A stretch of DNA of 64,000 nt, from assembly GCF_000425305.1 (NCBI RefSeq), contig NZ_AUDE01000006.1, forward strand, positions 1-64,000, in the 5' to 3' direction. The notes beneath the pieces were generated by a model. It saw nothing but the letters and a program-made list of their open reading frames with translations. It was not told the DNA's origin and ran no database searches. Source of the DNA: Psychroserpens burtonensis DSM 12212. GTDB lineage: Bacteria; Bacteroidota; Bacteroidia; Flavobacteriales; Flavobacteriaceae. A program made the position numbers and the translations under genes. How positions within the stretch are numbered: the first letter of the stretch is position 1; every line of letters starts with the position of its first letter. Positions 1-64,000 of this stretch are shown here, one piece after another.

Positions 1-165
1 CAAACCGGACTGGTTATGTTTTCCAAGCCGACGGATTATACTTTTACATAATCCATAGTCTTGGAATAGTCTTGTAGATATTGGACGAATTAATTACCAA
101 ATCAGCAACGGAGACTCTTTCTTATTCTTAATTTAAGACGCAAGCTAGAAATTAAAATAAAAAAA

Positions 166-204
166 GCTCACAACACTATATATAAATAATAAGGGATGCT
201 GTGC
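166..204 (+). repeat. short hairpin repeat, copy a
   Basis: This is an imperfect inverted repeat of about 39 bases. It begins GCTCACAACAC, has a TATATATAAA centre and ends GATGCTGTGC. It resembles the elements at 2942-2980, 3529-3556 and 5127-5152, which share the pattern CACAACA, then TATA, then CAAA or similar. The other copies lie just after the end of a decayed gene, but no gene could be recognised upstream of this one. The rest of 1-407 shows no supportable gene on either strand. Confidence 0.35.
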
Positions 205-407
205 TCTAAAGGGAGGTCCTGGAGAATAGCACAGCCGCCAATTTAGAAAAAATATTTCCAGAAATTTAAACATTTATTTGCTAAATTGGCTTATTAAAAA
301 CTCGAAGGTAAAGTTTTTAAATCCCTTACTATTCATATATTTAACGTTAACCAACATTGGAATGAACATTTATCAAAAATAAAAACTTGACTATTTGAAA
401 TTAAAAA

Positions 408-711
408 ATGAATTTCAAAACAATCTTGAATTTATTTAGGAACAACAGGTCTGAACCTAAATATTTCAGTCTTGAATTTTGAAGAGTCAATCTTAATATT
501 TGAAAATTTTTCAGAAAAAAGTTCACCAAGTTATCATCTTGAAATAGAACTTGTCAAATCAGAAATTGTAATAGTTAAAAAAATCCGTAAGAAAACTATA
601 AATGAATTTGGATATTTTAGTATTCCTGAAATTAACCCTGAAATTTTGATTCTTGAAGGCACCACCACAAAACCCCGAAAACGTACTGTTTTCCAGGTCT
701 TTTGTTTTTAA
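408..711 (+). pseudogene. frameshifted small hypothetical gene
   Basis: An ATG at 408 opens a short frame (MNFKTILNLFRNNR...) that stops at about 476. The next frame stays open to 711 and reads on smoothly as EESILIFENFSEKSSP, then VKKIRKKTINEFGYFSIPEI. Joining the two frames near 475 gives one coherent acidic/lysine-rich polypeptide of about 100 residues, so I read this as a gene broken by a single-base frameshift. I do not recognise the family. A TTG at 472 could instead start a 79-residue protein. A minus-strand open frame overlaps the end (559-870), so coding direction is not fully certain. The setting, gene-poor island-like DNA with other remnants, favours decay. Confidence 0.35.
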
Positions 712-1162
712 GGGGACAACATTAAGTACAACACAATCGAGAATTTCAACTTTTGTCCTAATTCTATTCAACAAGCCAATGTTTCCACATTTATCACAAT
801 ACTCTTTTTTTATGATAAAATTCAAAAAATAAAAACCATAACAGAAGTTTGGAGTTTTAAATACGGTCATAGTCTTGACTCGTATTCTAAATTAGATTTG
901 TAGTAACAACCTGTTTTACTTAACTTTTTAACTCCATTTCTTTTTAACAACAATACGGTATGCCATAATAGCCTCTCCTTAATAATTTATAACATTGTAC
1001 ATAATCCAATTAAAGAAAACGTATAGCATGTTTTATAAATATACGTATAGGTACGTATTGTGCTGTTTAAAATTAATTATTAGATTTACTTATTCAAATT
1101 ACCAACTAATCCGAATTACACAATAATTCAATCGTCTAGTATTAACCAATAAAAATAATTGT
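712..1162. other. non-coding stretch upstream of the lectin/toxin-like gene
   Basis: I find no convincing gene here. Near the right end the hexamer ACGTAT recurs three times within about 40 bases (about 1019-1056: acgtatagc, atacgtatag, gtacgtatt). This could be an operator cluster for the gene starting at 1163, but no Bacteroidota-type TTG / TAnnTTTG promoter is evident. Confidence 0.25.
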
Positions 1163-2383
1163 ATGTTAAAGAATTGCATCAAAATCTCTCTGATAATTAT
1201 TTGCTTTTTGAGCAGCGGAGTAAATGAAGTAAAAGCACAAGTAGAAATTAATCCTACACAATGGCAAAGAACCAATGATCTACCCAATATCAAAAACCCA
1301 ACTGGTGATGTGTATCAATTAGAAGTAATTAAACCAGGCAAAGACCATGTTTTATCAGTCAGCGGCAGCGGCGATATGGATAATACTTATTGGTATAATA
1401 GAAAACATACTGGCTATACAAAAATGATGCAACAGTGGCTTATTTTACCTACTGGCGATCAACCAGTGTACTTGGATGGTACTTTTCATGAGCAATATTA
1501 TATTATCAGTCAATATACTGGTAAACCATTAAACATGAGTGGCTACGACGATTTAGATCCTGTAGTTAATATGTATTTTGATGCAAAAAAAGGGCAGAAA
1601 TGGCTTTTTATTCGCAACAGCAGAAAAGGCTTTACTATTAAGAATTCTTATTGGAATAAAGCATTTTCGGGCGCTAAACATTTAAGTAATGGCAATTTTG
1701 GAAATGTAACGTATACCTATGCTGCTGATTCCCCCAGCTTAAGCAATATTGTTTTATGGAAAGCAGAAGGATATAACATGCCAACTCCTTCAATTAATGC
1801 TGAAACCAGCAATAAAAAACCGAACTTAGAAATTACTTGGTCTAATGGCAATCCGGTTTATCCAAAAACTGATAAGCCTTTTTCATCTGAGTTTAAATAT
1901 TTACCTGCTTTTATTATAAAGGATAATGGACTGACTAATACAGAAAAAATAAAGTATTCACCATTCTACAAGCTAATTAAGGAATCTTATATACTTGAGA
2001 TAGACAAATCCGATAACTCTGGAAATAATAACGAAATCGAAATAAAATATTATTACTCTTCCGGTATTACCGAATCGGAATCTAATTCTAGAACAGAAAG
2101 TTTTTCTGTTTCGGTAACTGGTGGTACAGGCGAGGCCAGCCCGGTGAAGTTTGAAATGTCTGCAGAATTTGGTATGGCTTGGACAAATGAAAAATCTACA
2201 GGTACAGAAAAAATTAGTGGGAAGGAAACGACGGTTCCAGTTTCTCCGGGTTATGCTACTGGGTTATATTCCACTAAATATAAATTCACTTTAAGGCGAC
2301 TAGATGACACGTTCATTAAATCGTGGGAAGTGTATGGACCGGATAATAAGAAAATCATTTCTTCAATGAAACCAAAACAATAA
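1163..2383 (+). CDS. secreted beta-trefoil lectin / aerolysin-like putative pore-forming protein
   Basis: The 406-residue product has a Sec signal peptide (residues 1-25, ending VKAQ). Residues 45-160 look like a ricin-type beta-trefoil: repeated hydrophobic blocks with QxW-like motifs (QQWLI near 93, QKWLF near 132) and a YYIISQYTGKPLNMSG segment. After a Pro/Asn-rich linker, residues 265-395 have the alternating Ser/Thr-rich amphipathic strands of the aerolysin/ETX-MTX2 pore-forming fold (ITESESNSRTESFSVSV, then VKFEMSAEFGMAWT and a Gly/Thr-rich turn). Lectin plus aerolysin domains are known in haemolytic lectins such as the Laetiporus one. Pore formation and target are inference. The gene stands alone on island-like DNA with its own terminator at 2460. 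A non-toxic carbohydrate-binding protein is the alternative. Confidence 0.6.
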   Translation: MLKNCIKISLIIICFLSSGVNEVKAQVEINPTQWQRTNDLPNIKNPTGDVYQLEVIKPGKDHVLSVSGSGDMDNTYWYNRKHTGYTKMMQQWLILPTGDQPVYLDGTFHEQYYIISQYTGKPLNMSGYDDLDPVVNMYFDAKKGQKWLFIRNSRKGFTIKNSYWNKAFSGAKHLSNGNFGNVTYTYAADSPSLSNIVLWKAEGYNMPTPSINAETSNKKPNLEITWSNGNPVYPKTDKPFSSEFKYLPAFIIKDNGLTNTEKIKYSPFYKLIKESYILEIDKSDNSGNNNEIEIKYYYSSGITESESNSRTESFSVSVTGGTGEASPVKFEMSAEFGMAWTNEKSTGTEKISGKETTVPVSPGYATGLYSTKYKFTLRRLDDTFIKSWEVYGPDNKKIISSMKPKQ

Positions 2384-2459
2384 ATTAGTTAACTTTTTTT
2401 TCTCTGCAACGTCTATCTATGTTAGTTTTTGCAGCATGAAATCACTCTACTTTTTTCTT

Positions 2460-2494
2460 AGCAACGTCTCTCGCAGGGGACGTTGCTTTCTTTA
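2460..2494 (+). terminator. Rho-independent terminator
   Basis: A perfect 9-bp stem AGCAACGTC / GACGTTGCT with a 10-base loop is followed by TTTCTTTAA. It lies 76 bases after the lectin/toxin-like gene. The arm GCAACGTCT also occurs unpaired near 2405. Confidence 0.7.
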
Positions 2495-2510
2495 ATAATT
2501 TTCTAAATAA

Positions 2511-2912
2511 TTAGGACTCTCCGCTGGAATTATCGGAAATAATACATACAAATCGAAAACAAACTTTCTCGAATATAATGTTGACGGAATAAAATACGAA
2601 ACTCGACCTTTAAGTTCAAGAATCTTTAATATTGGAGAATTTTATAGAATTAAATACTCTAAATCAAAACCTGAAATTTCGGAAGTTGATTATACAAAAC
2701 CAATAATATTAAACCAAAACGACTTTGATTTTACAAACGGAATAGTTACTAAAACATTTGAAAAAGAAAGTTTGAGTGTTCTTTCATTCTCTTATAACTA
2801 TCAGAATGAAAATTATGAACGAGATGTAATTCTTGAAAAAATTGGTGAATTAAAGAAAGGAAAACAAATTGAAATATTAGTGAATAAGAAAATCCTGAAA
2901 TTTCATATTTAA
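2511..2912 (+). pseudogene. 5'-truncated hypothetical gene
   Basis: One frame is open from just after a TAA at 2508 to a TAA at 2910 and encodes about 133 residues. It contains no ATG near its beginning; the open frame starts LGLSAGIIGNNTYKSKTN. The composition is that of a real protein: IKYETRPLSSRIFNIGEFYR, then IKYSKSKPEISEVDY, ending EILVNKKILKFHI. The EFYRIKYSKSKPEIS segment resembles small Bacteroidota proteins of unknown function that carry a vxYSxxxPeis motif near their end. The natural start is missing, so I call it a remnant. It ends 30 bases before a hairpin repeat (2942). Confidence 0.5.
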
Positions 2913-2941
2913 CCGAACAAATAAAATCGGAATAAAAAACT

Positions 2942-2980
2942 GCACACAACACATTATACAAAAAATTGCTGGTTTTGTGC
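2942..2980 (+). repeat. short hairpin repeat, copy b
   Basis: An inverted repeat with GCACACAAC at the left and GTTTTGTGC at the right, and centre ATTATACAAAAAATTGC. It is placed directly downstream of the truncated gene ending at 2912, in the same orientation. It is similar in layout to copies a, c and d. Confidence 0.4.
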
Positions 2981-3190
2981 TTAAACAAAAATCGTTGCGT
3001 GTTTGCTACATCTGATTTTATATGTCAAAAATAATAGAGCACTTTGATAGAGAAATATTGCGACAACACCAAAAATGGTGAAAAGGTTATTGTTTGTTAC
3101 GAATGGCATGAAATGTATGTAAAATGTATGTAGTCTTTTTTTAAAACGTTATAATACTGATTATCAAAATATTAATAAAAATAAATTATC

Positions 3191-3236
3191 TCTTCTAAGG
3201 AGGCGGTCGCAGGTTCGAATCCTGCAGGGCTCACAA
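3191..3236 (+). other. 3' half of a tRNA-Arg(TCT) gene: probable att scar of an integrated element
   Basis: The segment reads as anticodon loop CTTCTAA (3192-3198), 3' anticodon stem GGAGG, variable loop CGGTC, T-arm GCAGG-TTCGAAT-CCTGC (3209-3225), acceptor strand AGGGCTC and discriminator A (3233). There is no matching acceptor strand, D-arm or CCTCC stem upstream, so only the 3' half is present. A tRNA 3' half is the usual scar left at the distal end of an element inserted by a tyrosine recombinase into a tRNA gene. On the plus strand this puts the element to the left (1-3190) and predicts the intact tRNA further left, outside the window. The native tRNA terminator follows at 3242. Confidence 0.7.
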
Positions 3237-3241
3237 CTCAC

Positions 3242-3268
3242 AAACCTAGCGGTAACGCTGGGTTTTGT
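3242..3268 (+). terminator. terminator behind the tRNA 3' half
   Basis: Stem AAACCTAGCG / CGCTGGGTTT (one G-T pair) with loop GTAA, followed by TGTTG. It begins nine bases after the tRNA discriminator base. This suggests that the native downstream flank of the tRNA gene is preserved here. Confidence 0.6.
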
Positions 3269-3528
3269 TGTTTAAAAACACTTCTACTTATTCACTTTGT
3301 TGGTAAATAAACGCCGTAATACATGTCAATTACATATTCGTAATTGCTTAAACTCTAGCAATACTGTTTTTCGTAACCACAATATCACATCGTAAAATTA
3401 AAATTCGGATAAAAAAATGATTCCAATTCCAATTAGTCTGTGTTTTATCCATAAAATTAGTCTTAAAAAAATGGAAACGACCCCCCTTTAATTTTGTAAA
3501 TAATGTGCCTTTACCGCACTGAATTATT

Positions 3529-3556
3529 GCTAACGTTTGGTATATGGCTTGTTGCG
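3529..3556 (-). repeat. short hairpin-type repeat, copy c (reverse orientation)
   Basis: Read on the minus strand this is CGCAACAAGCCATATACC followed by AAACGTTAGC. It shares the CATATACCAA core with copy d (5127-5152). The remainder of 3270-3858 holds no supported gene. A plus-strand TTG (3785-3787) and TATATTTA (3806-3813), 18 bases apart, are a weak promoter candidate for the ice-binding gene. Confidence 0.35.
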
Positions 3557-3858
3557 TTTTTAAACATCTAATTTAATAGACAAATCACAGATATAAAATT
3601 CCGTTTGAATTTTTTTAAGTAGGCTAGCATTAAGCAATAAATCACAGACGCTGTTCTTCTTTCGTTATTTTCTACAATTTCTTTATCAATTAAGTCTAAT
3701 TAGTTTATTCATCCTTTTTAACTCCTTATAAATCAGTTTAAATACACATAAAAACTGTTTAAAAGGCAATAGGATTAGTTAACGTTGGTTTCAGTATCTT
3801 TAAACTATATTTACACCAAACTACTAAGTTTTAAACAGTTTAAAATTATAAAAAAATT

Positions 3859-4659
3859 ATGAAATCTATTAAAAAAATCCCAATACTAGCGATACTATTT
3901 TTTGGACTATTGTCAAGTTGTAATTCAGAGATAGAATCCTTAGAAGTTGAGGAAGCAAATGTAAGGAGTAAGAAGTCTGGATCTTTAGTATCTGTTGATC
4001 TTGGTCTTGCTGGAGATTTTGCGATTCTTTCAAAATCAGGAATCACTAATGTGCCTCCATCTGTCATTACGGGTAATGTAGGAACAAGCCCAATAACAGG
4101 TGCTGCTCTTTTATTAACATGTCCTCAAGTTATTGGAAACATTTATACAGTAGATCCAGCAGGCCCACTTCCTTGCAGAACAACTAATGCTTCTGGACTT
4201 ACAGCAGCTGTGCTTAATATGGAAACTGCATATACAGATGCAGCAGGACGCTCTAATCCAGATTATTTAAACGAAGGCGCTGGAAATATAGGAGGGCTCA
4301 CATTAAATCCAGGGCTTCATAAATGGACAAGTACACTTTTAATACCGACAGAAATCGTACTGGACGGTGGTGAGGATGATGTATGGATATTTCAAGTTGC
4401 AGGAACGCTTACCATGAGTTCTGCTGTTAGAATGACTTTATCTGGAGGTGCACAAGCAAAAAACATTTTTTGGCAAGTATCAGGTGCTGTTACATTAGGG
4501 ACCACAAGTCATTTTGAAGGAAACCTATTAGGTGCAACCTCAATAGCGGTACAAACAGGAGCCACAGTAAATGGAAGGTTACTAGCACAAACAGCGGTAA
4601 CTTTACAAATGAATACAGTTACTGCGGTACCAGTAGAGAAGGGTCCAGATGTCAGGTGA
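3859..4659 (+). CDS. ice-binding (antifreeze) lipoprotein, DUF3494 family
   Basis: The 266-residue product starts with a lipoprotein signal whose lipobox is LLSSC (Cys21). The mature part matches the DUF3494 ice-binding fold from about residue 45 to the end: LGLAGDFAILSKSGITNVPP, then VITGNVGTSPI, METAYTDAAGR, GAGNIGGLTLNPGLHKW, DVWIFQVAGTLTMSS, KNIFWQVSGAVTLGTTSHFEG and a final INGR-like NGRLLAQTAVTLQ. Family members are discontinuous beta-helices that bind ice crystals and are common in sea-ice bacteria, often spread by horizontal transfer. The protein is probably anchored in the outer membrane or exposed at the surface. The gene is monocistronic and lies next to transposase debris. Confidence 0.9.
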   Translation: MKSIKKIPILAILFFGLLSSCNSEIESLEVEEANVRSKKSGSLVSVDLGLAGDFAILSKSGITNVPPSVITGNVGTSPITGAALLLTCPQVIGNIYTVDPAGPLPCRTTNASGLTAAVLNMETAYTDAAGRSNPDYLNEGAGNIGGLTLNPGLHKWTSTLLIPTEIVLDGGEDDVWIFQVAGTLTMSSAVRMTLSGGAQAKNIFWQVSGAVTLGTTSHFEGNLLGATSIAVQTGATVNGRLLAQTAVTLQMNTVTAVPVEKGPDVR

Positions 4660-4802
4660 CTTGTGAACGATGGTGGAGTAGTTTTCTGGATAAGCAAACC
4701 ATTCTTTAAAGGTATCAAATGTTAGATTATTTAATATCTTTTAATCCTATAAATAATAGTGTGTAGTTTCTTATATTTCTTGACCTGAAATACGACTACA
4801 GG

Positions 4803-5068
4803 TTAAAATTGATATGCCATATTCGGTATTTTATAGTTTAAAGATAAATGTAATCTTACTTCATTGTATAAATTAATTTCATTTTTTGCAACTCCCGATA
4901 CGTGTGCTGCGTTTACAAAGGTTTGATCGAGATAAAACTCCATTTACACCTTCGGCCATTGCATTTTCGTAACACTGATTTTCTTCGATCATACTAATAT
5001 CTATCTTTTTTCTTTTTAGAATTTTCGTGTATACATTACTGCACTACTGTATTCCTCTGACTGACCCG
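4803..5068 (-). pseudogene. decayed IS3-family (IS150-like) transposase fragment
   Basis: Minus-strand translation in shifting frames recovers the C-terminal integrase core of an IS3-type transposase. From high to low coordinate it reads VRGIQ-stop-CSNVYTKILKRKK, then MIEENQCYENAMAEGVNGVL, then DQTFVNAAHVSGVAKNEINL and YNEVRLHLSLNYKIPNMAYQ ending at a TAA. Intact relatives read like SDRGIQYCS...MTEENHCYENALAERVNGILK...DQTF...SLxYKTPN. There is a nonsense codon at the QYCS tyrosine, a frameshift in the lysine run and a small deletion between VNGVL and DQTF. No terminal inverted repeats were recognised. The copy is inactive. Confidence 0.75.
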
Positions 5069-5126
5069 AGAGCTTTACTCAGAACTAGCATAGCAATAAT
5101 GTATTATTAGTTCTTTAATGTTTTTA

Positions 5127-5152
5127 GCTTGGTATATGGCCTTATTGAGTGC
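5127..5152 (-). repeat. short hairpin-type repeat, copy d (reverse orientation)
   Basis: Read on the minus strand this is GCACTCAATAAGGCCATATA followed by CCAAGC. It shares the CATATACCAA core with copy c (3529-3556). It begins at the stop codon of the truncated lipoprotein gene at 5152, in that gene's orientation, so the repeat may mark the breakpoint. Confidence 0.35.
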
Positions 5153-5358
5153 TATGACACATCTTTTAAGTTCCGTAAGTCTTGATAGCTCCCTGTTTTT
5201 TGAGTCATTTTGTAGACTAATTCGCGTCCTTTATTTTGAAATTCTGTTGATTGAACTTCTAACGATTTAGAAGAATCTTTAGTTTTGGATTCTTTATTTC
5301 CACAGGTGGTCAATAACGAACTGAAGTTAATTACAAGAATTAATTTTAAATAACACAT
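5152..5358 (-). pseudogene. N-terminal fragment of a lipoprotein
   Basis: The frame encodes a lipoprotein signal (MCYLKLILVINFSSLLTTC, lipobox LTTC), a polar linker and then NKGRELVYKMTQKTGSYQDL followed by RNLKDVS and a stop. The last part resembles the beginning of a periplasmic/outer-membrane lipoprotein domain in which a helix is followed by a long beta-sheet region (LVxxMxxxxGgyxxLxxLkDV...). Here everything after DV is missing and the stop coincides with hairpin repeat d. I read it as a gene cut off by rearrangement. An upstream ATG at 5385 would add nine residues, but 5358 gives the better signal peptide. Whether the short product is made is unknown. Confidence 0.4.
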
Positions 5359-5437
5359 AGTCTCATTTATTTTGAAATGGCCCATTTTTAAAAAAAAGAG
5401 GTAACGATTAATGTTTTTAAAATTTTAATTTTTAAAT

Positions 5438-5463
5438 AAACCTTCCGAATTAACGGAAGGTTT
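5438..5463 (-). terminator. terminator for the TetR/AhpD-like genes
   Basis: Stem AAACCTTCCG / CGGAAGGTTT with loop AATTAA. On the minus strand it is followed by an A/T-rich tail. It lies 26 bases after the end of the carboxymuconolactone-decarboxylase-like gene. Confidence 0.6.
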
Positions 5464-5488
5464 AAAGCTGTCAATCAATCTATAGCAA

Positions 5489-6052
5489 TTAAGCTTCCAT
5501 ACTATCTTTAGACCAAGCAAACTTTTTAAATGCTGCATCCACAGGTGTGTTTGCAATATGGTTTATATAGTTACTTATTGTTTTTTGAGATAATCCTAAA
5601 AGGATTTCTAATACTTGTCTTTCGTCATAACCCGCAGAATAAAACGTGTTTAAATCTTCTTGCGTTACTTGTCCACGATTACGTACAATTGTCAATGTCA
5701 TTTTTCGTAACGCTTCTAATTTAGAGTTGTCAAGAGGTGTTTCGTTACGTAACGCTTCTGTTATAGCATCGTCTACCTTCATCATTTTTGCAATGCCTGT
5801 ATGTGCAGGTACACAGTAATGACATGCATGCTCAACGTTTATGGTTTGCCATACAACTGTTAATTCTTCTTCGTTAAAAGATGTTTGTGTGAATAGCTCA
5901 TGTAACGTTTGGTACGCTTCCAAAACTTTTGGCGCCCCTGCTAATACGCCATGTAAACCAGGAATCATTCCGTAAGCTTTTTGAGAATTTTCTAATAATG
6001 CTTTGCTACCTTCTGGTGCAGTTTCGATGTTGTGTACTTTTAATGTTGTCAT
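5489..6052 (-). CDS. carboxymuconolactone decarboxylase / AhpD-like protein
   Basis: The 187-residue cytoplasmic protein carries the CMD/AhpD hallmark EHACHYCVPAHTG (about 75-87). It has the CxxC pair and the downstream histidine that form the peroxidase/disulfide site of AhpD. The surrounding helices (MIPGLHGVLAGAPKVLEAYQ, then FNEEELTVVWQTI) fit the family. The likely role is thiol-dependent reduction of a peroxide or another electrophile; the substrate is not shown. It lies 64 bases downstream of a TetR regulator in the same orientation. A palindrome in that gap (6081-6096) repeats the one upstream of the regulator, so the pair probably forms one stress- or ligand-induced unit. Confidence 0.85.
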   Translation of the reverse strand: MTTLKVHNIETAPEGSKALLENSQKAYGMIPGLHGVLAGAPKVLEAYQTLHELFTQTSFNEEELTVVWQTINVEHACHYCVPAHTGIAKMMKVDDAITEALRNETPLDNSKLEALRKMTLTIVRNRGQVTQEDLNTFYSAGYDERQVLEILLGLSQKTISNYINHIANTPVDAAFKKFAWSKDSMEA

Positions 6053-6080
6053 AATTTCTTCTTTTTATTTATTGATTAAA

Positions 6081-6096
6081 CTAAACAATCGTTTAG
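6081..6096. promoter_or_regulatory. TetR operator, copy 1
   Basis: A palindrome CTAAAC-AATC-GTTTAG lies in the gap between the TetR gene and the AhpD-like gene. An almost identical site lies at 6703-6718 upstream of the TetR gene. Two copies flanking the regulator fit autoregulation plus control of the downstream gene. Confidence 0.65.
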
Positions 6097-6116
6097 TTAT
6101 TGTTTAAAAAAAATGA

Positions 6117-6680
6117 TTAAATATTTTTGAATGTCATTTCAATATAGTCTTCGATTTCTTTTTTGCTATTTACTCTTGTTGCAGCTGCTAAACCATGTTT
6201 TGCTAATACTAAAAAGTTAGCTTGCTTTCTTACGGTGTCTTCGTCTTTAGAAGGATCCATTCTTAATTTTTCAATGAATAAATTTTTAAGATTATCCATA
6301 AAAGCGGTGATCTTTTTGTTTACTATTTCGTCTTCACTCACAGAAAACTCGTTATATGTATTAGTTAATAAACAGCCTTTTTGATTGCCTTGTTGATTGG
6401 AAACTGTCACAGAATCATAAAAAAACTGTTTGACATCTTCAACACCATTTGTGGCCATTTTTAATTTATCGAACATTTTTTTTCTTTTAGCCTTGTAGCT
6501 TTTTAAGCTTTCTAAAAATAAACCATGTTTGTTACCGAAGCTAGAATAGATTGAAAACTTATTTATACCCATTTCTTTTTCAAGCATTTGCATAGAAGTG
6601 TTTTCGTAACCATTACGCCAAAACAAATGCATTGCTTTGTCAATAACTTCTGCTTCTATATATTGTTTTTTTCTAGACAT
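6117..6680 (-). CDS. TetR/AcrR family transcriptional repressor
   Basis: The 187-residue protein has a TetR-type helix-turn-helix at its N-terminus: IDKAMHLFWRNGYENTSMQM, then LEKEMGINKFSIYSSFGNKHGLF, with the family's KxSxYxxFxxKxxLF pattern. It is followed by a helical ligand-binding region of unrecognised specificity with one cysteine in NQKGCLLTN (about residue 100). It lies directly upstream of and codirectional with the AhpD-like gene. Matching palindromes sit before both genes. The likely effector is a reactive or toxic small molecule (inference from the partner gene). Confidence 0.85.
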   Translation of the reverse strand: MSRKKQYIEAEVIDKAMHLFWRNGYENTSMQMLEKEMGINKFSIYSSFGNKHGLFLESLKSYKAKRKKMFDKLKMATNGVEDVKQFFYDSVTVSNQQGNQKGCLLTNTYNEFSVSEDEIVNKKITAFMDNLKNLFIEKLRMDPSKDEDTVRKQANFLVLAKHGLAAATRVNSKKEIEDYIEMTFKNI

Positions 6681-6702
6681 TAGTTCTAACTACAGTACAA
6701 AA

Positions 6703-6718
6703 CTAACCAATCGTTTAG
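6703..6718. promoter_or_regulatory. TetR operator, copy 2
   Basis: CTAACC-AATC-GTTTAG, one base different from the perfect palindrome at 6081-6096, lies 23 bases upstream of the TetR start codon. No gene is visible between here and 7210. That stretch contains repeated TTCATCGA words near 7147 and 7172. Confidence 0.6.
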
Positions 6719-7210
6719 ATACAAAAAACAGTTTAACATATTTTTATATGTTAGTTGAATTAAAGTTTTCATAGGTGTTACTTAATATTGGTTACTGTAA
6801 TAATATATGCTTGTTTTAAGTTTACAATTGATTAGTTCTAATGAAATTACATTTATTACCTAAAAAGGTGATAATATTCTCAATATTTCTCCACTATTTT
6901 ATTATTAGAATTGTTAATTTTTTTTTAAATATCATTTCAAAACACTTAAAACAAAATCCAAGAGTGAATCTTTGATACAAAAAACCTTCATGTTATTATA
7001 AAAATTATTGTTTTAAACAGTGGTTCTCGTCTGTTTGGAATATAAATTGTTTCTGCTTTATAATTCTCATAAATATGACTTTAATAATTTCACCTTGTAC
7101 GTATCATTAAATACAATGATTTTTAATACCATACAAGTGTATTTCATCGAGTAATTCTTTGTAAAAACGCGCTTCATCGAATATTTTGTATATTTAATCG
7201 ATAAAGTAAT

Positions 7211-7240
7211 TTGTTTTATTCAATATTAAAATTATATTTG
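7211..7240 (+). promoter_or_regulatory. Bacteroidota-type promoter
   Basis: TTG at 7211-7213 and TATATTTG at 7233-7240 are separated by 19 bases, matching the TTG / TAnnTTTG consensus of the Bacteroidota housekeeping sigma factor. It lies 27 bases before the lipoprotein gene at 7268. Confidence 0.6.
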
Positions 7241-7267
7241 CCTTGAATTTCATTAAACCCCAAATCG

Positions 7268-7687
7268 ATGAAAAACCTACTTAAAAATGCAATTGCATCT
7301 GCAATTGTTATGTCAATGCTTTTTAATTGTTCGATTGAATCAATTGAAAATGAGCAAGAAGAACTTCTTTTTCAAACTCCTAATGCACAAAACGATTGTG
7401 CAGATGAAGATCCTCAGGCGAGGGTTACTAACGGTGGAACCATTGCAATTACTTTTCAGATTTCAACATTGGATGGTACCGTGTTACATTTGGTAGAAAA
7501 TATAGCCCCTGGAAATTCTTCTGGCTTCTTAACATTTGCGCCTGATGACATTGTGTTTAACATTTCGAAAAATACAACAGGTATTCAAGATGACAAAGTT
7601 GTTTTTACTATGAATCAATGTATGAGTTTTGATATGGTATTAGGAGTTGATAATTATTTAGTTGCTGGATCTCCAGATAACCTATAA
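7268..7687 (+). CDS. small lipoprotein of unknown function
   Basis: This 139-residue product has a lipoprotein signal ending MLFNC (Cys21). Two cysteines (Cys43 and Cys118) lie in an otherwise beta-rich mature domain that begins ARVTNGGTIAITFQI and ends with a DDKVVFTMNQCMSFDM strand. I do not recognise a named domain, although similar small lipoproteins with a VTNxGxIxI strand occur in flavobacteria. It is likely an envelope protein. A good consensus promoter precedes it and it is transcribed alone, convergent with the minus-strand genes that begin four bases after its stop. Confidence 0.7.
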   Translation: MKNLLKNAIASAIVMSMLFNCSIESIENEQEELLFQTPNAQNDCADEDPQARVTNGGTIAITFQISTLDGTVLHLVENIAPGNSSGFLTFAPDDIVFNISKNTTGIQDDKVVFTMNQCMSFDMVLGVDNYLVAGSPDNL

Positions 7688-7690
7688 GTC

Positions 7691-8869
7691 TCATAGTTTA
7701 TTGCAAATGATTACTAACTTAACACCAAGAAGGTTTGTGGTAAAAAAAAGATAAGTGTGCCCTCCATCTTTAATACTATATTTCTTTCTTAAATTTTGAA
7801 CAGTCTCTGGGAAGTTTCTAGTTGTAATATTAGCTTGTGATATTTTAAGTGATTTTATATTCTTTTTGCTGTAATCTACTATGGATTCAATAGTAAAGGA
7901 TCTTCCAGGAAATATCAGGTGTTCATTGCTCGTGTATAAATGAGAGTGTTGGTGTATTTTTGAAATCTTCAATTGCTTTGATACACTATTAAAAGCACCC
8001 GATTTTAGAATAGCAGCATTTGGCTCATATAAAAAGTGTAAAGGATGACTTAAAATTGCATGGTGTGTGGCCTCATTCATTAATTTAAAATTAAAAACTT
8101 CTACAGAATTATTAACAATATTGGCGGTTTTAACTGTGATTTCTCCCTTAAAGTCGTTTTCTAATATCCATATAAGCTCCTTTACTTCATTTTTAACTGC
8201 TATGATATGAATGTCCTTAACGTGCTTTAATTCACTTATTCCTATGGATAAGTCTAATAAGGGAGATGTTTTAATGGCTATATTATTCGTGCGTTTAAAT
8301 AGAGTTTCTAAATGAAGAGGAACATTAGGTAAACACTCTTTGAGAAAAAAGACCTTGCCTTTGCTTTTATGTCTTCGGGAGGGATCTATATAAACCCAAT
8401 CATACTTATCTTTTTTTGAAAGCAAGTAATCTATGCCACTTGAGTTAACTGTTTTTATGTTTTTAACTTGTAGTTGAGTATAATTATAAGCTACTATTGC
8501 AGACAATTCCTCATCAATATCACAATATGTGACCTCCTTAAAATGCCTCGAAAAGTATAAACAGTCTACACCAAAACCTCCAGTAATATCTAATATTGAT
8601 TTTCCTGTAAATAATTTAGACTTATATTCTGCAGTGATTTCAGATGACGTTTGTTCTATGTTTAACTTGTTTGGGTAGTATATCTTTTCCGAAGAAAACC
8701 AAGTCGGTAACTTTTTTTTACACTTAACTTTAGCTTCAATTTGTTCAATAATTTCTTTGGTAGTAACCTTGCTAAAGTGAGTGCCTTTTAATAGAATACT
8801 GGATACTTCGGTATTAATATTATTAGAAATAAACTTTTGAATTTCGCTATTTAAAATGTCAGTATTCAA
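7691..8869 (-). CDS. class I SAM-dependent methyltransferase with THUMP-like C-terminal domain
   Basis: In this 392-residue protein the SAM-binding motif I is DITGGFGVDCLYF (about 95-107), followed by an acidic motif TYCDIDEELS. A catalytic-type motif VYIDPSRRHKSKG (about 157-169) has the DPxR arrangement. The C-terminus (RNFPETVQNLRKKYSIKDGG followed by HTYLFF) matches the THUMP-like domain seen in a Bacteroidota methyltransferase family. The substrate is probably an RNA, judged from the domain, but it is not established. It lies eight bases after the AI-2E permease gene in the same direction, so cotranscription is likely. Confidence 0.8.
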   Translation of the reverse strand: MNTDILNSEIQKFISNNINTEVSSILLKGTHFSKVTTKEIIEQIEAKVKCKKKLPTWFSSEKIYYPNKLNIEQTSSEITAEYKSKLFTGKSILDITGGFGVDCLYFSRHFKEVTYCDIDEELSAIVAYNYTQLQVKNIKTVNSSGIDYLLSKKDKYDWVYIDPSRRHKSKGKVFFLKECLPNVPLHLETLFKRTNNIAIKTSPLLDLSIGISELKHVKDIHIIAVKNEVKELIWILENDFKGEITVKTANIVNNSVEVFNFKLMNEATHHAILSHPLHFLYEPNAAILKSGAFNSVSKQLKISKIHQHSHLYTSNEHLIFPGRSFTIESIVDYSKKNIKSLKISQANITTRNFPETVQNLRKKYSIKDGGHTYLFFTTNLLGVKLVIICNKL

Positions 8870-8876
8870 ACGTTGA

Positions 8877-9965
8877 TTATAAGCCTTGCGTTAATTTTTT
8901 TACCATTTTATTATCTGATAAAAATTCTTTAAGAATCACCTTTATGGCCGTGTAGAAAGGAACTGCGACAATCATACCAACAACTCCAAAGAGTAGACCT
9001 GCAATTATTATGATTAAGAAAATCTCTAAAGGATGTGATTTTACACTCTTAGAAAATATAAAAGGCTGACTAAAGAAATTATCAACCAACTGCGCAATTG
9101 CTATAACGATAAATGTGTAAAATAATTTAGGTAAAACAATAACACTAAAGCTCTCACCGAGATTATTGGTCATTACTAAAAGCATCATAATAGCACCTCC
9201 AATTAATGGACCTAAATAGGGTATTAGATTTATTAAAGCACATAAAAAGGCAATAACTACAGCGTTTTCAATACCAATAATTAGTAAACCTATCGTGTAA
9301 ATAATGAATAGTATTAAGATTTGGAAGAACAACCCGACGAAATAACGAGATAACAAATCTGAAATCTTCTCAATAGACCGTTTCGTATTTGACTCTTTAT
9401 TATTAGGTACGAATGTCAAAATCCCTTGTTGAAATAGGTTTCTATCTTTTAAAAAGAAAAAAGCAATAAATAAAACAGACATCAAACCAATACTGAAACT
9501 TCCTAACCCAGAAACGATGCTATTTAAAAAGTTTGGTATGATACTATAATCCATACTCGACAATATTTTAGATTCTTTAATAGCTTGTTCTGCGTCGATA
9601 TGATTAATTTCTAAATACGTAATAGTTTCGGTATATAAAGATTCGATATTACTTTTAAGCTGATCTATATCTAGTAGTGATAAATTTTGCCCTTGTTCAA
9701 CTAAAAGCGGTATTAATAAGCTTACAATCCCTACAAAAATACCTACTAAAAAGACCATGGTTGCAACCACAGCAAGTGTGTTATTGAATTTTAGACGTCG
9801 TCTTAAAAACATAACAATGGGTCTTCCAATAAGTGATATTACGCCTGCAATAACGATATAAACAATTACAGATTGTATCTCATATAAGAAGTACAAAACC
9901 AATGAAACAGCAACGATTACGCCAGCTGCCCTAAGTATTCCGTATGAAATATTTTTAGAATTCAT
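8877..9965 (-). CDS. AI-2E family (PerM/YhhT-type) membrane permease
   Basis: The 362-residue protein has paired N-terminal transmembrane segments (about 10-45), a further segment near 60-85, a soluble helical middle (90-150) and a C-terminal bundle. It carries the family signature region NLIPYLGPLIGGA (about 246-258). The closing stretch GLLFGVVGMIVAVPFYTAIK is typical of PF01594. Members export small molecules or sodium; the AI-2 name is historical and the substrate here is unknown. It is in a minus-strand run with the methyltransferase genes on both sides. Confidence 0.85.
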   Translation of the reverse strand: MNSKNISYGILRAAGVIVAVSLVLYFLYEIQSVIVYIVIAGVISLIGRPIVMFLRRRLKFNNTLAVVATMVFLVGIFVGIVSLLIPLLVEQGQNLSLLDIDQLKSNIESLYTETITYLEINHIDAEQAIKESKILSSMDYSIIPNFLNSIVSGLGSFSIGLMSVLFIAFFFLKDRNLFQQGILTFVPNNKESNTKRSIEKISDLLSRYFVGLFFQILILFIIYTIGLLIIGIENAVVIAFLCALINLIPYLGPLIGGAIMMLLVMTNNLGESFSVIVLPKLFYTFIVIAIAQLVDNFFSQPFIFSKSVKSHPLEIFLIIIIAGLLFGVVGMIVAVPFYTAIKVILKEFLSDNKMVKKLTQGL

Positions 9966-9989
9966 GGAGTAAATATATAAAGACTTTAG

Positions 9990-10496
9990 TTAAGACTGTT
10001 TAAGTTGTTTGGTTATTTCATACAAAGTCACACTAGTGGCTTGTACGACATTCATACTGCTATTTTGGCCAAACATATCAATATGAATAACAGCATCACT
10101 CATATTTAAAATAGCTTCTGAAACTCCAAAATTCTCATCACCAATAATTAGTGCAATAGGTTTATGCTTCGGAAATGTGAAATCTATCAGAGCTTCGCTT
10201 TTTGATGTGATTTCAAGAGCAATTATAAAATAACCGTTGTTTTTTAAATCAGAAACTAGGGTTAACGCTTCATTTTCGTGTTTATACTTTACAGATTTCT
10301 CAGTAGCTCTTGATGTCTTCATCATTTTTCTACCTAAAGGCGTGTTATCTCCACAAAAAATCAATTCTTCAATACCAAAAGCATCTGCAGTTCTAAACAA
10401 ACTTCCAATATTTGGAGCATTAGTAACATTCTCACAAATGAGAGTAATAGGAAACGTTTTGTTGTTAAAGTTAGTAGAGTAGTGGTTTAGTTGCAT
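9990..10496 (-). CDS. TrmH/SpoU-family RNA methyltransferase
   Basis: In this 168-residue SPOUT methyltransferase, motif 1 is NVTNAPNIGSLFRTADAFGI (about 24-43) with the conserved Asn/Arg pair. Motif 2 is IALIIGDENFGVSE (about 133-146), and motif 3 is IDMFGQNSSMNVVQATSVTL, which forms the SAM-binding trefoil knot. It lacks an N-terminal RNA-binding extension, so it is a short form. The likely product is a 2'-O-methylated tRNA or rRNA ribose; the exact site is not deducible. A TTTCCGAAG-family repeat lies inside the gene at 10167. Confidence 0.85.
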   Translation of the reverse strand: MQLNHYSTNFNNKTFPITLICENVTNAPNIGSLFRTADAFGIEELIFCGDNTPLGRKMMKTSRATEKSVKYKHENEALTLVSDLKNNGYFIIALEITSKSEALIDFTFPKHKPIALIIGDENFGVSEAILNMSDAVIHIDMFGQNSSMNVVQATSVTLYEITKQLKQS

Positions 10497-10517
10497 TTGA
10501 TATAGTCGCGTAAGGTC

Positions 10518-10748
10518 TTAAACTCGAAATGGATTAAGTGATTTAAGGTAAATGAAATGTTTGTCCGCAATTATATACAGCGTGTAATTTACCACACGGT
10601 CCAAAACAACATATAATTCCTTTTGGAGCTGGGCTAATGTGAAAATTGCTATTGCCACAGTATAGGTATGGCTAATAATTTGACCTAAACACTGAAATGT
10701 CATTAGTACAATTAAAACAACTGCAATTACTCTGTATCTCAAACTCAT
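10518..10748 (-). CDS. small putative membrane protein, possibly frameshifted
   Basis: The frame encodes 76 residues with one N-terminal hydrophobic segment (RVIAVVLIVLMTFQCLGQII) that could be a signal peptide. After residue 28 this frame loses typical composition. Another frame from there (ending near 10550) reads CGNSNFHISPAPKGIICCFG then PCGKLHAVYNCGQTFHLP, which looks more protein-like and is rich in cysteine. A frameshift near 10665 is therefore possible. It lies nine bases downstream of the DUF4159 gene in the same direction. No family is recognised. It could be a spurious frame. Confidence 0.3.
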   Translation of the reverse strand: MSLRYRVIAVVLIVLMTFQCLGQIISHTYTVAIAIFTLAQLQKELYVVLDRVVNYTLYIIADKHFIYLKSLNPFRV

Positions 10749-10757
10749 ATTTAAGGA

Positions 10758-11429
10758 CTAATTCTCAAACGCATATTTTATAATATTAGCTCCCATTTTT
10801 AAAGCTTTCTCTCGGACATCTGCTGGATCATTATGAACTTCTGGATCTTCCCAGCCATCACCAAGATCACTTTCAAAAGTAAAAAGTAAGACGAGTCTAT
10901 TTTTATAAAAAAGCCCTAAAGCTTGTGGTCGTTTGCCATCGTGCTCATGAATTTTCGGTAAACCTTCAGGAAATTTATATGCGGTATTAAAAATTTCGTG
11001 GTCTTTAGGTAATTCCAATAATTCAAGATTTGGAAATACTTTTTTCAATTCTTTTTTGATGTAAGGCTCCATCCCGTAATTGTCGTCAATATGTAAGAAT
11101 CCTCCAGACGTTAAGTAGTTTCTTAGGTTTTCGGCATCGGTATCAGAAAAAAATACATTTCCATGACCAGTCATATGTAATATTGGGAATTGAAAAATAT
11201 CAATACTTCCAATGTCCACAACTTGCGGTTTTGTGTTCATTTTGGTCTTAATATTAGCATTACAGTAGCTAATAAGGTTAGGGAGTGCTGTAGGATTACT
11301 ATACCAATCACCACCACCCTTGTACTTTACAATTGCCAAATCTTGAGCGTTAATAACTATTGAGGTTAAACTTATCATTAGCGTCAATGCTATTGTAAGC
11401 GTTTTAAAATATTTAGAACTTATGGTCAT
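10758..11429 (-). CDS. DUF4159 exported protein
   Basis: The 223-residue protein has a signal peptide (residues 1-28, ending VINAQ). It matches DUF4159: AIVKYKGGGDWYSNPTALPN near the N-terminus, ILHMTGHGNVFFSD, LRNYLTSGGFLHIDDNYGM (about 106-124) and a C-terminal ESDLGDGWEDPEVHND. The fold resembles a glutamine-amidotransferase-like Rossmann domain used in Bacteroidota and myxobacterial envelope proteins; the biochemical role is unknown. It is probably periplasmic. It lies downstream of rsmE in the same direction with a 215-base gap that holds no gene and one copy of the dispersed TTTCCGAAG motif (11500). Confidence 0.85.
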   Translation of the reverse strand: MTISSKYFKTLTIALTLMISLTSIVINAQDLAIVKYKGGGDWYSNPTALPNLISYCNANIKTKMNTKPQVVDIGSIDIFQFPILHMTGHGNVFFSDTDAENLRNYLTSGGFLHIDDNYGMEPYIKKELKKVFPNLELLELPKDHEIFNTAYKFPEGLPKIHEHDGKRPQALGLFYKNRLVLLFTFESDLGDGWEDPEVHNDPADVREKALKMGANIIKYAFEN

Positions 11430-11499
11430 AAATCAAAAATAGAAATTAAACAGATGAATTATATTCTTTTAACTTTATTTATGACATCTTTATTTTCCT

Positions 11500-11508
11500 C
11501 TTCGGAAA
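11500..11508 (-). repeat. intergenic copy of the dispersed 9-mer TTTCCGAAG
   Basis: CTTCGGAAA on the plus strand. This is the only one of the 19 exact copies that lies outside a gene. The other start positions are 8686, 10167, 13326, 17579, 23170, 29553, 30949, 37783, 40891, 41353, 43297, 48713, 50136, 51147, 54571, 56304, 57066 and 59266. The function is unknown. Confidence 0.6.
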
Positions 11509-11644
11509 AAGTAATGTCTTAAACACTGTTCACCGTATTGAATCTTAGCAATAAAAGCAATATATTTTGAATGTATAAAACAGTTGTTTTTTTTTAATAT
11601 AAAGCTTTTCATTTAAACAGATTAAATGCCATAATATAAACTTA

Positions 11645-12349
11645 TTATTCATTATTAAAAACAACAGAATGACAAGCCACGATAGCAGCAGTTTCTGTGC
11701 GTAAACGTGTCTCTCCAAGAGTTACAGGACTAAAACCATGTTGTAGTGCTAACTCAATTTCATTAGAACTAAAATCACCTTCTGGGCCAATGAGAATTGT
11801 AATGTCCTGATTTGGTTTTAGACTTTGTTTTAGTGACTTTTTATTCGTCTTTTCACAGTGTGCAATAACTGTTTGCCCAATAAAATCTTGAGCTATATAT
11901 TCCTTAAACGAAATAGCGCGATTAAGTTTTGGTAAATAACAATTTAAAGACTGTTTCATGGCAGACCGCAATATTTTCTCATAACGGTCTGCCTTTATAA
12001 CCTTGCGTTCGCTATTATCACAAATAATAGGAGTGATGGTATCTACCCCAATTTCGGTAGCTTTTTCTAAAAACCATTCATAACGATCATTCATTTTTGT
12101 TGGTGCAACAGCTAAGTGAAGTTTATACTCTCGCGTTGCTTGTTGCTTTGATGATGTTATTTTAGCAACACAGTTTTTCATATCTGCTAGAATAATTTCC
12201 GCAGAAAATAACCAACCATCACCATTTGTGATCTGTAAAATATCACTAGTAGATTTGCGTAATACTTTTACTATATGCCTACTTTCCTCTTTAGAAAAGC
12301 GAATCTCTATATCATTTTGCGTTAAGTCTTTGTTGTAGAAAAGTTGCAT
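11645..12349 (-). CDS. rsmE: 16S rRNA (uracil-1498-N3)-methyltransferase RsmE
   Basis: The 234-residue protein methylates N3 of U1498 in the decoding centre of 16S rRNA using SAM. An N-terminal PUA-like beta-barrel (FSKEESRHIVKVLRKSTSD, residues 18-36) is followed by the SPOUT knot domain: ATEIGVDTITPIICDNSERK, LRSAMKQS, ILIGPEGDFSSNEIE (about 190) and the closing LGETRLRTETAAI. Length and motif order are normal. Its ATG overlaps the stop of the upstream parvulin gene by one base (TAATG), so translational coupling is likely. Confidence 0.93.
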   Translation of the reverse strand: MQLFYNKDLTQNDIEIRFSKEESRHIVKVLRKSTSDILQITNGDGWLFSAEIILADMKNCVAKITSSKQQATREYKLHLAVAPTKMNDRYEWFLEKATEIGVDTITPIICDNSERKVIKADRYEKILRSAMKQSLNCYLPKLNRAISFKEYIAQDFIGQTVIAHCEKTNKKSLKQSLKPNQDITILIGPEGDFSSNEIELALQHGFSPVTLGETRLRTETAAIVACHSVVFNNE

Positions 12350-12987
12350 TATTGTCTTGGCTCAGTTACTTTTAGAACTTTAGACTCCTTTATTAATCGT
12401 CTGTTTTCTGTCATTAGGACAACATAATAGGCCTTAATTTCTGGGATGTCTATTGAGAAAATATCGCCGGTACTATATACTCCTTCAATAATAGGTTTTT
12501 CAAATTCTGGATGTAAATCTCCTGTTGTAAACCAGCCCAAATCACCACCTTGTTTAGCAGTATTATCCATGGAGTACTGGTTTGCTAAAGCAGTAAACAA
12601 ATACCCTTCTTTGTATTTCAAAATGACTTGATTTCTAATAATATTTATATCCTTTAGAGACTTTTTACTGCCATCTAAATAGATACAACTTACTCTATAG
12701 TACGGGATTTCGTTCTTTTCAATAATCTTATAATACGTTTTTTGTGGCGCATCTTTAAAATATTTTTTAGAACCAACACTCATATTGAGAATATCTTCTG
12801 CCATACGCGTTTTATGTTTTTCCTCATTAAAAACAATGACCTTACCTTTAACTTTTTTATTCTTTTTAAAGAAAACAGTGACATCATCTAAAGTTTGAAG
12901 AGAATCCAAGGATTTTTCGAAATCCTTTTGGGCAATAACAATAGCGTTTGTAAAAAGTAAGATGGTAATAAGTAGATTTTTAAGCAT
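12349..12987 (-). CDS. exported parvulin-type peptidyl-prolyl isomerase
   Basis: The 212-residue protein has a signal peptide (1-20, ending VIAQK). The C-terminal half matches a rotamase (PpiC) domain: FTALANQYSMDNTAKQGGDL then GWFTTGDLHPEFEKPI (about 148-170), then a YYVVLMTENR strand. An upstream region (60-120) may be a partial second domain. It is expected to help outer-membrane or secreted proteins fold in the periplasm, as SurA does. It overlaps rsmE by one base, so the two are one transcript. Confidence 0.8.
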   Translation of the reverse strand: MLKNLLITILLFTNAIVIAQKDFEKSLDSLQTLDDVTVFFKKNKKVKGKVIVFNEEKHKTRMAEDILNMSVGSKKYFKDAPQKTYYKIIEKNEIPYYRVSCIYLDGSKKSLKDINIIRNQVILKYKEGYLFTALANQYSMDNTAKQGGDLGWFTTGDLHPEFEKPIIEGVYSTGDIFSIDIPEIKAYYVVLMTENRRLIKESKVLKVTEPRQ

Positions 12988-13095
12988 AGCTTGGTTTATT
13001 TGTATTATGTCTCAAAAGTAATGGCTTGAAACAATTATAATAGTGTTTTGGAACGAAGTTTTGAAGAAATGATTGTTTATAACTATTAGTTTGGC

Positions 13096-13476
13096 CTATT
13101 TTACAGCGATCATACTAATTTCAACGTTAACGAACTTTGGTAAATTGGCGACTTCTACAGTTTCACGAGCAGGAGCTGTGGCTGCATCAAAATATTTACT
13201 GTAAACAGCATTGATTTGACTAAAGTTGTTCATGTCACTTATAAAAATGGAAGACTTAATAACATGTTCAAAAGTCATATCGGCGGCTTCTAATACAGCT
13301 TTCAAGTTTTGCATGACTTGTTCTGTTTCCGAAGAAATAGAATCTAAAACCAATGCACCCGATTGTACATTTATTGCAATTTGACCTGAAGTATATAACG
13401 TATTGCCTGTCAAAACAGCTTGATTATAAGGCCCAATTGGAGCAGGAGCGTTAGGCGTATTAATTATTTTCTTCAT
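13096..13476 (-). CDS. ridA: RidA/YjgF reactive-intermediate deaminase
   Basis: The 126-residue protein is full length for the family. It hydrolyses reactive enamine/imine intermediates (such as 2-aminoacrylate) released by PLP enzymes. Family marks are APAPIGPYNQAV at the N-terminus, SGQIAIN (about 30-36), FISDMNNF and APARETVEVANLPK with the carboxylate-binding Arg104 and a downstream Glu119. It is cytoplasmic and trimeric in known members. It lies alone between the parvulin and LptD genes in the same orientation. Confidence 0.93.
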   Translation of the reverse strand: MKKIINTPNAPAPIGPYNQAVLTGNTLYTSGQIAINVQSGALVLDSISSETEQVMQNLKAVLEAADMTFEHVIKSSIFISDMNNFSQINAVYSKYFDAATAPARETVEVANLPKFVNVEISMIAVK

Positions 13477-13576
13477 GTGTTTATCTGTGTTTTTATTTGA
13501 GATGGTGTGTTATTGATAGTTATTTATGGTCTCTATGGACACGCTTTTAAAATGCTAGTATCATATCATATAACGA

Positions 13577-16366
13577 TTATAACTGTTGATCTCTTTGTTT
13601 GCGTTTATCGTATTTAAGGTCTTGGAGCAAGCTAGATTTGATACCAATAAAGAAATTCCATTGGTTATTTGGACCAAAAGGAACCCAAGAAAAATTCATA
13701 CGCCAACTTAGTAAATCGCGTTCAAAACGCAATTGAGTTTGGGTAAACCCTTTGTTGGCAACATCATAACCAGAAGAGGCTCCAACAGACCATTTTGGTG
13801 ACAACTCAATATCTCCAGAGAACATTAAAGAATGACTCGTTATTGCGTTCTGTCTCGCTGCATTACCATAGTTAACAACGTAAGCCATTCGCAGGCTCCA
13901 TGGTATTTTGAAATTATATAACTCTGAGGGCTCTTCCTTTTTGTCTTTTAAGTCGCTATCATCTGTTAAACGCTGATCTGCAAAATCTTGAGGCCTCCCA
14001 AATAAATCATCTGCACGTCCACCACTTCTTAAATTATCTTGAATGGCAGGATCATCTTCATCTCCATTCCCTTCAAATGCGGAACTAGAAATGGAATAAC
14101 TAATGTTAAGGTTAGCAGAGGTTAGTCTAAATAAACTTCCTCCATTTTCAATATTAAATTTTTCAATTTTTCTATTATTGTTATCCAGTGCGTAAGGATC
14201 TAAAATCATCCCAAAGTTAATATTCATTTTATCCTTTAAGACTGTTGTTCCTCCAGAAACTCTTAATGGACTCCATTTTAAACTATCACCAGCGAAATTA
14301 TAAGATGTTTGAAAGTTAAGATTGTTTAGCAACTTAATTTTTTTAGGTTCTGTCGCGGTACTATCTTTATCGGTGACTTTGGCTTCAAAATTATTACCCA
14401 ATGAAATACCCATAGAGCTAGAGAAGTTTTGGTTTGGCGTTCCAAAGAGAGAGCCTTCAAACCTTGTGTATTCCTGTCGTTCTAACTCGTCTACGGTGTC
14501 GCCATCTGCATTTGCAATTGCAAAAGTATCGTAATATTGATCAAAAGCTGGATTGATGTTATAGCTTATTGATGGACGCATTACATGTCGTATTTGCTGA
14601 ATTTTACGCTCTTTGCCTTCTTTTCTAAAATCAAACATTCCATAGACTGTCGTACCAATACTTGTGCTGAAATTATAAGTTAAAAAACGATCAAAGTTGG
14701 TTAAATCTTCAGTAATAATTGTGCCTTCATCGTCTTCAAATCTTTTGATAGTATTGAACGTCCAATTCTCTTCAAAATTCATGCTAGCACTCATACTAAA
14801 ATAGTCAAATACTTTAAAGTTCGTAGAAACAGGAATAGAATGTAGCGTTCCTATTTTTGCATCATTGAACATTTCAGATTTAAGAAACAAGGAGTCTGTA
14901 GTTCGAATCCTGTTTTCTCCTCTAACGTTATATTGAAAGTTTATATTTTGAATAATTCCTTTTTTTGATCCGGTTTTAGGTGCAAATGGAAACATTCTAC
15001 CTACACTCGCTTGCACTGTTGGTAAGGTTAAATTAATTTCTTCTGTATTGGTGTTTTGAGAATGCGTAGCTGTCACATTCATATTAACCTGTGGCTCTCC
15101 TTGAAAAGTTTTAGAATAAGATACCGATGAAGCCAAGGTATTGTTCAGTGCACTTGCCAAATTTAATTGGTTTATGGACTGCCTAAAAAACTGACTACTA
15201 CCTAAGTTTACGGATGCCGAAAACCTAGAACTTGGATTGGATTTTCCATCTTGACTATGAGACCAACGAATATTATAAATCGTTGACTTTGCAAAGTCTG
15301 GGAAACCAGGTTCGCTATTAATTAAATTTTCATACCTAAAACTTAAATTTCCATTAAATTTATAACGTTTAGCATAATTAGATTCTAAACGCAGACCATA
15401 ACTTCCATTGGTATAGTAATCTCCTAAAACCGCTAAATCAAGATAGTCGTTAATCGCAAAATAATACCCTCCATTCTGTAAAAAGTAACCTCTATCATTT
15501 GCTAATTCCTGTCCAGGTGTTGGCATAATAACACCAGATGTTTGCTTTTTAGACATCGGAAAATAAGCAAAAGGTAGCCCAATTGGCGTTGGTACATCGT
15601 ATATAAATAAGTTTGTAAATCCTGTAACTACTTTTACACCAGGAACGACTTTAGCTGTTCTCATTAAAAAATAATATTCAGGGTCGTCAAGGTTTTCAGA
15701 AGTTGTAAACTTCCCATCTTTAATAAAAAGGGTAGAATCATTTTCACGTTTAGTAATCGCTGCGATAATGGTTCCGCCACTTTCTTCTGTTTTAGAATTG
15801 TAAATAATAGCTTTTTTAGTAACGGTATTAAATATGACAGAATCTGGTTCCACAATACTTTGTCCTTGTGTAAACACAGGTGCTTGAGAATAATTCCCTA
15901 AACTATCTTTGAGACGTCCTGCATAGACTAAATCTTTACCGTGATTAATGACAATAATACCAGATTTGATATTCATGTCACCGTAATTAACTTCGGCTTC
16001 ATTGTATAAGGTAGTTGTGTTTTTTCGCTGATCTAATCGCACATAATCTTTGGCTTTATAATCCACGATACTTGTGAGAAATTCTTTTTTCTTCGGAATA
16101 GAATCCGTCTTTGTGCTATCTGATTCTTTTATGTTTTTGGGTGTATCGAGCATCTTTCCAATGCTTATAACAGTTGTATCATTAACTATGGTATCATTTT
16201 TTGTTACAGGCCTAATTGGCTCCTTAGATTTAGGTAATTCTTGAGCCCAGCAAAACATGTTGATAAACATGGTAAAACTTAGGGTAAAAAGTATGTGTAA
16301 GCTTTTTGTATGCAACGCTTTTAAATGTATTTTTGCTAAAGTATGGCTCGGTTTTTGAATTCCCAA
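13577..16366 (-). CDS. lptD: LPS-assembly outer-membrane protein LptD
   Basis: The 929-residue protein starts with a long signal region (residues 1-42, ending FCWAQ) and a Pro/Asp-rich linker. An OstA/LptA-like beta-jellyroll follows (LYNEAEVNYGDMNIKSGIIV near 121). A large beta-barrel carries the Bacteroidota LptD signatures VPTPIGLPFAYFPMSKKQTS (about 264-283) and GVIMPTPGQE. It ends in aromatic-terminated strands (WSVGASSGYDV, WRMNFSWVPFGP). It inserts LPS into the outer leaflet with a lipoprotein partner not encoded here. It is divergent from the amidase gene across a 122-base gap. Confidence 0.88.
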   Translation of the reverse strand: MGIQKPSHTLAKIHLKALHTKSLHILFTLSFTMFINMFCWAQELPKSKEPIRPVTKNDTIVNDTTVISIGKMLDTPKNIKESDSTKTDSIPKKKEFLTSIVDYKAKDYVRLDQRKNTTTLYNEAEVNYGDMNIKSGIIVINHGKDLVYAGRLKDSLGNYSQAPVFTQGQSIVEPDSVIFNTVTKKAIIYNSKTEESGGTIIAAITKRENDSTLFIKDGKFTTSENLDDPEYYFLMRTAKVVPGVKVVTGFTNLFIYDVPTPIGLPFAYFPMSKKQTSGVIMPTPGQELANDRGYFLQNGGYYFAINDYLDLAVLGDYYTNGSYGLRLESNYAKRYKFNGNLSFRYENLINSEPGFPDFAKSTIYNIRWSHSQDGKSNPSSRFSASVNLGSSQFFRQSINQLNLASALNNTLASSVSYSKTFQGEPQVNMNVTATHSQNTNTEEINLTLPTVQASVGRMFPFAPKTGSKKGIIQNINFQYNVRGENRIRTTDSLFLKSEMFNDAKIGTLHSIPVSTNFKVFDYFSMSASMNFEENWTFNTIKRFEDDEGTIITEDLTNFDRFLTYNFSTSIGTTVYGMFDFRKEGKERKIQQIRHVMRPSISYNINPAFDQYYDTFAIANADGDTVDELERQEYTRFEGSLFGTPNQNFSSSMGISLGNNFEAKVTDKDSTATEPKKIKLLNNLNFQTSYNFAGDSLKWSPLRVSGGTTVLKDKMNINFGMILDPYALDNNNRKIEKFNIENGGSLFRLTSANLNISYSISSSAFEGNGDEDDPAIQDNLRSGGRADDLFGRPQDFADQRLTDDSDLKDKKEEPSELYNFKIPWSLRMAYVVNYGNAARQNAITSHSLMFSGDIELSPKWSVGASSGYDVANKGFTQTQLRFERDLLSWRMNFSWVPFGPNNQWNFFIGIKSSLLQDLKYDKRKQRDQQL

Positions 16367-16428
16367 AATTACATAGATTTTTTATGATTAGTTTATAATT
16401 CAATCAATTTATAAAAAGCATGATTAGA

Positions 16429-16441
16429 CTAGATAATCTAG
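16429..16441. promoter_or_regulatory. palindrome between lptD and the amidase gene
   Basis: A 13-base perfect palindrome CTAGATAATCTAG lies in the divergent promoter region of the two cell-envelope genes. It could be a shared operator. This is only a candidate, since A/T-rich palindromes arise easily by chance. Confidence 0.2.
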
Positions 16442-16488
16442 ATACTACGTACTTAAAATAAATCGAGTTGATTAACCGTTAAACACGT

Positions 16489-17610
16489 ATGAAAACGACA
16501 TTACATTACCGTATAGTATTAGTGAGTTTGTTATTTACCAGTATTTTAACATCTGCACATGCATTTCAAAAAAACAAAGATAAATTTGTTGTTGTATTGG
16601 ATGCAGGTCATGGTGGTCATGATTCTGGTAACCTAGGAAATGGACATAGAGAAAAAGATATTGCATTAAATATTGTCCTTCATGTTGGTCAGGAGCTTGA
16701 AAAAAACAAGGATATTAAAGTTATTTATACTAGGGATAAAGATGTTTTTGTAACCTTAAGAGGACGAGCAAAAATCGCGAATGATGCAGATGCAGATCTA
16801 TTTGTCTCGGTGCATTGTAATGCACATCATTCTCAGGCCTCAGGAACTGAAACGTTTGTATTAGGTGTAGCAAATACCAAACGTAATATGGAAATTGCAA
16901 AAAAGGAGAATGAAGTTATTTTTCTTGAAGCAGATTACGAGAAACACTATGAAGGTTTTGATCCAAACTCACCAGAATCCCTTATTACTCTAAGTTTTCT
17001 TCAAGAGGAGTATACCGAGAATAGTATCAAACTAGCCAGAATGGTTGAGGATAATTTTGAGCAAGGTCTCAAGCGTAAAAGTAGAGGTTTGAAACAAGCG
17101 AGTTTATGGGTTTTGCATAATACGTATATGCCAAGTGTCCTTATAGAGGTGGGCTTTTTGACTAATAAAGGAGAAGGTGAATTCTTAAATACCAAGACAG
17201 GTCAAACAAAAATGGGGTCGGGTATAAAAAAAGCAATATTAGGATACAAGACGTATATAGAGCAAAATGTAGGAGAAGATATTTATAAAGGAACCAAAGT
17301 AGGCAACAATAATATGGAGTCAAGCGGTGAGCCGCAAATTATAGAAAATGTCGTGTTTAAGGTTCAAATTGCAGCCAGTTCTAGAGAAATAGCGCCTAAG
17401 TCTTATAATTTTAAAGGCTTATCAGGTATTACTAGAGAAAAAGTAGGTGAAATTTATAAGTATTATCATGGTGCTACTTCAGATTATAATAGGGTAAAGC
17501 AACTACAGTCGAATGCAGTATCTAAAGGTTATAAAGACTGCTTTGTTGTGGCTTATAAGGATGGAAATAAAACAGATGTTTCCGAAGCAATAAAACCAGC
17601 ATCTAATTAG
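16489..17610 (+). CDS. N-acetylmuramoyl-L-alanine amidase (AmiC-type) with SPOR-like C-terminus
   Basis: The 373-residue protein has a signal peptide (1-25, ending AHAF). The Amidase_3 zinc site is visible: VVLDAGHGGHDSG (His41), Glu55 in GHREKDIALN, FVSVHCNAHH (His109) and the catalytic Glu in LIEVGFLTNKGEGEF (about 220). It cleaves the amide bond between MurNAc and the stem peptide during cell separation. The last 90 residues (VVFKVQIAASSREI, then YYHGATSDYNRVKQLQ, GYKDCFVVAY) look like a SPOR-type peptidoglycan-binding domain that would direct it to denuded septal glycan. It heads a plus-strand run with the MCE gene. Confidence 0.9.
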   Translation: MKTTLHYRIVLVSLLFTSILTSAHAFQKNKDKFVVVLDAGHGGHDSGNLGNGHREKDIALNIVLHVGQELEKNKDIKVIYTRDKDVFVTLRGRAKIANDADADLFVSVHCNAHHSQASGTETFVLGVANTKRNMEIAKKENEVIFLEADYEKHYEGFDPNSPESLITLSFLQEEYTENSIKLARMVEDNFEQGLKRKSRGLKQASLWVLHNTYMPSVLIEVGFLTNKGEGEFLNTKTGQTKMGSGIKKAILGYKTYIEQNVGEDIYKGTKVGNNNMESSGEPQIIENVVFKVQIAASSREIAPKSYNFKGLSGITREKVGEIYKYYHGATSDYNRVKQLQSNAVSKGYKDCFVVAYKDGNKTDVSEAIKPASN

Positions 17611-17657
17611 AAATATTGTTTATCTTTAATTAGAAACATTTTTTATATAATTATTGT

Positions 17658-17665
17658 TAATTTTG
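17658..17665 (+). promoter_or_regulatory. candidate -7 element for the MCE gene
   Basis: TAATTTTG matches TAnnTTTG, 22 bases before the TTG start of the MCE gene. No TTG lies at the usual spacing upstream, so this is a half match. Confidence 0.3.
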
Positions 17666-17687
17666 TTGTAACCCAAAAATGTAAAAA

Positions 17688-18641
17688 TTGAAAATTTCAA
17701 GAGAAATAAAAGCAGCCATACTTGTACTTTCAGGTATTTTGTTAATGGTTTTTTTAATCAACTATCTCAATGGTAAAAATCTATTTGAAAATGATGATAC
17801 CTATTACACTGAGTTTGATTATAATGCCCTAACAAAAGCATCGCCAGTTACTGTAAAAGGTAATAATGTAGGTAAGATACAAGAGATTATCTATGATTTC
17901 AGTACTGGTAAAACAAGAGTTTCTTTTACAATAGACGATCAATTAAATTTCTCTAAGCAATCTAAGATTAGACTTTATAAAACAGGTTTAATGGGGGGTA
18001 ACGCACTCGCCATTGTTGTAAGTAATTATGGAGAACCAGCAAAACCGGGAGATTATATCGCCTCTGAAGTCGAAGAAGATTTAGTGTCTAGTTTAACGAC
18101 TAGCTTTTCTGATGTGAGTGACAACCTAGACTCAACATTATCATCAGCAGATTCACTTTTAGTAAGTCTTAATGGTTTGGTTCGTGATGAATCTGATAAT
18201 GGAATTAAAAGTGCTATAGCAGAGTTAAATGCCACTATGAAATCTTTTAAATCGGTGTCTTACTCTGTAAATTCTTTGGTTAAAGAAAACGATGAAAAGT
18301 TGAGCTCGATACTTAGTAATTTTGATGCTGTAACTAAAGATTTAGCAATAATAACAAACGATTTAAAGGACGTGAAGTTGTCTAAAACGGTTGCAAACCT
18401 TGATAACACACTAACAACTGTCAATACTTTAATGGCGAGTATAGAGAATGGAGAAGGCTCTATTGGCAAGCTTTTAAAGGACGAAGGTTTGTATCAAAAT
18501 CTGGAAGGAGCTGCATTACAGATGAATCAGTTGCTAGAAGATATGAAATTAAATCCTAAGCGTTATGTTCACTTTTCCCTATTTGGAAAGAAAGCTAAAC
18601 GTTATGATGCTGACGGAAACGAGATAGAAGATAAAGATTAA
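17688..18641 (+). CDS. MlaD/MCE-domain lipid-transport protein
   Basis: In this 317-residue protein the start is TTG; the only nearby ATG (17679) is followed at once by a stop. One N-terminal transmembrane helix (about 9-25) precedes an MCE domain: YTEFDYNALTKASPVTVKGN, then NVGKIQEIIYD and IRLYKTGLMGGNALAIV (about 37-120). A long helical region with hydrophobic heptads (130-270) follows. MlaD-like proteins form hexameric rings that move phospholipids between the two membranes. No MlaE/MlaF partners are in this window. It is 77 bases after the amidase and 15 before the Fe-S membrane protein. Confidence 0.88.
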   Translation: MKISREIKAAILVLSGILLMVFLINYLNGKNLFENDDTYYTEFDYNALTKASPVTVKGNNVGKIQEIIYDFSTGKTRVSFTIDDQLNFSKQSKIRLYKTGLMGGNALAIVVSNYGEPAKPGDYIASEVEEDLVSSLTTSFSDVSDNLDSTLSSADSLLVSLNGLVRDESDNGIKSAIAELNATMKSFKSVSYSVNSLVKENDEKLSSILSNFDAVTKDLAIITNDLKDVKLSKTVANLDNTLTTVNTLMASIENGEGSIGKLLKDEGLYQNLEGAALQMNQLLEDMKLNPKRYVHFSLFGKKAKRYDADGNEIEDKD

Positions 18642-18656
18642 TAAATCAACCACAAT

Positions 18657-19985
18657 ATGAGTATTTTACCACAAGTCATATTTGCAATAGTGTTTTTTAT
18701 AGGTATTGGATATTTCGCCAATAGCGTTATAAAAATAGCACGTAATATTAAATTAGGTCAAGATGTTGATACTAGTGATAATAAGCCTCAACGTTGGAAA
18801 AACATGGCTAGAATAGCCTTAGGCCAGAGTAAAATGGTGACGCGACCAATTGCTGGTTTTCTTCATATCATTGTTTATGTAGGGTTTGTAGTTATTAATA
18901 TTGAAGTTCTAGAAATCATAATAGATGGTTTCACAGGTCAACATCGTATTTTTTCTCCTGCAGGTGATATTTATAACATCTTAATTGGTTCTTTTGAATT
19001 ACTTGCATTTGCAGTACTTGTAGCTGTAATCATCTTTTGGATAAGACGAAATGTTATAAAACTCAAACGTTTTATGAGTTCAGAAATGAAAGGCTGGCCA
19101 AAGAGCGATGGTAATATTATATTATATTTTGAAGTGGTATTGATGTGTTTGTTCTTAACAATGAATGGTACTGATTTACAATTACAACTTAATGGAGCAG
19201 AAGGATATCATACCGCTGGATCGTTCCCAATTAGTCAATGGCTATTACCTCTTTTTGATGGTCTATCAAATGCAACATTAATAATAATAGAAAGAACCGC
19301 ATGGTGGTTGCACATTATAGGGATTTTAGTTTTCTTAAATTACTTGTATTTTTCTAAGCACTTACATATCTTATTGGCATTTCCAAATACTTTCTATGGT
19401 AATTTAAAACCAAAAGGTCAATTTGATAATTTAGAAGCAGTGACTAACGAAGTTAAGATGATGATGGATCCAGATGCAGATCCTTTTGCAGCTGCCCCAG
19501 AAGGAGAAGAAGATGCTGTTCCTGCAAAATTTGGAGCTAGTGATGTGCAAGATTTAAGTTGGGTTAATTTATTAAATGCCTATACCTGTACAGAGTGTGG
19601 TCGCTGTACTGACGAATGTCCAGCTAATCAAACTGGTAAAAAATTATCGCCTCGAAAAATCATGATGGACACGCGTGATCGTCTTGTTGAAGTAGGTAAA
19701 AATATAGATGCTAATAAAGGTGAATTTGTAGATGATGGTAAGCAACTTTTAGGAGATTATATTACAAATGAAGAACTTTGGGCTTGTACTAGTTGTAATG
19801 CTTGTGTAGAAGCTTGTCCTGTGAGTATAGATCCTTTGAATATCATTATGCAAATGCGTCAATACTTGGTTATGGAACAAAGTGCTGCGCCAATGGAGCT
19901 CAATAATATGATGACCAATATTGAAAATAATGGTGCGCCTTGGCCTTACAATCAGATGGACCGTTTAAATTGGAAAGATGAATAA
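18657..19985 (+). CDS. membrane-bound 4Fe-4S dicluster protein (HdrC/NarI-like fusion)
   Basis: The 442-residue protein has about five or six transmembrane helices in residues 1-250, resembling a NarI/HdrE-type haem-binding membrane module. A cytoplasmic ferredoxin-type region has two clusters: CTECGRCTDECP (about 311-322) and CTSCNACVEACP (about 377-388). It is probably an electron carrier between the quinone pool and a soluble disulfide or flavin partner. The gene for a CCG-domain protein (20405) of the HdrB/LutA class follows shortly, and the two likely form one complex. The substrate is unknown in Bacteroidota. Confidence 0.87.
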   Translation: MSILPQVIFAIVFFIGIGYFANSVIKIARNIKLGQDVDTSDNKPQRWKNMARIALGQSKMVTRPIAGFLHIIVYVGFVVINIEVLEIIIDGFTGQHRIFSPAGDIYNILIGSFELLAFAVLVAVIIFWIRRNVIKLKRFMSSEMKGWPKSDGNIILYFEVVLMCLFLTMNGTDLQLQLNGAEGYHTAGSFPISQWLLPLFDGLSNATLIIIERTAWWLHIIGILVFLNYLYFSKHLHILLAFPNTFYGNLKPKGQFDNLEAVTNEVKMMMDPDADPFAAAPEGEEDAVPAKFGASDVQDLSWVNLLNAYTCTECGRCTDECPANQTGKKLSPRKIMMDTRDRLVEVGKNIDANKGEFVDDGKQLLGDYITNEELWACTSCNACVEACPVSIDPLNIIMQMRQYLVMEQSAAPMELNNMMTNIENNGAPWPYNQMDRLNWKDE

Positions 19986-20327
19986 ATGAGCTGTTTTCTT
20001 TGGAAATATCAACTTTTATGCACGTTAGGCTTTTTAATAAGTTATAGTTTTTTGGGAGCGCAATCTTATAAAAAAGATTCGTTACAAATTAAATCATATA
20101 CGCTTATAGAATATCGTCGCAGTGAAGTTAAAAGCGTCAAGTTATTAAGAGTAATCTGTGATTATTGTACAGATATTCAAAAAGAAGTCATAGGTATTGA
20201 AGCAACAAGAAGAGCTGAAAGCGAGAGCTATGAACCAAAAAATAGATTAAAAGAAGGCGATAAAAAACTCGCTATTTATATAAGAATTGCTAAGAAAGAT
20301 TTTGCAGCAATTAAAGAAGATGAATAA
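19986..20327 (+). CDS. small exported protein of unknown function
   Basis: The 113-residue product has a signal peptide (residues 1-25, ending FLGAQ). The mature part is mainly charged, with one CxxC-like pair (VICDYCTDI) and a basic/acidic tail. I recognise no family. The ATG follows the stop codon of the Fe-S membrane gene without any gap (TAAATG), so it is translationally coupled. It separates the two Fe-S genes. A role in maturation or anchoring of that complex is possible but not shown. Confidence 0.65.
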   Translation: MSCFLWKYQLLCTLGFLISYSFLGAQSYKKDSLQIKSYTLIEYRRSEVKSVKLLRVICDYCTDIQKEVIGIEATRRAESESYEPKNRLKEGDKKLAIYIRIAKKDFAAIKEDE

Positions 20328-20404
20328 TAAATTTAATTACAATAGTTTCCTTTAAAAAAAAAACCGAAAGTAGTGTTGTTAAATAAGAAAATAAAAATAT
20401 AATT

Positions 20405-21196
20405 ATGAGCGAATTACTCAAAGTGCCAACTATGGCAGAATTTATGGCAGCTGGTAAAAAACCTGAAGTATTATTCTGGGTAGGTTGCGCAGGTAGCTTT
20501 GATGACAGAGCAAAAAAAATCACAAAAGCATTCGTAAAAATACTTAATAAAGCGAATGTAGAATTTGCAGTGCTCGGCACAGAAGAAAGCTGTACAGGTG
20601 ATCCTGCAAAGCGTTCTGGAAATGAGTTTTTATTTCAAATGCAAGCCGTTACCAATATTGAGGTCATGAACGCTTATGAAATAAAGAAGATTGTTACTGC
20701 TTGTCCACATTGTTTTAATACCATCAAAAATGAATATCCAGGATTAGGTGGTAATTATGAAGTGATGCACCACACTCAATTTCTAAAGTCATTATTGACT
20801 GAAGGTCGCCTTACTATAGAAGGCGGTCAATATAAAGGCAAACGAATTACATTTCATGACCCGTGTTATTTAGGACGTGCAAATGACGTTTATGAAGCGC
20901 CAAGAGATTTAATTAGAAAATTGGATGCTGAGCTTGTAGAAATGAAAAGCTGTAAATCTAGAGGTTTATGCTGTGGAGCAGGAGGAGCACAAATGTTTAA
21001 AGATGCAGAGCCCGGAAATAAAGAAGTTAACATCGAAAGAACAGAGCAAGCTTTAGACGTAAAACCAGAAATTATTGCTGCTGGTTGTCCTTTTTGTAAT
21101 ACGATGATGACAGACGGTGTTAAAAACAAGGAGAAAGAAGGAGATATTCAAGTTATGGATATTGCAGAATTGATTGCAAACGCTCAAGATTTATAA
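20405..21196 (+). CDS. (Fe-S)-binding CCG-domain protein (HdrB/LutA-like)
   Basis: The 263-residue soluble protein has two cysteine-rich CCG domains. The first includes FWVGCAGSFDDR (about 20-31), ESCTGDPAKRSG and CPHCFNTIKNEY. The second includes HDPCYLGRAND (about 150) and SRGLCCGAGGAQMF (about 185-198) with a later CPFCNTMM. CCG domains bind an unusual 4Fe-4S cluster in heterodisulfide reductase B. With the membrane Fe-S protein at 18657 it probably makes a quinone-linked oxidoreductase; the substrate is unknown. It is followed after one base by a small membrane protein gene. Confidence 0.88.
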   Translation: MSELLKVPTMAEFMAAGKKPEVLFWVGCAGSFDDRAKKITKAFVKILNKANVEFAVLGTEESCTGDPAKRSGNEFLFQMQAVTNIEVMNAYEIKKIVTACPHCFNTIKNEYPGLGGNYEVMHHTQFLKSLLTEGRLTIEGGQYKGKRITFHDPCYLGRANDVYEAPRDLIRKLDAELVEMKSCKSRGLCCGAGGAQMFKDAEPGNKEVNIERTEQALDVKPEIIAAGCPFCNTMMTDGVKNKEKEGDIQVMDIAELIANAQDL

Positions 21197-21197
21197 A

Positions 21198-21398
21198 ATG
21201 CCAGAAATAAACAAAAAAAGAATTCTTACTGCAGGTCTCGTTGGAGGTACTATATTTTCAATAGTAGTCGCCCTATTTGATTACTTTTTTGGAAGAGGGT
21301 TTTCCTGGTCAAGAGTTCTATTTTACTTTATTTTTGGTCTGATTATGTATAGCTTTTTAACCTATAGAAATTTTAAAAAGCATAATAAAAAGCCATAA
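21198..21398 (+). CDS. small two-helix membrane protein
   Basis: The 66-residue protein has two predicted transmembrane helices (about 10-30 and 36-54) and a basic tail (KKHNKKP). The ATG at 21198 sits one base after the TAA of the Fe-S gene. An earlier in-frame ATG would overlap that gene and is less likely. No family is recognised. After its stop a +1 frame is open to 21508 (HLKEDNFYDLSESSYVKKKV, then MTYIEVVQN), which looks protein-like. It could be the end of a longer ancestral product or a decayed neighbour. Confidence 0.65.
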   Translation: MPEINKKRILTAGLVGGTIFSIVVALFDYFFGRGFSWSRVLFYFIFGLIMYSFLTYRNFKKHNKKP

Positions 21399-21513
21399 TA
21401 ATAAAAATCACTTAAAAGAAGACAACTTCTATGATTTAAGTGAGAGTAGCTATGTAAAGAAGAAAGTAATGACCTATATTGAAGTAGTACAGAACTAAAA
21501 TTAAATCTATACA

Positions 21514-22029
21514 ATGTTCATAAACCAACAAATTGAGATTAATAACCTTCCTGAGATCTCGTCTGTTGAACTCAAGCCCATCTCAAAAAACTATTTTAAG
21601 ATTATAATTTTAAATAAAGCGGTCCTTTATGCAATAGTCATCGGTCTATTAATTACTGGCAAATTCAAAATACAAGAAGAAGCGTTCCAAGATAATTTTA
21701 TCTACATTGTTGGTCTGGTTATAATTGGGTGTCTATTGAATTTTATTTTATCCCTTTTAGCCTTTAAGAAAAGAAAATATGCTATCAGAGATAAAGACGT
21801 TATTTATTCTAAAGGACTTCTTGTTAATTCTATTACTACTGTGCCAATATCTAGAATTCAACATATAGAAGAATCTCGCAGTTGGTTGGCACGAAAGTTA
21901 AACCTCGCAACCTTAAAAATTTTCACAGCAGGAGAATCTGGTAGTGATTTAAAAATTGATGGTTTACCACTTGAAGAAGCGAGAAAAATAAATGATTTTT
22001 TAAGTACTCGAGTGAATGAAAGCATCTGA
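21514..22029 (+). CDS. PH-domain membrane protein (YdbS-like)
   Basis: In this 171-residue protein two transmembrane helices (about 32-50 and 63-82) are followed by one bacterial PH domain (bPH2). The domain has the typical KRKYAIRDKDVIYSKGLLVN strand pair, VPISRIQHIEESRSWLARKL, and a C-terminal LPLEEARKINDFL helix. It overlaps the next PH-domain gene by 14 bases. Paired genes of one-domain and three-domain PH proteins are known from many bacteria; their function is not established. Confidence 0.88.
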   Translation: MFINQQIEINNLPEISSVELKPISKNYFKIIILNKAVLYAIVIGLLITGKFKIQEEAFQDNFIYIVGLVIIGCLLNFILSLLAFKKRKYAIRDKDVIYSKGLLVNSITTVPISRIQHIEESRSWLARKLNLATLKIFTAGESGSDLKIDGLPLEEARKINDFLSTRVNESI

Positions 22030-23509
22030 TTTCTCAAAACCAATTAGGCAATCATCAAAAGGTATTATCATCATATTTGCATTTAATGCTTATAATTTTG
22101 TACGCCGTTTTTTTGTCTTGTTTATTGCTTTTGGAATCTCACTAACAAAGAAAAAAACATTTGCCCATGTTACACCTACAGTAATTTTCTTGGTTATTAT
22201 AGGTATCCTTATTGTATTGCTTGTTTTAGCAATACTTAAGTATTTAAATTTTAAATTTTATTTAAGTAAGGATGACTTTCACTTATCTACCGGAATCATA
22301 AATAAGGATAATACAATTATTTCAAAGTCAAAAATTCAAAACGTCTACATCAAACAGAATTTTTTGCAGCAGATCATCAACGTGGTATCCTTAAATATAG
22401 AAACAGCGGGTGACAACAAATCTGAAATCTCTATAAAAGCATTAGATAAACCCACAGCTTTAAAATTAAAGAAAGAACTATTTACAAAATCAAATAGTAC
22501 AGAAACACTAACAGATGTGGTCGAATCTAGAAACGTTTTCTTTCGAGTATCATTAAAACGTCTTTTTTTAGAAGGAATTTCTCAAAATCATCTGCGCAGT
22601 TTTCTTATCATCACCTCTTTTGTTTTTGGTTTATATTATGAATTTAAAGATTATTTTCGAGATTTAAAACTCAAACAAGGTCTAGAGGAGCTCATTCATT
22701 TAGATAAAGAAAGTCTTCTAAATATTATAATAATTAATACTGTATTTATTCTTGTCGCAATACTCATTTCTCTACTATTTTCGGTTCTTAAAACCGTAGT
22801 AACTAATTTTAATTTAGAAGTTGTAGAAAACCAAAAAACTATTGAGATTAATAAAGGCCTATTTAATAAAGTATCACTGAGTTTAACACCAAGTAGAATT
22901 CAAAATATAGTTATAAAAACAAATCGTATCAAACGCTATTTTGATTTACATACACTCTCTGTTAAACAAGCTATGGTGACTGTTAAGCAGCGAAAAAACT
23001 TTGTTATCATTGCCTTAGAAAAAGAGCAATTAAAACATTTAGTTGATAAGCTATTAGTTAATTATACGAGTGCTATTGAGAGATCAAACCCAAAAGGGTA
23101 TTATAAACGTATCTTGGCCTTAAACATGTTCGCCTTAGCATTAATTATCAATGTTCCTGGGTTTATTCTCTTCGGAAATATAATGTGGTATATCAATATC
23201 GCGTTGGTATTATTTTCAGTTTTATACGTGACAGTAACTTACAGAAAAGCTTTTTATAAAATTGATGACCAATTCCTAACCATAGGAAGCGGATTTATAG
23301 ACACCACTACTAACATTTTAGAAATTCATAAAATTCAAGCGGTCAAATTAAAACAAACCATCTTTCAAAAACGCATACAAATTTCATCTGTAATTATATC
23401 GACAGCCTCTAAATCTGTTAAAATACCATATGTTTCAGAAACTGAAGCAAAATCAATTTATGATTACTTATTATTTAAGGTGGAATCACAGAATAGAGAT
23501 TGGATGTAA
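22016..23509 (+). CDS. multi-PH-domain membrane protein (YdbT-like)
   Basis: The 497-residue protein has about six transmembrane helices in three pairs, each followed by a bPH2 domain. Repeated sequence marks are FHLSTGIINKDNTIISKSKI with QNVYIKQNFLQQI, then IEINKGLFNKVSLSLTPSRI, then LTIGSGFIDTTTNILEIHKI. Each of the three ends in an I-x-I-A/S-T or T-V-K-type strand. The partner is the YdbS-like protein, whose gene overlaps it by 14 bases, so a complex is likely. The role is unknown. Confidence 0.88.
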   Translation: MKASDFSKPIRQSSKGIIIIFAFNAYNFVRRFFVLFIAFGISLTKKKTFAHVTPTVIFLVIIGILIVLLVLAILKYLNFKFYLSKDDFHLSTGIINKDNTIISKSKIQNVYIKQNFLQQIINVVSLNIETAGDNKSEISIKALDKPTALKLKKELFTKSNSTETLTDVVESRNVFFRVSLKRLFLEGISQNHLRSFLIITSFVFGLYYEFKDYFRDLKLKQGLEELIHLDKESLLNIIIINTVFILVAILISLLFSVLKTVVTNFNLEVVENQKTIEINKGLFNKVSLSLTPSRIQNIVIKTNRIKRYFDLHTLSVKQAMVTVKQRKNFVIIALEKEQLKHLVDKLLVNYTSAIERSNPKGYYKRILALNMFALALIINVPGFILFGNIMWYINIALVLFSVLYVTVTYRKAFYKIDDQFLTIGSGFIDTTTNILEIHKIQAVKLKQTIFQKRIQISSVIISTASKSVKIPYVSETEAKSIYDYLLFKVESQNRDWM

Positions 23510-23654
23510 AATTGTATTTTTGTTTTCTGGAGCGAGAGAAACTTCCAACTTAAACTTAGGTTAATATAGGGTTGTTTAAATAGTCTGTCTTTTACAGCTA
23601 TTTTTACGGGTTTTGATTATTTCGTTAAGATATAAATACACAAAAGAATAAATT

Positions 23655-24140
23655 ATGCTAGTTGATTTTAATACACTTCCCGAGGAGTCTCGAGTTTGGA
23701 TTTATCAATCCAATAGATCATTTTCGGAAGAAGAGATTACAGAAATAAAAGAAAAACTAAATATCTTTATTGAGAATTGGACTGCTCATGGCAGCAATTT
23801 GCAATCGGGTTACACAATTGAATACAAGCGTTTTATAGTTATAGCTTTAAACCAAAGCATAAGCAATGCTACGGGTTGTAGTATCGATGCTTCTGTGCAT
23901 TTCATTCAGCAATTAGAAAAAGATTATAGTGTTAATTTGATGGACAAAATGAACGTGTCTTACAAGCAAGGTGAGTATGTCGCCCATAAAACATTACTAG
24001 ATTTTAAGAAAATGGCAAAAGAAAAAGCGGTTTCTAAAAACACAATTGTATTTAATAATATGGTCCATAATATTGCAGAGTTTAAAGAAAATTGGGAAGT
24101 TCCTGCAAGTGAAAGTTGGCATAGTAGATTTTTAAAATAA
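23655..24140 (+). CDS. conserved Bacteroidota protein of unknown function (often mislabelled ABC transporter ATPase)
   Basis: The 161-residue cytoplasmic protein begins MLVDFNTLPEESRVWIYQSN and contains FIENWTAHGSNLQSGYTIEY (about 43-62), ALNQSISNATGCSIDASVHF (about 74-93) and a C-terminal ESWHSRFL. No Walker A or signature motif is present, so the label ABC transporter ATPase that such proteins often carry is not supported by the sequence. Families of this type are widespread in Bacteroidota. It lies upstream of serB in the same direction. Confidence 0.75.
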   Translation: MLVDFNTLPEESRVWIYQSNRSFSEEEITEIKEKLNIFIENWTAHGSNLQSGYTIEYKRFIVIALNQSISNATGCSIDASVHFIQQLEKDYSVNLMDKMNVSYKQGEYVAHKTLLDFKKMAKEKAVSKNTIVFNNMVHNIAEFKENWEVPASESWHSRFLK

Positions 24141-24208
24141 ATACCTCTAAGCCATTAGGCATGAACAAAAATAAAGACGCTGTTTTAAAAGAATTAGAGG
24201 AGAATATC

Positions 24209-25432
24209 ATGTCAAATGAAATTTTCTTATTAAATATTTCGGGACAGGATAAACCAGGGTTAACGTCCAGCATAACTAGCGTTTTAGCACAGTATGATGC
24301 TAAGATATTGGATATCGGACAAGCAAATATTCACGACACATTATCTTTAGGAATTCTATTTGAAATTCAATCTGGAGCAAGCTCAGCTTCGGTGTTAAAG
24401 GATTTATTATTTAAATCTTATGAATTAGGTATTATTGCAAAGTTTAGTCCAATTACTTCAGAAAATTATGAAAGTTGGGTAAAACAACAAGGAAAAGATA
24501 AATACATTGTTACCATTTTAGGAGAAAAACTATCTGCCGAGCAAATTTCAGAAGTAACTAAAGTAATTTCTGAAATAAATTTAAATATTGACGCAATTAA
24601 ACGACTAACAGGACGTACATCCCTTATAAATAAGGAAGAATATCCTCACTCATCAATACAGTTATCTATTAGGGGTAAAATTAATTGTAAGGAAGAAGTG
24701 ACTAAAAAATTCATGCAAATCTCTAGAGACTTAGATGTCGATATTGCCTTTCAAGAAGATAATATTTATAGAAGAAATAGACGTTTAGTTTGTTTTGACA
24801 TGGATTCTACTCTTATTCAAGCTGAAGTTATTGATAGATTAGCAGAACTCGCAGGCGTTGGAGAAGAAGTAAAAGCAATTACAGAGTCTGCAATGCAAGG
24901 CGACATAGATTTTAATGAGAGTTTTAAACAACGTATGAAACTCTTAAAAGGCTTGAGTGAAGACGTACTTCATGAGGTCGCTGTAAATTTACCAATCACA
25001 AAAGGTGCTAAACGACTTATTGACACCCTAAAAAAATATGGATTCAAAACTGCAATTCTGTCGGGTGGTTTTACTTATTTTGGTCATTATCTACAACAAG
25101 AATTGGGTATGGATTACGTGTACGCTAATCAATTAGAAATTAAAGATGGTCTTCTAACAGGTGGTTATATTGGTGATATTGTAGATGGTAATAAAAAGGC
25201 TGAATACCTCAAAGAAATTGCAGATAAAGAAGGCATAAATATTAGCCAAACCATAGCTGTTGGTGATGGCGCCAATGATTTGCCTATGCTCAATCTAGCG
25301 GGATTAGGAATTGCATTTCACGCGAAGCCAAAGGTAAAGAATAGTGCACAAAGCTCAATCTCCAGCGTTGGATTAGATGGTGTGCTTTATCTACTAGGCT
25401 ATCATGATAGACATATAGATTTAATGGAATAA
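24209..25432 (+). CDS. serB: phosphoserine phosphatase SerB with N-terminal ACT domains
   Basis: SerB hydrolyses O-phosphoserine in the last step of serine synthesis. The N-terminal half has two ACT-type regulatory domains (NISGQDKPGLTSSITSVLAQ at the start; IVTILGEKLSAEQISEV near 85). The HAD phosphatase core follows: CFDMDSTL (nucleophile Asp near 195), ILSGGFTYFGHYLQ, and GDGANDLPML with the metal Asp. I chose the ATG at 24209 because MSNEIFLLNISGQDKPG matches the usual N-terminus of the family and a GGAG lies eight bases before it. An ATG at 24161 would add 16 residues. Confidence 0.9.
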   Translation: MSNEIFLLNISGQDKPGLTSSITSVLAQYDAKILDIGQANIHDTLSLGILFEIQSGASSASVLKDLLFKSYELGIIAKFSPITSENYESWVKQQGKDKYIVTILGEKLSAEQISEVTKVISEINLNIDAIKRLTGRTSLINKEEYPHSSIQLSIRGKINCKEEVTKKFMQISRDLDVDIAFQEDNIYRRNRRLVCFDMDSTLIQAEVIDRLAELAGVGEEVKAITESAMQGDIDFNESFKQRMKLLKGLSEDVLHEVAVNLPITKGAKRLIDTLKKYGFKTAILSGGFTYFGHYLQQELGMDYVYANQLEIKDGLLTGGYIGDIVDGNKKAEYLKEIADKEGINISQTIAVGDGANDLPMLNLAGLGIAFHAKPKVKNSAQSSISSVGLDGVLYLLGYHDRHIDLME

Positions 25433-25717
25433 AACCAATATATATTTAGGTTTCAGAGAATATAAAAGCGACCTAAGACACTCTTGAAAACATAGATAAG
25501 AACATTTTTTATGATTCTAATGATGCCACATTGAAGTCACAATCTGTTCGAAGTAAGATTAAGGCAGTATTTAAATAATACATAAAGGACCATTTTGTTT
25601 ACAAACTTCTTTATAAATCTATCACAAAGTCTTTTATACTTCATCACAAAAATACTATTTTGGCATAGTTTTTAGTTCTATCTATAATTAAGAACAACTC
25701 TCAAAGATCTTTATTTT

Positions 25718-28672
25718 ATGCGATATATATTGTCCCTCATTTTTTGTTTTAGCTTATTACCCTCATTAGTTGCTCAAGATGCCAGTCATCCGTTAGCGCA
25801 TAAAGATTTACAAGCGCAGCAAATATGGGTAGATAGCGTCTATAATGATATGTCACTTGAAGAAAAAGTTGGACAGTTATTTATGATTAGAGCGTTTTCA
25901 GATAGTGAAAAATCTAATGAAAAGTTTGTTGCTGAGCTTATCAACGACTATCACATTGGTGGTCTTATATTTTCTACTGGTGGTCCTGTTGCGCAAGCCA
26001 GACAAAACAATTTGTATCAGGCCATTTCTAAAACGCCATTATTAATTGGAATGGATGCAGAATGGGGTTTAAGCATGCGTTTAGATTCTACCTATGCATT
26101 TCCTTGGAATATGACTTTAGGTGCTATAGCCGATAATAGATTAGTAGAACGAACTGGTTATCATATTGGCGAACATTGTAAACGAATTGGTGTTCATTTT
26201 AATTTTGCTCCAGTAGTAGATATCAATACAAATCCCAAAAATCCTATCATTGGTAATCGTTCTTTTGGAGAAGATAGAGATAATGTAACCGATAAAGCGT
26301 TGGCATTTATGAAAGGAATGCAAGATGCTGGAGTTTTAGCGAATGCTAAACATTTTCCTGGTCATGGCGATACAGATAGCGATTCTCATAAAACCTTACC
26401 AACCATAAACTTCAATGAAAAACGTATTGATTCTATAGAGTTATATCCGTATAGAGAATTAATAAAAGAGGGGTTATCTAGTGTTATGGTGGCACATTTA
26501 AATGTCCCAAGTTTAGAACCACGTGACGGATTTCCATCATCATTATCAAAGCATATCGTTACAGACATATTAAAAGATTCACTAGGATTTAGAGGTCTTA
26601 TCTTCACCGATGCCTTAGAAATGAAAGGGGTTTCAAATTATAGCACTCCTGGTGAGATTGACTTAGCCGCTTTACAAGCTGGGAATGATGTTTTGCTCAT
26701 TTCTGAAGACGTACCAAAAGCTATTGAAAAAATTATTGAAGCTTATAACAGTAAAGAAGTTACCGAAGAGCGCCTAGCGCACTCCGTTAAAAAAATATTG
26801 ATGGCGAAATTTAAAGTAGGTTTAAATACTTATGAACCTATTGGTACTACTACGTTATTAGATGATTTAAATCGGTTAGAAGATGACTTGCTCTATGAGG
26901 AATTGATGGAAGCCTCTACAACTGTTCTTAAAAATGAACAATCGCTTTTACCACTACGAAATTTAGAAACCAAAAAAATAGCTTACGTCGAATTAGGTGA
27001 TAGCTCAGGCTCTACATTTTATAATGAATTAAAAAAATATTCTAAAGTTCATCTCGTTGAAGCCGAAAAATTAGATGAATTGATTATAAAACTTCAAAAT
27101 TATAATACGGTTATTATTGGTTTCCATAAAATGAATGACAACCCTTGGCAAGACTATAAATTCGAAGATCGAGAGCTTGTTTGGCTTTACGAAATAGCGA
27201 GAACTAACACCGTAATTCTTGATGTCTTCGCGATACCTTATTCGCTTATAGACTTAGCAACTATTGAAAATATAGAAGGTATTGTCATGAGTTATCAAAA
27301 TAGCGCTATTGCTCAACAAAAATCTGCTCAAACTATTTTTGGAGCACTAGCGTCAAAAGGGACAGTTCCAGTTTCGTTAGGTGAACATTTTAAGGTTGGT
27401 GACGGTATTCAATACACAGCATTGCAATCACTAAGCTATGGTTTACCAGAGAGCGTAGGAATGAGTTCTAAAAAATTAGAGCGTTTAGATTCCGTTGCTC
27501 AATATGCTGTAGACCAAAAAATGACACCAGGTATTCAATTATTAGTTGCTCGTAAAGGCAAAGTAATTTATAATAAAAACTTTGGAAAACATACTTATGA
27601 AGGAGAAGAAGAAGTGAAATTTGAGGATATGTATGATGTTGCTTCGCTTACAAAAATTTTAGCGACACTTCCTTTACTAATGGAACTTGAAGAAAAGAAA
27701 GCAGTATCATTAAATACAAAGCTATCTCGAATGCTTCCAGAATATGCTAAAACAAACAAAAAAAACATCACCATTAAGGAGATGTTATCGCATTATGCCA
27801 GACTGAAACCTTGGATTCCTTTCTATGTAGCGACATTGGATTCAATAACGAAAAAACCTGATCCAAAATATTATAGGCGTACTGCATCACCACAATTTAA
27901 TATTAAAGTTTCAGAAGAAATGTATTTACGTAAGGATTATCCAGATTCAATTCAAAAGATAATTAGAGATACAGAATTACTTTCAACACAACGTTACCGT
28001 TACAGTGATTTGCCTTATTATATATTGAAAAAGTATATAGAAGGTTATTATAAAAAGCCATTAGATGAGTTAGCACAAGAACACTTTTACCAATCTTTAG
28101 GTGCTAATTATACGACCTATAATCCATCTTCTAAATTTTCAGATCGAAATTTAATCCCTACAGAAGTAGATGATTATTTTAGGTTTAAGGAAGTTCGTGG
28201 TTATGTGCATGATATGGGAGCAGCCATGCAAAACGGAGTTGGAGGTCATGCAGGTGTTTTTAGTAATGCCAATGATGTAGCCAAAATCATGCAGATGTAT
28301 CTTCAAAAAGGATTTTATGGCGGTAAACGCTATTTAAAAACAGAAACTATAGACAAGTTTAATTTTTGTTATTATTGCGATAAAAATGTAAGGCGAGGCA
28401 TTGGTTTCGACAAACCACAGCTAGGAGACGCAGGACCAACCTGTGGTTGCTTATCTATGAAGAGTTTTGGACATTCTGGATTTACAGGAACCTATGCTTG
28501 GGCAGATCCAGAAGAAGAAATAGTATATATCTTTCTAGCCAACAGAACTTATCCTAATGCAGGAGAAAATAGATTGCTAAAAGAAGACATAAGAACAGAA
28601 ATACAGCGATTAATTTACGAGGCAATTATTGTTGATGGCGTTGAGAGTGAAGTAATTAATAATATAAATTAG
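25718..28672 (+). CDS. glycoside hydrolase family 3 fused to a serine beta-lactamase-like domain
   Basis: The 984-residue protein has a signal peptide (1-19, ending LVAQ). Residues 45-560 form a GH3 enzyme: NAKHFPGHGDTDSDSHKTLP (about 208-227, the KHFPGHGxxxxDSH motif of NagZ-type enzymes) and FTDALEMKGV with the nucleophile Asp near 298. Residues 600-970 are a beta-lactamase/DD-peptidase domain with SLTK (about 643-646) and a YSD motif (RYRYSDLPYYI). The NagZ-like motif suggests removal of beta-N-acetylglucosamine from muropeptides. A penicillin-binding-like partner domain suggests dual action on peptidoglycan fragments. Such fusions are known in Bacteroidota. It stands alone. Confidence 0.85.
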   Translation: MRYILSLIFCFSLLPSLVAQDASHPLAHKDLQAQQIWVDSVYNDMSLEEKVGQLFMIRAFSDSEKSNEKFVAELINDYHIGGLIFSTGGPVAQARQNNLYQAISKTPLLIGMDAEWGLSMRLDSTYAFPWNMTLGAIADNRLVERTGYHIGEHCKRIGVHFNFAPVVDINTNPKNPIIGNRSFGEDRDNVTDKALAFMKGMQDAGVLANAKHFPGHGDTDSDSHKTLPTINFNEKRIDSIELYPYRELIKEGLSSVMVAHLNVPSLEPRDGFPSSLSKHIVTDILKDSLGFRGLIFTDALEMKGVSNYSTPGEIDLAALQAGNDVLLISEDVPKAIEKIIEAYNSKEVTEERLAHSVKKILMAKFKVGLNTYEPIGTTTLLDDLNRLEDDLLYEELMEASTTVLKNEQSLLPLRNLETKKIAYVELGDSSGSTFYNELKKYSKVHLVEAEKLDELIIKLQNYNTVIIGFHKMNDNPWQDYKFEDRELVWLYEIARTNTVILDVFAIPYSLIDLATIENIEGIVMSYQNSAIAQQKSAQTIFGALASKGTVPVSLGEHFKVGDGIQYTALQSLSYGLPESVGMSSKKLERLDSVAQYAVDQKMTPGIQLLVARKGKVIYNKNFGKHTYEGEEEVKFEDMYDVASLTKILATLPLLMELEEKKAVSLNTKLSRMLPEYAKTNKKNITIKEMLSHYARLKPWIPFYVATLDSITKKPDPKYYRRTASPQFNIKVSEEMYLRKDYPDSIQKIIRDTELLSTQRYRYSDLPYYILKKYIEGYYKKPLDELAQEHFYQSLGANYTTYNPSSKFSDRNLIPTEVDDYFRFKEVRGYVHDMGAAMQNGVGGHAGVFSNANDVAKIMQMYLQKGFYGGKRYLKTETIDKFNFCYYCDKNVRRGIGFDKPQLGDAGPTCGCLSMKSFGHSGFTGTYAWADPEEEIVYIFLANRTYPNAGENRLLKEDIRTEIQRLIYEAIIVDGVESEVINNIN

Positions 28673-28779
28673 AAAATAGAATAAAGAGGAGTGGTTTAGA
28701 TAAGTAATCAAAAAAATAATTATGATGTATCTAAAGATATCTTTTTTCTTTTGTCTTTTTTCTTTTATCTAAAATAGAA

Positions 28780-29916
28780 ATGCGAATAGGAATTGTTTGT
28801 TATCCAACATTTGGTGGAAGTGGAGTTGTAGCTACAGAGTTAGGATTAGAATTATCCAAGCGAGGTCACGAAATTCATTTTATTACTTATAGTCAGCCAG
28901 TGCGATTAGAACTACTGAGTCACAATGTGCATTATCACGAAGTTACTGTTCCTGAGTATCCCTTATTCTTATATCAACCTTACGAGCTGGCTTTATCAAG
29001 TAAATTAGTAGATATGGTAAAGCTTCATAAGATTGAGGTTTTGCATGTGCACTATGCGATTCCTCATGCATATGCAGCATATATGGCAAAGCAAATGTTA
29101 TTAGAAGACGGTATTAATATTCCAATTGTAACGACGCTCCACGGTACAGATATTACGCTCGTTGGAAGTCATCCGTTTTATAAGCCTGCGGTGACGTTTA
29201 GTATCAATAAATCTGATGCTGTGACTTCGGTGTCGAAAAGCTTAAAAGAAGACACCTTGCGTTTATTTAATATCAAGAAAGAAATTTATGTGGTACCAAA
29301 TTTTATAGATTTAGATAAGTATGCCCCTAAATTTACAGATTGCCAACGTGCTATGATGGCAACAGATGATGAAAAAATCATCACCCACATTTCTAATTTT
29401 AGAGAGGTCAAACAAATACCCGACGTTATCAAAATATTTTACAAGATTCAAAAGGAAATACCCGCTAAATTGATGATGGTTGGAGAAGGACCAGAGCGTG
29501 AAGCTGCCGAGCGTTTATGTGAAGAATTAGGAATTAGCTCTAAAGTTGTTTTCTTCGGAAATAGTAATGAAATAGACAAAATTCTCTGTTTTAGTGATTT
29601 ATTCCTGTTACCATCCTTAACCGAAAGCTTTGGTTTATCTGCATTAGAAGCTATGGCCTCTGGAGTACCTGTAATCTCAAGTAATACTGGCGGAATCCCA
29701 GAAGTTAATGTACATGGAGTTTCAGGTTATTTGAGTGAGATTAACGATGTAGAAGACATGTCTAAAAATGCACTTCATATTTTAAAGGATGAAAAAATAT
29801 TAGCTCTGTTTAAACGGAATGCAAAAAAGGTATCTACAAAATTTGGTATCCATGAGATTGTACCTCAATACGAAGCCATTTATGAGGAGACTTTGAAGCG
29901 GAGTTTGGTTTCCTAG
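28780..29916 (+). CDS. bshA: N-acetyl-alpha-D-glucosaminyl L-malate synthase BshA
   Basis: The 378-residue GT4-family glycosyltransferase joins GlcNAc from UDP-GlcNAc to L-malate in the first step of bacillithiol synthesis. The N-terminus RIGIVCYPTFGGSGVVATEL (2-21) is the diagnostic BshA start. Further marks are VLHVHYAIPHA (about 88), TTLHGTDITLVG, YVVPNFIDLDKY and the retaining GT-B signature FLLPSLTESFGLSALEAMAS followed by GVPVI (about 285-310). Length is normal. No bshB or bshC is in the window. It is cytoplasmic. Confidence 0.95.
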   Translation: MRIGIVCYPTFGGSGVVATELGLELSKRGHEIHFITYSQPVRLELLSHNVHYHEVTVPEYPLFLYQPYELALSSKLVDMVKLHKIEVLHVHYAIPHAYAAYMAKQMLLEDGINIPIVTTLHGTDITLVGSHPFYKPAVTFSINKSDAVTSVSKSLKEDTLRLFNIKKEIYVVPNFIDLDKYAPKFTDCQRAMMATDDEKIITHISNFREVKQIPDVIKIFYKIQKEIPAKLMMVGEGPEREAAERLCEELGISSKVVFFGNSNEIDKILCFSDLFLLPSLTESFGLSALEAMASGVPVISSNTGGIPEVNVHGVSGYLSEINDVEDMSKNALHILKDEKILALFKRNAKKVSTKFGIHEIVPQYEAIYEETLKRSLVS

Positions 29917-29940
29917 TGTTAGCTTTTTTATTTAGAATAA

Positions 29941-30141
29941 AGCTATTATATAAATAAAGTAAGTTTTTACATCAAAAATCTAAATGGAATAGTAACCGAA
30001 ATAAAAGAAGGGCATGCAGCTACAGTTTGCTTAAGCGACTCTGATTATTTTTATTTGAAACAATTAGAGATGATATTTTTAAAAGTTAGTGATTCAATAA
30101 ACCAAAAAGGCTCTGATCTTTTCGTGTTTGAGAAAAATTAA
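29941..30141 (+). pseudogene. short open frame without start codon (decayed gene)
   Basis: Between a TAA at 29938 and a TAA at 30139 one frame stays open for 66 codons. It reads like a real protein: NKVSFYIKNLNGIVTEIKEG, then HAATVCLSDSDYFYLKQLEM, then IFLKVSDSINQKGSDLFVFE. No ATG, GTG or TTG lies at its beginning. I take it for the remainder of a lost gene of unknown family. The rest of 29917-30273 has no other feature. Confidence 0.4.
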
Positions 30142-30273
30142 TATAATAGATTTAGCTATTTAAAAACTCCCAAAATAAAAGAACAGAAAGATAATTATTT
30201 TGAATTCTCTATCCGACTATAAAACCATGGCCTTTGTTGGTGTTTTACACCAAAAAAACCTCAAATCAAAATT

Positions 30274-31086
30274 CTACCACCAAACTAAAAAGGACTTAGT
30301 CAATTCACCTGTCTTAGATAACATCCAAAATAAAGGAGATTGATTATTATCTAAAAACACTTTAGACTCACTTCTAAAATTTGAATACTCCAACCAATCA
30401 ATATCGGCATGAGGTTTTAAAAACCAATCCAACTTTGTTGGAATATAAAACAAATGGTTTTTAAACGTTTCTAGTTGTGATGTATTGATGTAAAAACCAC
30501 AAACGCAATCTGTATTTAAAAGCTCAATAGTCACCTGTTGTTGGTATGGTACAAACAATTGCGCTTTGAATAAGACATGTTGTTCAAATTTATAATGTTC
30601 TAAATCTAATTGCTTTAATGTAAACTTACAATCTTGAGAATAGAGTAGTGGTAACTGTTTCTGATTTAGCTTATTGAGTTTCTCTATAAGACTGTCTTTT
30701 CTGTTTGGGCCAATCCATCGCTCAATTTCTGTTTTTCCTAAAGTAGGATCATAGACGTAAAATTTATAGATGATTTCTAAATGTATGGGTAGATTGTCGA
30801 CAAGTAATAGGGCATCTAATTCTCCTAAAGTCAGTTTATTTTTTTGGATTTGAATATTTTCGGCAAGTATTTTTATAGACTTGCAAGTTTCTAGCTGATT
30901 GAAGACAAACTGTTCTGCTAATTGACCTAATCGCAGTCGTCGCTCCAATTTCCGAAGAAAAAGGGGGTCATAGCAAATAGGAATTTCTAATTGCTTTAGA
31001 GTGCTGATATCGGTACTTTTCCAGAGCACATGTGTTTTACAATAGGCTTGATATAATGCTTGGAGATGTTGCGGACTTAAATTCAT
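30274..31086 (-). CDS. DUF1853 family protein
   Basis: The 270-residue cytoplasmic protein matches DUF1853 along its length: RLRLGQLAEQFVFNQLE (about 51-67), then a nuclease-like core LTLGELDALLLVDNLPIHLE followed by IIYKFYVYDP (about 85-115), then WIGPNRKDSLIEKLNKL. The pattern G-E-x-D ... H-x-E-x-x-x-K/x-F resembles the metal-binding core of PD-(D/E)XK nucleases; catalytic activity is not shown. It is divergent from the DEAD-box helicase gene. Confidence 0.82.
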   Translation of the reverse strand: MNLSPQHLQALYQAYCKTHVLWKSTDISTLKQLEIPICYDPLFLRKLERRLRLGQLAEQFVFNQLETCKSIKILAENIQIQKNKLTLGELDALLLVDNLPIHLEIIYKFYVYDPTLGKTEIERWIGPNRKDSLIEKLNKLNQKQLPLLYSQDCKFTLKQLDLEHYKFEQHVLFKAQLFVPYQQQVTIELLNTDCVCGFYINTSQLETFKNHLFYIPTKLDWFLKPHADIDWLEYSNFRSESKVFLDNNQSPLFWMLSKTGELTKSFLVWW

Positions 31087-31140
31087 TTAAATTCGAAATT
31101 ACATAATAACAAATTAATTATAAAATTAGTTTAATAACAA

Positions 31141-31148
31141 TACCTTTG
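31141..31148 (+). promoter_or_regulatory. -7 element for the DEAD-box helicase gene
   Basis: TACCTTTG matches TAnnTTTG, 19 bases before the ATG. No TTG is found at the normal spacing, so only the -7 part is supported. Confidence 0.4.
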
Positions 31149-31167
31149 TAGTCAATTATAACAGACT

Positions 31168-32289
31168 ATGGATACCACATTTTTCGACTTAGGAATTTCT
31201 AAATCGCTCATTAAAGGACTAAAAGAACTCAATATAAAAACGCCCTCTCAAATACAAAAAGAGGCGATACCTATATTATTGAAAAATAATAAGGATTTTA
31301 TTGGATTAGCACAAACAGGGACTGGAAAAACTGCTGCTTTCGGGTTGCCAATATTACAGAATATTAATCCTAAAAAGGATCATGTACAAGCTTTAATTTT
31401 GGCGCCTACACGAGAATTAGTACAACAAATACAAAAACAACTTTTTAAGTTTACTAAATATAGTGATCACAAGATTTTTGCAGAGGGTGTTTATGGTGGC
31501 GAAAAAATGGATGTGCAGTTAAAACGTTTACAACGTGCCACTCATATTATTGTAGCTACTCCTGGTCGTCTGTTAGATTTTATCGAGCGTGGTGAAATAG
31601 ATATCAAAAATATTAACACCTTAGTTCTAGATGAAGCTGATGAAATGTTGAGTATGGGTTTTCAACAAGATTTGAATAAAATATTGGCATATACAGAAGG
31701 ATCAAGGCATACTTGGTTGTTTTCGGCGACGATGCCTGAGGGAATTCAGAGTATGGTAAAAACGTATATGGCTAAAGATGCTGTTCGTGTTGAAATAGAT
31801 AAAAATAGTTTGGTGAATGCTAATATTAGCCACCATTATATAGTTACATCTATTAAAGAGAAAACCAATATTGTCGCTAGATTATTAGACAAGTATGATG
31901 ATGATAGAGGGATTATTTTTTGCAGAACTAAATTAGGAACTGTACAATTGACTGAAGCGTTGAAAGCAGAGGGGTTTTCAGTCGATGCGCTTCAAGGAGA
32001 TATGCAACAAAAAGAACGTGATAAAGTCATGAGAGCTTTTAAGAATGGGTCACTTCAGTATTTGATTTCAACAGATGTTTCTGCAAGAGGAATTGATGTT
32101 AATAACCTGGCTTTCATCATTCATCACCAATTACCAGATCAATTAGAATACTACACACATAGAAGCGGAAGAACAGCCAGAGCAGGAAAAACCGGTGAAT
32201 CTATAGCACTTATCATATCTGGAGAAGAGAAAGATATCCAAAAAATCCAAAAAGATTTAGATATTAAGTTTAAACAAATAACATTATAA
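31168..32289 (+). CDS. DEAD-box ATP-dependent RNA helicase
   Basis: The 373-residue protein has the full helicase set: Q motif (FFDLGISKSLIKGLKELNIK with PSQIQKEAIP), AQTGTGKTAAFG (about 49-60), PTRELVQQ, TPGRLLDF, DEAD at about 155-158, SAT, then IIFCRTK, STDVSARGIDVNNL and HRSGRTARAG. It stops right after the second RecA domain without the basic C-terminal tail of CsdA or DbpA, so it is a short form. It likely unwinds structured RNA, perhaps helping in the cold; substrates are unknown. Single gene with its own terminator region. Confidence 0.92.
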   Translation: MDTTFFDLGISKSLIKGLKELNIKTPSQIQKEAIPILLKNNKDFIGLAQTGTGKTAAFGLPILQNINPKKDHVQALILAPTRELVQQIQKQLFKFTKYSDHKIFAEGVYGGEKMDVQLKRLQRATHIIVATPGRLLDFIERGEIDIKNINTLVLDEADEMLSMGFQQDLNKILAYTEGSRHTWLFSATMPEGIQSMVKTYMAKDAVRVEIDKNSLVNANISHHYIVTSIKEKTNIVARLLDKYDDDRGIIFCRTKLGTVQLTEALKAEGFSVDALQGDMQQKERDKVMRAFKNGSLQYLISTDVSARGIDVNNLAFIIHHQLPDQLEYYTHRSGRTARAGKTGESIALIISGEEKDIQKIQKDLDIKFKQITL

Positions 32290-32398
32290 AAAATTACTAT
32301 AATCTTATTTCGAAATTGCGTATATACTCATAGAATTAGACTACTTTTGGAGTCACTTAAATAAGTAGCAATACTTGTTTAGGTATTACACAAATTAG

Positions 32399-32436
32399 AA
32401 CTCCTTAGTATGGTCACTAAGGAGTTCGCTTTTTTA
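32399..32436 (+). terminator. Rho-independent terminator
   Basis: Stem AACTCCTTAG / CTAAGGAGTT with an eight-base loop is followed by CGCTTTTTT. It lies 110 bases after the DEAD-box gene. The gap between them holds no gene. Confidence 0.75.
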
Positions 32437-32507
32437 TAGCATCTAGGTAATTTAGTTTTTCAATAATATTTTCGATAAAAATGTTCGATAAAAACTCATA
32501 AAGGCTT

Positions 32508-32515
32508 TAATTTTG
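32508..32515 (+). promoter_or_regulatory. -7 element for the SF2 helicase gene
   Basis: TAATTTTG matches TAnnTTTG, 18 bases before the ATG at 32534. It overlaps a TTG at 32513 that could formally extend the gene, which argues for 32534 as the true start. Confidence 0.45.
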
Positions 32516-32533
32516 CAATTCTTAAAACAAAGT

Positions 32534-34087
32534 ATGAACCGAGATAACCTAGAACTTCAAGATAAAAAAACCGATAAAGAATTATACAGTTATCAAAAAG
32601 GAGCAATAGATCAAATTTTTGAAAAATTTGAAACAGCTCCAGATGATTATCATTTACTTTACCAGCTTCCAACAGGAGGAGGGAAAACGGTTATTTTTTC
32701 TGAAATGGTTCGTCAATATCTAAAGACGCATAAGAGAAAAGTGTTAGTAATGACTCATAGAATTGAGTTGTGTAAACAGACCTCTGTGATGCTCACAAGT
32801 TTTGGTGTGACTAATAAGGTCGTTGATAGCAAAGCGAACTTGGATGATCAAGAAGATTATAGTTGTTATGTGGCAATGGTTGAAACGCTAAACAATAGAC
32901 TTAATGACGGTATACTGGATATCTCTGATGTTGGTTTGGTCATTATTGACGAGGCGCATTATAATTCATTTACTAAATTATTTAAGTTTTTTGAAAACTC
33001 GTTTATATTAGGAGTTACTGCTACGCCATTAAGTTCTAATAAGGATTTACCAATGAAAGACAATTATAGTGAGCTTATTGCTGGCGAGACTATTGAATCT
33101 TTAATTGAGAATGAGTTTTTGGCTCATGCAGACGTCTTTCAATATGATATGGGATTAACATCCTTAGAAATTGGGAGTAATGGAGATTATACGGTTAAAT
33201 CTTCTGAAGATTTATACTCGAGTCCTGCCATGTTAGATAAATTATTAGAGGCTTATAAAAAACACTCTGACGGCAAGAAAACCTTGATTTTTAATAATGG
33301 TATCAACACATCAATTATGGTGTACCACACTTTTAGGGAAGCTGGGTTACCAATCATGCACCTTGATAATACGGCTACAAAAAAGCAGCGTAAACAAATA
33401 TTAAAATGGTTTAAAGATACGCCAGATGCTATTTTGAGCTCTGTAAGCATTTTGACCACAGGTTTTGATGAGCCTACAATTGATACTATTATTCTAAATA
33501 GGGCAACGAAATCACTCACATTATATTACCAAATGATAGGTAGAGGTTCTCGAATCTTAAATAACAAATCAAAATTTACGGTAATAGATTTAGGTAATAA
33601 TAACCATAGATTTGGTCCTTGGGGAGCAGATCTTGATTGGCAAACAATTTTCAGGTCACCAAATTATTTTATGGATAGGTTGGTAGATGATGAGACCATT
33701 GAAGGTCAATTTAAACATGAGATGCCAGAAGAGCTTCGTAAAGAATTTTCTAAATCTGACGAGGTTTATTTCGATATCAAACAAGTTTATAAAGATGCGA
33801 CTTTCAAAGGTGAATCTTCAAAAGTAGTACTAGAACGCTCTATCGAGCAACATGCCAAAATTTGCATTGAGAATAGTGAAGATCTTTATGATGCTTTAGC
33901 GTTAGCTAAACTACTAGGTGGAGATATCGATGTGAGAATTGATGTCTATGCCAAGTGTATTAGTAAAAGCACATATAATTTCTTAAGCTGGTTACGAGAT
34001 GATTATCGTAAAAAATTGAATAGTTATCTGCGTGTTAATTTTGATGAAGTTTTTGAACAAATCCACGGTCATCCTCCAGAAGATTAA
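32534..34087 (+). CDS. superfamily 2 DEAD/DEAH helicase (SSL2/type III-restriction-like)
   Basis: The 517-residue protein has Walker A QLPTGGGKTVIFS (about 45-57), DEAH-box IIDEAHYNSF (about 136-145), TATPLSS, a second RecA domain with LIFNNGINTSIMVYHTF, ILTTGFDEP and motif VI QMIGRGSRI. A C-terminal region (NHRFGPWGADLDWQTIF onward) is shared by a Bacteroidota-typical subfamily. It has no nuclease domain and no neighbouring methylase or S gene, so it is not a restriction enzyme. It probably acts in DNA or RNA repair or processing. Its stop codon is followed in frame by 30 more protein-like codons (see 34088-34180). Confidence 0.85.
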   Translation: MNRDNLELQDKKTDKELYSYQKGAIDQIFEKFETAPDDYHLLYQLPTGGGKTVIFSEMVRQYLKTHKRKVLVMTHRIELCKQTSVMLTSFGVTNKVVDSKANLDDQEDYSCYVAMVETLNNRLNDGILDISDVGLVIIDEAHYNSFTKLFKFFENSFILGVTATPLSSNKDLPMKDNYSELIAGETIESLIENEFLAHADVFQYDMGLTSLEIGSNGDYTVKSSEDLYSSPAMLDKLLEAYKKHSDGKKTLIFNNGINTSIMVYHTFREAGLPIMHLDNTATKKQRKQILKWFKDTPDAILSSVSILTTGFDEPTIDTIILNRATKSLTLYYQMIGRGSRILNNKSKFTVIDLGNNNHRFGPWGADLDWQTIFRSPNYFMDRLVDDETIEGQFKHEMPEELRKEFSKSDEVYFDIKQVYKDATFKGESSKVVLERSIEQHAKICIENSEDLYDALALAKLLGGDIDVRIDVYAKCISKSTYNFLSWLRDDYRKKLNSYLRVNFDEVFEQIHGHPPED

Positions 34088-34180
34088 ATACAATTTAGTG
34101 ATAAAGTAAAACCTGAGTATAGAAGTGAAGAAATTACAGAAATTGAAAAAGCAGGAGACTATTCTAAAGATTTATTTTAG
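34088..34180 (+). other. in-frame extension after the helicase stop codon
   Basis: Reading on in the helicase frame after TAA gives IQFSDKVKPEYRSEEITEIE then KAGDYSKDLF and TAG. The composition matches the helicase tail. Either a nonsense mutation recently removed about 30 residues, or the tail is expressed by read-through. The rest of the gap to 34366 holds no gene. Confidence 0.4.
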
Positions 34181-34366
34181 GATGTTCAATTTAAACAAAA
34201 AAGTAAAACAGGAATATTGAGTTTAAAATAAATCAAGATATTATAAATAAGTAAAGCGCATTGAAACGCTAAAGATTTGTAGTTTTTTTAGATAATCTTT
34301 TTAAAAATAATGTCTCATTCTACTTTAAGTATCTGAGAATTGTTTTGTACGGCGTATCTTTATAAC

Positions 34367-35638
34367 ATGAAAAGAGAAGATTACAACATTCATATTATTG
34401 GAGCAGGCATTAGCGGTCTTATCGCTGCAAAAACACTAGAAGCGCAAGGATATAAACCCTTTATTATTGAAGCAACAAAAGAGGTTGGAGGTCGTGTTAA
34501 AACAGATGTAGTTGATGGATTTCAATTAGATCACGGATTTCAGGTCTTATTGGATGCCTATCCGTTAGCACAAAAACATCTTAATTTTAATGCTTTAGAT
34601 CTTCAAAAGTTTAAGCCAGGCGCGACTATTTTTAAAGATGGTAAATCACAAACTATAGGTGACCCTTTACGAGATGTTTCTTTATTATTGTCTACTATGA
34701 CTGCATCAATAGGATCTTTTAATGACAAATTAAAAGTCTTAAAACTAAATACAGCATTAAAAAAGAAGAGTCTTTCTTCAATATTTTCTTCGGAAGAAAT
34801 GACAACCTCAAATTATTTAAAATCAAGGGGTTTTAGTGCCGAGATGATTAATGATTTTTTTAAACCGTTTTTCTCTGGTATTTTTCTCGAACCTAATCTA
34901 GAGACTTCAAGCAGAATGTTTGAATTTGTATATAAAATGTTTGGCGAAGGTCATGCAACACTGCCAAAGGGTGGTATTGGTGAAATCCCAAAACAATTGC
35001 AATCACAATTAAACAATACCACATTTATTTTTGATACAAAAGTAAAGGAAGTTAATGATGATCATATCATCACTAACGACGGAAAACGGTTGGATACACA
35101 TTATACAATTATAGCTACAGAGGCCCATACTATGGTTAAAAACTTGAATCATAGCGCGTATTGGAAGTCTTGTGATAATCTTTATTTTAAAACTAAAACA
35201 CGTGCGTCAAATAAGCCTATCATCGGGCTTGTGGCAGATGATAATGCACTAATCAATAACCTGTTTTTTCATAATACGCTAGAAACCAAAATTAAGGGTG
35301 ATGAAGAATTATTATCTGTTACTGTAGTTAAAGAGCATGACTTAGATGACATTGAATTAATTAGACGGGTACAAGCCGACTTAAATTCCTTTTGCAATAT
35401 AACAGATACTACATTTTTAAAACGTTATCACATCAAAAAGGCATTACCTCAGCTCACTAACTTGTATAATGATTGCTCGCCTTCAGAAACGCAATTAAAA
35501 GCGACTATTTTTCTAGCAGGAGATCATTTATTAAATGGGTCTCTTAATGCGGCAATGCGCTCTGGCGAGCGAGCTGCAGAGGGTTTAATTCTTGCGTTAG
35601 AGGATGGTATGAAAATTGATTCTATTACTTTTAAATAG
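34367..35638 (+). CDS. FAD-dependent amine oxidase/phytoene-desaturase-like oxidoreductase
   Basis: In this 423-residue flavoprotein the dinucleotide-binding motif HIIGAGISGLIAAKTLEAQG (about 8-27) is followed by the GGRVKT motif and LDHGFQVLLDAYP (about 58-70). A C-terminal FAD motif FLAGDHLLNGSLNAAMRSGE (about 385-404) is present. It resembles FAD oxidoreductases near the carotenoid and protoporphyrinogen oxidases; the substrate is not predictable. The ATG at 34367 is chosen because an upstream TTG at 34340 lies inside the promoter region (TATCTTTA at 34355). Confidence 0.82.
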   Translation: MKREDYNIHIIGAGISGLIAAKTLEAQGYKPFIIEATKEVGGRVKTDVVDGFQLDHGFQVLLDAYPLAQKHLNFNALDLQKFKPGATIFKDGKSQTIGDPLRDVSLLLSTMTASIGSFNDKLKVLKLNTALKKKSLSSIFSSEEMTTSNYLKSRGFSAEMINDFFKPFFSGIFLEPNLETSSRMFEFVYKMFGEGHATLPKGGIGEIPKQLQSQLNNTTFIFDTKVKEVNDDHIITNDGKRLDTHYTIIATEAHTMVKNLNHSAYWKSCDNLYFKTKTRASNKPIIGLVADDNALINNLFFHNTLETKIKGDEELLSVTVVKEHDLDDIELIRRVQADLNSFCNITDTTFLKRYHIKKALPQLTNLYNDCSPSETQLKATIFLAGDHLLNGSLNAAMRSGERAAEGLILALEDGMKIDSITFK

Positions 35639-35731
35639 CTCTAATTTATAATTAATCTTGTGTTATAATATGTTAAACATTAAGCTGTTGTCACTTAAAA
35701 AGTGTAATTTAATACTTAAATAAGTCGTACT

Positions 35732-36277
35732 ATGAAACTCAATTATACTTTCGTTTTTTTATTTTCAGTTATTATTATGTCTTGTAGTGCTTCGAAAATA
35801 GAGGCTACACCAGAACAAATAAAAATACTAGACGACTTGGTAGCTGAGCAATCTTTTGTAATTGAGTCTGATTGGGCGTTACCTCAAAGTACAGGTAGTT
35901 TAATGATGCTTCAAAATGCCGGTTTTTTAGCACCTGGTGATAGCGCTAGTCGCATTAGTTTAATTGGAAACCAGAATGAATTAAGGTTAAAAAACGACGT
36001 TTTATCTTCTAAACTGCCATATTTTGGCGAAGTACAATCTAATACAGGATACAATGGATCTGATGGCAGTATTAGTTTCGATGGAGAAATGAAAGATTAT
36101 AAAGTGATAAAAAATGGTAATAGCAGTTACACGATAACGTTTGACGCTAGAAGTCATTCCGAGAATTTCGATGTTACCATTCACTTATATCCAAACCTTA
36201 GGAGTGACATCATATTAAAAGGAGCAAAGCGATTTCCTATTAGATATACGGGTTATGTGAGTCCTATTTTGGAGTAA
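35732..36277 (+). CDS. DUF4251 lipoprotein
   Basis: The 181-residue lipoprotein has the lipobox IMSCS (Cys18). The mature part fits DUF4251: a short helix (TPEQIKILDDLVAEQSFVIE), the strand DWALPQST, LPYFGEVQSNTGYNGSDGSI (about 90-109) with FDGEMKDYKV, then TFDARSHSENFDVTIHLYP. The domain is a beta-rich fold of unknown function found in Bacteroidota envelopes. It is codirectional with the following exported protein gene, 72 bases apart. Confidence 0.85.
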   Translation: MKLNYTFVFLFSVIIMSCSASKIEATPEQIKILDDLVAEQSFVIESDWALPQSTGSLMMLQNAGFLAPGDSASRISLIGNQNELRLKNDVLSSKLPYFGEVQSNTGYNGSDGSISFDGEMKDYKVIKNGNSSYTITFDARSHSENFDVTIHLYPNLRSDIILKGAKRFPIRYTGYVSPILE

Positions 36278-36349
36278 GTTAAAATAGTAGTTATGCCTTA
36301 TTTTAAGGCAAATTTTATAGTAACTTACGGAGATTCTAAAACTAAAATA

Positions 36350-36922
36350 ATGTCTCCCAAAACAAAATTACTCTTTCTATGTCTTTCGTTTTCAATTTCA
36401 ATGATAGCTCAAGAAACAGAAACTCCTTCTAAGCAATTTTGGAATACCTTACAATCACATTGTGGAAAAGCCTATCAAGGTCAATTAGAATTACCAAAAG
36501 AAGATAAAGATTTTGGTGGCAAACAACTAGTGATGCATGTGCGTAAGTGCACAGATAAAGAAATTAAAATTCCTTTTTTTGTTGGAGAAGACAAATCACG
36601 GACTTGGATTTTGAGTTATGACGATAACCAAATGACATTAATACATGATCACAGACATAAAGATGGTACTAAAGATGATGTCAATTTTTATGGAGGAATA
36701 ACGACCAACACAGGAAAAGCTGATATCCAAATATTTTCTGCAGATAAGCATACACAAAAAATGATACCTGCTGCTGCTACAAATGTGTGGTGGATCACCA
36801 TAGATGAGACTACGTTTACATATAACTTAAGACGTTTCGGTACAGATCGTGTCTTTAAAGTTGTAATGGACTTAACTCAAACTATAAAAACACCAGACGC
36901 ACCTTGGGGTTGGGAAGAGTAA
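36350..36922 (+). CDS. exported protein of unknown function
   Basis: From the ATG at 36350 the product has 190 residues and a clear signal peptide (MSPKTKLLFLCLSFSISMIA); an upstream ATG at 36293 would bury that signal. The mature part begins QETETPSKQFWNTLQSHCGK and contains two cysteines (about 35 and 63), DKSRTWILSYDDNQMTLIHD with an HDHRHKDGT segment (about 90-105), and NVWWITIDETTFTYNLRRFG. The His-rich DHRHKDG loop could bind metal, but this is speculation. The family is conserved in flavobacteria by recollection; no function is known to me. Confidence 0.7.
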   Translation: MSPKTKLLFLCLSFSISMIAQETETPSKQFWNTLQSHCGKAYQGQLELPKEDKDFGGKQLVMHVRKCTDKEIKIPFFVGEDKSRTWILSYDDNQMTLIHDHRHKDGTKDDVNFYGGITTNTGKADIQIFSADKHTQKMIPAAATNVWWITIDETTFTYNLRRFGTDRVFKVVMDLTQTIKTPDAPWGWEE

Positions 36923-37229
36923 TATCACTTTATAACTTACTAAATCTGGTGATTAAAACCTTGAGGTGATGAACTAAAAAGTATGATTACTAGTCCATTT
37001 AATTTAGCTTCTTGATAGTTCAATAGCTAGATTTGTTTGAGTATTTCCAATCGTGGTCATACTTTATGTAATTAGTTATTCTAGGATTCCTGTTTTCATA
37101 CGTTTTGTTTTCGATTAATTTCCTTAAGGTAGAACTAGATTTTGGTCAGATGACAAATGTAAAAAAAATGTAAAAGAAGTGTCAACAGTTGTAAAAAGTC
37201 ATGAATTATCATCTTATTTACAGTTCATT
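36923..37229 (+). other. intergenic region before the ToxR-like gene
   Basis: No gene is visible. TAGATTTG at 37029-37036 fits the -7 consensus, but the nearest TTG (near 37013) is too close. A GTG at 37179 would extend the following gene by 17 residues. I prefer 37230. Confidence 0.3.
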
Positions 37230-38102
37230 ATGAAACATCAACACCCTTATACTAAAACAATTATCATTGTATTGTCTTTTCTATTCATGATTACGTCATG
37301 TGTAAAAAAGGAGTCTAATCATTTTGTTGGCATGACCAAAGTTGTATTACGTGAAGCGGGTAATCAATTATTACTTCGGAATTTAGACTCAACTTCACTA
37401 ATCTTACCAGTTAAAGAAATAGAACCGTATTTCTATAGTATTTCGTTTGAAAAACCACTAAGGTTTGAACCCAGTAATATCGTCACAGTGATTGATAGTA
37501 GCTTAAATTTAGCGAGCTTATCAAAAAACTATCGTGTTGAAGTATTACAATGTGCAGATAGAGAAGTTGCTTACAGTTATGAAATGAATGTAGAGGAGGA
37601 GCGCACTATTATCCCCTGCGCTGGACGTTTTCTTCCTGAAGCATGTTATACTATAAATATTCAATTCTTAGATATCGTCGTCCCAAGTGGATTCAGAAAG
37701 AAACATGTACCTTATGTTTTAGTTTTTGGAGTGCTTGTTTACGTCTTCTTTTTATACATACGGAAATCGAAATCACAGCCTATTTCCGAAGAAAAAAGCA
37801 CACTATCTTATTCTATAATTGGAAGCTTTCAGTTTTATCCAGAACAAAGTAAACTCGTAAAGTCAGCAACAGAGATTAGTCTCTCAAAAAAGGAATGTGA
37901 ACTTTTAGAAATATTTGTGGCCCATCCTAATCAAATTATAAAACGTGATGACCTCACTAAAAAAGTATGGGAAGATAATGGTGTTTTCGTAGGTCGAAGT
38001 TTAGATACTTATATCTCTAAATTACGAAAAATATTAAAGGACGATGACTCCATTAGAATCACTAATGCGCATGGTATAGGCTACAAATTAGAAATGGATT
38101 AA
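37230..38102 (+). CDS. membrane-anchored ToxR-like winged-helix regulator with reversed domain order
   Basis: The 290-residue protein has an N-terminal hydrophobic segment ending in a lipobox-like MITSC (Cys24). A beta-rich, probably periplasmic sensor follows (30-155) with three cysteines (108, 130, 139). A transmembrane helix lies at about 160-177. The C-terminal OmpR-type winged helix (195-288) includes LSKKECELLEIFVAHPNQII, then RSLDTYISKLRKILKDD and ITNAHGIGYKLE. Vibrio ToxR has the opposite order, DNA-binding domain first. The gene runs towards the PorP/adhesin cluster with nine bases between stops, so control of those surface genes is a reasonable guess. Signal unknown. Confidence 0.75.
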   Translation: MKHQHPYTKTIIIVLSFLFMITSCVKKESNHFVGMTKVVLREAGNQLLLRNLDSTSLILPVKEIEPYFYSISFEKPLRFEPSNIVTVIDSSLNLASLSKNYRVEVLQCADREVAYSYEMNVEEERTIIPCAGRFLPEACYTINIQFLDIVVPSGFRKKHVPYVLVFGVLVYVFFLYIRKSKSQPISEEKSTLSYSIIGSFQFYPEQSKLVKSATEISLSKKECELLEIFVAHPNQIIKRDDLTKKVWEDNGVFVGRSLDTYISKLRKILKDDDSIRITNAHGIGYKLEMD

Positions 38103-38111
38103 GCTATATTT

Positions 38112-39107
38112 CTATTGATTAGTACCATTATTTTTATACTTTCTGTAACTCGTTCCTTTAGTACATGGACAATCGCTAATACCTTGAAGGAAATCTATTC
38201 CAATAGTGATACTGTGTGTTCCAGAGTTATATCCTGAAAGATCATTAATCGTCATTTGATACGAATACGCAAAATAGTACTTGTTTTTCATAATGCCAGC
38301 CATTGGTCCTAAATTAAGTGGCTTTAAATATTGATCGTTTAGAAAACGATAAGAAGCACCTACCCAGTAGTAATCACCACTTCTGTTAAATTTCCTGTAT
38401 TTGAAATTGATATCTGTAGCAGATCGTTGATCACTGCTAAAATATTGGAAAAATAGCGATGGCTCAAATTCTACGTTGTTATTCCCTTTACTATTGAAGA
38501 CATAGCCTGTGTATGCTTGGAAATTTAGTAAGTTTCTAGGTTCAACGCCTACAAAATCATCAACGCTCTTATTTAAAACATTGTTAGCATTTAAGCTAAA
38601 ATAATATCTATTTAAACGATATAGTAAACCAACATCAAAATTATTATTTGAGATAGCTCTGTCGTCCCCAACATTTACAATGGGGATTTCTTCGGTAGGT
38701 TGAAAATTCTCTATGTCTATTCTAAAAGCATTTATATTGTAAGATAATCCAAATGACAAGTATTGTTTTGAGGTATAATCGAGAATGATATGGTGCGCAA
38801 AAGATAACTTTGCACCTTTTTGACGTGTATTTCCGTTTCTGTCATTGTATAATGTCAATCCAACACCAGATTGCTTTGCTATTCTAAAATCTGCGTATAA
38901 CGCTTGATTATCTGGTGCGTTTTTTATACCTACCCATTGCGTTAGGCCATTAAGTCTTACCTTAAGATTATCACCAATTCCTGCATAGGTTGGAGAAATC
39001 ACAAAATCATTATCTGCCAAATATTGCGTCCATACAGGTAAATTCAATTCTTGTGCATAACCAATCGAACTGGCAACTAAAAGGATATATATTATAAATT
39101 TTTTCAT
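38112..39107 (-). CDS. PorP/SprF-family type IX secretion outer-membrane protein
   Basis: The 331-residue protein has a signal peptide (1-18, ending GYAQE). A 12- to 14-stranded barrel follows, with family marks LPVWTQYLADNDFVISPTYA (about 22-41) containing the NxxxxNPAYAG-like motif, GLTQWVGIKNAPDNQALYAD, GVGLTLYNDRNGNTRQKGA, and an SHxITIGIDF-type end. In Flavobacterium johnsoniae SprF is needed for secretion and attachment of the adhesin SprB. It lies 29 bases after the giant adhesin gene in the same operon direction, as sprF follows sprB. Confidence 0.92.
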   Translation of the reverse strand: MKKFIIYILLVASSIGYAQELNLPVWTQYLADNDFVISPTYAGIGDNLKVRLNGLTQWVGIKNAPDNQALYADFRIAKQSGVGLTLYNDRNGNTRQKGAKLSFAHHIILDYTSKQYLSFGLSYNINAFRIDIENFQPTEEIPIVNVGDDRAISNNNFDVGLLYRLNRYYFSLNANNVLNKSVDDFVGVEPRNLLNFQAYTGYVFNSKGNNNVEFEPSLFFQYFSSDQRSATDINFKYRKFNRSGDYYWVGASYRFLNDQYLKPLNLGPMAGIMKNKYYFAYSYQMTINDLSGYNSGTHSITIGIDFLQGISDCPCTKGTSYRKYKNNGTNQ

Positions 39108-39136
39108 TTGAATTGTTGTTTTAATTTGAAGGTTAA

Positions 39137-42100
39137 TTACCTGTAAAGCGTAAAGTGTCCTACATAATCTTTTTCTAGTAATGGGCTATTTGGTTTTACG
39201 ACGTACCAATAATCACCAGTAGGTAGCTCTTGTCCATTATATCTACCATCCCAAAATTGACCTACATTGTAGGTGGCAACTTTACGACCATATCTATCAA
39301 AAATATCAAAGGTTAAGTTTGGATAATCTTCAATACAACCTGGAGCCCAAGTATCTGTAACACCATCTCCATCTGGTGTAAACCAATTTGGAATACAGGG
39401 TCCTAAGATTTCTATTTCAATTATTGCTGTTGCCTGACAACCACTACTATCTGTAACCACTACAGTATAAGTACCTTCCTCTGTCACGACATAAATGCTG
39501 GTATCTCCATAATCTTCTCCATTAAGTGAATATTGATAACCACCTGTGCCACCAGTTACAATTGCTATAATTTCTCCAACGTTTTCTCCTTCTTGTAAGA
39601 TGAGAGATAAAGGTTCAAATTCTGTGATATTAAATAATTCGGTAGTTTTAATACATCCATTTGTATGTCTTACATCTATATAGTGATCTATTCCTGGAAC
39701 AACATTTGTAAATACATTATTCATTTGAAAAGCCCCTCCATTAAGCGCATAGTCTAAGTCTGCGAGATCAACACTACCTCCGTCCACGATCACTGTTACA
39801 GTATTTACAGTTGCGTTATTTTCACAAGCATATTCAATCTCAACGATTGGATCAAAGCTGACCGAATCTGGGAACGTAATATTCCATTCTGTTTCACAGC
39901 CTTGAGTATCACGAACAAATACAACATGGTCTCCTCCACCAAGATTCGTAAAGTCAAATTCAGTTTGTACTGCAGTTCCTGTTGTATATGGACCATTATA
40001 ATCATCTAGGCTCACACTATATGGCAGTGTTCCACCAAAAATATCTATACTAAACGCAGCATTACCTTCCCCTTCACAAGTTTCCTCAAATAGAGAATCT
40101 GGAACGATACTAAGAATAACTTGTTCTGGGTCAGTTATTGTAAACTCAAAGAGTTCATAACATCCTAATTCATCTTGTACGATAACTGTATAGATACCAG
40201 GAGCAAGGTTCTCAAAAATATTAGTTTCAAAAAATTGATCTAATTGAGGAGAAATAGCATATTTAATAATTCCTGTTCCTCCAGTAGCATTGATGGTAAG
40301 AACACCATCATTGTTTCCACTGCACGTCACATCATTAATTATAAAATCAATAGTTAAGGGTGATGTAGGTTCTGTAATAGTAATAGGAGCAGAGGCAGTA
40401 TCACAATCACCGCTTTCTATAGTAACTATATAAGTTCCTGCCACTAAATCTATAAATACACCAGGACTATTCTGAGTAGCAGTAATAGTATTTCCTAAGT
40501 TATCTTCAAGTGTATAACTATAATTTCCTAATCCGCCTTGAGCATCAGCTACGATAGTTCCAGTATTATCTCCAGAACAATTAATCGTTGGATCCATAGA
40601 CATTAAGTTAATAGTAAAAGGCAATAATGGATCTATTGTTATTTCATTAGAGACATTGGCGATACAAGCATTTGCATCTCTAATGTAATATTGATAGGTT
40701 CCAGCAGGAACAGAAAATGTTGTTGATGTTACAAACGACCCTAATACAGTCGCAAAAGAACTATCGTTACTGTAAGTGTAAGTTCCTGTTCCACCAGAAG
40801 CACTTAATGTAATTGTAGATTCAATGTCACAAGTTTGAGTGGTCGTAACTACTAAGTTTGCATCAATAGGTGTTGGTTCGGTTATTACAATTTCCGAAGA
40901 AATTAAGAAACATTCATTGCCATCACTTATAGAAACAGTATACGTTCCAGCTCCTAAATCAGTAAAAATACTAGAGGTTTGAGGCCCAGAAGTTGAAGAT
41001 GTAGGCGTCATTGTATTTAATGTGTAAATGTACTCTACATCTTGACCACCTGTAACATTCGTTACTGTAATTGATCCATTTTGATCTCCAAAACAAGATA
41101 ATATAGAGGCACTTGGTGTGAAGGAAGCATCAATTGGTGTTGGTGCAATAAGTGTTATATCTACGGAAGCTAAGCAACCTTCAGCATCTACAACATGTAT
41201 AGTGTATGTGCCAGCAGATAAACCTGCGAATGTTCCGTTAGATGTAAATGGGACTGTTGCCGCTCCTGTTAATTCATATTGATAATTTCCCCATCCACCA
41301 TCTGCAATAGCTGTAATTGTACCTTGACTATCGTCACATGAGACGTTTGATGTTTCCGAAGCGATAAGTGTTAAAGCTTCAAAAGGAGATGATATCACAA
41401 CAGTAGCTGTAGCATTACAAAACGGACTCTCAGTTTCTGTAATAACCACTGTAAAACTTCCAGCAGTCATTCCTGTTACGGTTGTTGGATTTGTAGATGT
41501 ATTAGCATTTACAACTCCAAAGACAGAGGTTCCTCCAGTATCAAAAACTTCATAATTATATGATCCAGTATAGCCGTTGATATTTATTTCAAATGATCCT
41601 GTATTATCTCCAAAACAAGTCACTGCTGTTGAACTAGCAGTAAATGTTGGAGGTGTTGCCTCTTGTAAAGAAACCGAAATGTCTTCGGTACATAATGTTA
41701 CCACATCTGTAATTGTAATTGTATAGATTCCTGAAGGCACTCCTGAAAACACCCCACCAGTCTCAGAAATCGACACAGGATTGGGACTAATACTATACGT
41801 AAACATTCCAGAACCTCCAGTTTCAGTAATTGTTATTTCTCCATCGTCATCATTACAGGTGGTAAAAGCGGTAATTGTCGGTGTTATTACAATAGGAGCT
41901 AAAATGGCTACTGTTACTAAGTTTCCACATCCGTTTGCATCCTGAATTTCAATTGTGTGCGTTCCTGAAAATAGATTCGAGATTGTAAATGGTACTGTTT
42001 GTGTTTGAAATGCGCCTCCGTCAATACTAAAACTATAAGGTGCAATACCGACTGTATCTAGAGTGACATCAATTTGAAAGTCACCTTCATTGACTGTACA

Positions 42101-45100
42101 TGAGTCATTTATAACTGCCGAAATATTAGGTATTGCATCCATTGGTAAAACGACCACAGGACTTGTAATAATACAACCATAAGCGTCAATAGCATGAACA
42201 TAATAATCTCCAGTATCTAAATTGAATATACTTGCAGAAACCCAATTTGGATCTGTATCCAATGGAGATGTTGCGGTAGTTGTAATTTGATATTGATAAG
42301 GTGACGTTCCATTTTGAGCAACGGCACTAATCAATCCAGAGGTTACATTACAATTAGCATTTTGATCTACCGAAGTCTGTAATTCTAAAAGAAACGCAGA
42401 TTCAGTAATATTAAAAGGCGCTGTAACCACACCACATCCAGTATTTGGACCAGTAGTCTCCGTAATTGATACAAAGTAATTCCCAAAAGGTAGAGGTCCT
42501 AAATCTGTTATGATTAAGTTTCCATTTGCAGGTACTGTTGCAGATCCTGTAATTCCTGTTGAGATTAAAGATAAAGAATCAAATATTTCGTAATCGACAT
42601 TGATGTTAGTTCCATAGATACTATTAATTGTAAATGATACATTACCATCATCACTTCCTGTACAGCTAATGTTATTTGAACTCACAGCACTAAGGGTGAG
42701 TGTCGAATTTGTTGGTATTGGAGCAGTTGCAGGTTCATAATAGCTACAAAGCGTTGACGCGTCATAGACTATAAACGTATACGTTACACCAGCCATTAAA
42801 CCCGTAAACGTAGCGGACTGACTTCCAAAAGTGTCTTCTGGAATCCATGATCCAACCGGATTAGGATATACTGTAGTTGGACCTTCATAAATTGCAAAAT
42901 AGAATGGTCCAGCACTACTTAATGAAGAACCAATACTTACAACTGCTTCACCACCAGCAAGACAATCAACAGTTGTAGAAACTATAATATCTAAATCAGT
43001 AGGAGGTGAGGCCACCAAAACATCCTGTGTTAAAACAGAACATCCATTAGCATCAACCACATTGATTTCATATAACCCAAAATCAACAACGTCAAAACTA
43101 ATTGAAGTTGATCCTGTATTATTTAATTCAGAATTTGAGTAACCATTCGTTCCAGTTACAAAATAATTATAAGGTGCTGTTCCGCCAGTCACAGTATTTA
43201 TGATAACAGACCCTTGTGAAACTCCGCCAGTTGTACATGTAATATCAACCGTATCAAAATCTAATACAATAGGATCTGGTTGGTTGATGGTTACAATTTC
43301 CGAAGCAGTACAAAGGTTAGCATCTGTTATAGTAATGGTATAGGTTCCTGCTGGTAATCCAGAAGTTTGTGTACCAAAATCTGTACTTGTAGTATCGTTA
43401 TTTACATTAATAATAAAAGGAGGTGTTCCAACTGTATTATCTATTGTCATAGCTATCGTTCCATTTTCATCTCCATTACACAATATTGGTTGTGATTGAA
43501 CCACAAGACTTAAAGCTGGAAGTGTTATTGGGTTTACTGTAATTATACTTGATTCTGCAATACAACCATTTGCATCTGTAATTTGAAATTGATATGTTCC
43601 TGCCGTAGATGTATTATATGTAAATGGTGTTCCTGTGGTTCCTAAATTTGAATAGCCACTTCCGTCAATTGAAACTGCATATATAAATGCTGCTGTTCCT
43701 GTGATGTCACCTGTAATAGTAGCATCTGGTGTTGCTGTACAATCAAGTCCAGACGTCAAAACAATAGTTATTGTTGGTGTTAGGATTGGGTCTATTGTGA
43801 TAGATTCATTATAAATACAATCATTTTCATCTCTCATTTGAAATGTATATGTGCCAGCTTCTAAACCTGCAAAACTATTTGAGGTTTGGTATGGAGTTGT
43901 ACTTGCTGTTGGTGCTATAATTTGATATTCTAAAACACCTGTACCACCAACTGTATTGGTAATAGTAACTGTTGTTGTATTTGTGGGGCATGTTATGGGA
44001 GCAATGTTAAACTCTAAATCGCTTGGAGGATTTAAAGCTTCTATTGTTATTTCATTAGTAATGACGGTACAACTATTTGCATCTTGTATTGTAATTGTAT
44101 AAACACCTGTTGTTAAACCAGTAAACATATTACTAGTTTGAAAGTTCACACCATCAATACTATAAGAGTAAGGGGCATCTCCTCCTGCAACTGCAGTCAC
44201 TAATATGGTTCCGTTGGTTGTACAGGTAAATGGTGCTGTTAACTCTGCTGTTCCAGAGATCGCATCATTAGCAATAATAGTTACCGTTTGTGGCTCTGTT
44301 TCGCAAATAGATGCACCAATAGAATATTCTACGACCACATCGTAATCTCCTTCAACAAGACCTGTGAAAACGGGTGAGTTGGAGAATGTAAGTCCGCCAT
44401 CAATACTATATAAAAGACTATTACCATTTGTAGCGGTAACATTTATTGTTATTGTACCCGTGTCTCCAGATCCACCACAAGCAATATCTGTGGTATCAAT
44501 CGTGAATTCTGGTTGATCAATAGCGTCAATAGTAATTGTTGTTTCTGCACTACAATTGTTAGAATCTACAACTAAGATGTTATATACTCCGGCGGTTGTG
44601 ACTACTATTTCTGGAACCGTTTGAAAATCTGTTGCTCCATTTACAAAATAGAAATAAGGAGGTGTTCCTCCAACAGGATATACTGTAATTTCTCCGTCCT
44701 CACATGTTAATGGAATTGTAATTGCCGCAGTAACCGTTAATAATGGTGGTTCAATAATTATAATTTCTTCGGAATAAAAACAGCTATTTTCAGTTTCTAC
44801 TGTCGCTATATAAGTTCCTGGATTTAAATTTTCAAAAATATAGGTGTTTTCTAAAATTGGTCCAATACTATTTACTAAAGTCCCACCTTCACTCAGGGTA
44901 TAAGAATATTGTGGATCTACATCATTAGCCGCAAGTTGAATACTGCCTTTTCCACCATTACATAACGGTTGTAATGTTGTTGTAGATACCGTAAAATCGC
45001 GATCTCTAATTTGGACTTCTTGTACACTAAACACACAAGGATTTGTAGTAACACCAATTTGTCTTACATAAACCGTGTACGTTCCTGCAGTAGTAATAGA

Positions 45101-47359
45101 AAACACATTACTTGTTTGGTAATTTGTACCATCTAGACTGTATTCATAACCTGATGGGACGTCTAAAACTGTAATACTTCCAAGTGTTGTACAAATAATA
45201 TCTGTTGCAATAACTGATGGATTTAATAGGTTTTGATAGACGTTAAAATAAAACTGTACGAAACAGCCACCAGAATAGTTAATCGTTAATCTATATTGAC
45301 CAGACGTATCTGCTAAAAAGTTTGGACCAGTAGCAAGCTCATACCATGCACAGGTATCCTCTTCATTGGCACAATCAGGATTTGAAACAGCGTCACAACT
45401 AGACTCATCTAATTTTTCCCAGATGATTGATGATGCTCCAGATATATTTGTTTGTATATCTCTAGAGTCATTGACACCACATAAAAAGATATTTGGTAGT
45501 AATTTACCGTCATTGGGACAAGTAACGATTTCATCTGCATATGGAATAACAGGGTTTTCTATGTCACCTCCAAAAAGGTCTACGACATACTCTTGTACTA
45601 TGGATTGACAAGGTGCTACTGCTGTATTAAAAGAATAGTAAGTACCCGTTGCTGTAACAGTAATAGTTTGAGAGTTTCCAATTACAGGAGTTCCTGTTGA
45701 ACTTGTTGACCACGAATATAAATCGTACCCATTTGCAGCAGTTAAATCTACACTCGTCCCACAAAGAATGATATTCTCTGAAAACACACAATCAAGATCT
45801 GCTAGGAAATTAGTTGCTTGAGGCGATAATAAACAACCTGTATTACTATTTAAACTTGGATCATCTGTAATTAGAAACGTAGGATTAAAAAATCCATTAT
45901 AGGACGCAAATGCCTGATTATTGATAATATTAGAACATGCGTCTGCAAGCTGATTACATTCATCAACCACCTGTACTTCTATACGGATTTCATAAACAGG
46001 GTCATTCTCTTCAACTAGAGAGTCATCAATATTTAGAATTAGCTCACGCGTTGTAGCATTATAACTTGCTACAGTAACTCCAGGAGGTAACACTAAATCT
46101 GTAGGATGATTATATATAATATTTATAGGAAGTATATCTCTAATTTGAAAATTAGTAGCATTATCATTCCCTGTATTTTGAAAACCAATGACATAATTTA
46201 ATGAAGAACCTAGACCAACTGTTTGTCCGCCAATATCATTACCTGCATCATCCTCCACAATTTTAGTAAGGACTATATTTGGTTCAATAATTTCAACTGC
46301 AAAAGCAAAGAAATACGGAAAATAAGTGTCTCCACTTGTTTCTAGTCTAATAGTGGCAGCAGTTGCATCATTAGCAATCACAGCATTTCCTGGATTAGGA
46401 ACAGCCATAACTCCAGTATCAAAACCTAAAGTATTGGTGCTATTTGGAACTCTTGTATTTACTGGTGTCGCATCTAATTGCGTTACCGAACTATTAAAGA
46501 AGTTTGCGACAGGACGATCAATAGTAGAGAGACTAACGCCATTCAAACGTAAACGATCTCCTAGAATTGGACTATCGCCCTCTAGCGTCGCAAATGCAAA
46601 ATTTGCTCTTACAGGTGCAGGTGCAGGTACGGTTCTAAACCCATTTACAGGAATATCTAATTCTGTATTACTTCCAGCGATACTTATAGCGCTAAATCCG
46701 TCAAAACTCGTAATTGATTTTCCAGGAAGTGTAGGGTCTTCATAAACAATAAATAATGACCAACCAGCTGATTGACCAGTGCCGTTATAAGGATTAAAAT
46801 TTGATGTTTCTCCAACTCCTGAAGACACATTTGCAACTGTATAGGTGCCCAAATCAGTACCGGAACCAAAACTAGTAACTATAGCTGTTACATCTGCAAA
46901 ACAGGCATATGAAAAACTATCACCTCCATCTACTGTTGTTCCATTAGCGTCATAAATAATAGTTCCTTGAATATCGTTATATCCTCCTGAAGGACCTTTA
47001 AATTTTACATCAATTATGGGCTCATCGCCAGGATTAACTGCTCCCCAATATAAACCTGCATACATTATTCTATAGCAATTTGGATTTGGGATGTCTAAAT
47101 CTGCACTAGATGAACTAAACGTTGAGCCGTCACCATCAATATCGATATATTGCATATCAACATTATGATTATATACGGTGTTGTCATTAAAAGCATTATT
47201 GTCTGGCCCGAGAATATTATTCCCTATTAAAACAATGTCTCCTTTTAAATCTTGATTAAATCGAGGGGCAAAAGGCTCATAATTTTGAGTATAAGATTGT
47301 AGGCCAATCAGTAGTAGTGAAACAATGACTATAAGTCTTGAAAAAGTAGGTTTTTTCAT
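39137..47359 (-). CDS. giant SprB-like surface adhesin with type B T9SS sorting domain
   Basis: The 2,740-residue protein has a signal peptide (1-24, ending SYTQN). An N-terminal beta-sandwich region (about 30-330) precedes a DUF11-like domain (LTKIVEDDAGNDIGGQTVGL at about 363). About 23 SprB-type repeats follow (roughly 700-2650), each ending in a variant of GTYTITITDANGC. The C-terminus CIPNWFTPDGDGVTDTWAPG with FDIFDRYGRKVATY is a type B sorting domain recognised by T9SS. It is probably exported, anchored with its SprF-type partner and used for adhesion or gliding. The low similarity between repeats shows they are old. Confidence 0.92.
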   Translation of the reverse strand: MKKPTFSRLIVIVSLLLIGLQSYTQNYEPFAPRFNQDLKGDIVLIGNNILGPDNNAFNDNTVYNHNVDMQYIDIDGDGSTFSSSSADLDIPNPNCYRIMYAGLYWGAVNPGDEPIIDVKFKGPSGGYNDIQGTIIYDANGTTVDGGDSFSYACFADVTAIVTSFGSGTDLGTYTVANVSSGVGETSNFNPYNGTGQSAGWSLFIVYEDPTLPGKSITSFDGFSAISIAGSNTELDIPVNGFRTVPAPAPVRANFAFATLEGDSPILGDRLRLNGVSLSTIDRPVANFFNSSVTQLDATPVNTRVPNSTNTLGFDTGVMAVPNPGNAVIANDATAATIRLETSGDTYFPYFFAFAVEIIEPNIVLTKIVEDDAGNDIGGQTVGLGSSLNYVIGFQNTGNDNATNFQIRDILPINIIYNHPTDLVLPPGVTVASYNATTRELILNIDDSLVEENDPVYEIRIEVQVVDECNQLADACSNIINNQAFASYNGFFNPTFLITDDPSLNSNTGCLLSPQATNFLADLDCVFSENIILCGTSVDLTAANGYDLYSWSTSSTGTPVIGNSQTITVTATGTYYSFNTAVAPCQSIVQEYVVDLFGGDIENPVIPYADEIVTCPNDGKLLPNIFLCGVNDSRDIQTNISGASSIIWEKLDESSCDAVSNPDCANEEDTCAWYELATGPNFLADTSGQYRLTINYSGGCFVQFYFNVYQNLLNPSVIATDIICTTLGSITVLDVPSGYEYSLDGTNYQTSNVFSITTAGTYTVYVRQIGVTTNPCVFSVQEVQIRDRDFTVSTTTLQPLCNGGKGSIQLAANDVDPQYSYTLSEGGTLVNSIGPILENTYIFENLNPGTYIATVETENSCFYSEEIIIIEPPLLTVTAAITIPLTCEDGEITVYPVGGTPPYFYFVNGATDFQTVPEIVVTTAGVYNILVVDSNNCSAETTITIDAIDQPEFTIDTTDIACGGSGDTGTITINVTATNGNSLLYSIDGGLTFSNSPVFTGLVEGDYDVVVEYSIGASICETEPQTVTIIANDAISGTAELTAPFTCTTNGTILVTAVAGGDAPYSYSIDGVNFQTSNMFTGLTTGVYTITIQDANSCTVITNEITIEALNPPSDLEFNIAPITCPTNTTTVTITNTVGGTGVLEYQIIAPTASTTPYQTSNSFAGLEAGTYTFQMRDENDCIYNESITIDPILTPTITIVLTSGLDCTATPDATITGDITGTAAFIYAVSIDGSGYSNLGTTGTPFTYNTSTAGTYQFQITDANGCIAESSIITVNPITLPALSLVVQSQPILCNGDENGTIAMTIDNTVGTPPFIINVNNDTTSTDFGTQTSGLPAGTYTITITDANLCTASEIVTINQPDPIVLDFDTVDITCTTGGVSQGSVIINTVTGGTAPYNYFVTGTNGYSNSELNNTGSTSISFDVVDFGLYEINVVDANGCSVLTQDVLVASPPTDLDIIVSTTVDCLAGGEAVVSIGSSLSSAGPFYFAIYEGPTTVYPNPVGSWIPEDTFGSQSATFTGLMAGVTYTFIVYDASTLCSYYEPATAPIPTNSTLTLSAVSSNNISCTGSDDGNVSFTINSIYGTNINVDYEIFDSLSLISTGITGSATVPANGNLIITDLGPLPFGNYFVSITETTGPNTGCGVVTAPFNITESAFLLELQTSVDQNANCNVTSGLISAVAQNGTSPYQYQITTTATSPLDTDPNWVSASIFNLDTGDYYVHAIDAYGCIITSPVVVLPMDAIPNISAVINDSCTVNEGDFQIDVTLDTVGIAPYSFSIDGGAFQTQTVPFTISNLFSGTHTIEIQDANGCGNLVTVAILAPIVITPTITAFTTCNDDDGEITITETGGSGMFTYSISPNPVSISETGGVFSGVPSGIYTITITDVVTLCTEDISVSLQEATPPTFTASSTAVTCFGDNTGSFEININGYTGSYNYEVFDTGGTSVFGVVNANTSTNPTTVTGMTAGSFTVVITETESPFCNATATVVISSPFEALTLIASETSNVSCDDSQGTITAIADGGWGNYQYELTGAATVPFTSNGTFAGLSAGTYTIHVVDAEGCLASVDITLIAPTPIDASFTPSASILSCFGDQNGSITVTNVTGGQDVEYIYTLNTMTPTSSTSGPQTSSIFTDLGAGTYTVSISDGNECFLISSEIVITEPTPIDANLVVTTTQTCDIESTITLSASGGTGTYTYSNDSSFATVLGSFVTSTTFSVPAGTYQYYIRDANACIANVSNEITIDPLLPFTINLMSMDPTINCSGDNTGTIVADAQGGLGNYSYTLEDNLGNTITATQNSPGVFIDLVAGTYIVTIESGDCDTASAPITITEPTSPLTIDFIINDVTCSGNNDGVLTINATGGTGIIKYAISPQLDQFFETNIFENLAPGIYTVIVQDELGCYELFEFTITDPEQVILSIVPDSLFEETCEGEGNAAFSIDIFGGTLPYSVSLDDYNGPYTTGTAVQTEFDFTNLGGGDHVVFVRDTQGCETEWNITFPDSVSFDPIVEIEYACENNATVNTVTVIVDGGSVDLADLDYALNGGAFQMNNVFTNVVPGIDHYIDVRHTNGCIKTTELFNITEFEPLSLILQEGENVGEIIAIVTGGTGGYQYSLNGEDYGDTSIYVVTEEGTYTVVVTDSSGCQATAIIEIEILGPCIPNWFTPDGDGVTDTWAPGCIEDYPNLTFDIFDRYGRKVATYNVGQFWDGRYNGQELPTGDYWYVVKPNSPLLEKDYVGHFTLYR

Positions 47360-47429
47360 GGTGTGTGTGTTTTTTTATTCCTAGGTCAACAAGGGCATGA
47401 CGACTCAGGCATAAGGCCTTAATATTAAT

Positions 47430-49751
47430 TTAATTCTCTATTTTCACAAGAGATAGTTTTTTATTGTACGGTCGGTTACCTTTTAGTTCTAGAGCTTGAT
47501 TCGCTTCTTCAATACTTTCAAATTCATCGTAATAGATATAATATTTACTTGTATTAACATCATAAAAGAAATCAACATTTGTACGTCCAGAAGCGACTAC
47601 TTTAGTGATAAAAGCATTTCTTTTGTTAACTTCTGTATGCACTGCTAGTATTAAATAGTAACCATTATCTATGTTTTGTACATTCTGTAAAATTTGAATA
47701 TTATCACTTTGTTTTTCTCCAAAATCAAAATCTTCAACTGTGATTGAAACACTGCTCAAAGGCGTCGTTTGTTTTATGTTTTGTAAGGCTGCTCTGTCTT
47801 GAGAATAACGTTCTTCTTCGTTATCAAAAGCAGCTTTTTTGATACGACGTCTTCTTTCGAACTCTGTAGCCACTTTAATATCTGCTAATCTTATTTCTAA
47901 ATTTGTCCTAGCTTCAATTGTTTTTAATTGCTCAGACTCTAAACGTTTTAAAGTTTTTTGATAATAAAGATATACGTCATCGTTAGTTATAGTATCTGCT
48001 TCAAACTTATCGTCATATAATGCTTTAAGTTCTTTGATTTTTTCGTTTCTGTTTTTAATAACATCATCTAACTGTGATTTTATAACCTCCAATTTATTAT
48101 TCTCAGCTGTTATACTTTTAAAAGGTTTAGGACCAACAGTAATTCCTTTTTCGCTTAAATCATTTTCTTCTTTTAAATCCTTAAGGTCTTTATCTTTTCT
48201 TTCAATAATAGCATCAAAGTCTTGTAATAATTTAGATTGAATCGTTTTAGAGTCTTCTGTTTGTTTTGTAATCTCATACATAGATTTGCCAAGTTCATCT
48301 TTAGCATTAGAGATTAGATCTTCTTTAGCCTTTTGTTCTTCTAATAATTGAAATTGAGCATCTGCTTGTTCTTTAACTTTTTGTTCTGCTATTACTATAG
48401 CTTGAGCATCTGCTTGTTCTTTAGCTTTTTGCTCTGCTATTACTATAGCTTGAGAGTCAGCCTGTTCTTTAGCTTTTTGCTCTGCTAATAGTTTAGCTTG
48501 AGCATCATCAGCCTGTTCTTTAGCTTTTTGCTCTGCTATTACTATAGCTTGAGAGTCAGCCTGTTCTTTAGCTTTTTGCTCTGCTAATAGTTTAGCTTGA
48601 GCATCATCAGCCTGTTCTTTAGCTTTTTGTACTGCTAATAGTTTATCTTGAGCTTCTTTATCCGCTTTAACTTTGTCTTCATTAGCTATCTCAATGGTGG
48701 TTTCAGATTTGCTTTCCGAAGAAACCTCAGTAACTGCTGTCCTTTTAGGTTTAGAAGCTTTAATTATTTTAGGTTTTCTTTTATCATCAGAAATCAGCAA
48801 TCCGCTAACCTCGTCACCACTACTATAATCATATCTATTATTGCTCTTAAATCTATAAGCCAATGTGAAATCATGAGAAGATCCAAAGGTTGATAAATCA
48901 CCAATTGCTTTTTCATAATTATATTCTAATGCAATTTGTGACGTGATATTGATTCCTAGTCCGCCAGATACTCCAAAACGTGTGTTATAACCTACCTGCG
49001 CCCAAATCCCTTTTGGAACAGTTAGCATTGCCATAGCTGAAATAATAGTATCGTCCTTTTGAAATTCTGATCTTAATAAGCCTGTAAACTTACTTTCATC
49101 GAAAAAACCTCGACTTGACATCATATACCCCGTATACATAATATGTCCTTGAATACCTTGTTGAGGGTTATCCTCAATAAGCATAGACGATTCAAAATTG
49201 TAGAGTGCTAAATTATTTATAGAGACGCCAAAATCAAAAAATCCTGTACCATAATTAATACCTGGATTTACAGTTAATAATAAATTCTCAGGTATATTTT
49301 GCAATGCAGGATCGTCAAAATTCGTAATAACATTTCCTGTATTAATACCGCTTTTATAAGCCGCAATATTAAGACCAAATGTTAAGTTACTATCTTTTTG
49401 TAATTGTACGTTGTAAGCGAAATTTAGATTACCACCAAAGGTTGTTAATACACCATAATTTTGTTGAAAAACACCTATTCCTGCTCCAATATTCTCACCA
49501 AATCTACCAGAATAACTGGCTAAATAGGTGAGTGGTGCATTTTCAAATTCCACCCATTCTCTTTTATTAAAAATACTAATGTATTTGGTTTGCTCTCTAA
49601 CGAAGCTGAATGTAGGGTTTATTACATAACGATTAAAGGTTAACGAATTTCTAAGAGGTAGGCTCAACGATACCACTCCATTATCTTCTTGAGAATAGAA
49701 CATCTGTATAGAAAAGATACATAATACTAAAACAAAAAGATATGTTTTCAT
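47430..49751 (-). CDS. PorP/SprF barrel fused to a repetitive coiled coil and SPOR-like C-terminus
   Basis: In this 773-residue protein, residues 1-310 are a PorP/SprF barrel with signal peptide (FYSQE), LPLRNSLTFNRYVINPTFSF and a closing HDFTLAYRFKSN. Residues 360-470 are about seven tandem 16-17-residue units of the kind AEQKAKEQADSQA or KLLAEQKAKEQADDAQA. More coiled coil follows (480-650). The last 100 residues (YYLILAVHTEVNKRNAFITK, then FYYDEFESIEEANQALELKG) fit a SPOR-like domain. This could tether an outer-membrane T9SS partner to peptidoglycan (inference). It lies between two T9SS cargo genes. Confidence 0.85.
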   Translation of the reverse strand: MKTYLFVLVLCIFSIQMFYSQEDNGVVSLSLPLRNSLTFNRYVINPTFSFVREQTKYISIFNKREWVEFENAPLTYLASYSGRFGENIGAGIGVFQQNYGVLTTFGGNLNFAYNVQLQKDSNLTFGLNIAAYKSGINTGNVITNFDDPALQNIPENLLLTVNPGINYGTGFFDFGVSINNLALYNFESSMLIEDNPQQGIQGHIMYTGYMMSSRGFFDESKFTGLLRSEFQKDDTIISAMAMLTVPKGIWAQVGYNTRFGVSGGLGINITSQIALEYNYEKAIGDLSTFGSSHDFTLAYRFKSNNRYDYSSGDEVSGLLISDDKRKPKIIKASKPKRTAVTEVSSESKSETTIEIANEDKVKADKEAQDKLLAVQKAKEQADDAQAKLLAEQKAKEQADSQAIVIAEQKAKEQADDAQAKLLAEQKAKEQADSQAIVIAEQKAKEQADAQAIVIAEQKVKEQADAQFQLLEEQKAKEDLISNAKDELGKSMYEITKQTEDSKTIQSKLLQDFDAIIERKDKDLKDLKEENDLSEKGITVGPKPFKSITAENNKLEVIKSQLDDVIKNRNEKIKELKALYDDKFEADTITNDDVYLYYQKTLKRLESEQLKTIEARTNLEIRLADIKVATEFERRRRIKKAAFDNEEERYSQDRAALQNIKQTTPLSSVSITVEDFDFGEKQSDNIQILQNVQNIDNGYYLILAVHTEVNKRNAFITKVVASGRTNVDFFYDVNTSKYYIYYDEFESIEEANQALELKGNRPYNKKLSLVKIEN
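48330..48650 (-). repeat. in-frame tandem repeat coding the coiled coil
   Basis: Units of 48 or 51 bases encode alternating KLLAEQKAKEQADDAQA and IVIAEQKAKEQADSQA. A block of about 99 bases containing one of each is duplicated almost exactly. Such near-identity makes the region prone to slippage and length change between strains. Confidence 0.85.
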
Positions 49752-49752
49752 A

Positions 49753-51216
49753 TTATTTAACTACTGTTATAGAACCCTTTTTGGTTTCGTTATTACTCGT
49801 TGTTATCATGTAATAAAATACTTGATTAATACTATTTAAATTCAGCTCATTTTCTGGCCAATTGTTGAGATAGTTATTAGTTTGTAATACGACTTTCCCT
49901 GCGTTGGTAATAATCATGACCTCCGTACTTGTACCGCTTATATAAGTCATTGGAATGGTCCATGTATCATTAATACCATCACCATTTGGACTAATTACAT
50001 TTGGAATTTTTTCTACATCAGGAAAGGCATCAAAAGCTTCTTCTAATTCAAATACAAATTCTCTAGAACCTAAACAACCAGACGTTTCTGTTACGATAAC
50101 TTTATAGATACCAAATTGTGATATATTATAACTCTCTTCGGAAATAGTAGCGATTAAGACATCATTTAAATACCATTCAAATTCTGGATTATTAGCATTA
50201 GTTGTCACTTCTATTGAAAGTGTTTCACCATCTTCAATAGTATTAATCTCAGGAACATTTATAGAGGCATCAAATAATTCACTAATGAGCTCAATTTCGC
50301 CGGCTGCCACGCAATCTCCTAGGTCTACTTGAACTGCATAGTTACCAGATTCACTAGCTTGATACATTTGCGTCGTTGCTTGCGCAATTATATTGCCATC
50401 CTTAAACCATTGGTAGGAATTACCACTAATAGTGCTTAAGGTTGTGAATTCACTACTTGGGCAAAACGGATTACCTAAACTTGAAGAAATACCAGCATCT
50501 GAATTACCAGATGTTACTTCGCTAATTGTTACACGATTTGAAAAAGAATTTGACGTACAAGTACCATAATTGGTTTCTACAAAGAAAGTACCTGGTTCAT
50601 TTACAGTAAGAGAAGAACCATCTGAAACAAAAACAAATGTTGTTGGCCCAGTTTCCTTATACCATTTATAGGTAAGTGAAGGGTAATTGAGTGGTGAATC
50701 ATTTGATCCAGTTCCAGGGTTATCGATGGTTAATAGATAACTTCCACCAGAACAATAGACTCCTGTAGAAACTAAATTATTAATAGTAAAAGGTGAATCC
50801 TGAATTTTATAATAGGCTGCAAACGCTGTAGATCCCGAACTGGTTGCTGCAGGAGCACTACTTTTTATTCGTATTCTATAATTTTCTCCGGCTGTTGTTG
50901 TGGGTAATGAAAAGTCTAACGTTGCAGGTGACGTGGTCACTGCTCCAGGATTAGATGTAAAAACAGCTATTGCATTTGTAAAATCACCATCTGCTTCAGA
51001 CAGCTCTATTATGAACTGGTTTGATGAACTGAGGCCTTCCTCCGGAGAAAAAACAAAGGTTGTGTTATACGTATTAAATGTACCACTCGCGCAAGCTTGA
51101 CTAAATCCTAAATTAGGGGAACCAATAACAATTTGGGCTTTAAGTTTTTCCGAAGTAAAAAGTAGAAAAACACAAAGTCCGATAAAAATTTTATATGCAA
51201 GTTTAGGGTTATACAT
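49753..51216 (-). CDS. secreted Ig-like protein with type B T9SS sorting domain
   Basis: The 487-residue protein has a signal peptide (about 1-27, ending KAQIV). Several beta-sandwich (Ig/PKD-like) domains follow, with repeated motifs LTYKWYKETGPTTFVFVSDG, NSYQWFKDGNIIAQ and FEWYLNDVLIATI. The C-terminus has KIPNVISPNGDGINDTWTIP (about 403-422) followed by VMIITNAGKVVLQTNNYLNN, a gliding-motility-associated type B sorting domain. It ends one base before the start of the fused PorP gene, so the two are translationally linked. Probably a surface protein of the same machine. Confidence 0.88.
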   Translation of the reverse strand: MYNPKLAYKIFIGLCVFLLFTSEKLKAQIVIGSPNLGFSQACASGTFNTYNTTFVFSPEEGLSSSNQFIIELSEADGDFTNAIAVFTSNPGAVTTSPATLDFSLPTTTAGENYRIRIKSSAPAATSSGSTAFAAYYKIQDSPFTINNLVSTGVYCSGGSYLLTIDNPGTGSNDSPLNYPSLTYKWYKETGPTTFVFVSDGSSLTVNEPGTFFVETNYGTCTSNSFSNRVTISEVTSGNSDAGISSSLGNPFCPSSEFTTLSTISGNSYQWFKDGNIIAQATTQMYQASESGNYAVQVDLGDCVAAGEIELISELFDASINVPEINTIEDGETLSIEVTTNANNPEFEWYLNDVLIATISEESYNISQFGIYKVIVTETSGCLGSREFVFELEEAFDAFPDVEKIPNVISPNGDGINDTWTIPMTYISGTSTEVMIITNAGKVVLQTNNYLNNWPENELNLNSINQVFYYMITTSNNETKKGSITVVK

Positions 51217-51286
51217 CAGGTTTAGGGCGTAATTTTTTATTCTATAAGCAGCTGTTTCTTATTTAAAGTTTTATACTATTTATAGT

Positions 51287-52603
51287 TTAATCTTCATCAT
51301 CGTCTATAAGGTCGTTAGATGCAATTATTCTATTAATTCTTAGTCTAAAATCTGGACGTGAGTTGTCGTTAGCATCGATAAACGTTTCTGAATCAGGACC
51401 TTTAGAATATACATTGTCAAATGATCTACTCCCATACCAATTTTCTAAATCGTCATTATTAGAAAAGCCTTTTCTAAAAATGTTTCCTTTACAATTATTG
51501 AAATATGTTCTTGTGAATTTCATTTGACTCAAACTCTCATTGTCGATAGTAATTTTATCATCAAGAATAACAGCAGGATTAAAACCAGAAATCACACTCG
51601 TATCGATAGAAAATGACACATCCTCACCAATATAAATTGCCTCGCTAACCAAACCTAGTTTGATATCATTTTTTAAATCTGAACTCAGATTTATAAGCGT
51701 TAAATTTGTAGCGGTAACAAAAGTTTGTTCACTATCAAAATCAGTATCATCTTTTAAATCGTAATCAGAGACATATAAACATCTTGATATTTCAGCACCA
51801 GAAACATATGGAGATCTAATTGCTAAAGAGTTTGAAATCCAAACCTGAGTACCATGGTTAAACTCGTAATCGTTGCCACTAGATTTGTAAGACACCATTT
51901 GATCTAAAATAAGTTTTCCGCCTATAATATTAAAGGAGTTACCTTCACAATAGCTTACCATTATGTTTTCTACAATTGTTTCTTGGCCTACAGCAGCTAG
52001 GGTAAGCGCATTGAAATATCCATAATCTTTTGTGCGTTTTCCTGCAAATTCTATTCTTACATATTTTAAAATACCAGAATTACTATCAGGATTCTTTCCA
52101 CCATAACTTAAGGTATTTGTAACTGAAGATTTTAAGCCATAATTCAAAGCAGCTTCACTACCAAATGTATTTGTGGGTGCATCTCCAAGAATAAATAATC
52201 CACCCCAATCGCCAGGTTTTTTTACGCTTCTACTTGATGTGAAAATGATAGGGTCTGTAGACGTCCCTTCTGCAATAATTTTTGAACCATTGCTAATAAC
52301 AAGAGACCCTTTGGTTTTAAAATCACCGATAATGATAGTCCCGGGCTCAATAGTAAGTGTTGTACTGTCTGTTACAAAAACATCACCCAATAAAAGATAG
52401 ATATCTCTTTTAAGTAACTTGGTGTTTTTAGTAATATGTCCACTAAGAATTTGAGTTGGCTTACCATAATCAACCTTATTTGGTTTAAATTCTGTCCAAG
52501 GGTTTAACCAGTTATTATAGCCAATAATTCCTTTTTCTTGCTGAGCAAACATATTGCCACACACTAATAATGCGATCAATGCGATGAAGGTAGTTTTTTT
52601 CAT
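51287..52603 (-). CDS. exported beta-helix-like protein associated with T9SS genomes
   Basis: The 438-residue protein has a signal peptide (1-20, ending NMFAQ). A repetitive right-handed beta-helix-like region follows (about 60-330): LTIEPGTIIIGDFKTKGSLV with ISNGSKIIAEGTSTDPIIFT and PGDWGGLFILGDAP. That pattern is common in large surface proteins of Bacteroidota. There is no sorting domain, and the C-terminus is acidic (ASNDLIDDDED). It may be an envelope or secreted protein; function is unknown. It lies upstream of the surface operon in the same direction with a 70-base gap. Confidence 0.75.
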   Translation of the reverse strand: MKKTTFIALIALLVCGNMFAQQEKGIIGYNNWLNPWTEFKPNKVDYGKPTQILSGHITKNTKLLKRDIYLLLGDVFVTDSTTLTIEPGTIIIGDFKTKGSLVISNGSKIIAEGTSTDPIIFTSSRSVKKPGDWGGLFILGDAPTNTFGSEAALNYGLKSSVTNTLSYGGKNPDSNSGILKYVRIEFAGKRTKDYGYFNALTLAAVGQETIVENIMVSYCEGNSFNIIGGKLILDQMVSYKSSGNDYEFNHGTQVWISNSLAIRSPYVSGAEISRCLYVSDYDLKDDTDFDSEQTFVTATNLTLINLSSDLKNDIKLGLVSEAIYIGEDVSFSIDTSVISGFNPAVILDDKITIDNESLSQMKFTRTYFNNCKGNIFRKGFSNNDDLENWYGSRSFDNVYSKGPDSETFIDANDNSRPDFRLRINRIIASNDLIDDDED

Positions 52604-52815
52604 GATTAGGTTATTCGTTTATTTAGATTAGTTGGTGCTAATTTATAACAACAATAATAGGTAGAATACTTATGAAATGCAAATAATATCGATTAAATGC
52701 ATATATTCATGTATTTATTGAAGTTAATTCTTACAAATATTTATTGTTTTAGATAATTGTCGTAGTCTAGTAAAAACAAAACCTTAAAACATGAACTTCA
52801 TTTCATAAAAAAAGC

Positions 52816-52834
52816 CTCAGTAAAACTTACTGAG
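52816..52834 (-). terminator. Rho-independent terminator
   Basis: Stem CTCAGTAA / TTACTGAG with loop AAC. On the minus strand it is followed by a T-tract (A-run at 52806-52813). It terminates the gene at 52866-53318. Confidence 0.75.
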
Positions 52835-52865
52835 ACTAAAAATTTTGTTTTGAGACTAATTAAAA

Positions 52866-53318
52866 TTAATCCCTTTTGAAGTCATTATAGGTATGCAATG
52901 ACTTTAATGTTTCTTCATAAAATAATATGGCAGCAATTAAATCACGTGTATCAGAATAAGGTAATATTTTCTTTTGAAATTCAATAGTACTGTCAAAATA
53001 TTCTACAGACGCCTCTCTATTAGTTTCTAAAGCTTTTTTGTTATCTTTTGTTTCTGGAATTCCAAGAGAAGCCATAGTAACACCTGGCTTAGTTGCAAAA
53101 GCAATATTGGGTAATATATTTACGATAACTTGAATACGTTCACTATATAACTGTAGTAATTCTCCTTTAGACATTTTACCAAGTTGATCATGGTTATGAT
53201 ATTTACTAATATTTACTTTACCGTTAATTATAGTAACTTCATTATTCTTTTTTTGAGCGAATGTTAAACTTACTATCATAAAGAAAATGGCAATACATAA
53301 TGTAGATTTTGTTTTCAT
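52866..53318 (-). CDS. small exported protein of unknown function
   Basis: The 150-residue protein has a signal peptide (1-21, ending LTFAQ). The mature part is a helical domain beginning VNISKYHNHDQLGKMSKGEL (about 34-53). It contains LLQLYSERIQVIVNILPNIA, a GVTMASLGIPETKDNKKALE segment and a C-terminal helix LIAAILFYEETLKSLHTYND. I recognise no family. It has a near-perfect promoter of its own at 53348-53377 and a strong terminator, so it is transcribed alone and probably abundantly. Confidence 0.7.
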   Translation of the reverse strand: MKTKSTLCIAIFFMIVSLTFAQKKNNEVTIINGKVNISKYHNHDQLGKMSKGELLQLYSERIQVIVNILPNIAFATKPGVTMASLGIPETKDNKKALETNREASVEYFDSTIEFQKKILPYSDTRDLIAAILFYEETLKSLHTYNDFKRD

Positions 53319-53347
53319 TTTTTAGTTTTTTATAGATCTCGGTGAGA

Positions 53348-53377
53348 CAAATCTATAAAAAATATTAAAAAAACCAA
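53348..53377 (-). promoter_or_regulatory. Bacteroidota-type promoter
   Basis: On the minus strand TTG (53377-53375), 19 bases, then TAGATTTG (53355-53348). It matches the TTG / TAnnTTTG consensus with correct spacing, 29 bases before the ATG at 53318. The stretch 53378-53761 is very A/T-rich and holds no gene. Confidence 0.65.
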
Positions 53378-53761
53378 CTTTATTTCATCTTTTTTTACGT
53401 TTTTTTTATCACATGAAATGCGTATTTCATGGATTAAGTGCTAAAATAGTGGATAAAATGCGGTTTTATTCGATGAAACACTTTATAAAATACGACCGAA
53501 AAAGAATGTTAATTAAGATTTTTTTACAAATAGTAGTATACATTATTTTTTTACAAATTAGACGTGATTATTGATTATTCATATTTTACAAATTTATTTT
53601 TCACCCTCAATAAATCAAAATATGTTCAATTTTAACCTACTGTTTATCGTCAAATTATACAAGTAAAGTTCCTTTATCGTAAAATTTGTGCATTCATATG
53701 ATTTTTAAGGATTTATGAAAAATTTATATCACTTTTGGCTAAATCTATAATGCTTAACCTC

Positions 53762-54391
53762 ATGAAAAATCTTATTACTCTTTTCTGTTTAACTTTTATC
53801 ATTACATTTCATAATCCTATCTACGCTCAAGAAACTACAGAAGTTTTAGAAGAACAAAAGGAGGTGTACTTAGAACGCCATCCTATTTATGATTATAATG
53901 AACTTCAATTAAGTCCATCAGATAGTATTCCTGATTTTGAGTTGAAACAACAAAAACTTAAAATTACAGGTACAATATATAAAAGCGATGGTGTTACACC
54001 TGCAGAAGGTGTCATATTATACATTGAACAAGCTGATGAAGATGGTGATTTTGATTTGAGAAAACTTAACGATAAGCGCTACGCACATCACAGAGGTTGG
54101 ATAAAAACCAACACAGATGGTCGTTATACGTTTTATACCTTTGTACCGGGAAATGATAGACGTTACAACCAATTACAACAGTTGTTTCCTGCAGTAAAAG
54201 AGCCTTCAAAACAATCGTATAACTTAGAATCTTTTTTGTTTGATGAAGACCCTTTATTAACAAAGTTGTGTCGTAAAAAAATAAATAAGAAAGGCGATCC
54301 AACTCGAATTTTGAAACCTACAAAAGAAGGTGATTTATTAGTTGTTGAAAAAAATATTGTTTTAGAATCAATTACAGTAGTATCAAAATAA
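53762..54391 (+). CDS. exported intradiol-dioxygenase-fold protein lacking metal-binding histidines
   Basis: The 209-residue product (ATG at 53762; two earlier in-frame starts are possible) has a signal peptide ending IYAQE. The body follows the intradiol ring-cleavage dioxygenase fold: LKITGTIYKSDGVTPAEGVI with LYIEQADEDG, then HHRGWIKTNTDGRYTFYTFV (about 102-121) and ESFLFDEDPLLTKLCRKK. Active enzymes have an HIH motif after the YTFYT strand to bind iron. Here the matching stretch is YNQLQQLFPAVKEP and has no histidine. It is therefore probably a non-catalytic or altered family member. It ends three bases before the convergent M23 peptidase gene. Confidence 0.75.
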   Translation: MKNLITLFCLTFIITFHNPIYAQETTEVLEEQKEVYLERHPIYDYNELQLSPSDSIPDFELKQQKLKITGTIYKSDGVTPAEGVILYIEQADEDGDFDLRKLNDKRYAHHRGWIKTNTDGRYTFYTFVPGNDRRYNQLQQLFPAVKEPSKQSYNLESFLFDEDPLLTKLCRKKINKKGDPTRILKPTKEGDLLVVEKNIVLESITVVSK

Positions 54392-54394
54392 GCT

Positions 54395-55306
54395 CTATTT
54401 CTCAATCACTAATCGTTGGCCTATTTTAAGTACCGCGTTTCGTCCTATAGTATTTGTTTTGCACAACGAATTAATAGATACATTATTGCGTTTTGAAATT
54501 CGTGATAATGTGTCTCCAGATTTTACAACATAAATGGATTTCTGTTTTATTAGACTTGCAATGGCTTCTTCTTCGGAAAATAGAAGATCAATTTTACTTT
54601 GTCTTTTAGAATTATGACTATTTGGACGTGTCCATCTTTTAGTAATCCAAAGTTCATTGGCTCTAATTAAATTTTGTTCATTAAAGTCAAACAAATACTC
54701 AGGGTTTATAGATACACCATTATAGTTTACAACTAGATGTAAGTGACTTCCTCTAGCATTGCCAGAAACACCACCTTTACCTATATAATGACCTTTTGCA
54801 ATTGTATCGTTTTCTTTTACACCATATTCTGATAGGTGTGCGTAAACGGTTTCTAATCCATTATAATGTCTGACGACTACTGTTTTTCCATGTCCAATGC
54901 TATAGCGAGACATTCTAACAATACCATCAAACATAGTATATAAACTGTCACCAGTTACCAAATCAATATCAATACCTTTATGAGCTCGTCCTCGTCTCCA
55001 ACCATATCGAGAAGTAATCACTTTGTTTTTTTCTATAGGAGAGTGATACGTAGAGTCCTTAAATTGAAGTAGTAAAGGGAATTTAACGATGACATCTTTG
55101 TATGGATTATAAACGGTATGATCCCAATAATTTGCTTTGATATCTACGAGAGTAATTGTTTCCTTTGTAGTTTTAGCTTCTGCAACGTCTAATGTAACTT
55201 TTTCAAAACTAAATTCTGAAAAATCAATTAATTGAAGTTTTGGGTCTTTTTGAGCGTAGACACTTAAAGATAGTGTCATTAAAAGACAAATACATATAGA
55301 TTTCAT
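54395..55306 (-). CDS. M23 metallopeptidase with C-terminal LysM domain
   Basis: From the ATG at 55306 the product has about 303 residues with a signal peptide (MKSICICLLMTLSLSVYAQ). An earlier ATG at 55336 is possible. The LytM-type zinc peptidase domain shows HKGIDID (HxxxD), SRYGWRRGRA before it, and GSHLHLVVNYNG (HxH) with the second motif HGKTVVVRHYN. The C-terminus holds one LysM (YVVKSGDTLSRISKRNNVSI with NSLCKTNTIG). It should cut peptide crosslinks of peptidoglycan or activate amidases. It is convergent with the dioxygenase-like gene. Confidence 0.9.
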   Translation of the reverse strand: MKSICICLLMTLSLSVYAQKDPKLQLIDFSEFSFEKVTLDVAEAKTTKETITLVDIKANYWDHTVYNPYKDVIVKFPLLLQFKDSTYHSPIEKNKVITSRYGWRRGRAHKGIDIDLVTGDSLYTMFDGIVRMSRYSIGHGKTVVVRHYNGLETVYAHLSEYGVKENDTIAKGHYIGKGGVSGNARGSHLHLVVNYNGVSINPEYLFDFNEQNLIRANELWITKRWTRPNSHNSKRQSKIDLLFSEEEAIASLIKQKSIYVVKSGDTLSRISKRNNVSINSLCKTNTIGRNAVLKIGQRLVIEK

Positions 55307-55581
55307 AGGTTGAAATAAAATCGTTAAGTTTTTCAAAGTCCGAATTTAAAAAATAAAACGTTTTCTTGTGTTAATGTATTGTTAGAGTTTTGAGAAATTA
55401 ATATGTTTTAGATTGTTAGTCCCATTTACACCGTTTTAAATTAAAGGACTGCTAGGATTAAAAAATACTATTTCAAACAGTCCGATTTTTAGACTACTAT
55501 TTCCACGCTTTATTAAGTTACATAGGATGTCTTAACCTTGGCGCCATTGTTGGCTGCCACTAATAAATAAATTATATTACT

Positions 55582-55767
55582 ATAAGTAAAGGAACAGTAA
55601 AATTCTTCAATGACAGCAAAGGTTTTGGATTCATCACTAAAAAGGGGTCAAACACAGAACATTTTGTTCACATTTCTGGATTAATCAATGAGATTCGTGA
55701 AAACGATGAGGTTGAATTAGATCTTACAGATGAAAAAAAAGGATTAAACGTTAAAGTTATATCGTAA
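55582..55767 (+). CDS. CspA-family cold-shock protein gene with no ATG start
   Basis: One frame encodes a full short cold-shock domain of 62 codons. After the first codon it reads SKGTVKFFNDSKGFGFITKK (RNP1 = KGFGFI), HFVHISGLINEIREND (RNP2-like FVHIS) and VELDLTDEKKGLNVKVIS. At the place of the usual MSKGTVKFF the codon is ATA (55582); an ATT lies two codons earlier. The RNA-binding aromatic residues are intact and a terminator follows at 55792. So it is either a gene with a rare start or a very recent start-codon loss. The product would be an RNA chaperone. A hairpin GGACTG / CAGTCC lies upstream at about 55446-55481. Confidence 0.7.
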   Translation: MSKGTVKFFNDSKGFGFITKKGSNTEHFVHISGLINEIRENDEVELDLTDEKKGLNVKVIS

Positions 55768-55791
55768 TGCTTACAGTTTAGTTAGTGAAAG

Positions 55792-55819
55792 GCGCATCAT
55801 TATTGATGGGCTTTTTTTT
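55792..55819 (+). terminator. terminator of the cold-shock gene
   Basis: Stem GCGCATCA / TGATGGGC (one mismatch) with loop TTAT, followed by eight T. It lies 24 bases after the cold-shock stop codon, which supports transcription of that gene. Confidence 0.7.
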
Positions 55820-55915
55820 GTTCTCTTGATACAATAGAACGTTTTAACTCAGACATTAGAGCACGTAAACGCTTCTCTATCCTTATTATGCCTTCTATTA
55901 ATAGGAACTATTTAC

Positions 55916-56836
55916 TTAAAAGATACTCAACTCTGAATGCGTTGTAACTTCTTCAAGTAATTTCATGCCTTTAAAAGAATTTCCATTAGGATTTAATTTC
56001 GGACTCCAAACAGCAATCGTATAGTTATGAGGATATAGTGCAACAATACCACCACCAACACCACTTTTCCCTGGTAATCCAACTTTAAAAGCAAATTCTC
56101 CAGACTCATCGTAGAAACCGCAGGTCAGCATGAGCGCGTTTATACGCTTAGATTTGCTTTTTGAAATAATCTTTCGTCCATCAACTAATTGACGCCCACC
56201 ATTGGCCAAAAATCCAAATGTATGTGACAATTGTTGGCAGGTCATTTCTATAGAACACATATCAAAATAAAAATCAAGGACCACGTTTGGTTCATTTTGA
56301 ATATTTCCGAAGGACTTAATAAAATTACATAAGGCTACGTTTCTATAACCTGTCGCTTTTTCAGAATCTGCTATTTGATCAGAATAGGTAAGATCAGGTA
56401 TGCCACTTAAATCTCTTACAAACTCCAGAAAATCTACACTTGCATTATCCAAATGAGAAATTAGAATATCACAAATAACGATAGCTCCAGAATTTACAAA
56501 CGGATTTCTAGGTATTCCCTTATAGCTTTCTAATAATAATAGCGAGTCAAATTTTGTTCCTGACGGTTCTACATCTACACGGTCCCATAGTTTTTCACCA
56601 ACGATTTTATAAGCTAGGGCAAGTGAAAGTACTTTGGTTATACTTTGGATTGAGAATTTTTCTAAATGATCACCCATTCCAAAGTGAGTACCATCAACTT
56701 TAGTCATGTGAACTCCAAATTTAGAAGGATCTACATTGGCTAATTCAGGAATGTACGTGGCTAATTTACCTTTGCTATCTAATGAATTAGATAGATTATA
56801 AGCGTTTTCTGTAATGTTTTGGTAGTTTGAATTCAT
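55916..56836 (-). CDS. glsA: glutaminase
   Basis: The 306-residue glutaminase is of the serine-dependent, beta-lactamase-like fold family. It hydrolyses L-glutamine to glutamate and ammonia. The catalytic SxxK is SITK in FSIQSITKVLSLA (Ser65, Lys68). Other marks are RNPFVNSGAIV (about 114-124), CQQLSHTFGFLANGGRQLVD (about 199-218), VGLPGKSGVGGGIVALYPHN (about 252-271) and a closing WSPKLNPNGNSFKGMKLLEE. Length is normal. It may support nitrogen supply or acid tolerance. Single gene. Confidence 0.95.
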   Translation of the reverse strand: MNSNYQNITENAYNLSNSLDSKGKLATYIPELANVDPSKFGVHMTKVDGTHFGMGDHLEKFSIQSITKVLSLALAYKIVGEKLWDRVDVEPSGTKFDSLLLLESYKGIPRNPFVNSGAIVICDILISHLDNASVDFLEFVRDLSGIPDLTYSDQIADSEKATGYRNVALCNFIKSFGNIQNEPNVVLDFYFDMCSIEMTCQQLSHTFGFLANGGRQLVDGRKIISKSKSKRINALMLTCGFYDESGEFAFKVGLPGKSGVGGGIVALYPHNYTIAVWSPKLNPNGNSFKGMKLLEEVTTHSELSIF

Positions 56837-56956
56837 TTATTTGGTTAGTGCTATAATTGAGGAAAGGTAACTTTTATTTCAAATCAAAATAAATTATTGG
56901 AATGTAATTTATAATATAATTAAATCGTTTTTCTCTCAGTATAATCATGATACAAA

Positions 56957-56990
56957 AAAGCCAATGCATTATAAAATATGCATTGGCTTT
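56957..56990. terminator. bidirectional terminator
   Basis: Stem GCCAATGCAT / ATGCATTGGC (with A-run before and T-run after) and an eight-base loop. It lies between the desaturase gene end (57046, minus) and glsA. On the minus strand it terminates the desaturase transcript. Confidence 0.8.
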
Positions 56991-57045
56991 TAATAGTATA
57001 TAATGTAATACTAAATTTAGGGTAAAATAAGTCTCTTACTTTTAC

Positions 57046-57837
57046 TTATATGTGTTTAGTTGATGTTTCCGAAGAAAACTTATTACTTTTTATAGGGATA
57101 GGCTTTAACTGAATAAAACCAAACCCATCGAGGATCTTTATAATAACATACGTTACATCAATTTCATACCATTTTACACCAAAGTTAGCACGACTAGCAT
57201 GTTTATGATGATTATTGTGATAACCTTCACCCATCATTAAGAAATCGAAACGAAATAGATTTTTACTCGTGTTTTTCATTTTAAAATTTACATAGCCATA
57301 AATATGACCAAACCAATTAATAATCACACCATGAATAGGCGCCATTAAAAACGTAATTGGCAATAATAACCATTGCCACCAAGCTGTTACAAATAATGCA
57401 AAGAATAAAATGTATAGACCTATCCAAAGCACTCTAGACCAGCGAGAACTTGCAAATGCATCAAAAGCTTTCCATTGTGGTACATTTTTAGTAAAACGTT
57501 CATCAACTGCAATACGCTGTGTATTAATGTCTTGATAGATGGTTTTAGTTTTCCACATCATAGCAAATACATTATCATCGTGAGAAGGTGAATGCGGATC
57601 TTTTTCAGTGTCCGTATAGGCATGATGCATACGATGCATGATCCCATAACCATAAGCACTTAAATAACTAGAGCCTTGAAAAATCCAAGTGAGAACAAAA
57701 GTAATACGCTCCATAGTTTTTGACATCGTAAAGACCTGATGGGCAGCATAACGATGTAAGAAGAATGATTGGAAAAATAAGCCACCATACCAAAGCACTA
57801 AAACAAAAATAATAATAGTCATATCTTTTTTTTGCAA
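57046..57837 (-). CDS. acyl-CoA/fatty-acid desaturase (delta-9 type)
   Basis: The 263-residue membrane di-iron enzyme introduces a double bond in fatty acids. It has three His boxes: HRYAAH (about 28-33), HRMHHAYTDTEKDPHS (about 68-83) and YHNNHHKHAS (about 207-216). Four transmembrane stretches lie around them (about 5-25, 40-58, 130-165). It is shorter than eukaryotic delta-9 desaturases but normal for bacteria. It would keep membranes fluid in the cold. Single gene, with a strong terminator at 56957. Confidence 0.9.
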   Translation of the reverse strand: MQKKDMTIIIFVLVLWYGGLFFQSFFLHRYAAHQVFTMSKTMERITFVLTWIFQGSSYLSAYGYGIMHRMHHAYTDTEKDPHSPSHDDNVFAMMWKTKTIYQDINTQRIAVDERFTKNVPQWKAFDAFASSRWSRVLWIGLYILFFALFVTAWWQWLLLPITFLMAPIHGVIINWFGHIYGYVNFKMKNTSKNLFRFDFLMMGEGYHNNHHKHASRANFGVKWYEIDVTYVIIKILDGFGFIQLKPIPIKSNKFSSETSTKHI

Positions 57838-58083
57838 AGATAAATTGATGTTTTGTTCGAAACAATGAACCTAAATCAATAAAAAGCCACAGGTTGTTAA
57901 TATTTCAATAAAAAAGCTCCAAATAACAAGGTGAATAAGATTCTCATTCTTTAATTCAAAAAAATTGTGAACATTCGTGTCCACAAAGAGCCGAAACTAG
58001 CTCGCATTATTTAAGAATAAAAACGGCCAAATACTATATATAATTTTAGCTTCATTTCCATTTTTAAATTCAATTTCAAAAGA

Positions 58084-58710
58084 TTAAATACGCTTTCTAA
58101 TTCTGCTTAATGCTTGAGGTGTTACGCCAATATAGGAGCTAATATATTTTAGTGGGATGACTTTTAATAATTCTGGTCGTTCTTTGAAAAGACTCAAATA
58201 GCGTTCTTCTGCAGATAAATTCAATAAGTTTTGTTCACGTTTAGATTTTAATAAAAAGAGACGTTCTGCGGTTAGCCTGCCAATAAGATTTCCCATTTTT
58301 GTATTGTTGTAAACGTCTTGTAAATCTTTATAAGTAATACTGAGAATTGTTGTACCGGTTAATGCTTGTAGTTGATAAGCAGATGGTGTTTGTGTTAGAA
58401 ACGAATCATAAGCACTGATAAACTGATCTTTAAAACTAAAACCAAAGGTGATTTCCTTTTCCGAATCTTCCTTTGGAATAAATAATCGCACCACACCAGA
58501 TTCTATAAATGAAATATGATCTTCAATCTCATTTAACTTTAAAAAAATAGTTTTCTTCGTAATTTCGCGACGTTGTAATTTGGACATGAAAAACTGCCAA
58601 TCTGAGTTAGAGATAGTAGCAATTTGATCTAGATAAGCTTTGATTTGTTTCACGTTTATGATAGTCGTAAATATTAAGTTAGCAAGATAAGGATTCCTAT
58701 CACTAGACAA
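58084..58710 (-). CDS. Crp/Fnr-family transcriptional regulator
   Basis: This 208-residue protein has an N-terminal cyclic-nucleotide-binding-like barrel: KTIFLKLNEIEDHISFIESG with VVRLFIPKEDSEKEITFGFS (about 53-95). A dimer helix follows, and the C-terminal helix-turn-helix is short (YISSYIGVTPQALSRIRKRI, 189-208). No cysteine cluster for Fe-S is visible, so it is not an FNR-type oxygen sensor. The effector and target genes are unknown. The start could be a GTG at about 58653, 19 residues later, because the first residues are unusual for the family. Confidence 0.82.
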   Translation of the reverse strand: MSSDRNPYLANLIFTTIINVKQIKAYLDQIATISNSDWQFFMSKLQRREITKKTIFLKLNEIEDHISFIESGVVRLFIPKEDSEKEITFGFSFKDQFISAYDSFLTQTPSAYQLQALTGTTILSITYKDLQDVYNNTKMGNLIGRLTAERLFLLKSKREQNLLNLSAEERYLSLFKERPELLKVIPLKYISSYIGVTPQALSRIRKRI

Positions 58711-58778
58711 AATAATTAATGCTGATAAAAGCGCCCATTATCAGTATATCATAAAAGATTAAAATATTTATTTTATAA

Positions 58779-59001
58779 GATTTAGCTAAGTTAAACTGCT
58801 CATCAGATGTTGGTAATACAGAGGTAGAAAATACTATAGATCTTAATTTTATAAACCTTTCAATATTAACACCTCAATTTACTTGTGACAATTTATGTGG
58901 TTAAGTAGGTTAATAGTGATAGAGAAAGCCACAACATATACTTCAGTGAAGCTTATGAAACCTCTGTTTATGGAGACATAGAATTAAACAATGATTTATA
59001 A
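58779..59001 (+). pseudogene. frameshifted gene remnant
   Basis: From 58779 one frame reads LAKLNCSSDVGNTEVENTID then LNFINLSILTPQFTCDNLCG and stops at 58902. A second frame from 58912 reads NSDRESHNIYFSEAYETSVY then GDIELNNDL and stops at 58999. Both look like protein. They probably come from one gene broken by a +1 shift and truncated at the 5' end. The family is not recognised. Confidence 0.35.
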
Positions 59002-59070
59002 TTCTCCTGAAAATAGCCCAATTGCTACTCATCTATAATCGTTACTCCATGTATCCTACAGTTATTTAAT

Positions 59071-59078
59071 TATATTTG
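59071..59078 (+). promoter_or_regulatory. -7 element of the Asp-box protein gene
   Basis: TATATTTG matches TAnnTTTG, 17 bases before the ATG at 59096. No TTG lies at the expected distance. Confidence 0.4.
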
Positions 59079-59095
59079 AAATAAAAATAAATACT

Positions 59096-62000
59096 ATGAA
59101 AAAAATATCCATTCTATTCCTATTTTTTATATCGTGTTTAGTTTTTTCACAATCTTCAGCTCCAAACAAATCAAGTGATTTATATAAAACTGCCCCAGAA
59201 TGGGCAAAACTTATGTATACAGATAATCCTAATGTTGATAATGTAGATAACTTGTATAAGGCGTATTTCCGAAGTGCTTCTTTTAAAAAAACATTTCATA
59301 CACAGTACTATAAGCGATGGCGTAAAGCTATTAATAATTTCATAGGAGAGAATGGTTTTTATGATCCTTCAAAGAAACTTAAACTTAGAGATATTCTCTA
59401 TGAAAGAGAAGCTAATAATGACCAAGATGTACATAGAAGGGTGGGAAATTGGTCTGTTCTTGGTCCTTTTCAAAATTTTAAACAGGGAGGTGTCGTTTCA
59501 AGTGGCGCACAAGCTAATGTGTATAGTATTGGCCAATGTGCTGCTATTCCAAGCGTCATGTATTGTGGGACGGAGAATGGAGAGGTTTATAAAACCTTAA
59601 ACGGAGGAGATTCTTGGGTTAATGTATCACTTAATTTATTAACAGCACTTGCGCCTCAAGTTGTTTTAGCAAACGCTGGTATAGCAGCGTTAACTGTTCA
59701 CCCTACAAATCCTGATGTTGTGTATATCGGTTCTGGTAGTGAGATTTTTAAGACTATAGATGGCGGTATCAATTGGAATGTTGTGTTTGATAGCGCTATT
59801 ACTTTATCTGGATATATCGAAAATCCAGCAGAAATTTTTATCAACCCAAATAATCCTCAAATTGTACTAGTTGCTAGTAAAGCCGGTATGCATAGATCGA
59901 CCTCTGGAGGGGCTTCTTGGTCACAGGTACTTAATTTTGAGTGTTTTGACGTAAAAGCCCAACCTGGAAACCCAAATACACTCTATACCATAAGGCGTAA
60001 CAATAACAATACTATACACCAGTTTTTGAGATCTACTGATGCTGGTTTAACTTGGACAGCTCAAACAACAGGTTGGTACACGTCTACAAATCCAAACCGT
60101 AGCGTTGTAGGAGCAAGAATAGCAGTTACAAATGCTGATAACCAAAGAGTTTATGCGTATTTAATTGGTGATTCCAAACCTGAGGATAATGGTTTTATTG
60201 GTATTTATAGAAGTGACGATGGTGGTACAAGTTGGACTAACACGATGACTTATGATGGTGCTCCTTACACAGATCCAGAACATCCAAACCTTATATCTTC
60301 TACCCCTGTAACTAATAATTTTAGCTTTAACCAAGGTTTTTATAATTGTGCTATAATGGCTTCAAATACCAATGCAGACGAGCTTTTGGTTGGAGGTATT
60401 GGCATGTGGCGCTCTAGTGATGGCGGACAATCGTTTCAATGTATCTTTAATTATGGTTGTGGAGATTATAACCCGATGCACGTAGATATGCAAGATTTTA
60501 GAGCTTTTGGAAACGAATATTGGGCAAGTACCGATGGGGGTATTTATAAATCTTTAGATTTATTTAACTCGCAACCAGAATTTAAAATGAATGGCGTACA
60601 TGGTGTTGATTTTTGGGGCTTTGGTTCTGGTTGGAACAATGACTTATTAATTGGAGGTACGTTTCATAATGGTGTTGATGTTTATTATGAAGGATTTCCT
60701 AATGGTGCTTTTTTAGATTTAGGAGGAGGAGAACCTGCTTCAGGTTACGTTAATCCTGGTAATGATTTACGAATTTACTCTGAAAATATTGGGAGTAAAA
60801 TTATTCCGCAATCTATAACTGGTGCAGTCATCAATGCTCCAATGGGGCTATTACCTACAGAGAGTCCTTGGTTTGCAGAATCTTCAGAAATGGAATTCCA
60901 CCCAAGTTGTTATAACCATGTGTATCTTGGTAATGCAAATCAGCTTTTTAAAAGTATCGATGGTGGTGCTAATTATAGTGCAGTGTATACATCAGCCTCT
61001 CCAAGTAATGACGTTTTAGGTATAGAAATTTCTCGCACAAACACAAATACTATGTATGTTGTAGAGCGAGTTCCAGGAAGCACACCAATACTTATGAAGA
61101 CAACAAACGATTGGGAAACTTCAAGTACAGTCTCGTTGCCAACAGGTTCTAATTTTGGGCCACTAGCGATAATTAGTATGGATCCAGAAAATGATCAAAT
61201 TATTTGGTTAGCGTATCCAAGAGGTAATGATGGTAATAAAATATTTAAGTCTATTAACGGAGGTGCTTCATGGGCTAATGAAACCTCTAGCGAGTTAGAT
61301 GCTCAAAATATTCAAGATATGACGACTATTGGTGGAACTGATGGCGGTGTTTACATTAGTACAAGTGCTTCAGTATATTATAAAAATAATACGATGAGCT
61401 CTTGGGCTATTGATAATGCTAATCTGCCTGCAACTATTGGAACTCAAGGTATCAGACCTTTTTATCGCGATGGAAAAATAAGACTAGCGAGTTATGGGAA
61501 AGGTCTTTGGGAAAGCCCTTTATTTGAGACGCCTAGTCGTCCTGTAGCTAAAATCATGGTAGATAAGTTAGCCGCTAATTGTATTAATGACATCTTTTAT
61601 TTTGATGATTATTCTATGCTTGATCATGATGGAGCAACTTGGGCTTGGACCTTTGACAATGGAACTACCCCTACATCAAATCTTAGAAATCCTCAAGTCA
61701 CATTTACAACAACAGGAAGTCATGTAGTGACACTTACAGTTACAAATGCTGCTGGTATTCAATCTAGTGATTCAATAACTGTTGATGTCTTAGCGATAGA
61801 GTCTACTGCAGTTATGGAAGATTTTGAAACTGAATTTGTACCTCAAAACTGGACACTAAATACGACAGGGAATTTTACTTGGACATATAATAACACCGTT
61901 GGAGGATTTGGAACAACAACAAACTCAATGTCAGTCAATAATTTTGTAGTGTCAGACGTTGGCGCGTATTGTGATGCCATCATACCTATAAATTTATCCA

Positions 62001-62590
62001 ACACAAGTACTTCAAATAGCACTTTAACGTTTGATGTGGCTTACGCTTTGTATGCAGATAATTATGCAGATGCACTTGAAGTATTGGTCTCTACAGATTG
62101 CGGCGAAACCTATACCTCAGTTTATAATAAACTAGGTGCAGATTTGGCAACAGCCCCAAATACGACGGAACAATTTGTGCCAACTGCAGATCAATGGCGT
62201 ACAGAAAGTATAGATCTTTCAGCTTATATTGGATCAGACTCTGTATTTATTGCTTTTAGAAATATAAACGGATACGGACAGGTAGTATATGTGGATAATA
62301 TTAATCTTGGCAGTACTTTAGGAGTAGAAGAAACTATTTTAAATACCTTAACCGTATTTCCAAACCCTGTATCTTCTAGTGGAGCCCTAACAGTGAAGAA
62401 TAATTTAGAGGATGATATAGAATTTAAACTATTTAGTATTCAAGGTAAACTGGTAGGTACTAGATTTACACAATCAAATACACCAATTCCTTTAGCACCT
62501 TGGAATTTAAGTACAGGCGTCTATTTATATAGTATTAGATCAAGTAATAAAATTCAAAAAGGTAAAATAATTGTAGCCAATAGGGAATAA
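59096..62590 (+). CDS. Asp-box (sortilin/BNR-like) surface protein with type A T9SS sorting domain
   Basis: The 1,164-residue protein has a signal peptide (1-18, ending LVFSQ). Residues 110-810 are a beta-propeller array with at least seven Asp-box motifs (TIDGGINW, STSGGASW, STDAGLTW, SDDGGTSW, SSDGGQSF, SIDGGANY, SINGGASW). A PKD domain follows (WAWTFDNGTTPTSNLRNPQV, about 850-900). Next is a jelly-roll adhesion-like domain (about 905-1080, starting VMEDFETEFVPQNWTL). The C-terminus has VFPNPVSSSGALTVKN and SIQGKLVGTRF, the type A sorting domain. It is likely cell-surface or released; binding partner and activity are unknown. Confidence 0.88.
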   Translation: MKKISILFLFFISCLVFSQSSAPNKSSDLYKTAPEWAKLMYTDNPNVDNVDNLYKAYFRSASFKKTFHTQYYKRWRKAINNFIGENGFYDPSKKLKLRDILYEREANNDQDVHRRVGNWSVLGPFQNFKQGGVVSSGAQANVYSIGQCAAIPSVMYCGTENGEVYKTLNGGDSWVNVSLNLLTALAPQVVLANAGIAALTVHPTNPDVVYIGSGSEIFKTIDGGINWNVVFDSAITLSGYIENPAEIFINPNNPQIVLVASKAGMHRSTSGGASWSQVLNFECFDVKAQPGNPNTLYTIRRNNNNTIHQFLRSTDAGLTWTAQTTGWYTSTNPNRSVVGARIAVTNADNQRVYAYLIGDSKPEDNGFIGIYRSDDGGTSWTNTMTYDGAPYTDPEHPNLISSTPVTNNFSFNQGFYNCAIMASNTNADELLVGGIGMWRSSDGGQSFQCIFNYGCGDYNPMHVDMQDFRAFGNEYWASTDGGIYKSLDLFNSQPEFKMNGVHGVDFWGFGSGWNNDLLIGGTFHNGVDVYYEGFPNGAFLDLGGGEPASGYVNPGNDLRIYSENIGSKIIPQSITGAVINAPMGLLPTESPWFAESSEMEFHPSCYNHVYLGNANQLFKSIDGGANYSAVYTSASPSNDVLGIEISRTNTNTMYVVERVPGSTPILMKTTNDWETSSTVSLPTGSNFGPLAIISMDPENDQIIWLAYPRGNDGNKIFKSINGGASWANETSSELDAQNIQDMTTIGGTDGGVYISTSASVYYKNNTMSSWAIDNANLPATIGTQGIRPFYRDGKIRLASYGKGLWESPLFETPSRPVAKIMVDKLAANCINDIFYFDDYSMLDHDGATWAWTFDNGTTPTSNLRNPQVTFTTTGSHVVTLTVTNAAGIQSSDSITVDVLAIESTAVMEDFETEFVPQNWTLNTTGNFTWTYNNTVGGFGTTTNSMSVNNFVVSDVGAYCDAIIPINLSNTSTSNSTLTFDVAYALYADNYADALEVLVSTDCGETYTSVYNKLGADLATAPNTTEQFVPTADQWRTESIDLSAYIGSDSVFIAFRNINGYGQVVYVDNINLGSTLGVEETILNTLTVFPNPVSSSGALTVKNNLEDDIEFKLFSIQGKLVGTRFTQSNTPIPLAPWNLSTGVYLYSIRSSNKIQKGKIIVANRE

Positions 62591-62612
62591 TTACTAATCT
62601 CGATACATTAAA

Positions 62613-62643
62613 GAAGCCACAAATACTCACTATTTGTGGCTTC
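62613..62643. terminator. bidirectional terminator
   Basis: A 13-bp stem GAAGCCACAAATA / TATTTGTGGCTTC with loop CTCAC lies between the two convergent genes ending at 62590 and 62675. Confidence 0.8.
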
Positions 62644-62674
62644 CTTAATTTTATATCATAACGGAAAAGCTAAA

Positions 62675-64000
62675 TTAATTTGTTACTAGCAACGATTTCT
62701 CTTTGAGAAGTCGTGTTCTCAAAATCTTTTGAATATCTATATTATCTTTCTGCGGAATGAGGTAATTGTTTAATTCTTCTTGATGATTGACTTGTTCTTG
62801 TTTATCAATAAATCCATATCCTAAATACACATTATCTTTAATCCAGATAAATGCTTCTTCATTTGAGATTCTACCTTTTTCTTTTAAAACGATATCTTTC
62901 TTATCTTCAGAAATATCTTGGATGGCTTTTAGTACTCTTTCATTATAGTGATCGCTAGTTTCTTCATTTCTGCAAATCCCTTTGCAATCTGTGATATTAT
63001 AATGAGAACATTCCCAAACCACTTCTTGTAGGTGGCAATATTTCGGACATAGATTATATGTAGAGCAAATGTCTTCCATATATAAGCGTACATCTCTTAT
63101 ATTGAAAAACGTAATAATAGGGTTGGGAACCAAACGACCTTTGTTCATCGCAAGATGAATAATTCCATTTCTATCTTCATAAGAGAAAATAGAGTAGGAC
63201 TGGATGGTTCTTTTCGATACCTTATTATAAATAGGAAAGTTGTGTTTTATAGCAGCATCTTCCATTAATAGTGCAATAAGTTCACTACCTGACAAATCAA
63301 AATCAATATCTCGCGTTTCCCTAACCATATCGAGCGATTTTTTAGTTTTACTATAAAAATGGCTCAACACTCTTTTTTTGATGTCTTTTGCTTTACCAAC
63401 ATAAATAATAGCCCCTTTTTTATCCTTAAAATAGTAAACACCAGGCGTATTTGGTAGCGCTTCAAAAGTGGCTTTAGGTAAATTTGGAGGTAAGGTCGCT
63501 TCTCTAGAATTTTTATTCAAAAAATCACTGAACACTTCTGTCGCTTTAGGTTGCTTTAATAATAATTCAAATAAAATTACAGTCGCTTCTGCATCACCTC
63601 TCGCTCTGTGTCTACCTACTAAATCAATCTTTAAATCTTTACAAAGCTTGCCTAAACTATACGATCTATGTCCTAATAATAAGTGTCTCGAAAGTCTTAC
63701 TGTACAGAGCTTCTTTCTTTTAAAATCAATCCCAATTCTTTTAAACTCACCTCCAATAACGTTATAATCAAAATTCACGTTATGAGCGACAAAGATGGCG
63801 TCTTCAGTTATGTTGAGAATATCTTGTGCGACATCAGCAAAAACGGGCGCATCAGCAACGAGTTGATTATCGATTCCTGTGAGCGCAGTAATATGACCAG
63901 GTATTGGGCTTTCTGGGTTGACAAGCGTTGTGAATTCATCAATGACTTCATCTCCATCGTACTTAAAAATGGATATTTCAGTCATACGATTCCCTCTGCC
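62675..64000 (-). CDS. DnaQ-type exonuclease fused to a GIY-YIG nuclease (5' end outside the window)
   Basis: The frame is open to the window edge. In front of the ATG at 63985 it reads GRGNR, which fits the usual start of this family (...TTGGxGNRITEI). So that ATG is internal and the protein begins upstream of position 64000; the first DxE exonuclease motif is not visible. Motifs II and III are seen (HNVNFDYNV; HRARGDAEA). Then a GIY-YIG domain follows with PGVYYFKDKKGAIIYVGKAK (about 181-200 from the ATG) and a Cys-rich segment (CPKYCHLQEVVWEC). This is the Bacteroidota epsilon-like/UvrC-like (Cho-type) fusion, probably in DNA repair. Confidence 0.87.
   Translation of the reverse strand, partial: GRGNRMTEISIFKYDGDEVIDEFTTLVNPESPIPGHITALTGIDNQLVADAPVFADVAQDILNITEDAIFVAHNVNFDYNVIGGEFKRIGIDFKRKKLCTVRLSRHLLLGHRSYSLGKLCKDLKIDLVGRHRARGDAEATVILFELLLKQPKATEVFSDFLNKNSREATLPPNLPKATFEALPNTPGVYYFKDKKGAIIYVGKAKDIKKRVLSHFYSKTKKSLDMVRETRDIDFDLSGSELIALLMEDAAIKHNFPIYNKVSKRTIQSYSIFSYEDRNGIIHLAMNKGRLVPNPIITFFNIRDVRLYMEDICSTYNLCPKYCHLQEVVWECSHYNITDCKGICRNEETSDHYNERVLKAIQDISEDKKDIVLKEKGRISNEEAFIWIKDNVYLGYGFIDKQEQVNHQEELNNYLIPQKDNIDIQKILRTRLLKEKSLLVTN

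Follow-up and report, generated by a model that had tools for sequence, protein, structure and literature searches.

A frame-independent nine-base word of Psychroserpens burtonensis and related flavobacteria as a candidate DNA-uptake sequence

Background

Why does a single nine-base word, TTTCCGAAG, recur on both strands and in all codon frames of Psychroserpens burtonensis DNA? We addressed this question in a window of 64,000 nucleotides (the whole stretch of DNA that was analysed), in the rest of the genome and in 397 genomes of the same family. Uptake sequences have been described from Pasteurellaceae and Neisseriaceae (PMC1939737; PMC7811141), and for H. influenzae the DNA recovered from cells following uptake has been sequenced (PMC7811141). 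The transformation set of Riemerella comprises ComEC, DprA, ComF, an HhH protein, a DUF5689 protein and a CarboxypepD_reg outer-membrane protein (PMC8459023), and Riemerella columbina, a flavobacterium, prefers its own DNA without a known signal, the k-mers given for it being A/T-rich raw k-mers only (PMC7965970). We found no uptake experiments in the literature for the group of flavobacteria considered here.

Results

The window contains 19 exact matches to TTTCCGAAG, 13 on the plus strand and six on the minus strand, each at the start reported in a first-pass annotation of this DNA, as well as the four near copies reported there as having CTTCGGAA only:

8686..8694, plus strand, exact copy of TTTCCGAAG
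10167..10175, minus strand, exact copy
11500..11508, minus strand, exact copy, outside ORFs of at least 100 aa
13326..13334, plus strand, exact copy
16091..16098, minus strand, near copy, 8-base core only, ATTCCGAAG form
17579..17587, plus strand, exact copy
23170..23178, minus strand, exact copy
29553..29561, minus strand, exact copy
30949..30957, plus strand, exact copy
34788..34795, minus strand, near copy, 8-base core only, CTTCCGAAG form
37374..37381, minus strand, near copy, 8-base core only, ATTCCGAAG form
37783..37791, plus strand, exact copy
40891..40899, plus strand, exact copy
41353..41361, plus strand, exact copy
43297..43305, plus strand, exact copy
44767..44774, minus strand, near copy, 8-base core only, ATTCCGAAG form
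48713..48721, plus strand, exact copy
50136..50144, minus strand, exact copy
51147..51155, plus strand, exact copy
54571..54579, minus strand, exact copy
56304..56312, plus strand, exact copy
57066..57074, plus strand, exact copy
59266..59274, plus strand, exact copy

The first-pass estimate of less than one expected copy agrees with Markov models of orders 2, 3 and 4, which predict 0.31, 0.40 and 0.88 copies, respectively, on both strands of the window; under each order, the word ranks first for over-representation among window 9-mers with at least six copies. With ORFs defined as at least 100 aa, 18 of the 19 copies lie inside ORFs, where they use three frames, and one (11500) lies outside all of them, as had been described. 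The flanks were also correctly seen to extend, the longer form TTTCCGAAGAAA being present at eight copies. The window is richer in the word than the genome average, from which 11.2 copies are predicted. Its left 8.6 kb is indeed devoid of copies; however, the chance probability of such a gap is between 0.05 (at the window rate) and 0.22 (at the genome rate), so that it says nothing about accessory DNA, and we dropped avoidance of the word by accessory DNA, which is not significant in the window.

Genome-wide, the count stays far above background, with 698 copies (339 plus, 359 minus; one per 5.7 kb) against 67 copies (30 plus, 37 minus) of the reversed word, roughly ten times fewer. Over 464 kb of the same genome, ORFs hold 94 copies where 3.64 are expected given their proteins and codon usage, while the reversed word occurs five times against an expectation of 4.45 under the same model. 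The excess is 22-41 fold in every one of the six strand-frame classes rather than in one codon frame only, and therefore the bias acts on DNA, which bears out the suggestion that selection or spread operates on DNA and not on protein; neither outcome that the first-pass annotation named as refuting its idea was obtained. Sense and antisense copies are equal in number (47 each), and the 31 word-rich genomes introduced below sum to 7681 forward and 7821 reverse copies.

The word has a sharp core, in which positions 2, 4, 6, 8 and 9 are nearly invariant, and a softer A-tract at +9 to +14, which flanks sense, antisense and intergenic copies alike; the tolerance of each position is similar in three genomes. 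Around 104 copies only core and A-tract stand out, and 13 of 15 P. burtonensis sites align without a gap to a same-genus genome (G045), both of which disfavour a mobile mini-element. Hairpin terminators were likewise rejected: neighbouring 9-mers form six pairs within 200 bp where 4.5 would be expected, including one inverted pair closer than 100 bp, and the 8-base core forms 14 pairs where 10.4 would be expected, including three inverted pairs closer than 100 bp. Inverted pairs of the word within 100 bp are rare.

Sites are conserved above background between two congeners: five of the 15 sites alignable to G045 are identical, compared with 103 of 1229 control 9-mers (p = 0.007). For a Psychroserpens MAG, three of eight sites are common to both, compared with 52 of 420 controls (p = 0.07), a result that we count against the uptake reading below. 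Words of G045 that are unshared lie one base from the P. burtonensis letters in five of eight cases, a count that sees ungapped sites only; in the opposite direction this holds for one of 10.

Across the family, TTTCCGAAG is enriched in 31 of 397 genomes, representing 20 of 237 genera. Related genera also carry a second form, TTTCAGAAA, and genomes in which it reaches at least four times its control, our criterion for being rich in it, make up 26 of the 31 word-rich, 11 of 32 intermediate and six of the 334 other, word-poor genomes. Nothing comparable emerged among the words of four word-poor genomes, of which 119 kb each were examined, compared with 400 kb of the rich ones. Eight pooled Kordia loci gave word scores up to 14.6; we set these aside because the loci are orthologous and their pooling inflates the counts.

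The P. burtonensis genome encodes ComEC and an HhH protein (290-aa ORF, two matches). It also has an operon, related to the Riemerella transformation gene pair (PMC8459023), in which the gene of an outer-membrane protein is combined with that of a DUF5689 lipoprotein. ComEC is found in 354 of the 397 family genomes. Since competence genes are present in nearly all word-poor genomes too, they do not separate rich from poor, and we discarded them as an uninformative marker of word-rich genomes. The operon is only a candidate for the receptor; compared by sequence with solved structures, its two proteins gave no meaningful match. In the complete, word-rich genome G302 (322 copies of TTTCCGAAG, 680 of TTTCAGAAA), DUF5689 was not found and the outer-membrane protein only as a 28% paralogue, which counts against the pair as receptor. 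Decay of TTTCCGAAG in G302 after loss of the operon, which its lower TTTCCGAAG count might suggest, was considered and dropped, as TTTCAGAAA is as high there as in its congener. A second pair of congeners favours a link with uptake: G030 has little of either word, and in it ComEC and DUF5689 were not found and the outer-membrane protein only as a 29% paralogue, whereas G256 has more of both words and encodes ComEC and the outer-membrane protein.

Discussion

From these observations, we consider it most likely that TTTCCGAAG with its A-tract serves several flavobacterial genera as a sequence for DNA uptake (self-recognition), a reading to which we assign a probability of roughly 0.6. We base this on an excess that is strong, strand-symmetric and frame-independent; on a sharp core with a softer A-tract; on a distribution limited to certain genera, the majority of which have a second form as well, and conservation above background between two congeners; and on the occurrence of ComEC, an HhH protein and relatives of the Riemerella pair in the same genome. 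Against it stand the lack of enrichment outside ORFs, the rarity of close inverted pairs, the result with the Psychroserpens MAG, the high word counts of G302 despite its lack of the candidate operon, the occurrence of competence genes in nearly all word-poor genomes, and an AddB-like gene, which leaves some probability to a Chi role. Under this hypothesis, a surface DNA receptor would bind the word, so that fragments containing it would enter more often; ComEC would bring in one strand, recombination would replace the homologous stretch and, with time, word alleles would build up wherever the protein tolerates them.

Among the roles listed in the first-pass annotation, a DNA-uptake word fits best; the lack of strand polarity speaks against a Chi-like role and against one in segregation (KOPS-like). 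The foremost rival, though an unlikely one, is that the word acts as Chi for an AddAB helicase-nuclease, which on meeting it at a broken end would halt degradation and start recombination. The density and over-representation of the word would suit Chi, and two adjoining ORFs with PDDEXK_1 matches lie at G000:C12:82-88 kb in the P. burtonensis genome; one of these ORFs is AddB-like (TIGR02786, E 1e-21, 77 bits, below the cut-off of 486), and the PDDEXK_1 match of its neighbour is weak. The leading-strand bias of Chi is taken here as 75%. Replication strand assigned by local GC skew divides 104 P. burtonensis copies into 52 leading and 52 lagging (p = 4e-8 against such a bias), and in the relative G241 34 of 69 are leading as tested (p = 5e-6; 35 of 69 by skew sign per stretch). 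In E. coli, Chi is almost exclusively on the leading strand (PMC8022716). Nor would one expect Chi to have an A-tract beyond its core or to drift into dialects inside a single family.

Less probable again is that the word is bound inside the cell by a protein requiring many chromosomal sites, such as one of the nucleoid or of segregation. Hundreds of sites on both strands, with a sharp core and softer flank, would suit such a protein. FtsK-type words (KOPS), however, are strongly polar from origin to terminus, and polarity is absent from P. burtonensis and from its relatives G241 and G101 (the latter with 37 plus and 44 minus copies). Spacing, moreover, is near random rather than even (CV 0.87 against 1.00, p = 0.07), and 10 of 104 copies lie outside ORFs, a fraction of the DNA that amounts to about 12%.

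We consider it improbable that a modification system, whether of the restriction, the BREX-like or another type, uses the word as its self-mark. That the core is non-palindromic and has a defined length would be in keeping with this, but modification systems are replaced quickly and seldom enrich the word they recognise, and a word common to 20 genera with related forms would not be anticipated. An origin of the word in codon or peptide preference (for instance for Ile-Ser-Glu-Glu), which the 36 of 94 ORF copies in one frame might suggest, is refuted by the protein-conditioned expectation, with a similar excess in all six strand-frame classes and the same A-tract at intergenic copies, and has a negligible probability.

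We give even odds to the broader proposal that a group of Bacteroidota genera self-marks its DNA with a dialect-drifting uptake word, for which the cells would have a surface receptor of a kind not related to Neisseria and Haemophilus pilins. Self-specific transformation would then have arisen independently a third time, in connection with the uptake machinery of flavobacteria, of which little is understood. The candidate offers a testable handle on flavobacterial DNA uptake, on the own-DNA preference of R. columbina (PMC7965970) and on the independent evolution of self-recognition and, if effective, adding the word might make hard-to-transform flavobacteria tractable. We stress that, whatever its function, a frame-blind 22-41 fold excess in this genome, with enrichment to varying degrees in 20 genera, calls for explanation.

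Comparison with known systems

The word shares with Chi sites (RecBCD/AddAB) its over-representation and an AddB-like gene in its own genome, but it shows neither the leading-strand preference of Chi nor the origin-to-terminus polarity of KOPS. With the Riemerella transformation system, for which no uptake word is known, the P. burtonensis genome has in common ComEC, an HhH protein and the pair of outer-membrane and DUF5689 proteins. The USS of Haemophilus influenzae and other Pasteurellaceae resembles TTTCCGAAG in its 9-base non-palindromic core, its lack of orientation bias, its location mostly in ORFs, its less conserved A/T-rich flank and its uneven spacing (PMC1939737); it differs in its letters, its phylum and its two spaced tracts, where TTTCCGAAG has one flanking A-tract. 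Known uptake sequences are reported to be in excess in non-coding DNA, with about 10% forming inverted repeats (PMC1939737), and in this TTTCCGAAG departs from the USS/DUS tendency, its copies being neither in excess outside ORFs nor often arranged as close inverted pairs. As with the DUS dialects of Neisseriaceae (PMC3630211), an over-represented short word occurs here in related forms among genera.

Excess of the word in the window and genome

All 19 copies of TTTCCGAAG located by the first-pass annotation were recovered in the window, 13 on the plus and 6 on the minus strand, against expectations of 0.31, 0.40 and 0.88 under Markov models of orders 2, 3 and 4 derived from the window. The strong excess claimed there is borne out: among window 9-mers with at least six copies, the word is the most over-represented by the Markov measure. 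Eight copies carry the flank extension noted earlier, reading TTTCCGAAGAAA; 18 lie inside ORFs, and the copy at 11500 is outside every ORF of at least 100 aa. Counted over the whole P. burtonensis genome (3,976,448 bases, 68 contigs), as had been proposed, the word occurs 339 + 359 times versus 30 + 37 for the reversed word, our control.

Two other words show a mild excess in the window: CAGGAAC, at several places (22 versus 4.8), and the palindrome TAGCGCTA. We also observed two gene features:

25718-28672: 984-aa ORF fusing a family 3 glycosyl hydrolase to a beta-lactamase-fold domain
39137-51216: 2740-aa ORF in a type IX secretion-type gene cluster, with PorP/SprF-like and CHU_C proteins as neighbours

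Bias at the level of DNA

We sampled 464 kb of the P. burtonensis genome (the window plus 400 kb, as 17 stretches of contig 1 and 3 of contig 2) holding 104 copies, defined ORFs as the longest non-overlapping frames independently of annotation, and conditioned the expectation on the proteins and codon usage of 381 ORFs. The earlier claim that the bias acts on DNA is upheld, with 94 ORF copies versus 3.64 expected and an observed/expected ratio of 22 to 41 in every one of the six strand-frame classes; the reversed word gives 5 versus 4.45 in ORFs of the same sample. The codons involved are as rare as claimed (TCG 6.4%, CGG 2.9% and CCG 7.6% of their amino acids' codons), and TCC is likewise rare at 5.5%. 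In G101, a relative of 43% GC of which 400 kb was sampled, the strand-frame ratios are 4.6 to 19.5.

Strand and spacing

A Chi-like or segregation (KOPS) role, also proposed at first, predicts polarity; for Chi, a 75% leading-strand bias is the reference figure. In E. coli, Chi is reported to lie nearly always on the leading strand (PMC8022716). Taking the G-rich strand as leading, we observed 52 leading and 52 lagging copies in the sample and, by gene strand, 47 sense and 47 antisense ORF copies, so that the expected polarity is absent. G241, sampled as 20 stretches of its single 3.51-Mb contig, has 35 of 69 copies on the leading strand by skew sign per stretch. Tested against the 75% bias, p is 4e-8 for P. 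burtonensis and 5e-6 for G241 (entered as 34/69); G101 has 37 plus and 44 minus copies. Spacing in the P. burtonensis sample is nearly random (CV 0.87 versus 1.00 for random, p = 0.07), with about the chance number of close pairs. We looked for an intergenic excess and found none, since non-ORF DNA makes up about 12% of the sample and holds 10 of the 104 copies.

Anatomy of the word

In the P. burtonensis copies an A-tract follows the core at +9 to +14, reaching 76% A, with weak base preferences beyond it. Sense, antisense and intergenic copies (47, 47 and 10) all share the tract, which is therefore also a feature of the DNA. We tested each single change in P. burtonensis, G101 and G241. At core position 1, C and A are partly accepted, as is any base at position 7; T is accepted at position 5 in G101 and G241, and hardly any change at positions 2, 4, 6, 8 and 9. 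Tolerance is similar across the three genomes and hints at a single kind of reader. The forms TTTCAGAAA and CTTCAGAAA reach 5.5 to 10 times expectation in G101 and G241, with A/T-rich letters on one side.

Evolution of sites

As controls we took CpG-containing 9-mers of matched composition. Between P. burtonensis and G045 of the same genus (76 to 77% identity), 5 of the 15 word sites that align are identical (control 103/1229, p = 0.007); for a further relative, G267, the figure is 1 of 2 (control 4/211). A Psychroserpens MAG shares 3 of 8 sites (control 52/420, p = 0.07), its locus L009 by itself 1 of 5, and Lacinutrix and Winogradskyella genomes, which are not enriched, 0 of 8 (control 14/461). 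Eight of 13 aligned words in G045 are unshared, by a count that detects ungapped words only, and 5 of the eight differ from the P. burtonensis letters by a single base; conversely, of 10 unshared P. burtonensis words, 1 has a single-base difference in G045 and 2 fall at gaps. On these small numbers, change of the word in place by point mutation seems likely.

Distribution and dialects

Named relatives, reached through one window protein, include that Psychroserpens MAG (83% identity), Winogradskyella, Lacinutrix and Kordia. The MAG holds 605 copies versus 54 for the control; a similar excess is absent from the other 11 named genomes searched, the highest being a Flavobacteriaceae MAG (153 versus 66). 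Defining a genome as rich at 150 or more copies and three times control, we extended the proposed comparison of related genera to the family: 31 of 397 genomes, in 20 of 237 genera, are rich (up to 1166 versus 93 in G279 and 1048 versus 115 in G063), 32 are intermediate, and in the remaining 334 the ratio has a median of 0.66. A draw of 296 genomes from the order yielded none outside the family that passes both limits; the nearest are G644 (146 versus 19) and G503 (147 versus 46). G644, a 2.4-Mb genome of another family with several congeners showing a milder excess, could represent a separate origin or an ancestral state.

Of the 31 rich genomes, 26 carry TTTCAGAAA at no less than four times control, as do 11 intermediate genomes out of 32 and 6 of the other 334 (median ratio in these last, 1.96). 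The five rich genomes below this level are the three that belong to the own genus (1.75, 2.7, 2.8), G058 (3.5) and G335 (2.3); G188 has 319 TTTCAGAAA versus 52 and just 21 TTTCCGAAG. This spread means that dialects exist among genera, the strict CCG form belonging to the own genus.

Four poor genomes, sampled at 119 kb each, yielded no comparable word. The G241 sample (L123-L142) holds a second over-represented element around CAAAAATGGCA / TCAAAAATG, including CAAAAATG (223 versus 53 expected), apparently unrelated to TTTCCGAAG. A repeated stretch in the G021 sample (L189-L193, L167) with GGGTGTCTAA (6 versus 0.1) and CTTTTTAGAC (8 versus 0.5) looks like a small dispersed repeat.

Competence genes and a candidate receptor

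Transformation in Riemerella is reported to require ComEC, DprA, ComF and RecA, together with a DUF5689 protein, the adjacent CarboxypepD_reg outer-membrane protein, a helix-hairpin-helix protein and a DUF1343 protein, four proteins described as lacking relatives in well-known systems (PMC8459023). TonB mutants transform less, the tonBB effect being put down to iron by its authors (PMC8383284).

The P. burtonensis genome has ComEC, a 290-aa ORF with two HhH_3 matches (a third lies in a 720-aa ORF elsewhere), and a CarboxypepD_reg and DUF5689 pair adjoining an exo/endonuclease family protein. Its DUF5689 protein resembles the M949_1556 lipoprotein family at 187 bits versus a cut-off of 475. DUF5689 occurs in 61 of 64 genomes searched; several, such as G284, G076, G073 and G114, have an ORF of about 720 to 760 aa with two matches. 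At 40 loci (20 rich, 20 poor) it follows a large ORF, about 850 to 980 aa long and in two pieces in G021; these neighbours were identified by place, length and alignment, with Pfam applied to the P. burtonensis ones. In the tree built for this large protein, a single 25-row group (support 99/99) takes in every one of the 20 rich rows, with 5 poor rows nested among them and the other 15 outside, a grouping that probably mirrors the species tree.

ComEC, present in 354 of 397 genomes, separates nothing. In G030, searches found neither ComEC nor DUF5689, and as outer-membrane protein a 29% paralogue only; it is poor in both words (TTTCCGAAG 35 versus 74, TTTCAGAAA 136 versus 93). Its congener G256 carries both ComEC and the outer-membrane protein, with 181 versus 82 and 346 versus 129, a contrast of one pair of genomes. 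In G302, complete in one contig, searches found no DUF5689 and, for the outer-membrane protein, nothing closer than a 28% paralogue, yet the genome is still rich (322 versus 98; TTTCAGAAA 680 versus 71); therefore either the pair is not the reader, or it was recently lost, or another receptor serves. A possible dialect shift is seen in G302, where TTTCAGAAA is high and the count of TTTCCGAAG is below that of its congener G101. In G202, a 68% complete genome, DUF5689 and the outer-membrane protein are both missing, and ComEC is not among the matches listed.

Comparison with known uptake sequences

In the open-licence literature, our searches turned up no paper describing an uptake word from flavobacteria among the matches listed, none on Chi or an over-represented word in Bacteroidetes or flavobacteria, and, for the letters of TTTCCGAAG, only unrelated titles among the matches listed. 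R. columbina is reported to prefer its own DNA in uptake; the raw k-mers given are all A/T-rich, and the signal is left open (PMC7965970). Among the roles first listed, a DNA-uptake word fits best: the tested genomic marks are present save an intergenic excess, which was not found, and change in place, which seems likely on small numbers. Chi and KOPS are disfavoured by the absence of polarity. We hypothesize, with a probability of roughly 0.6, that TTTCCGAAG is a DNA-uptake sequence. Known uptake sequences are described as unbiased in orientation and unevenly spaced, with a core whose flanks are less conserved and an excess in non-coding DNA (PMC1939737). Unlike them, TTTCCGAAG has no intergenic excess; like them, it lacks orientation bias and combines a core with a softer flank.
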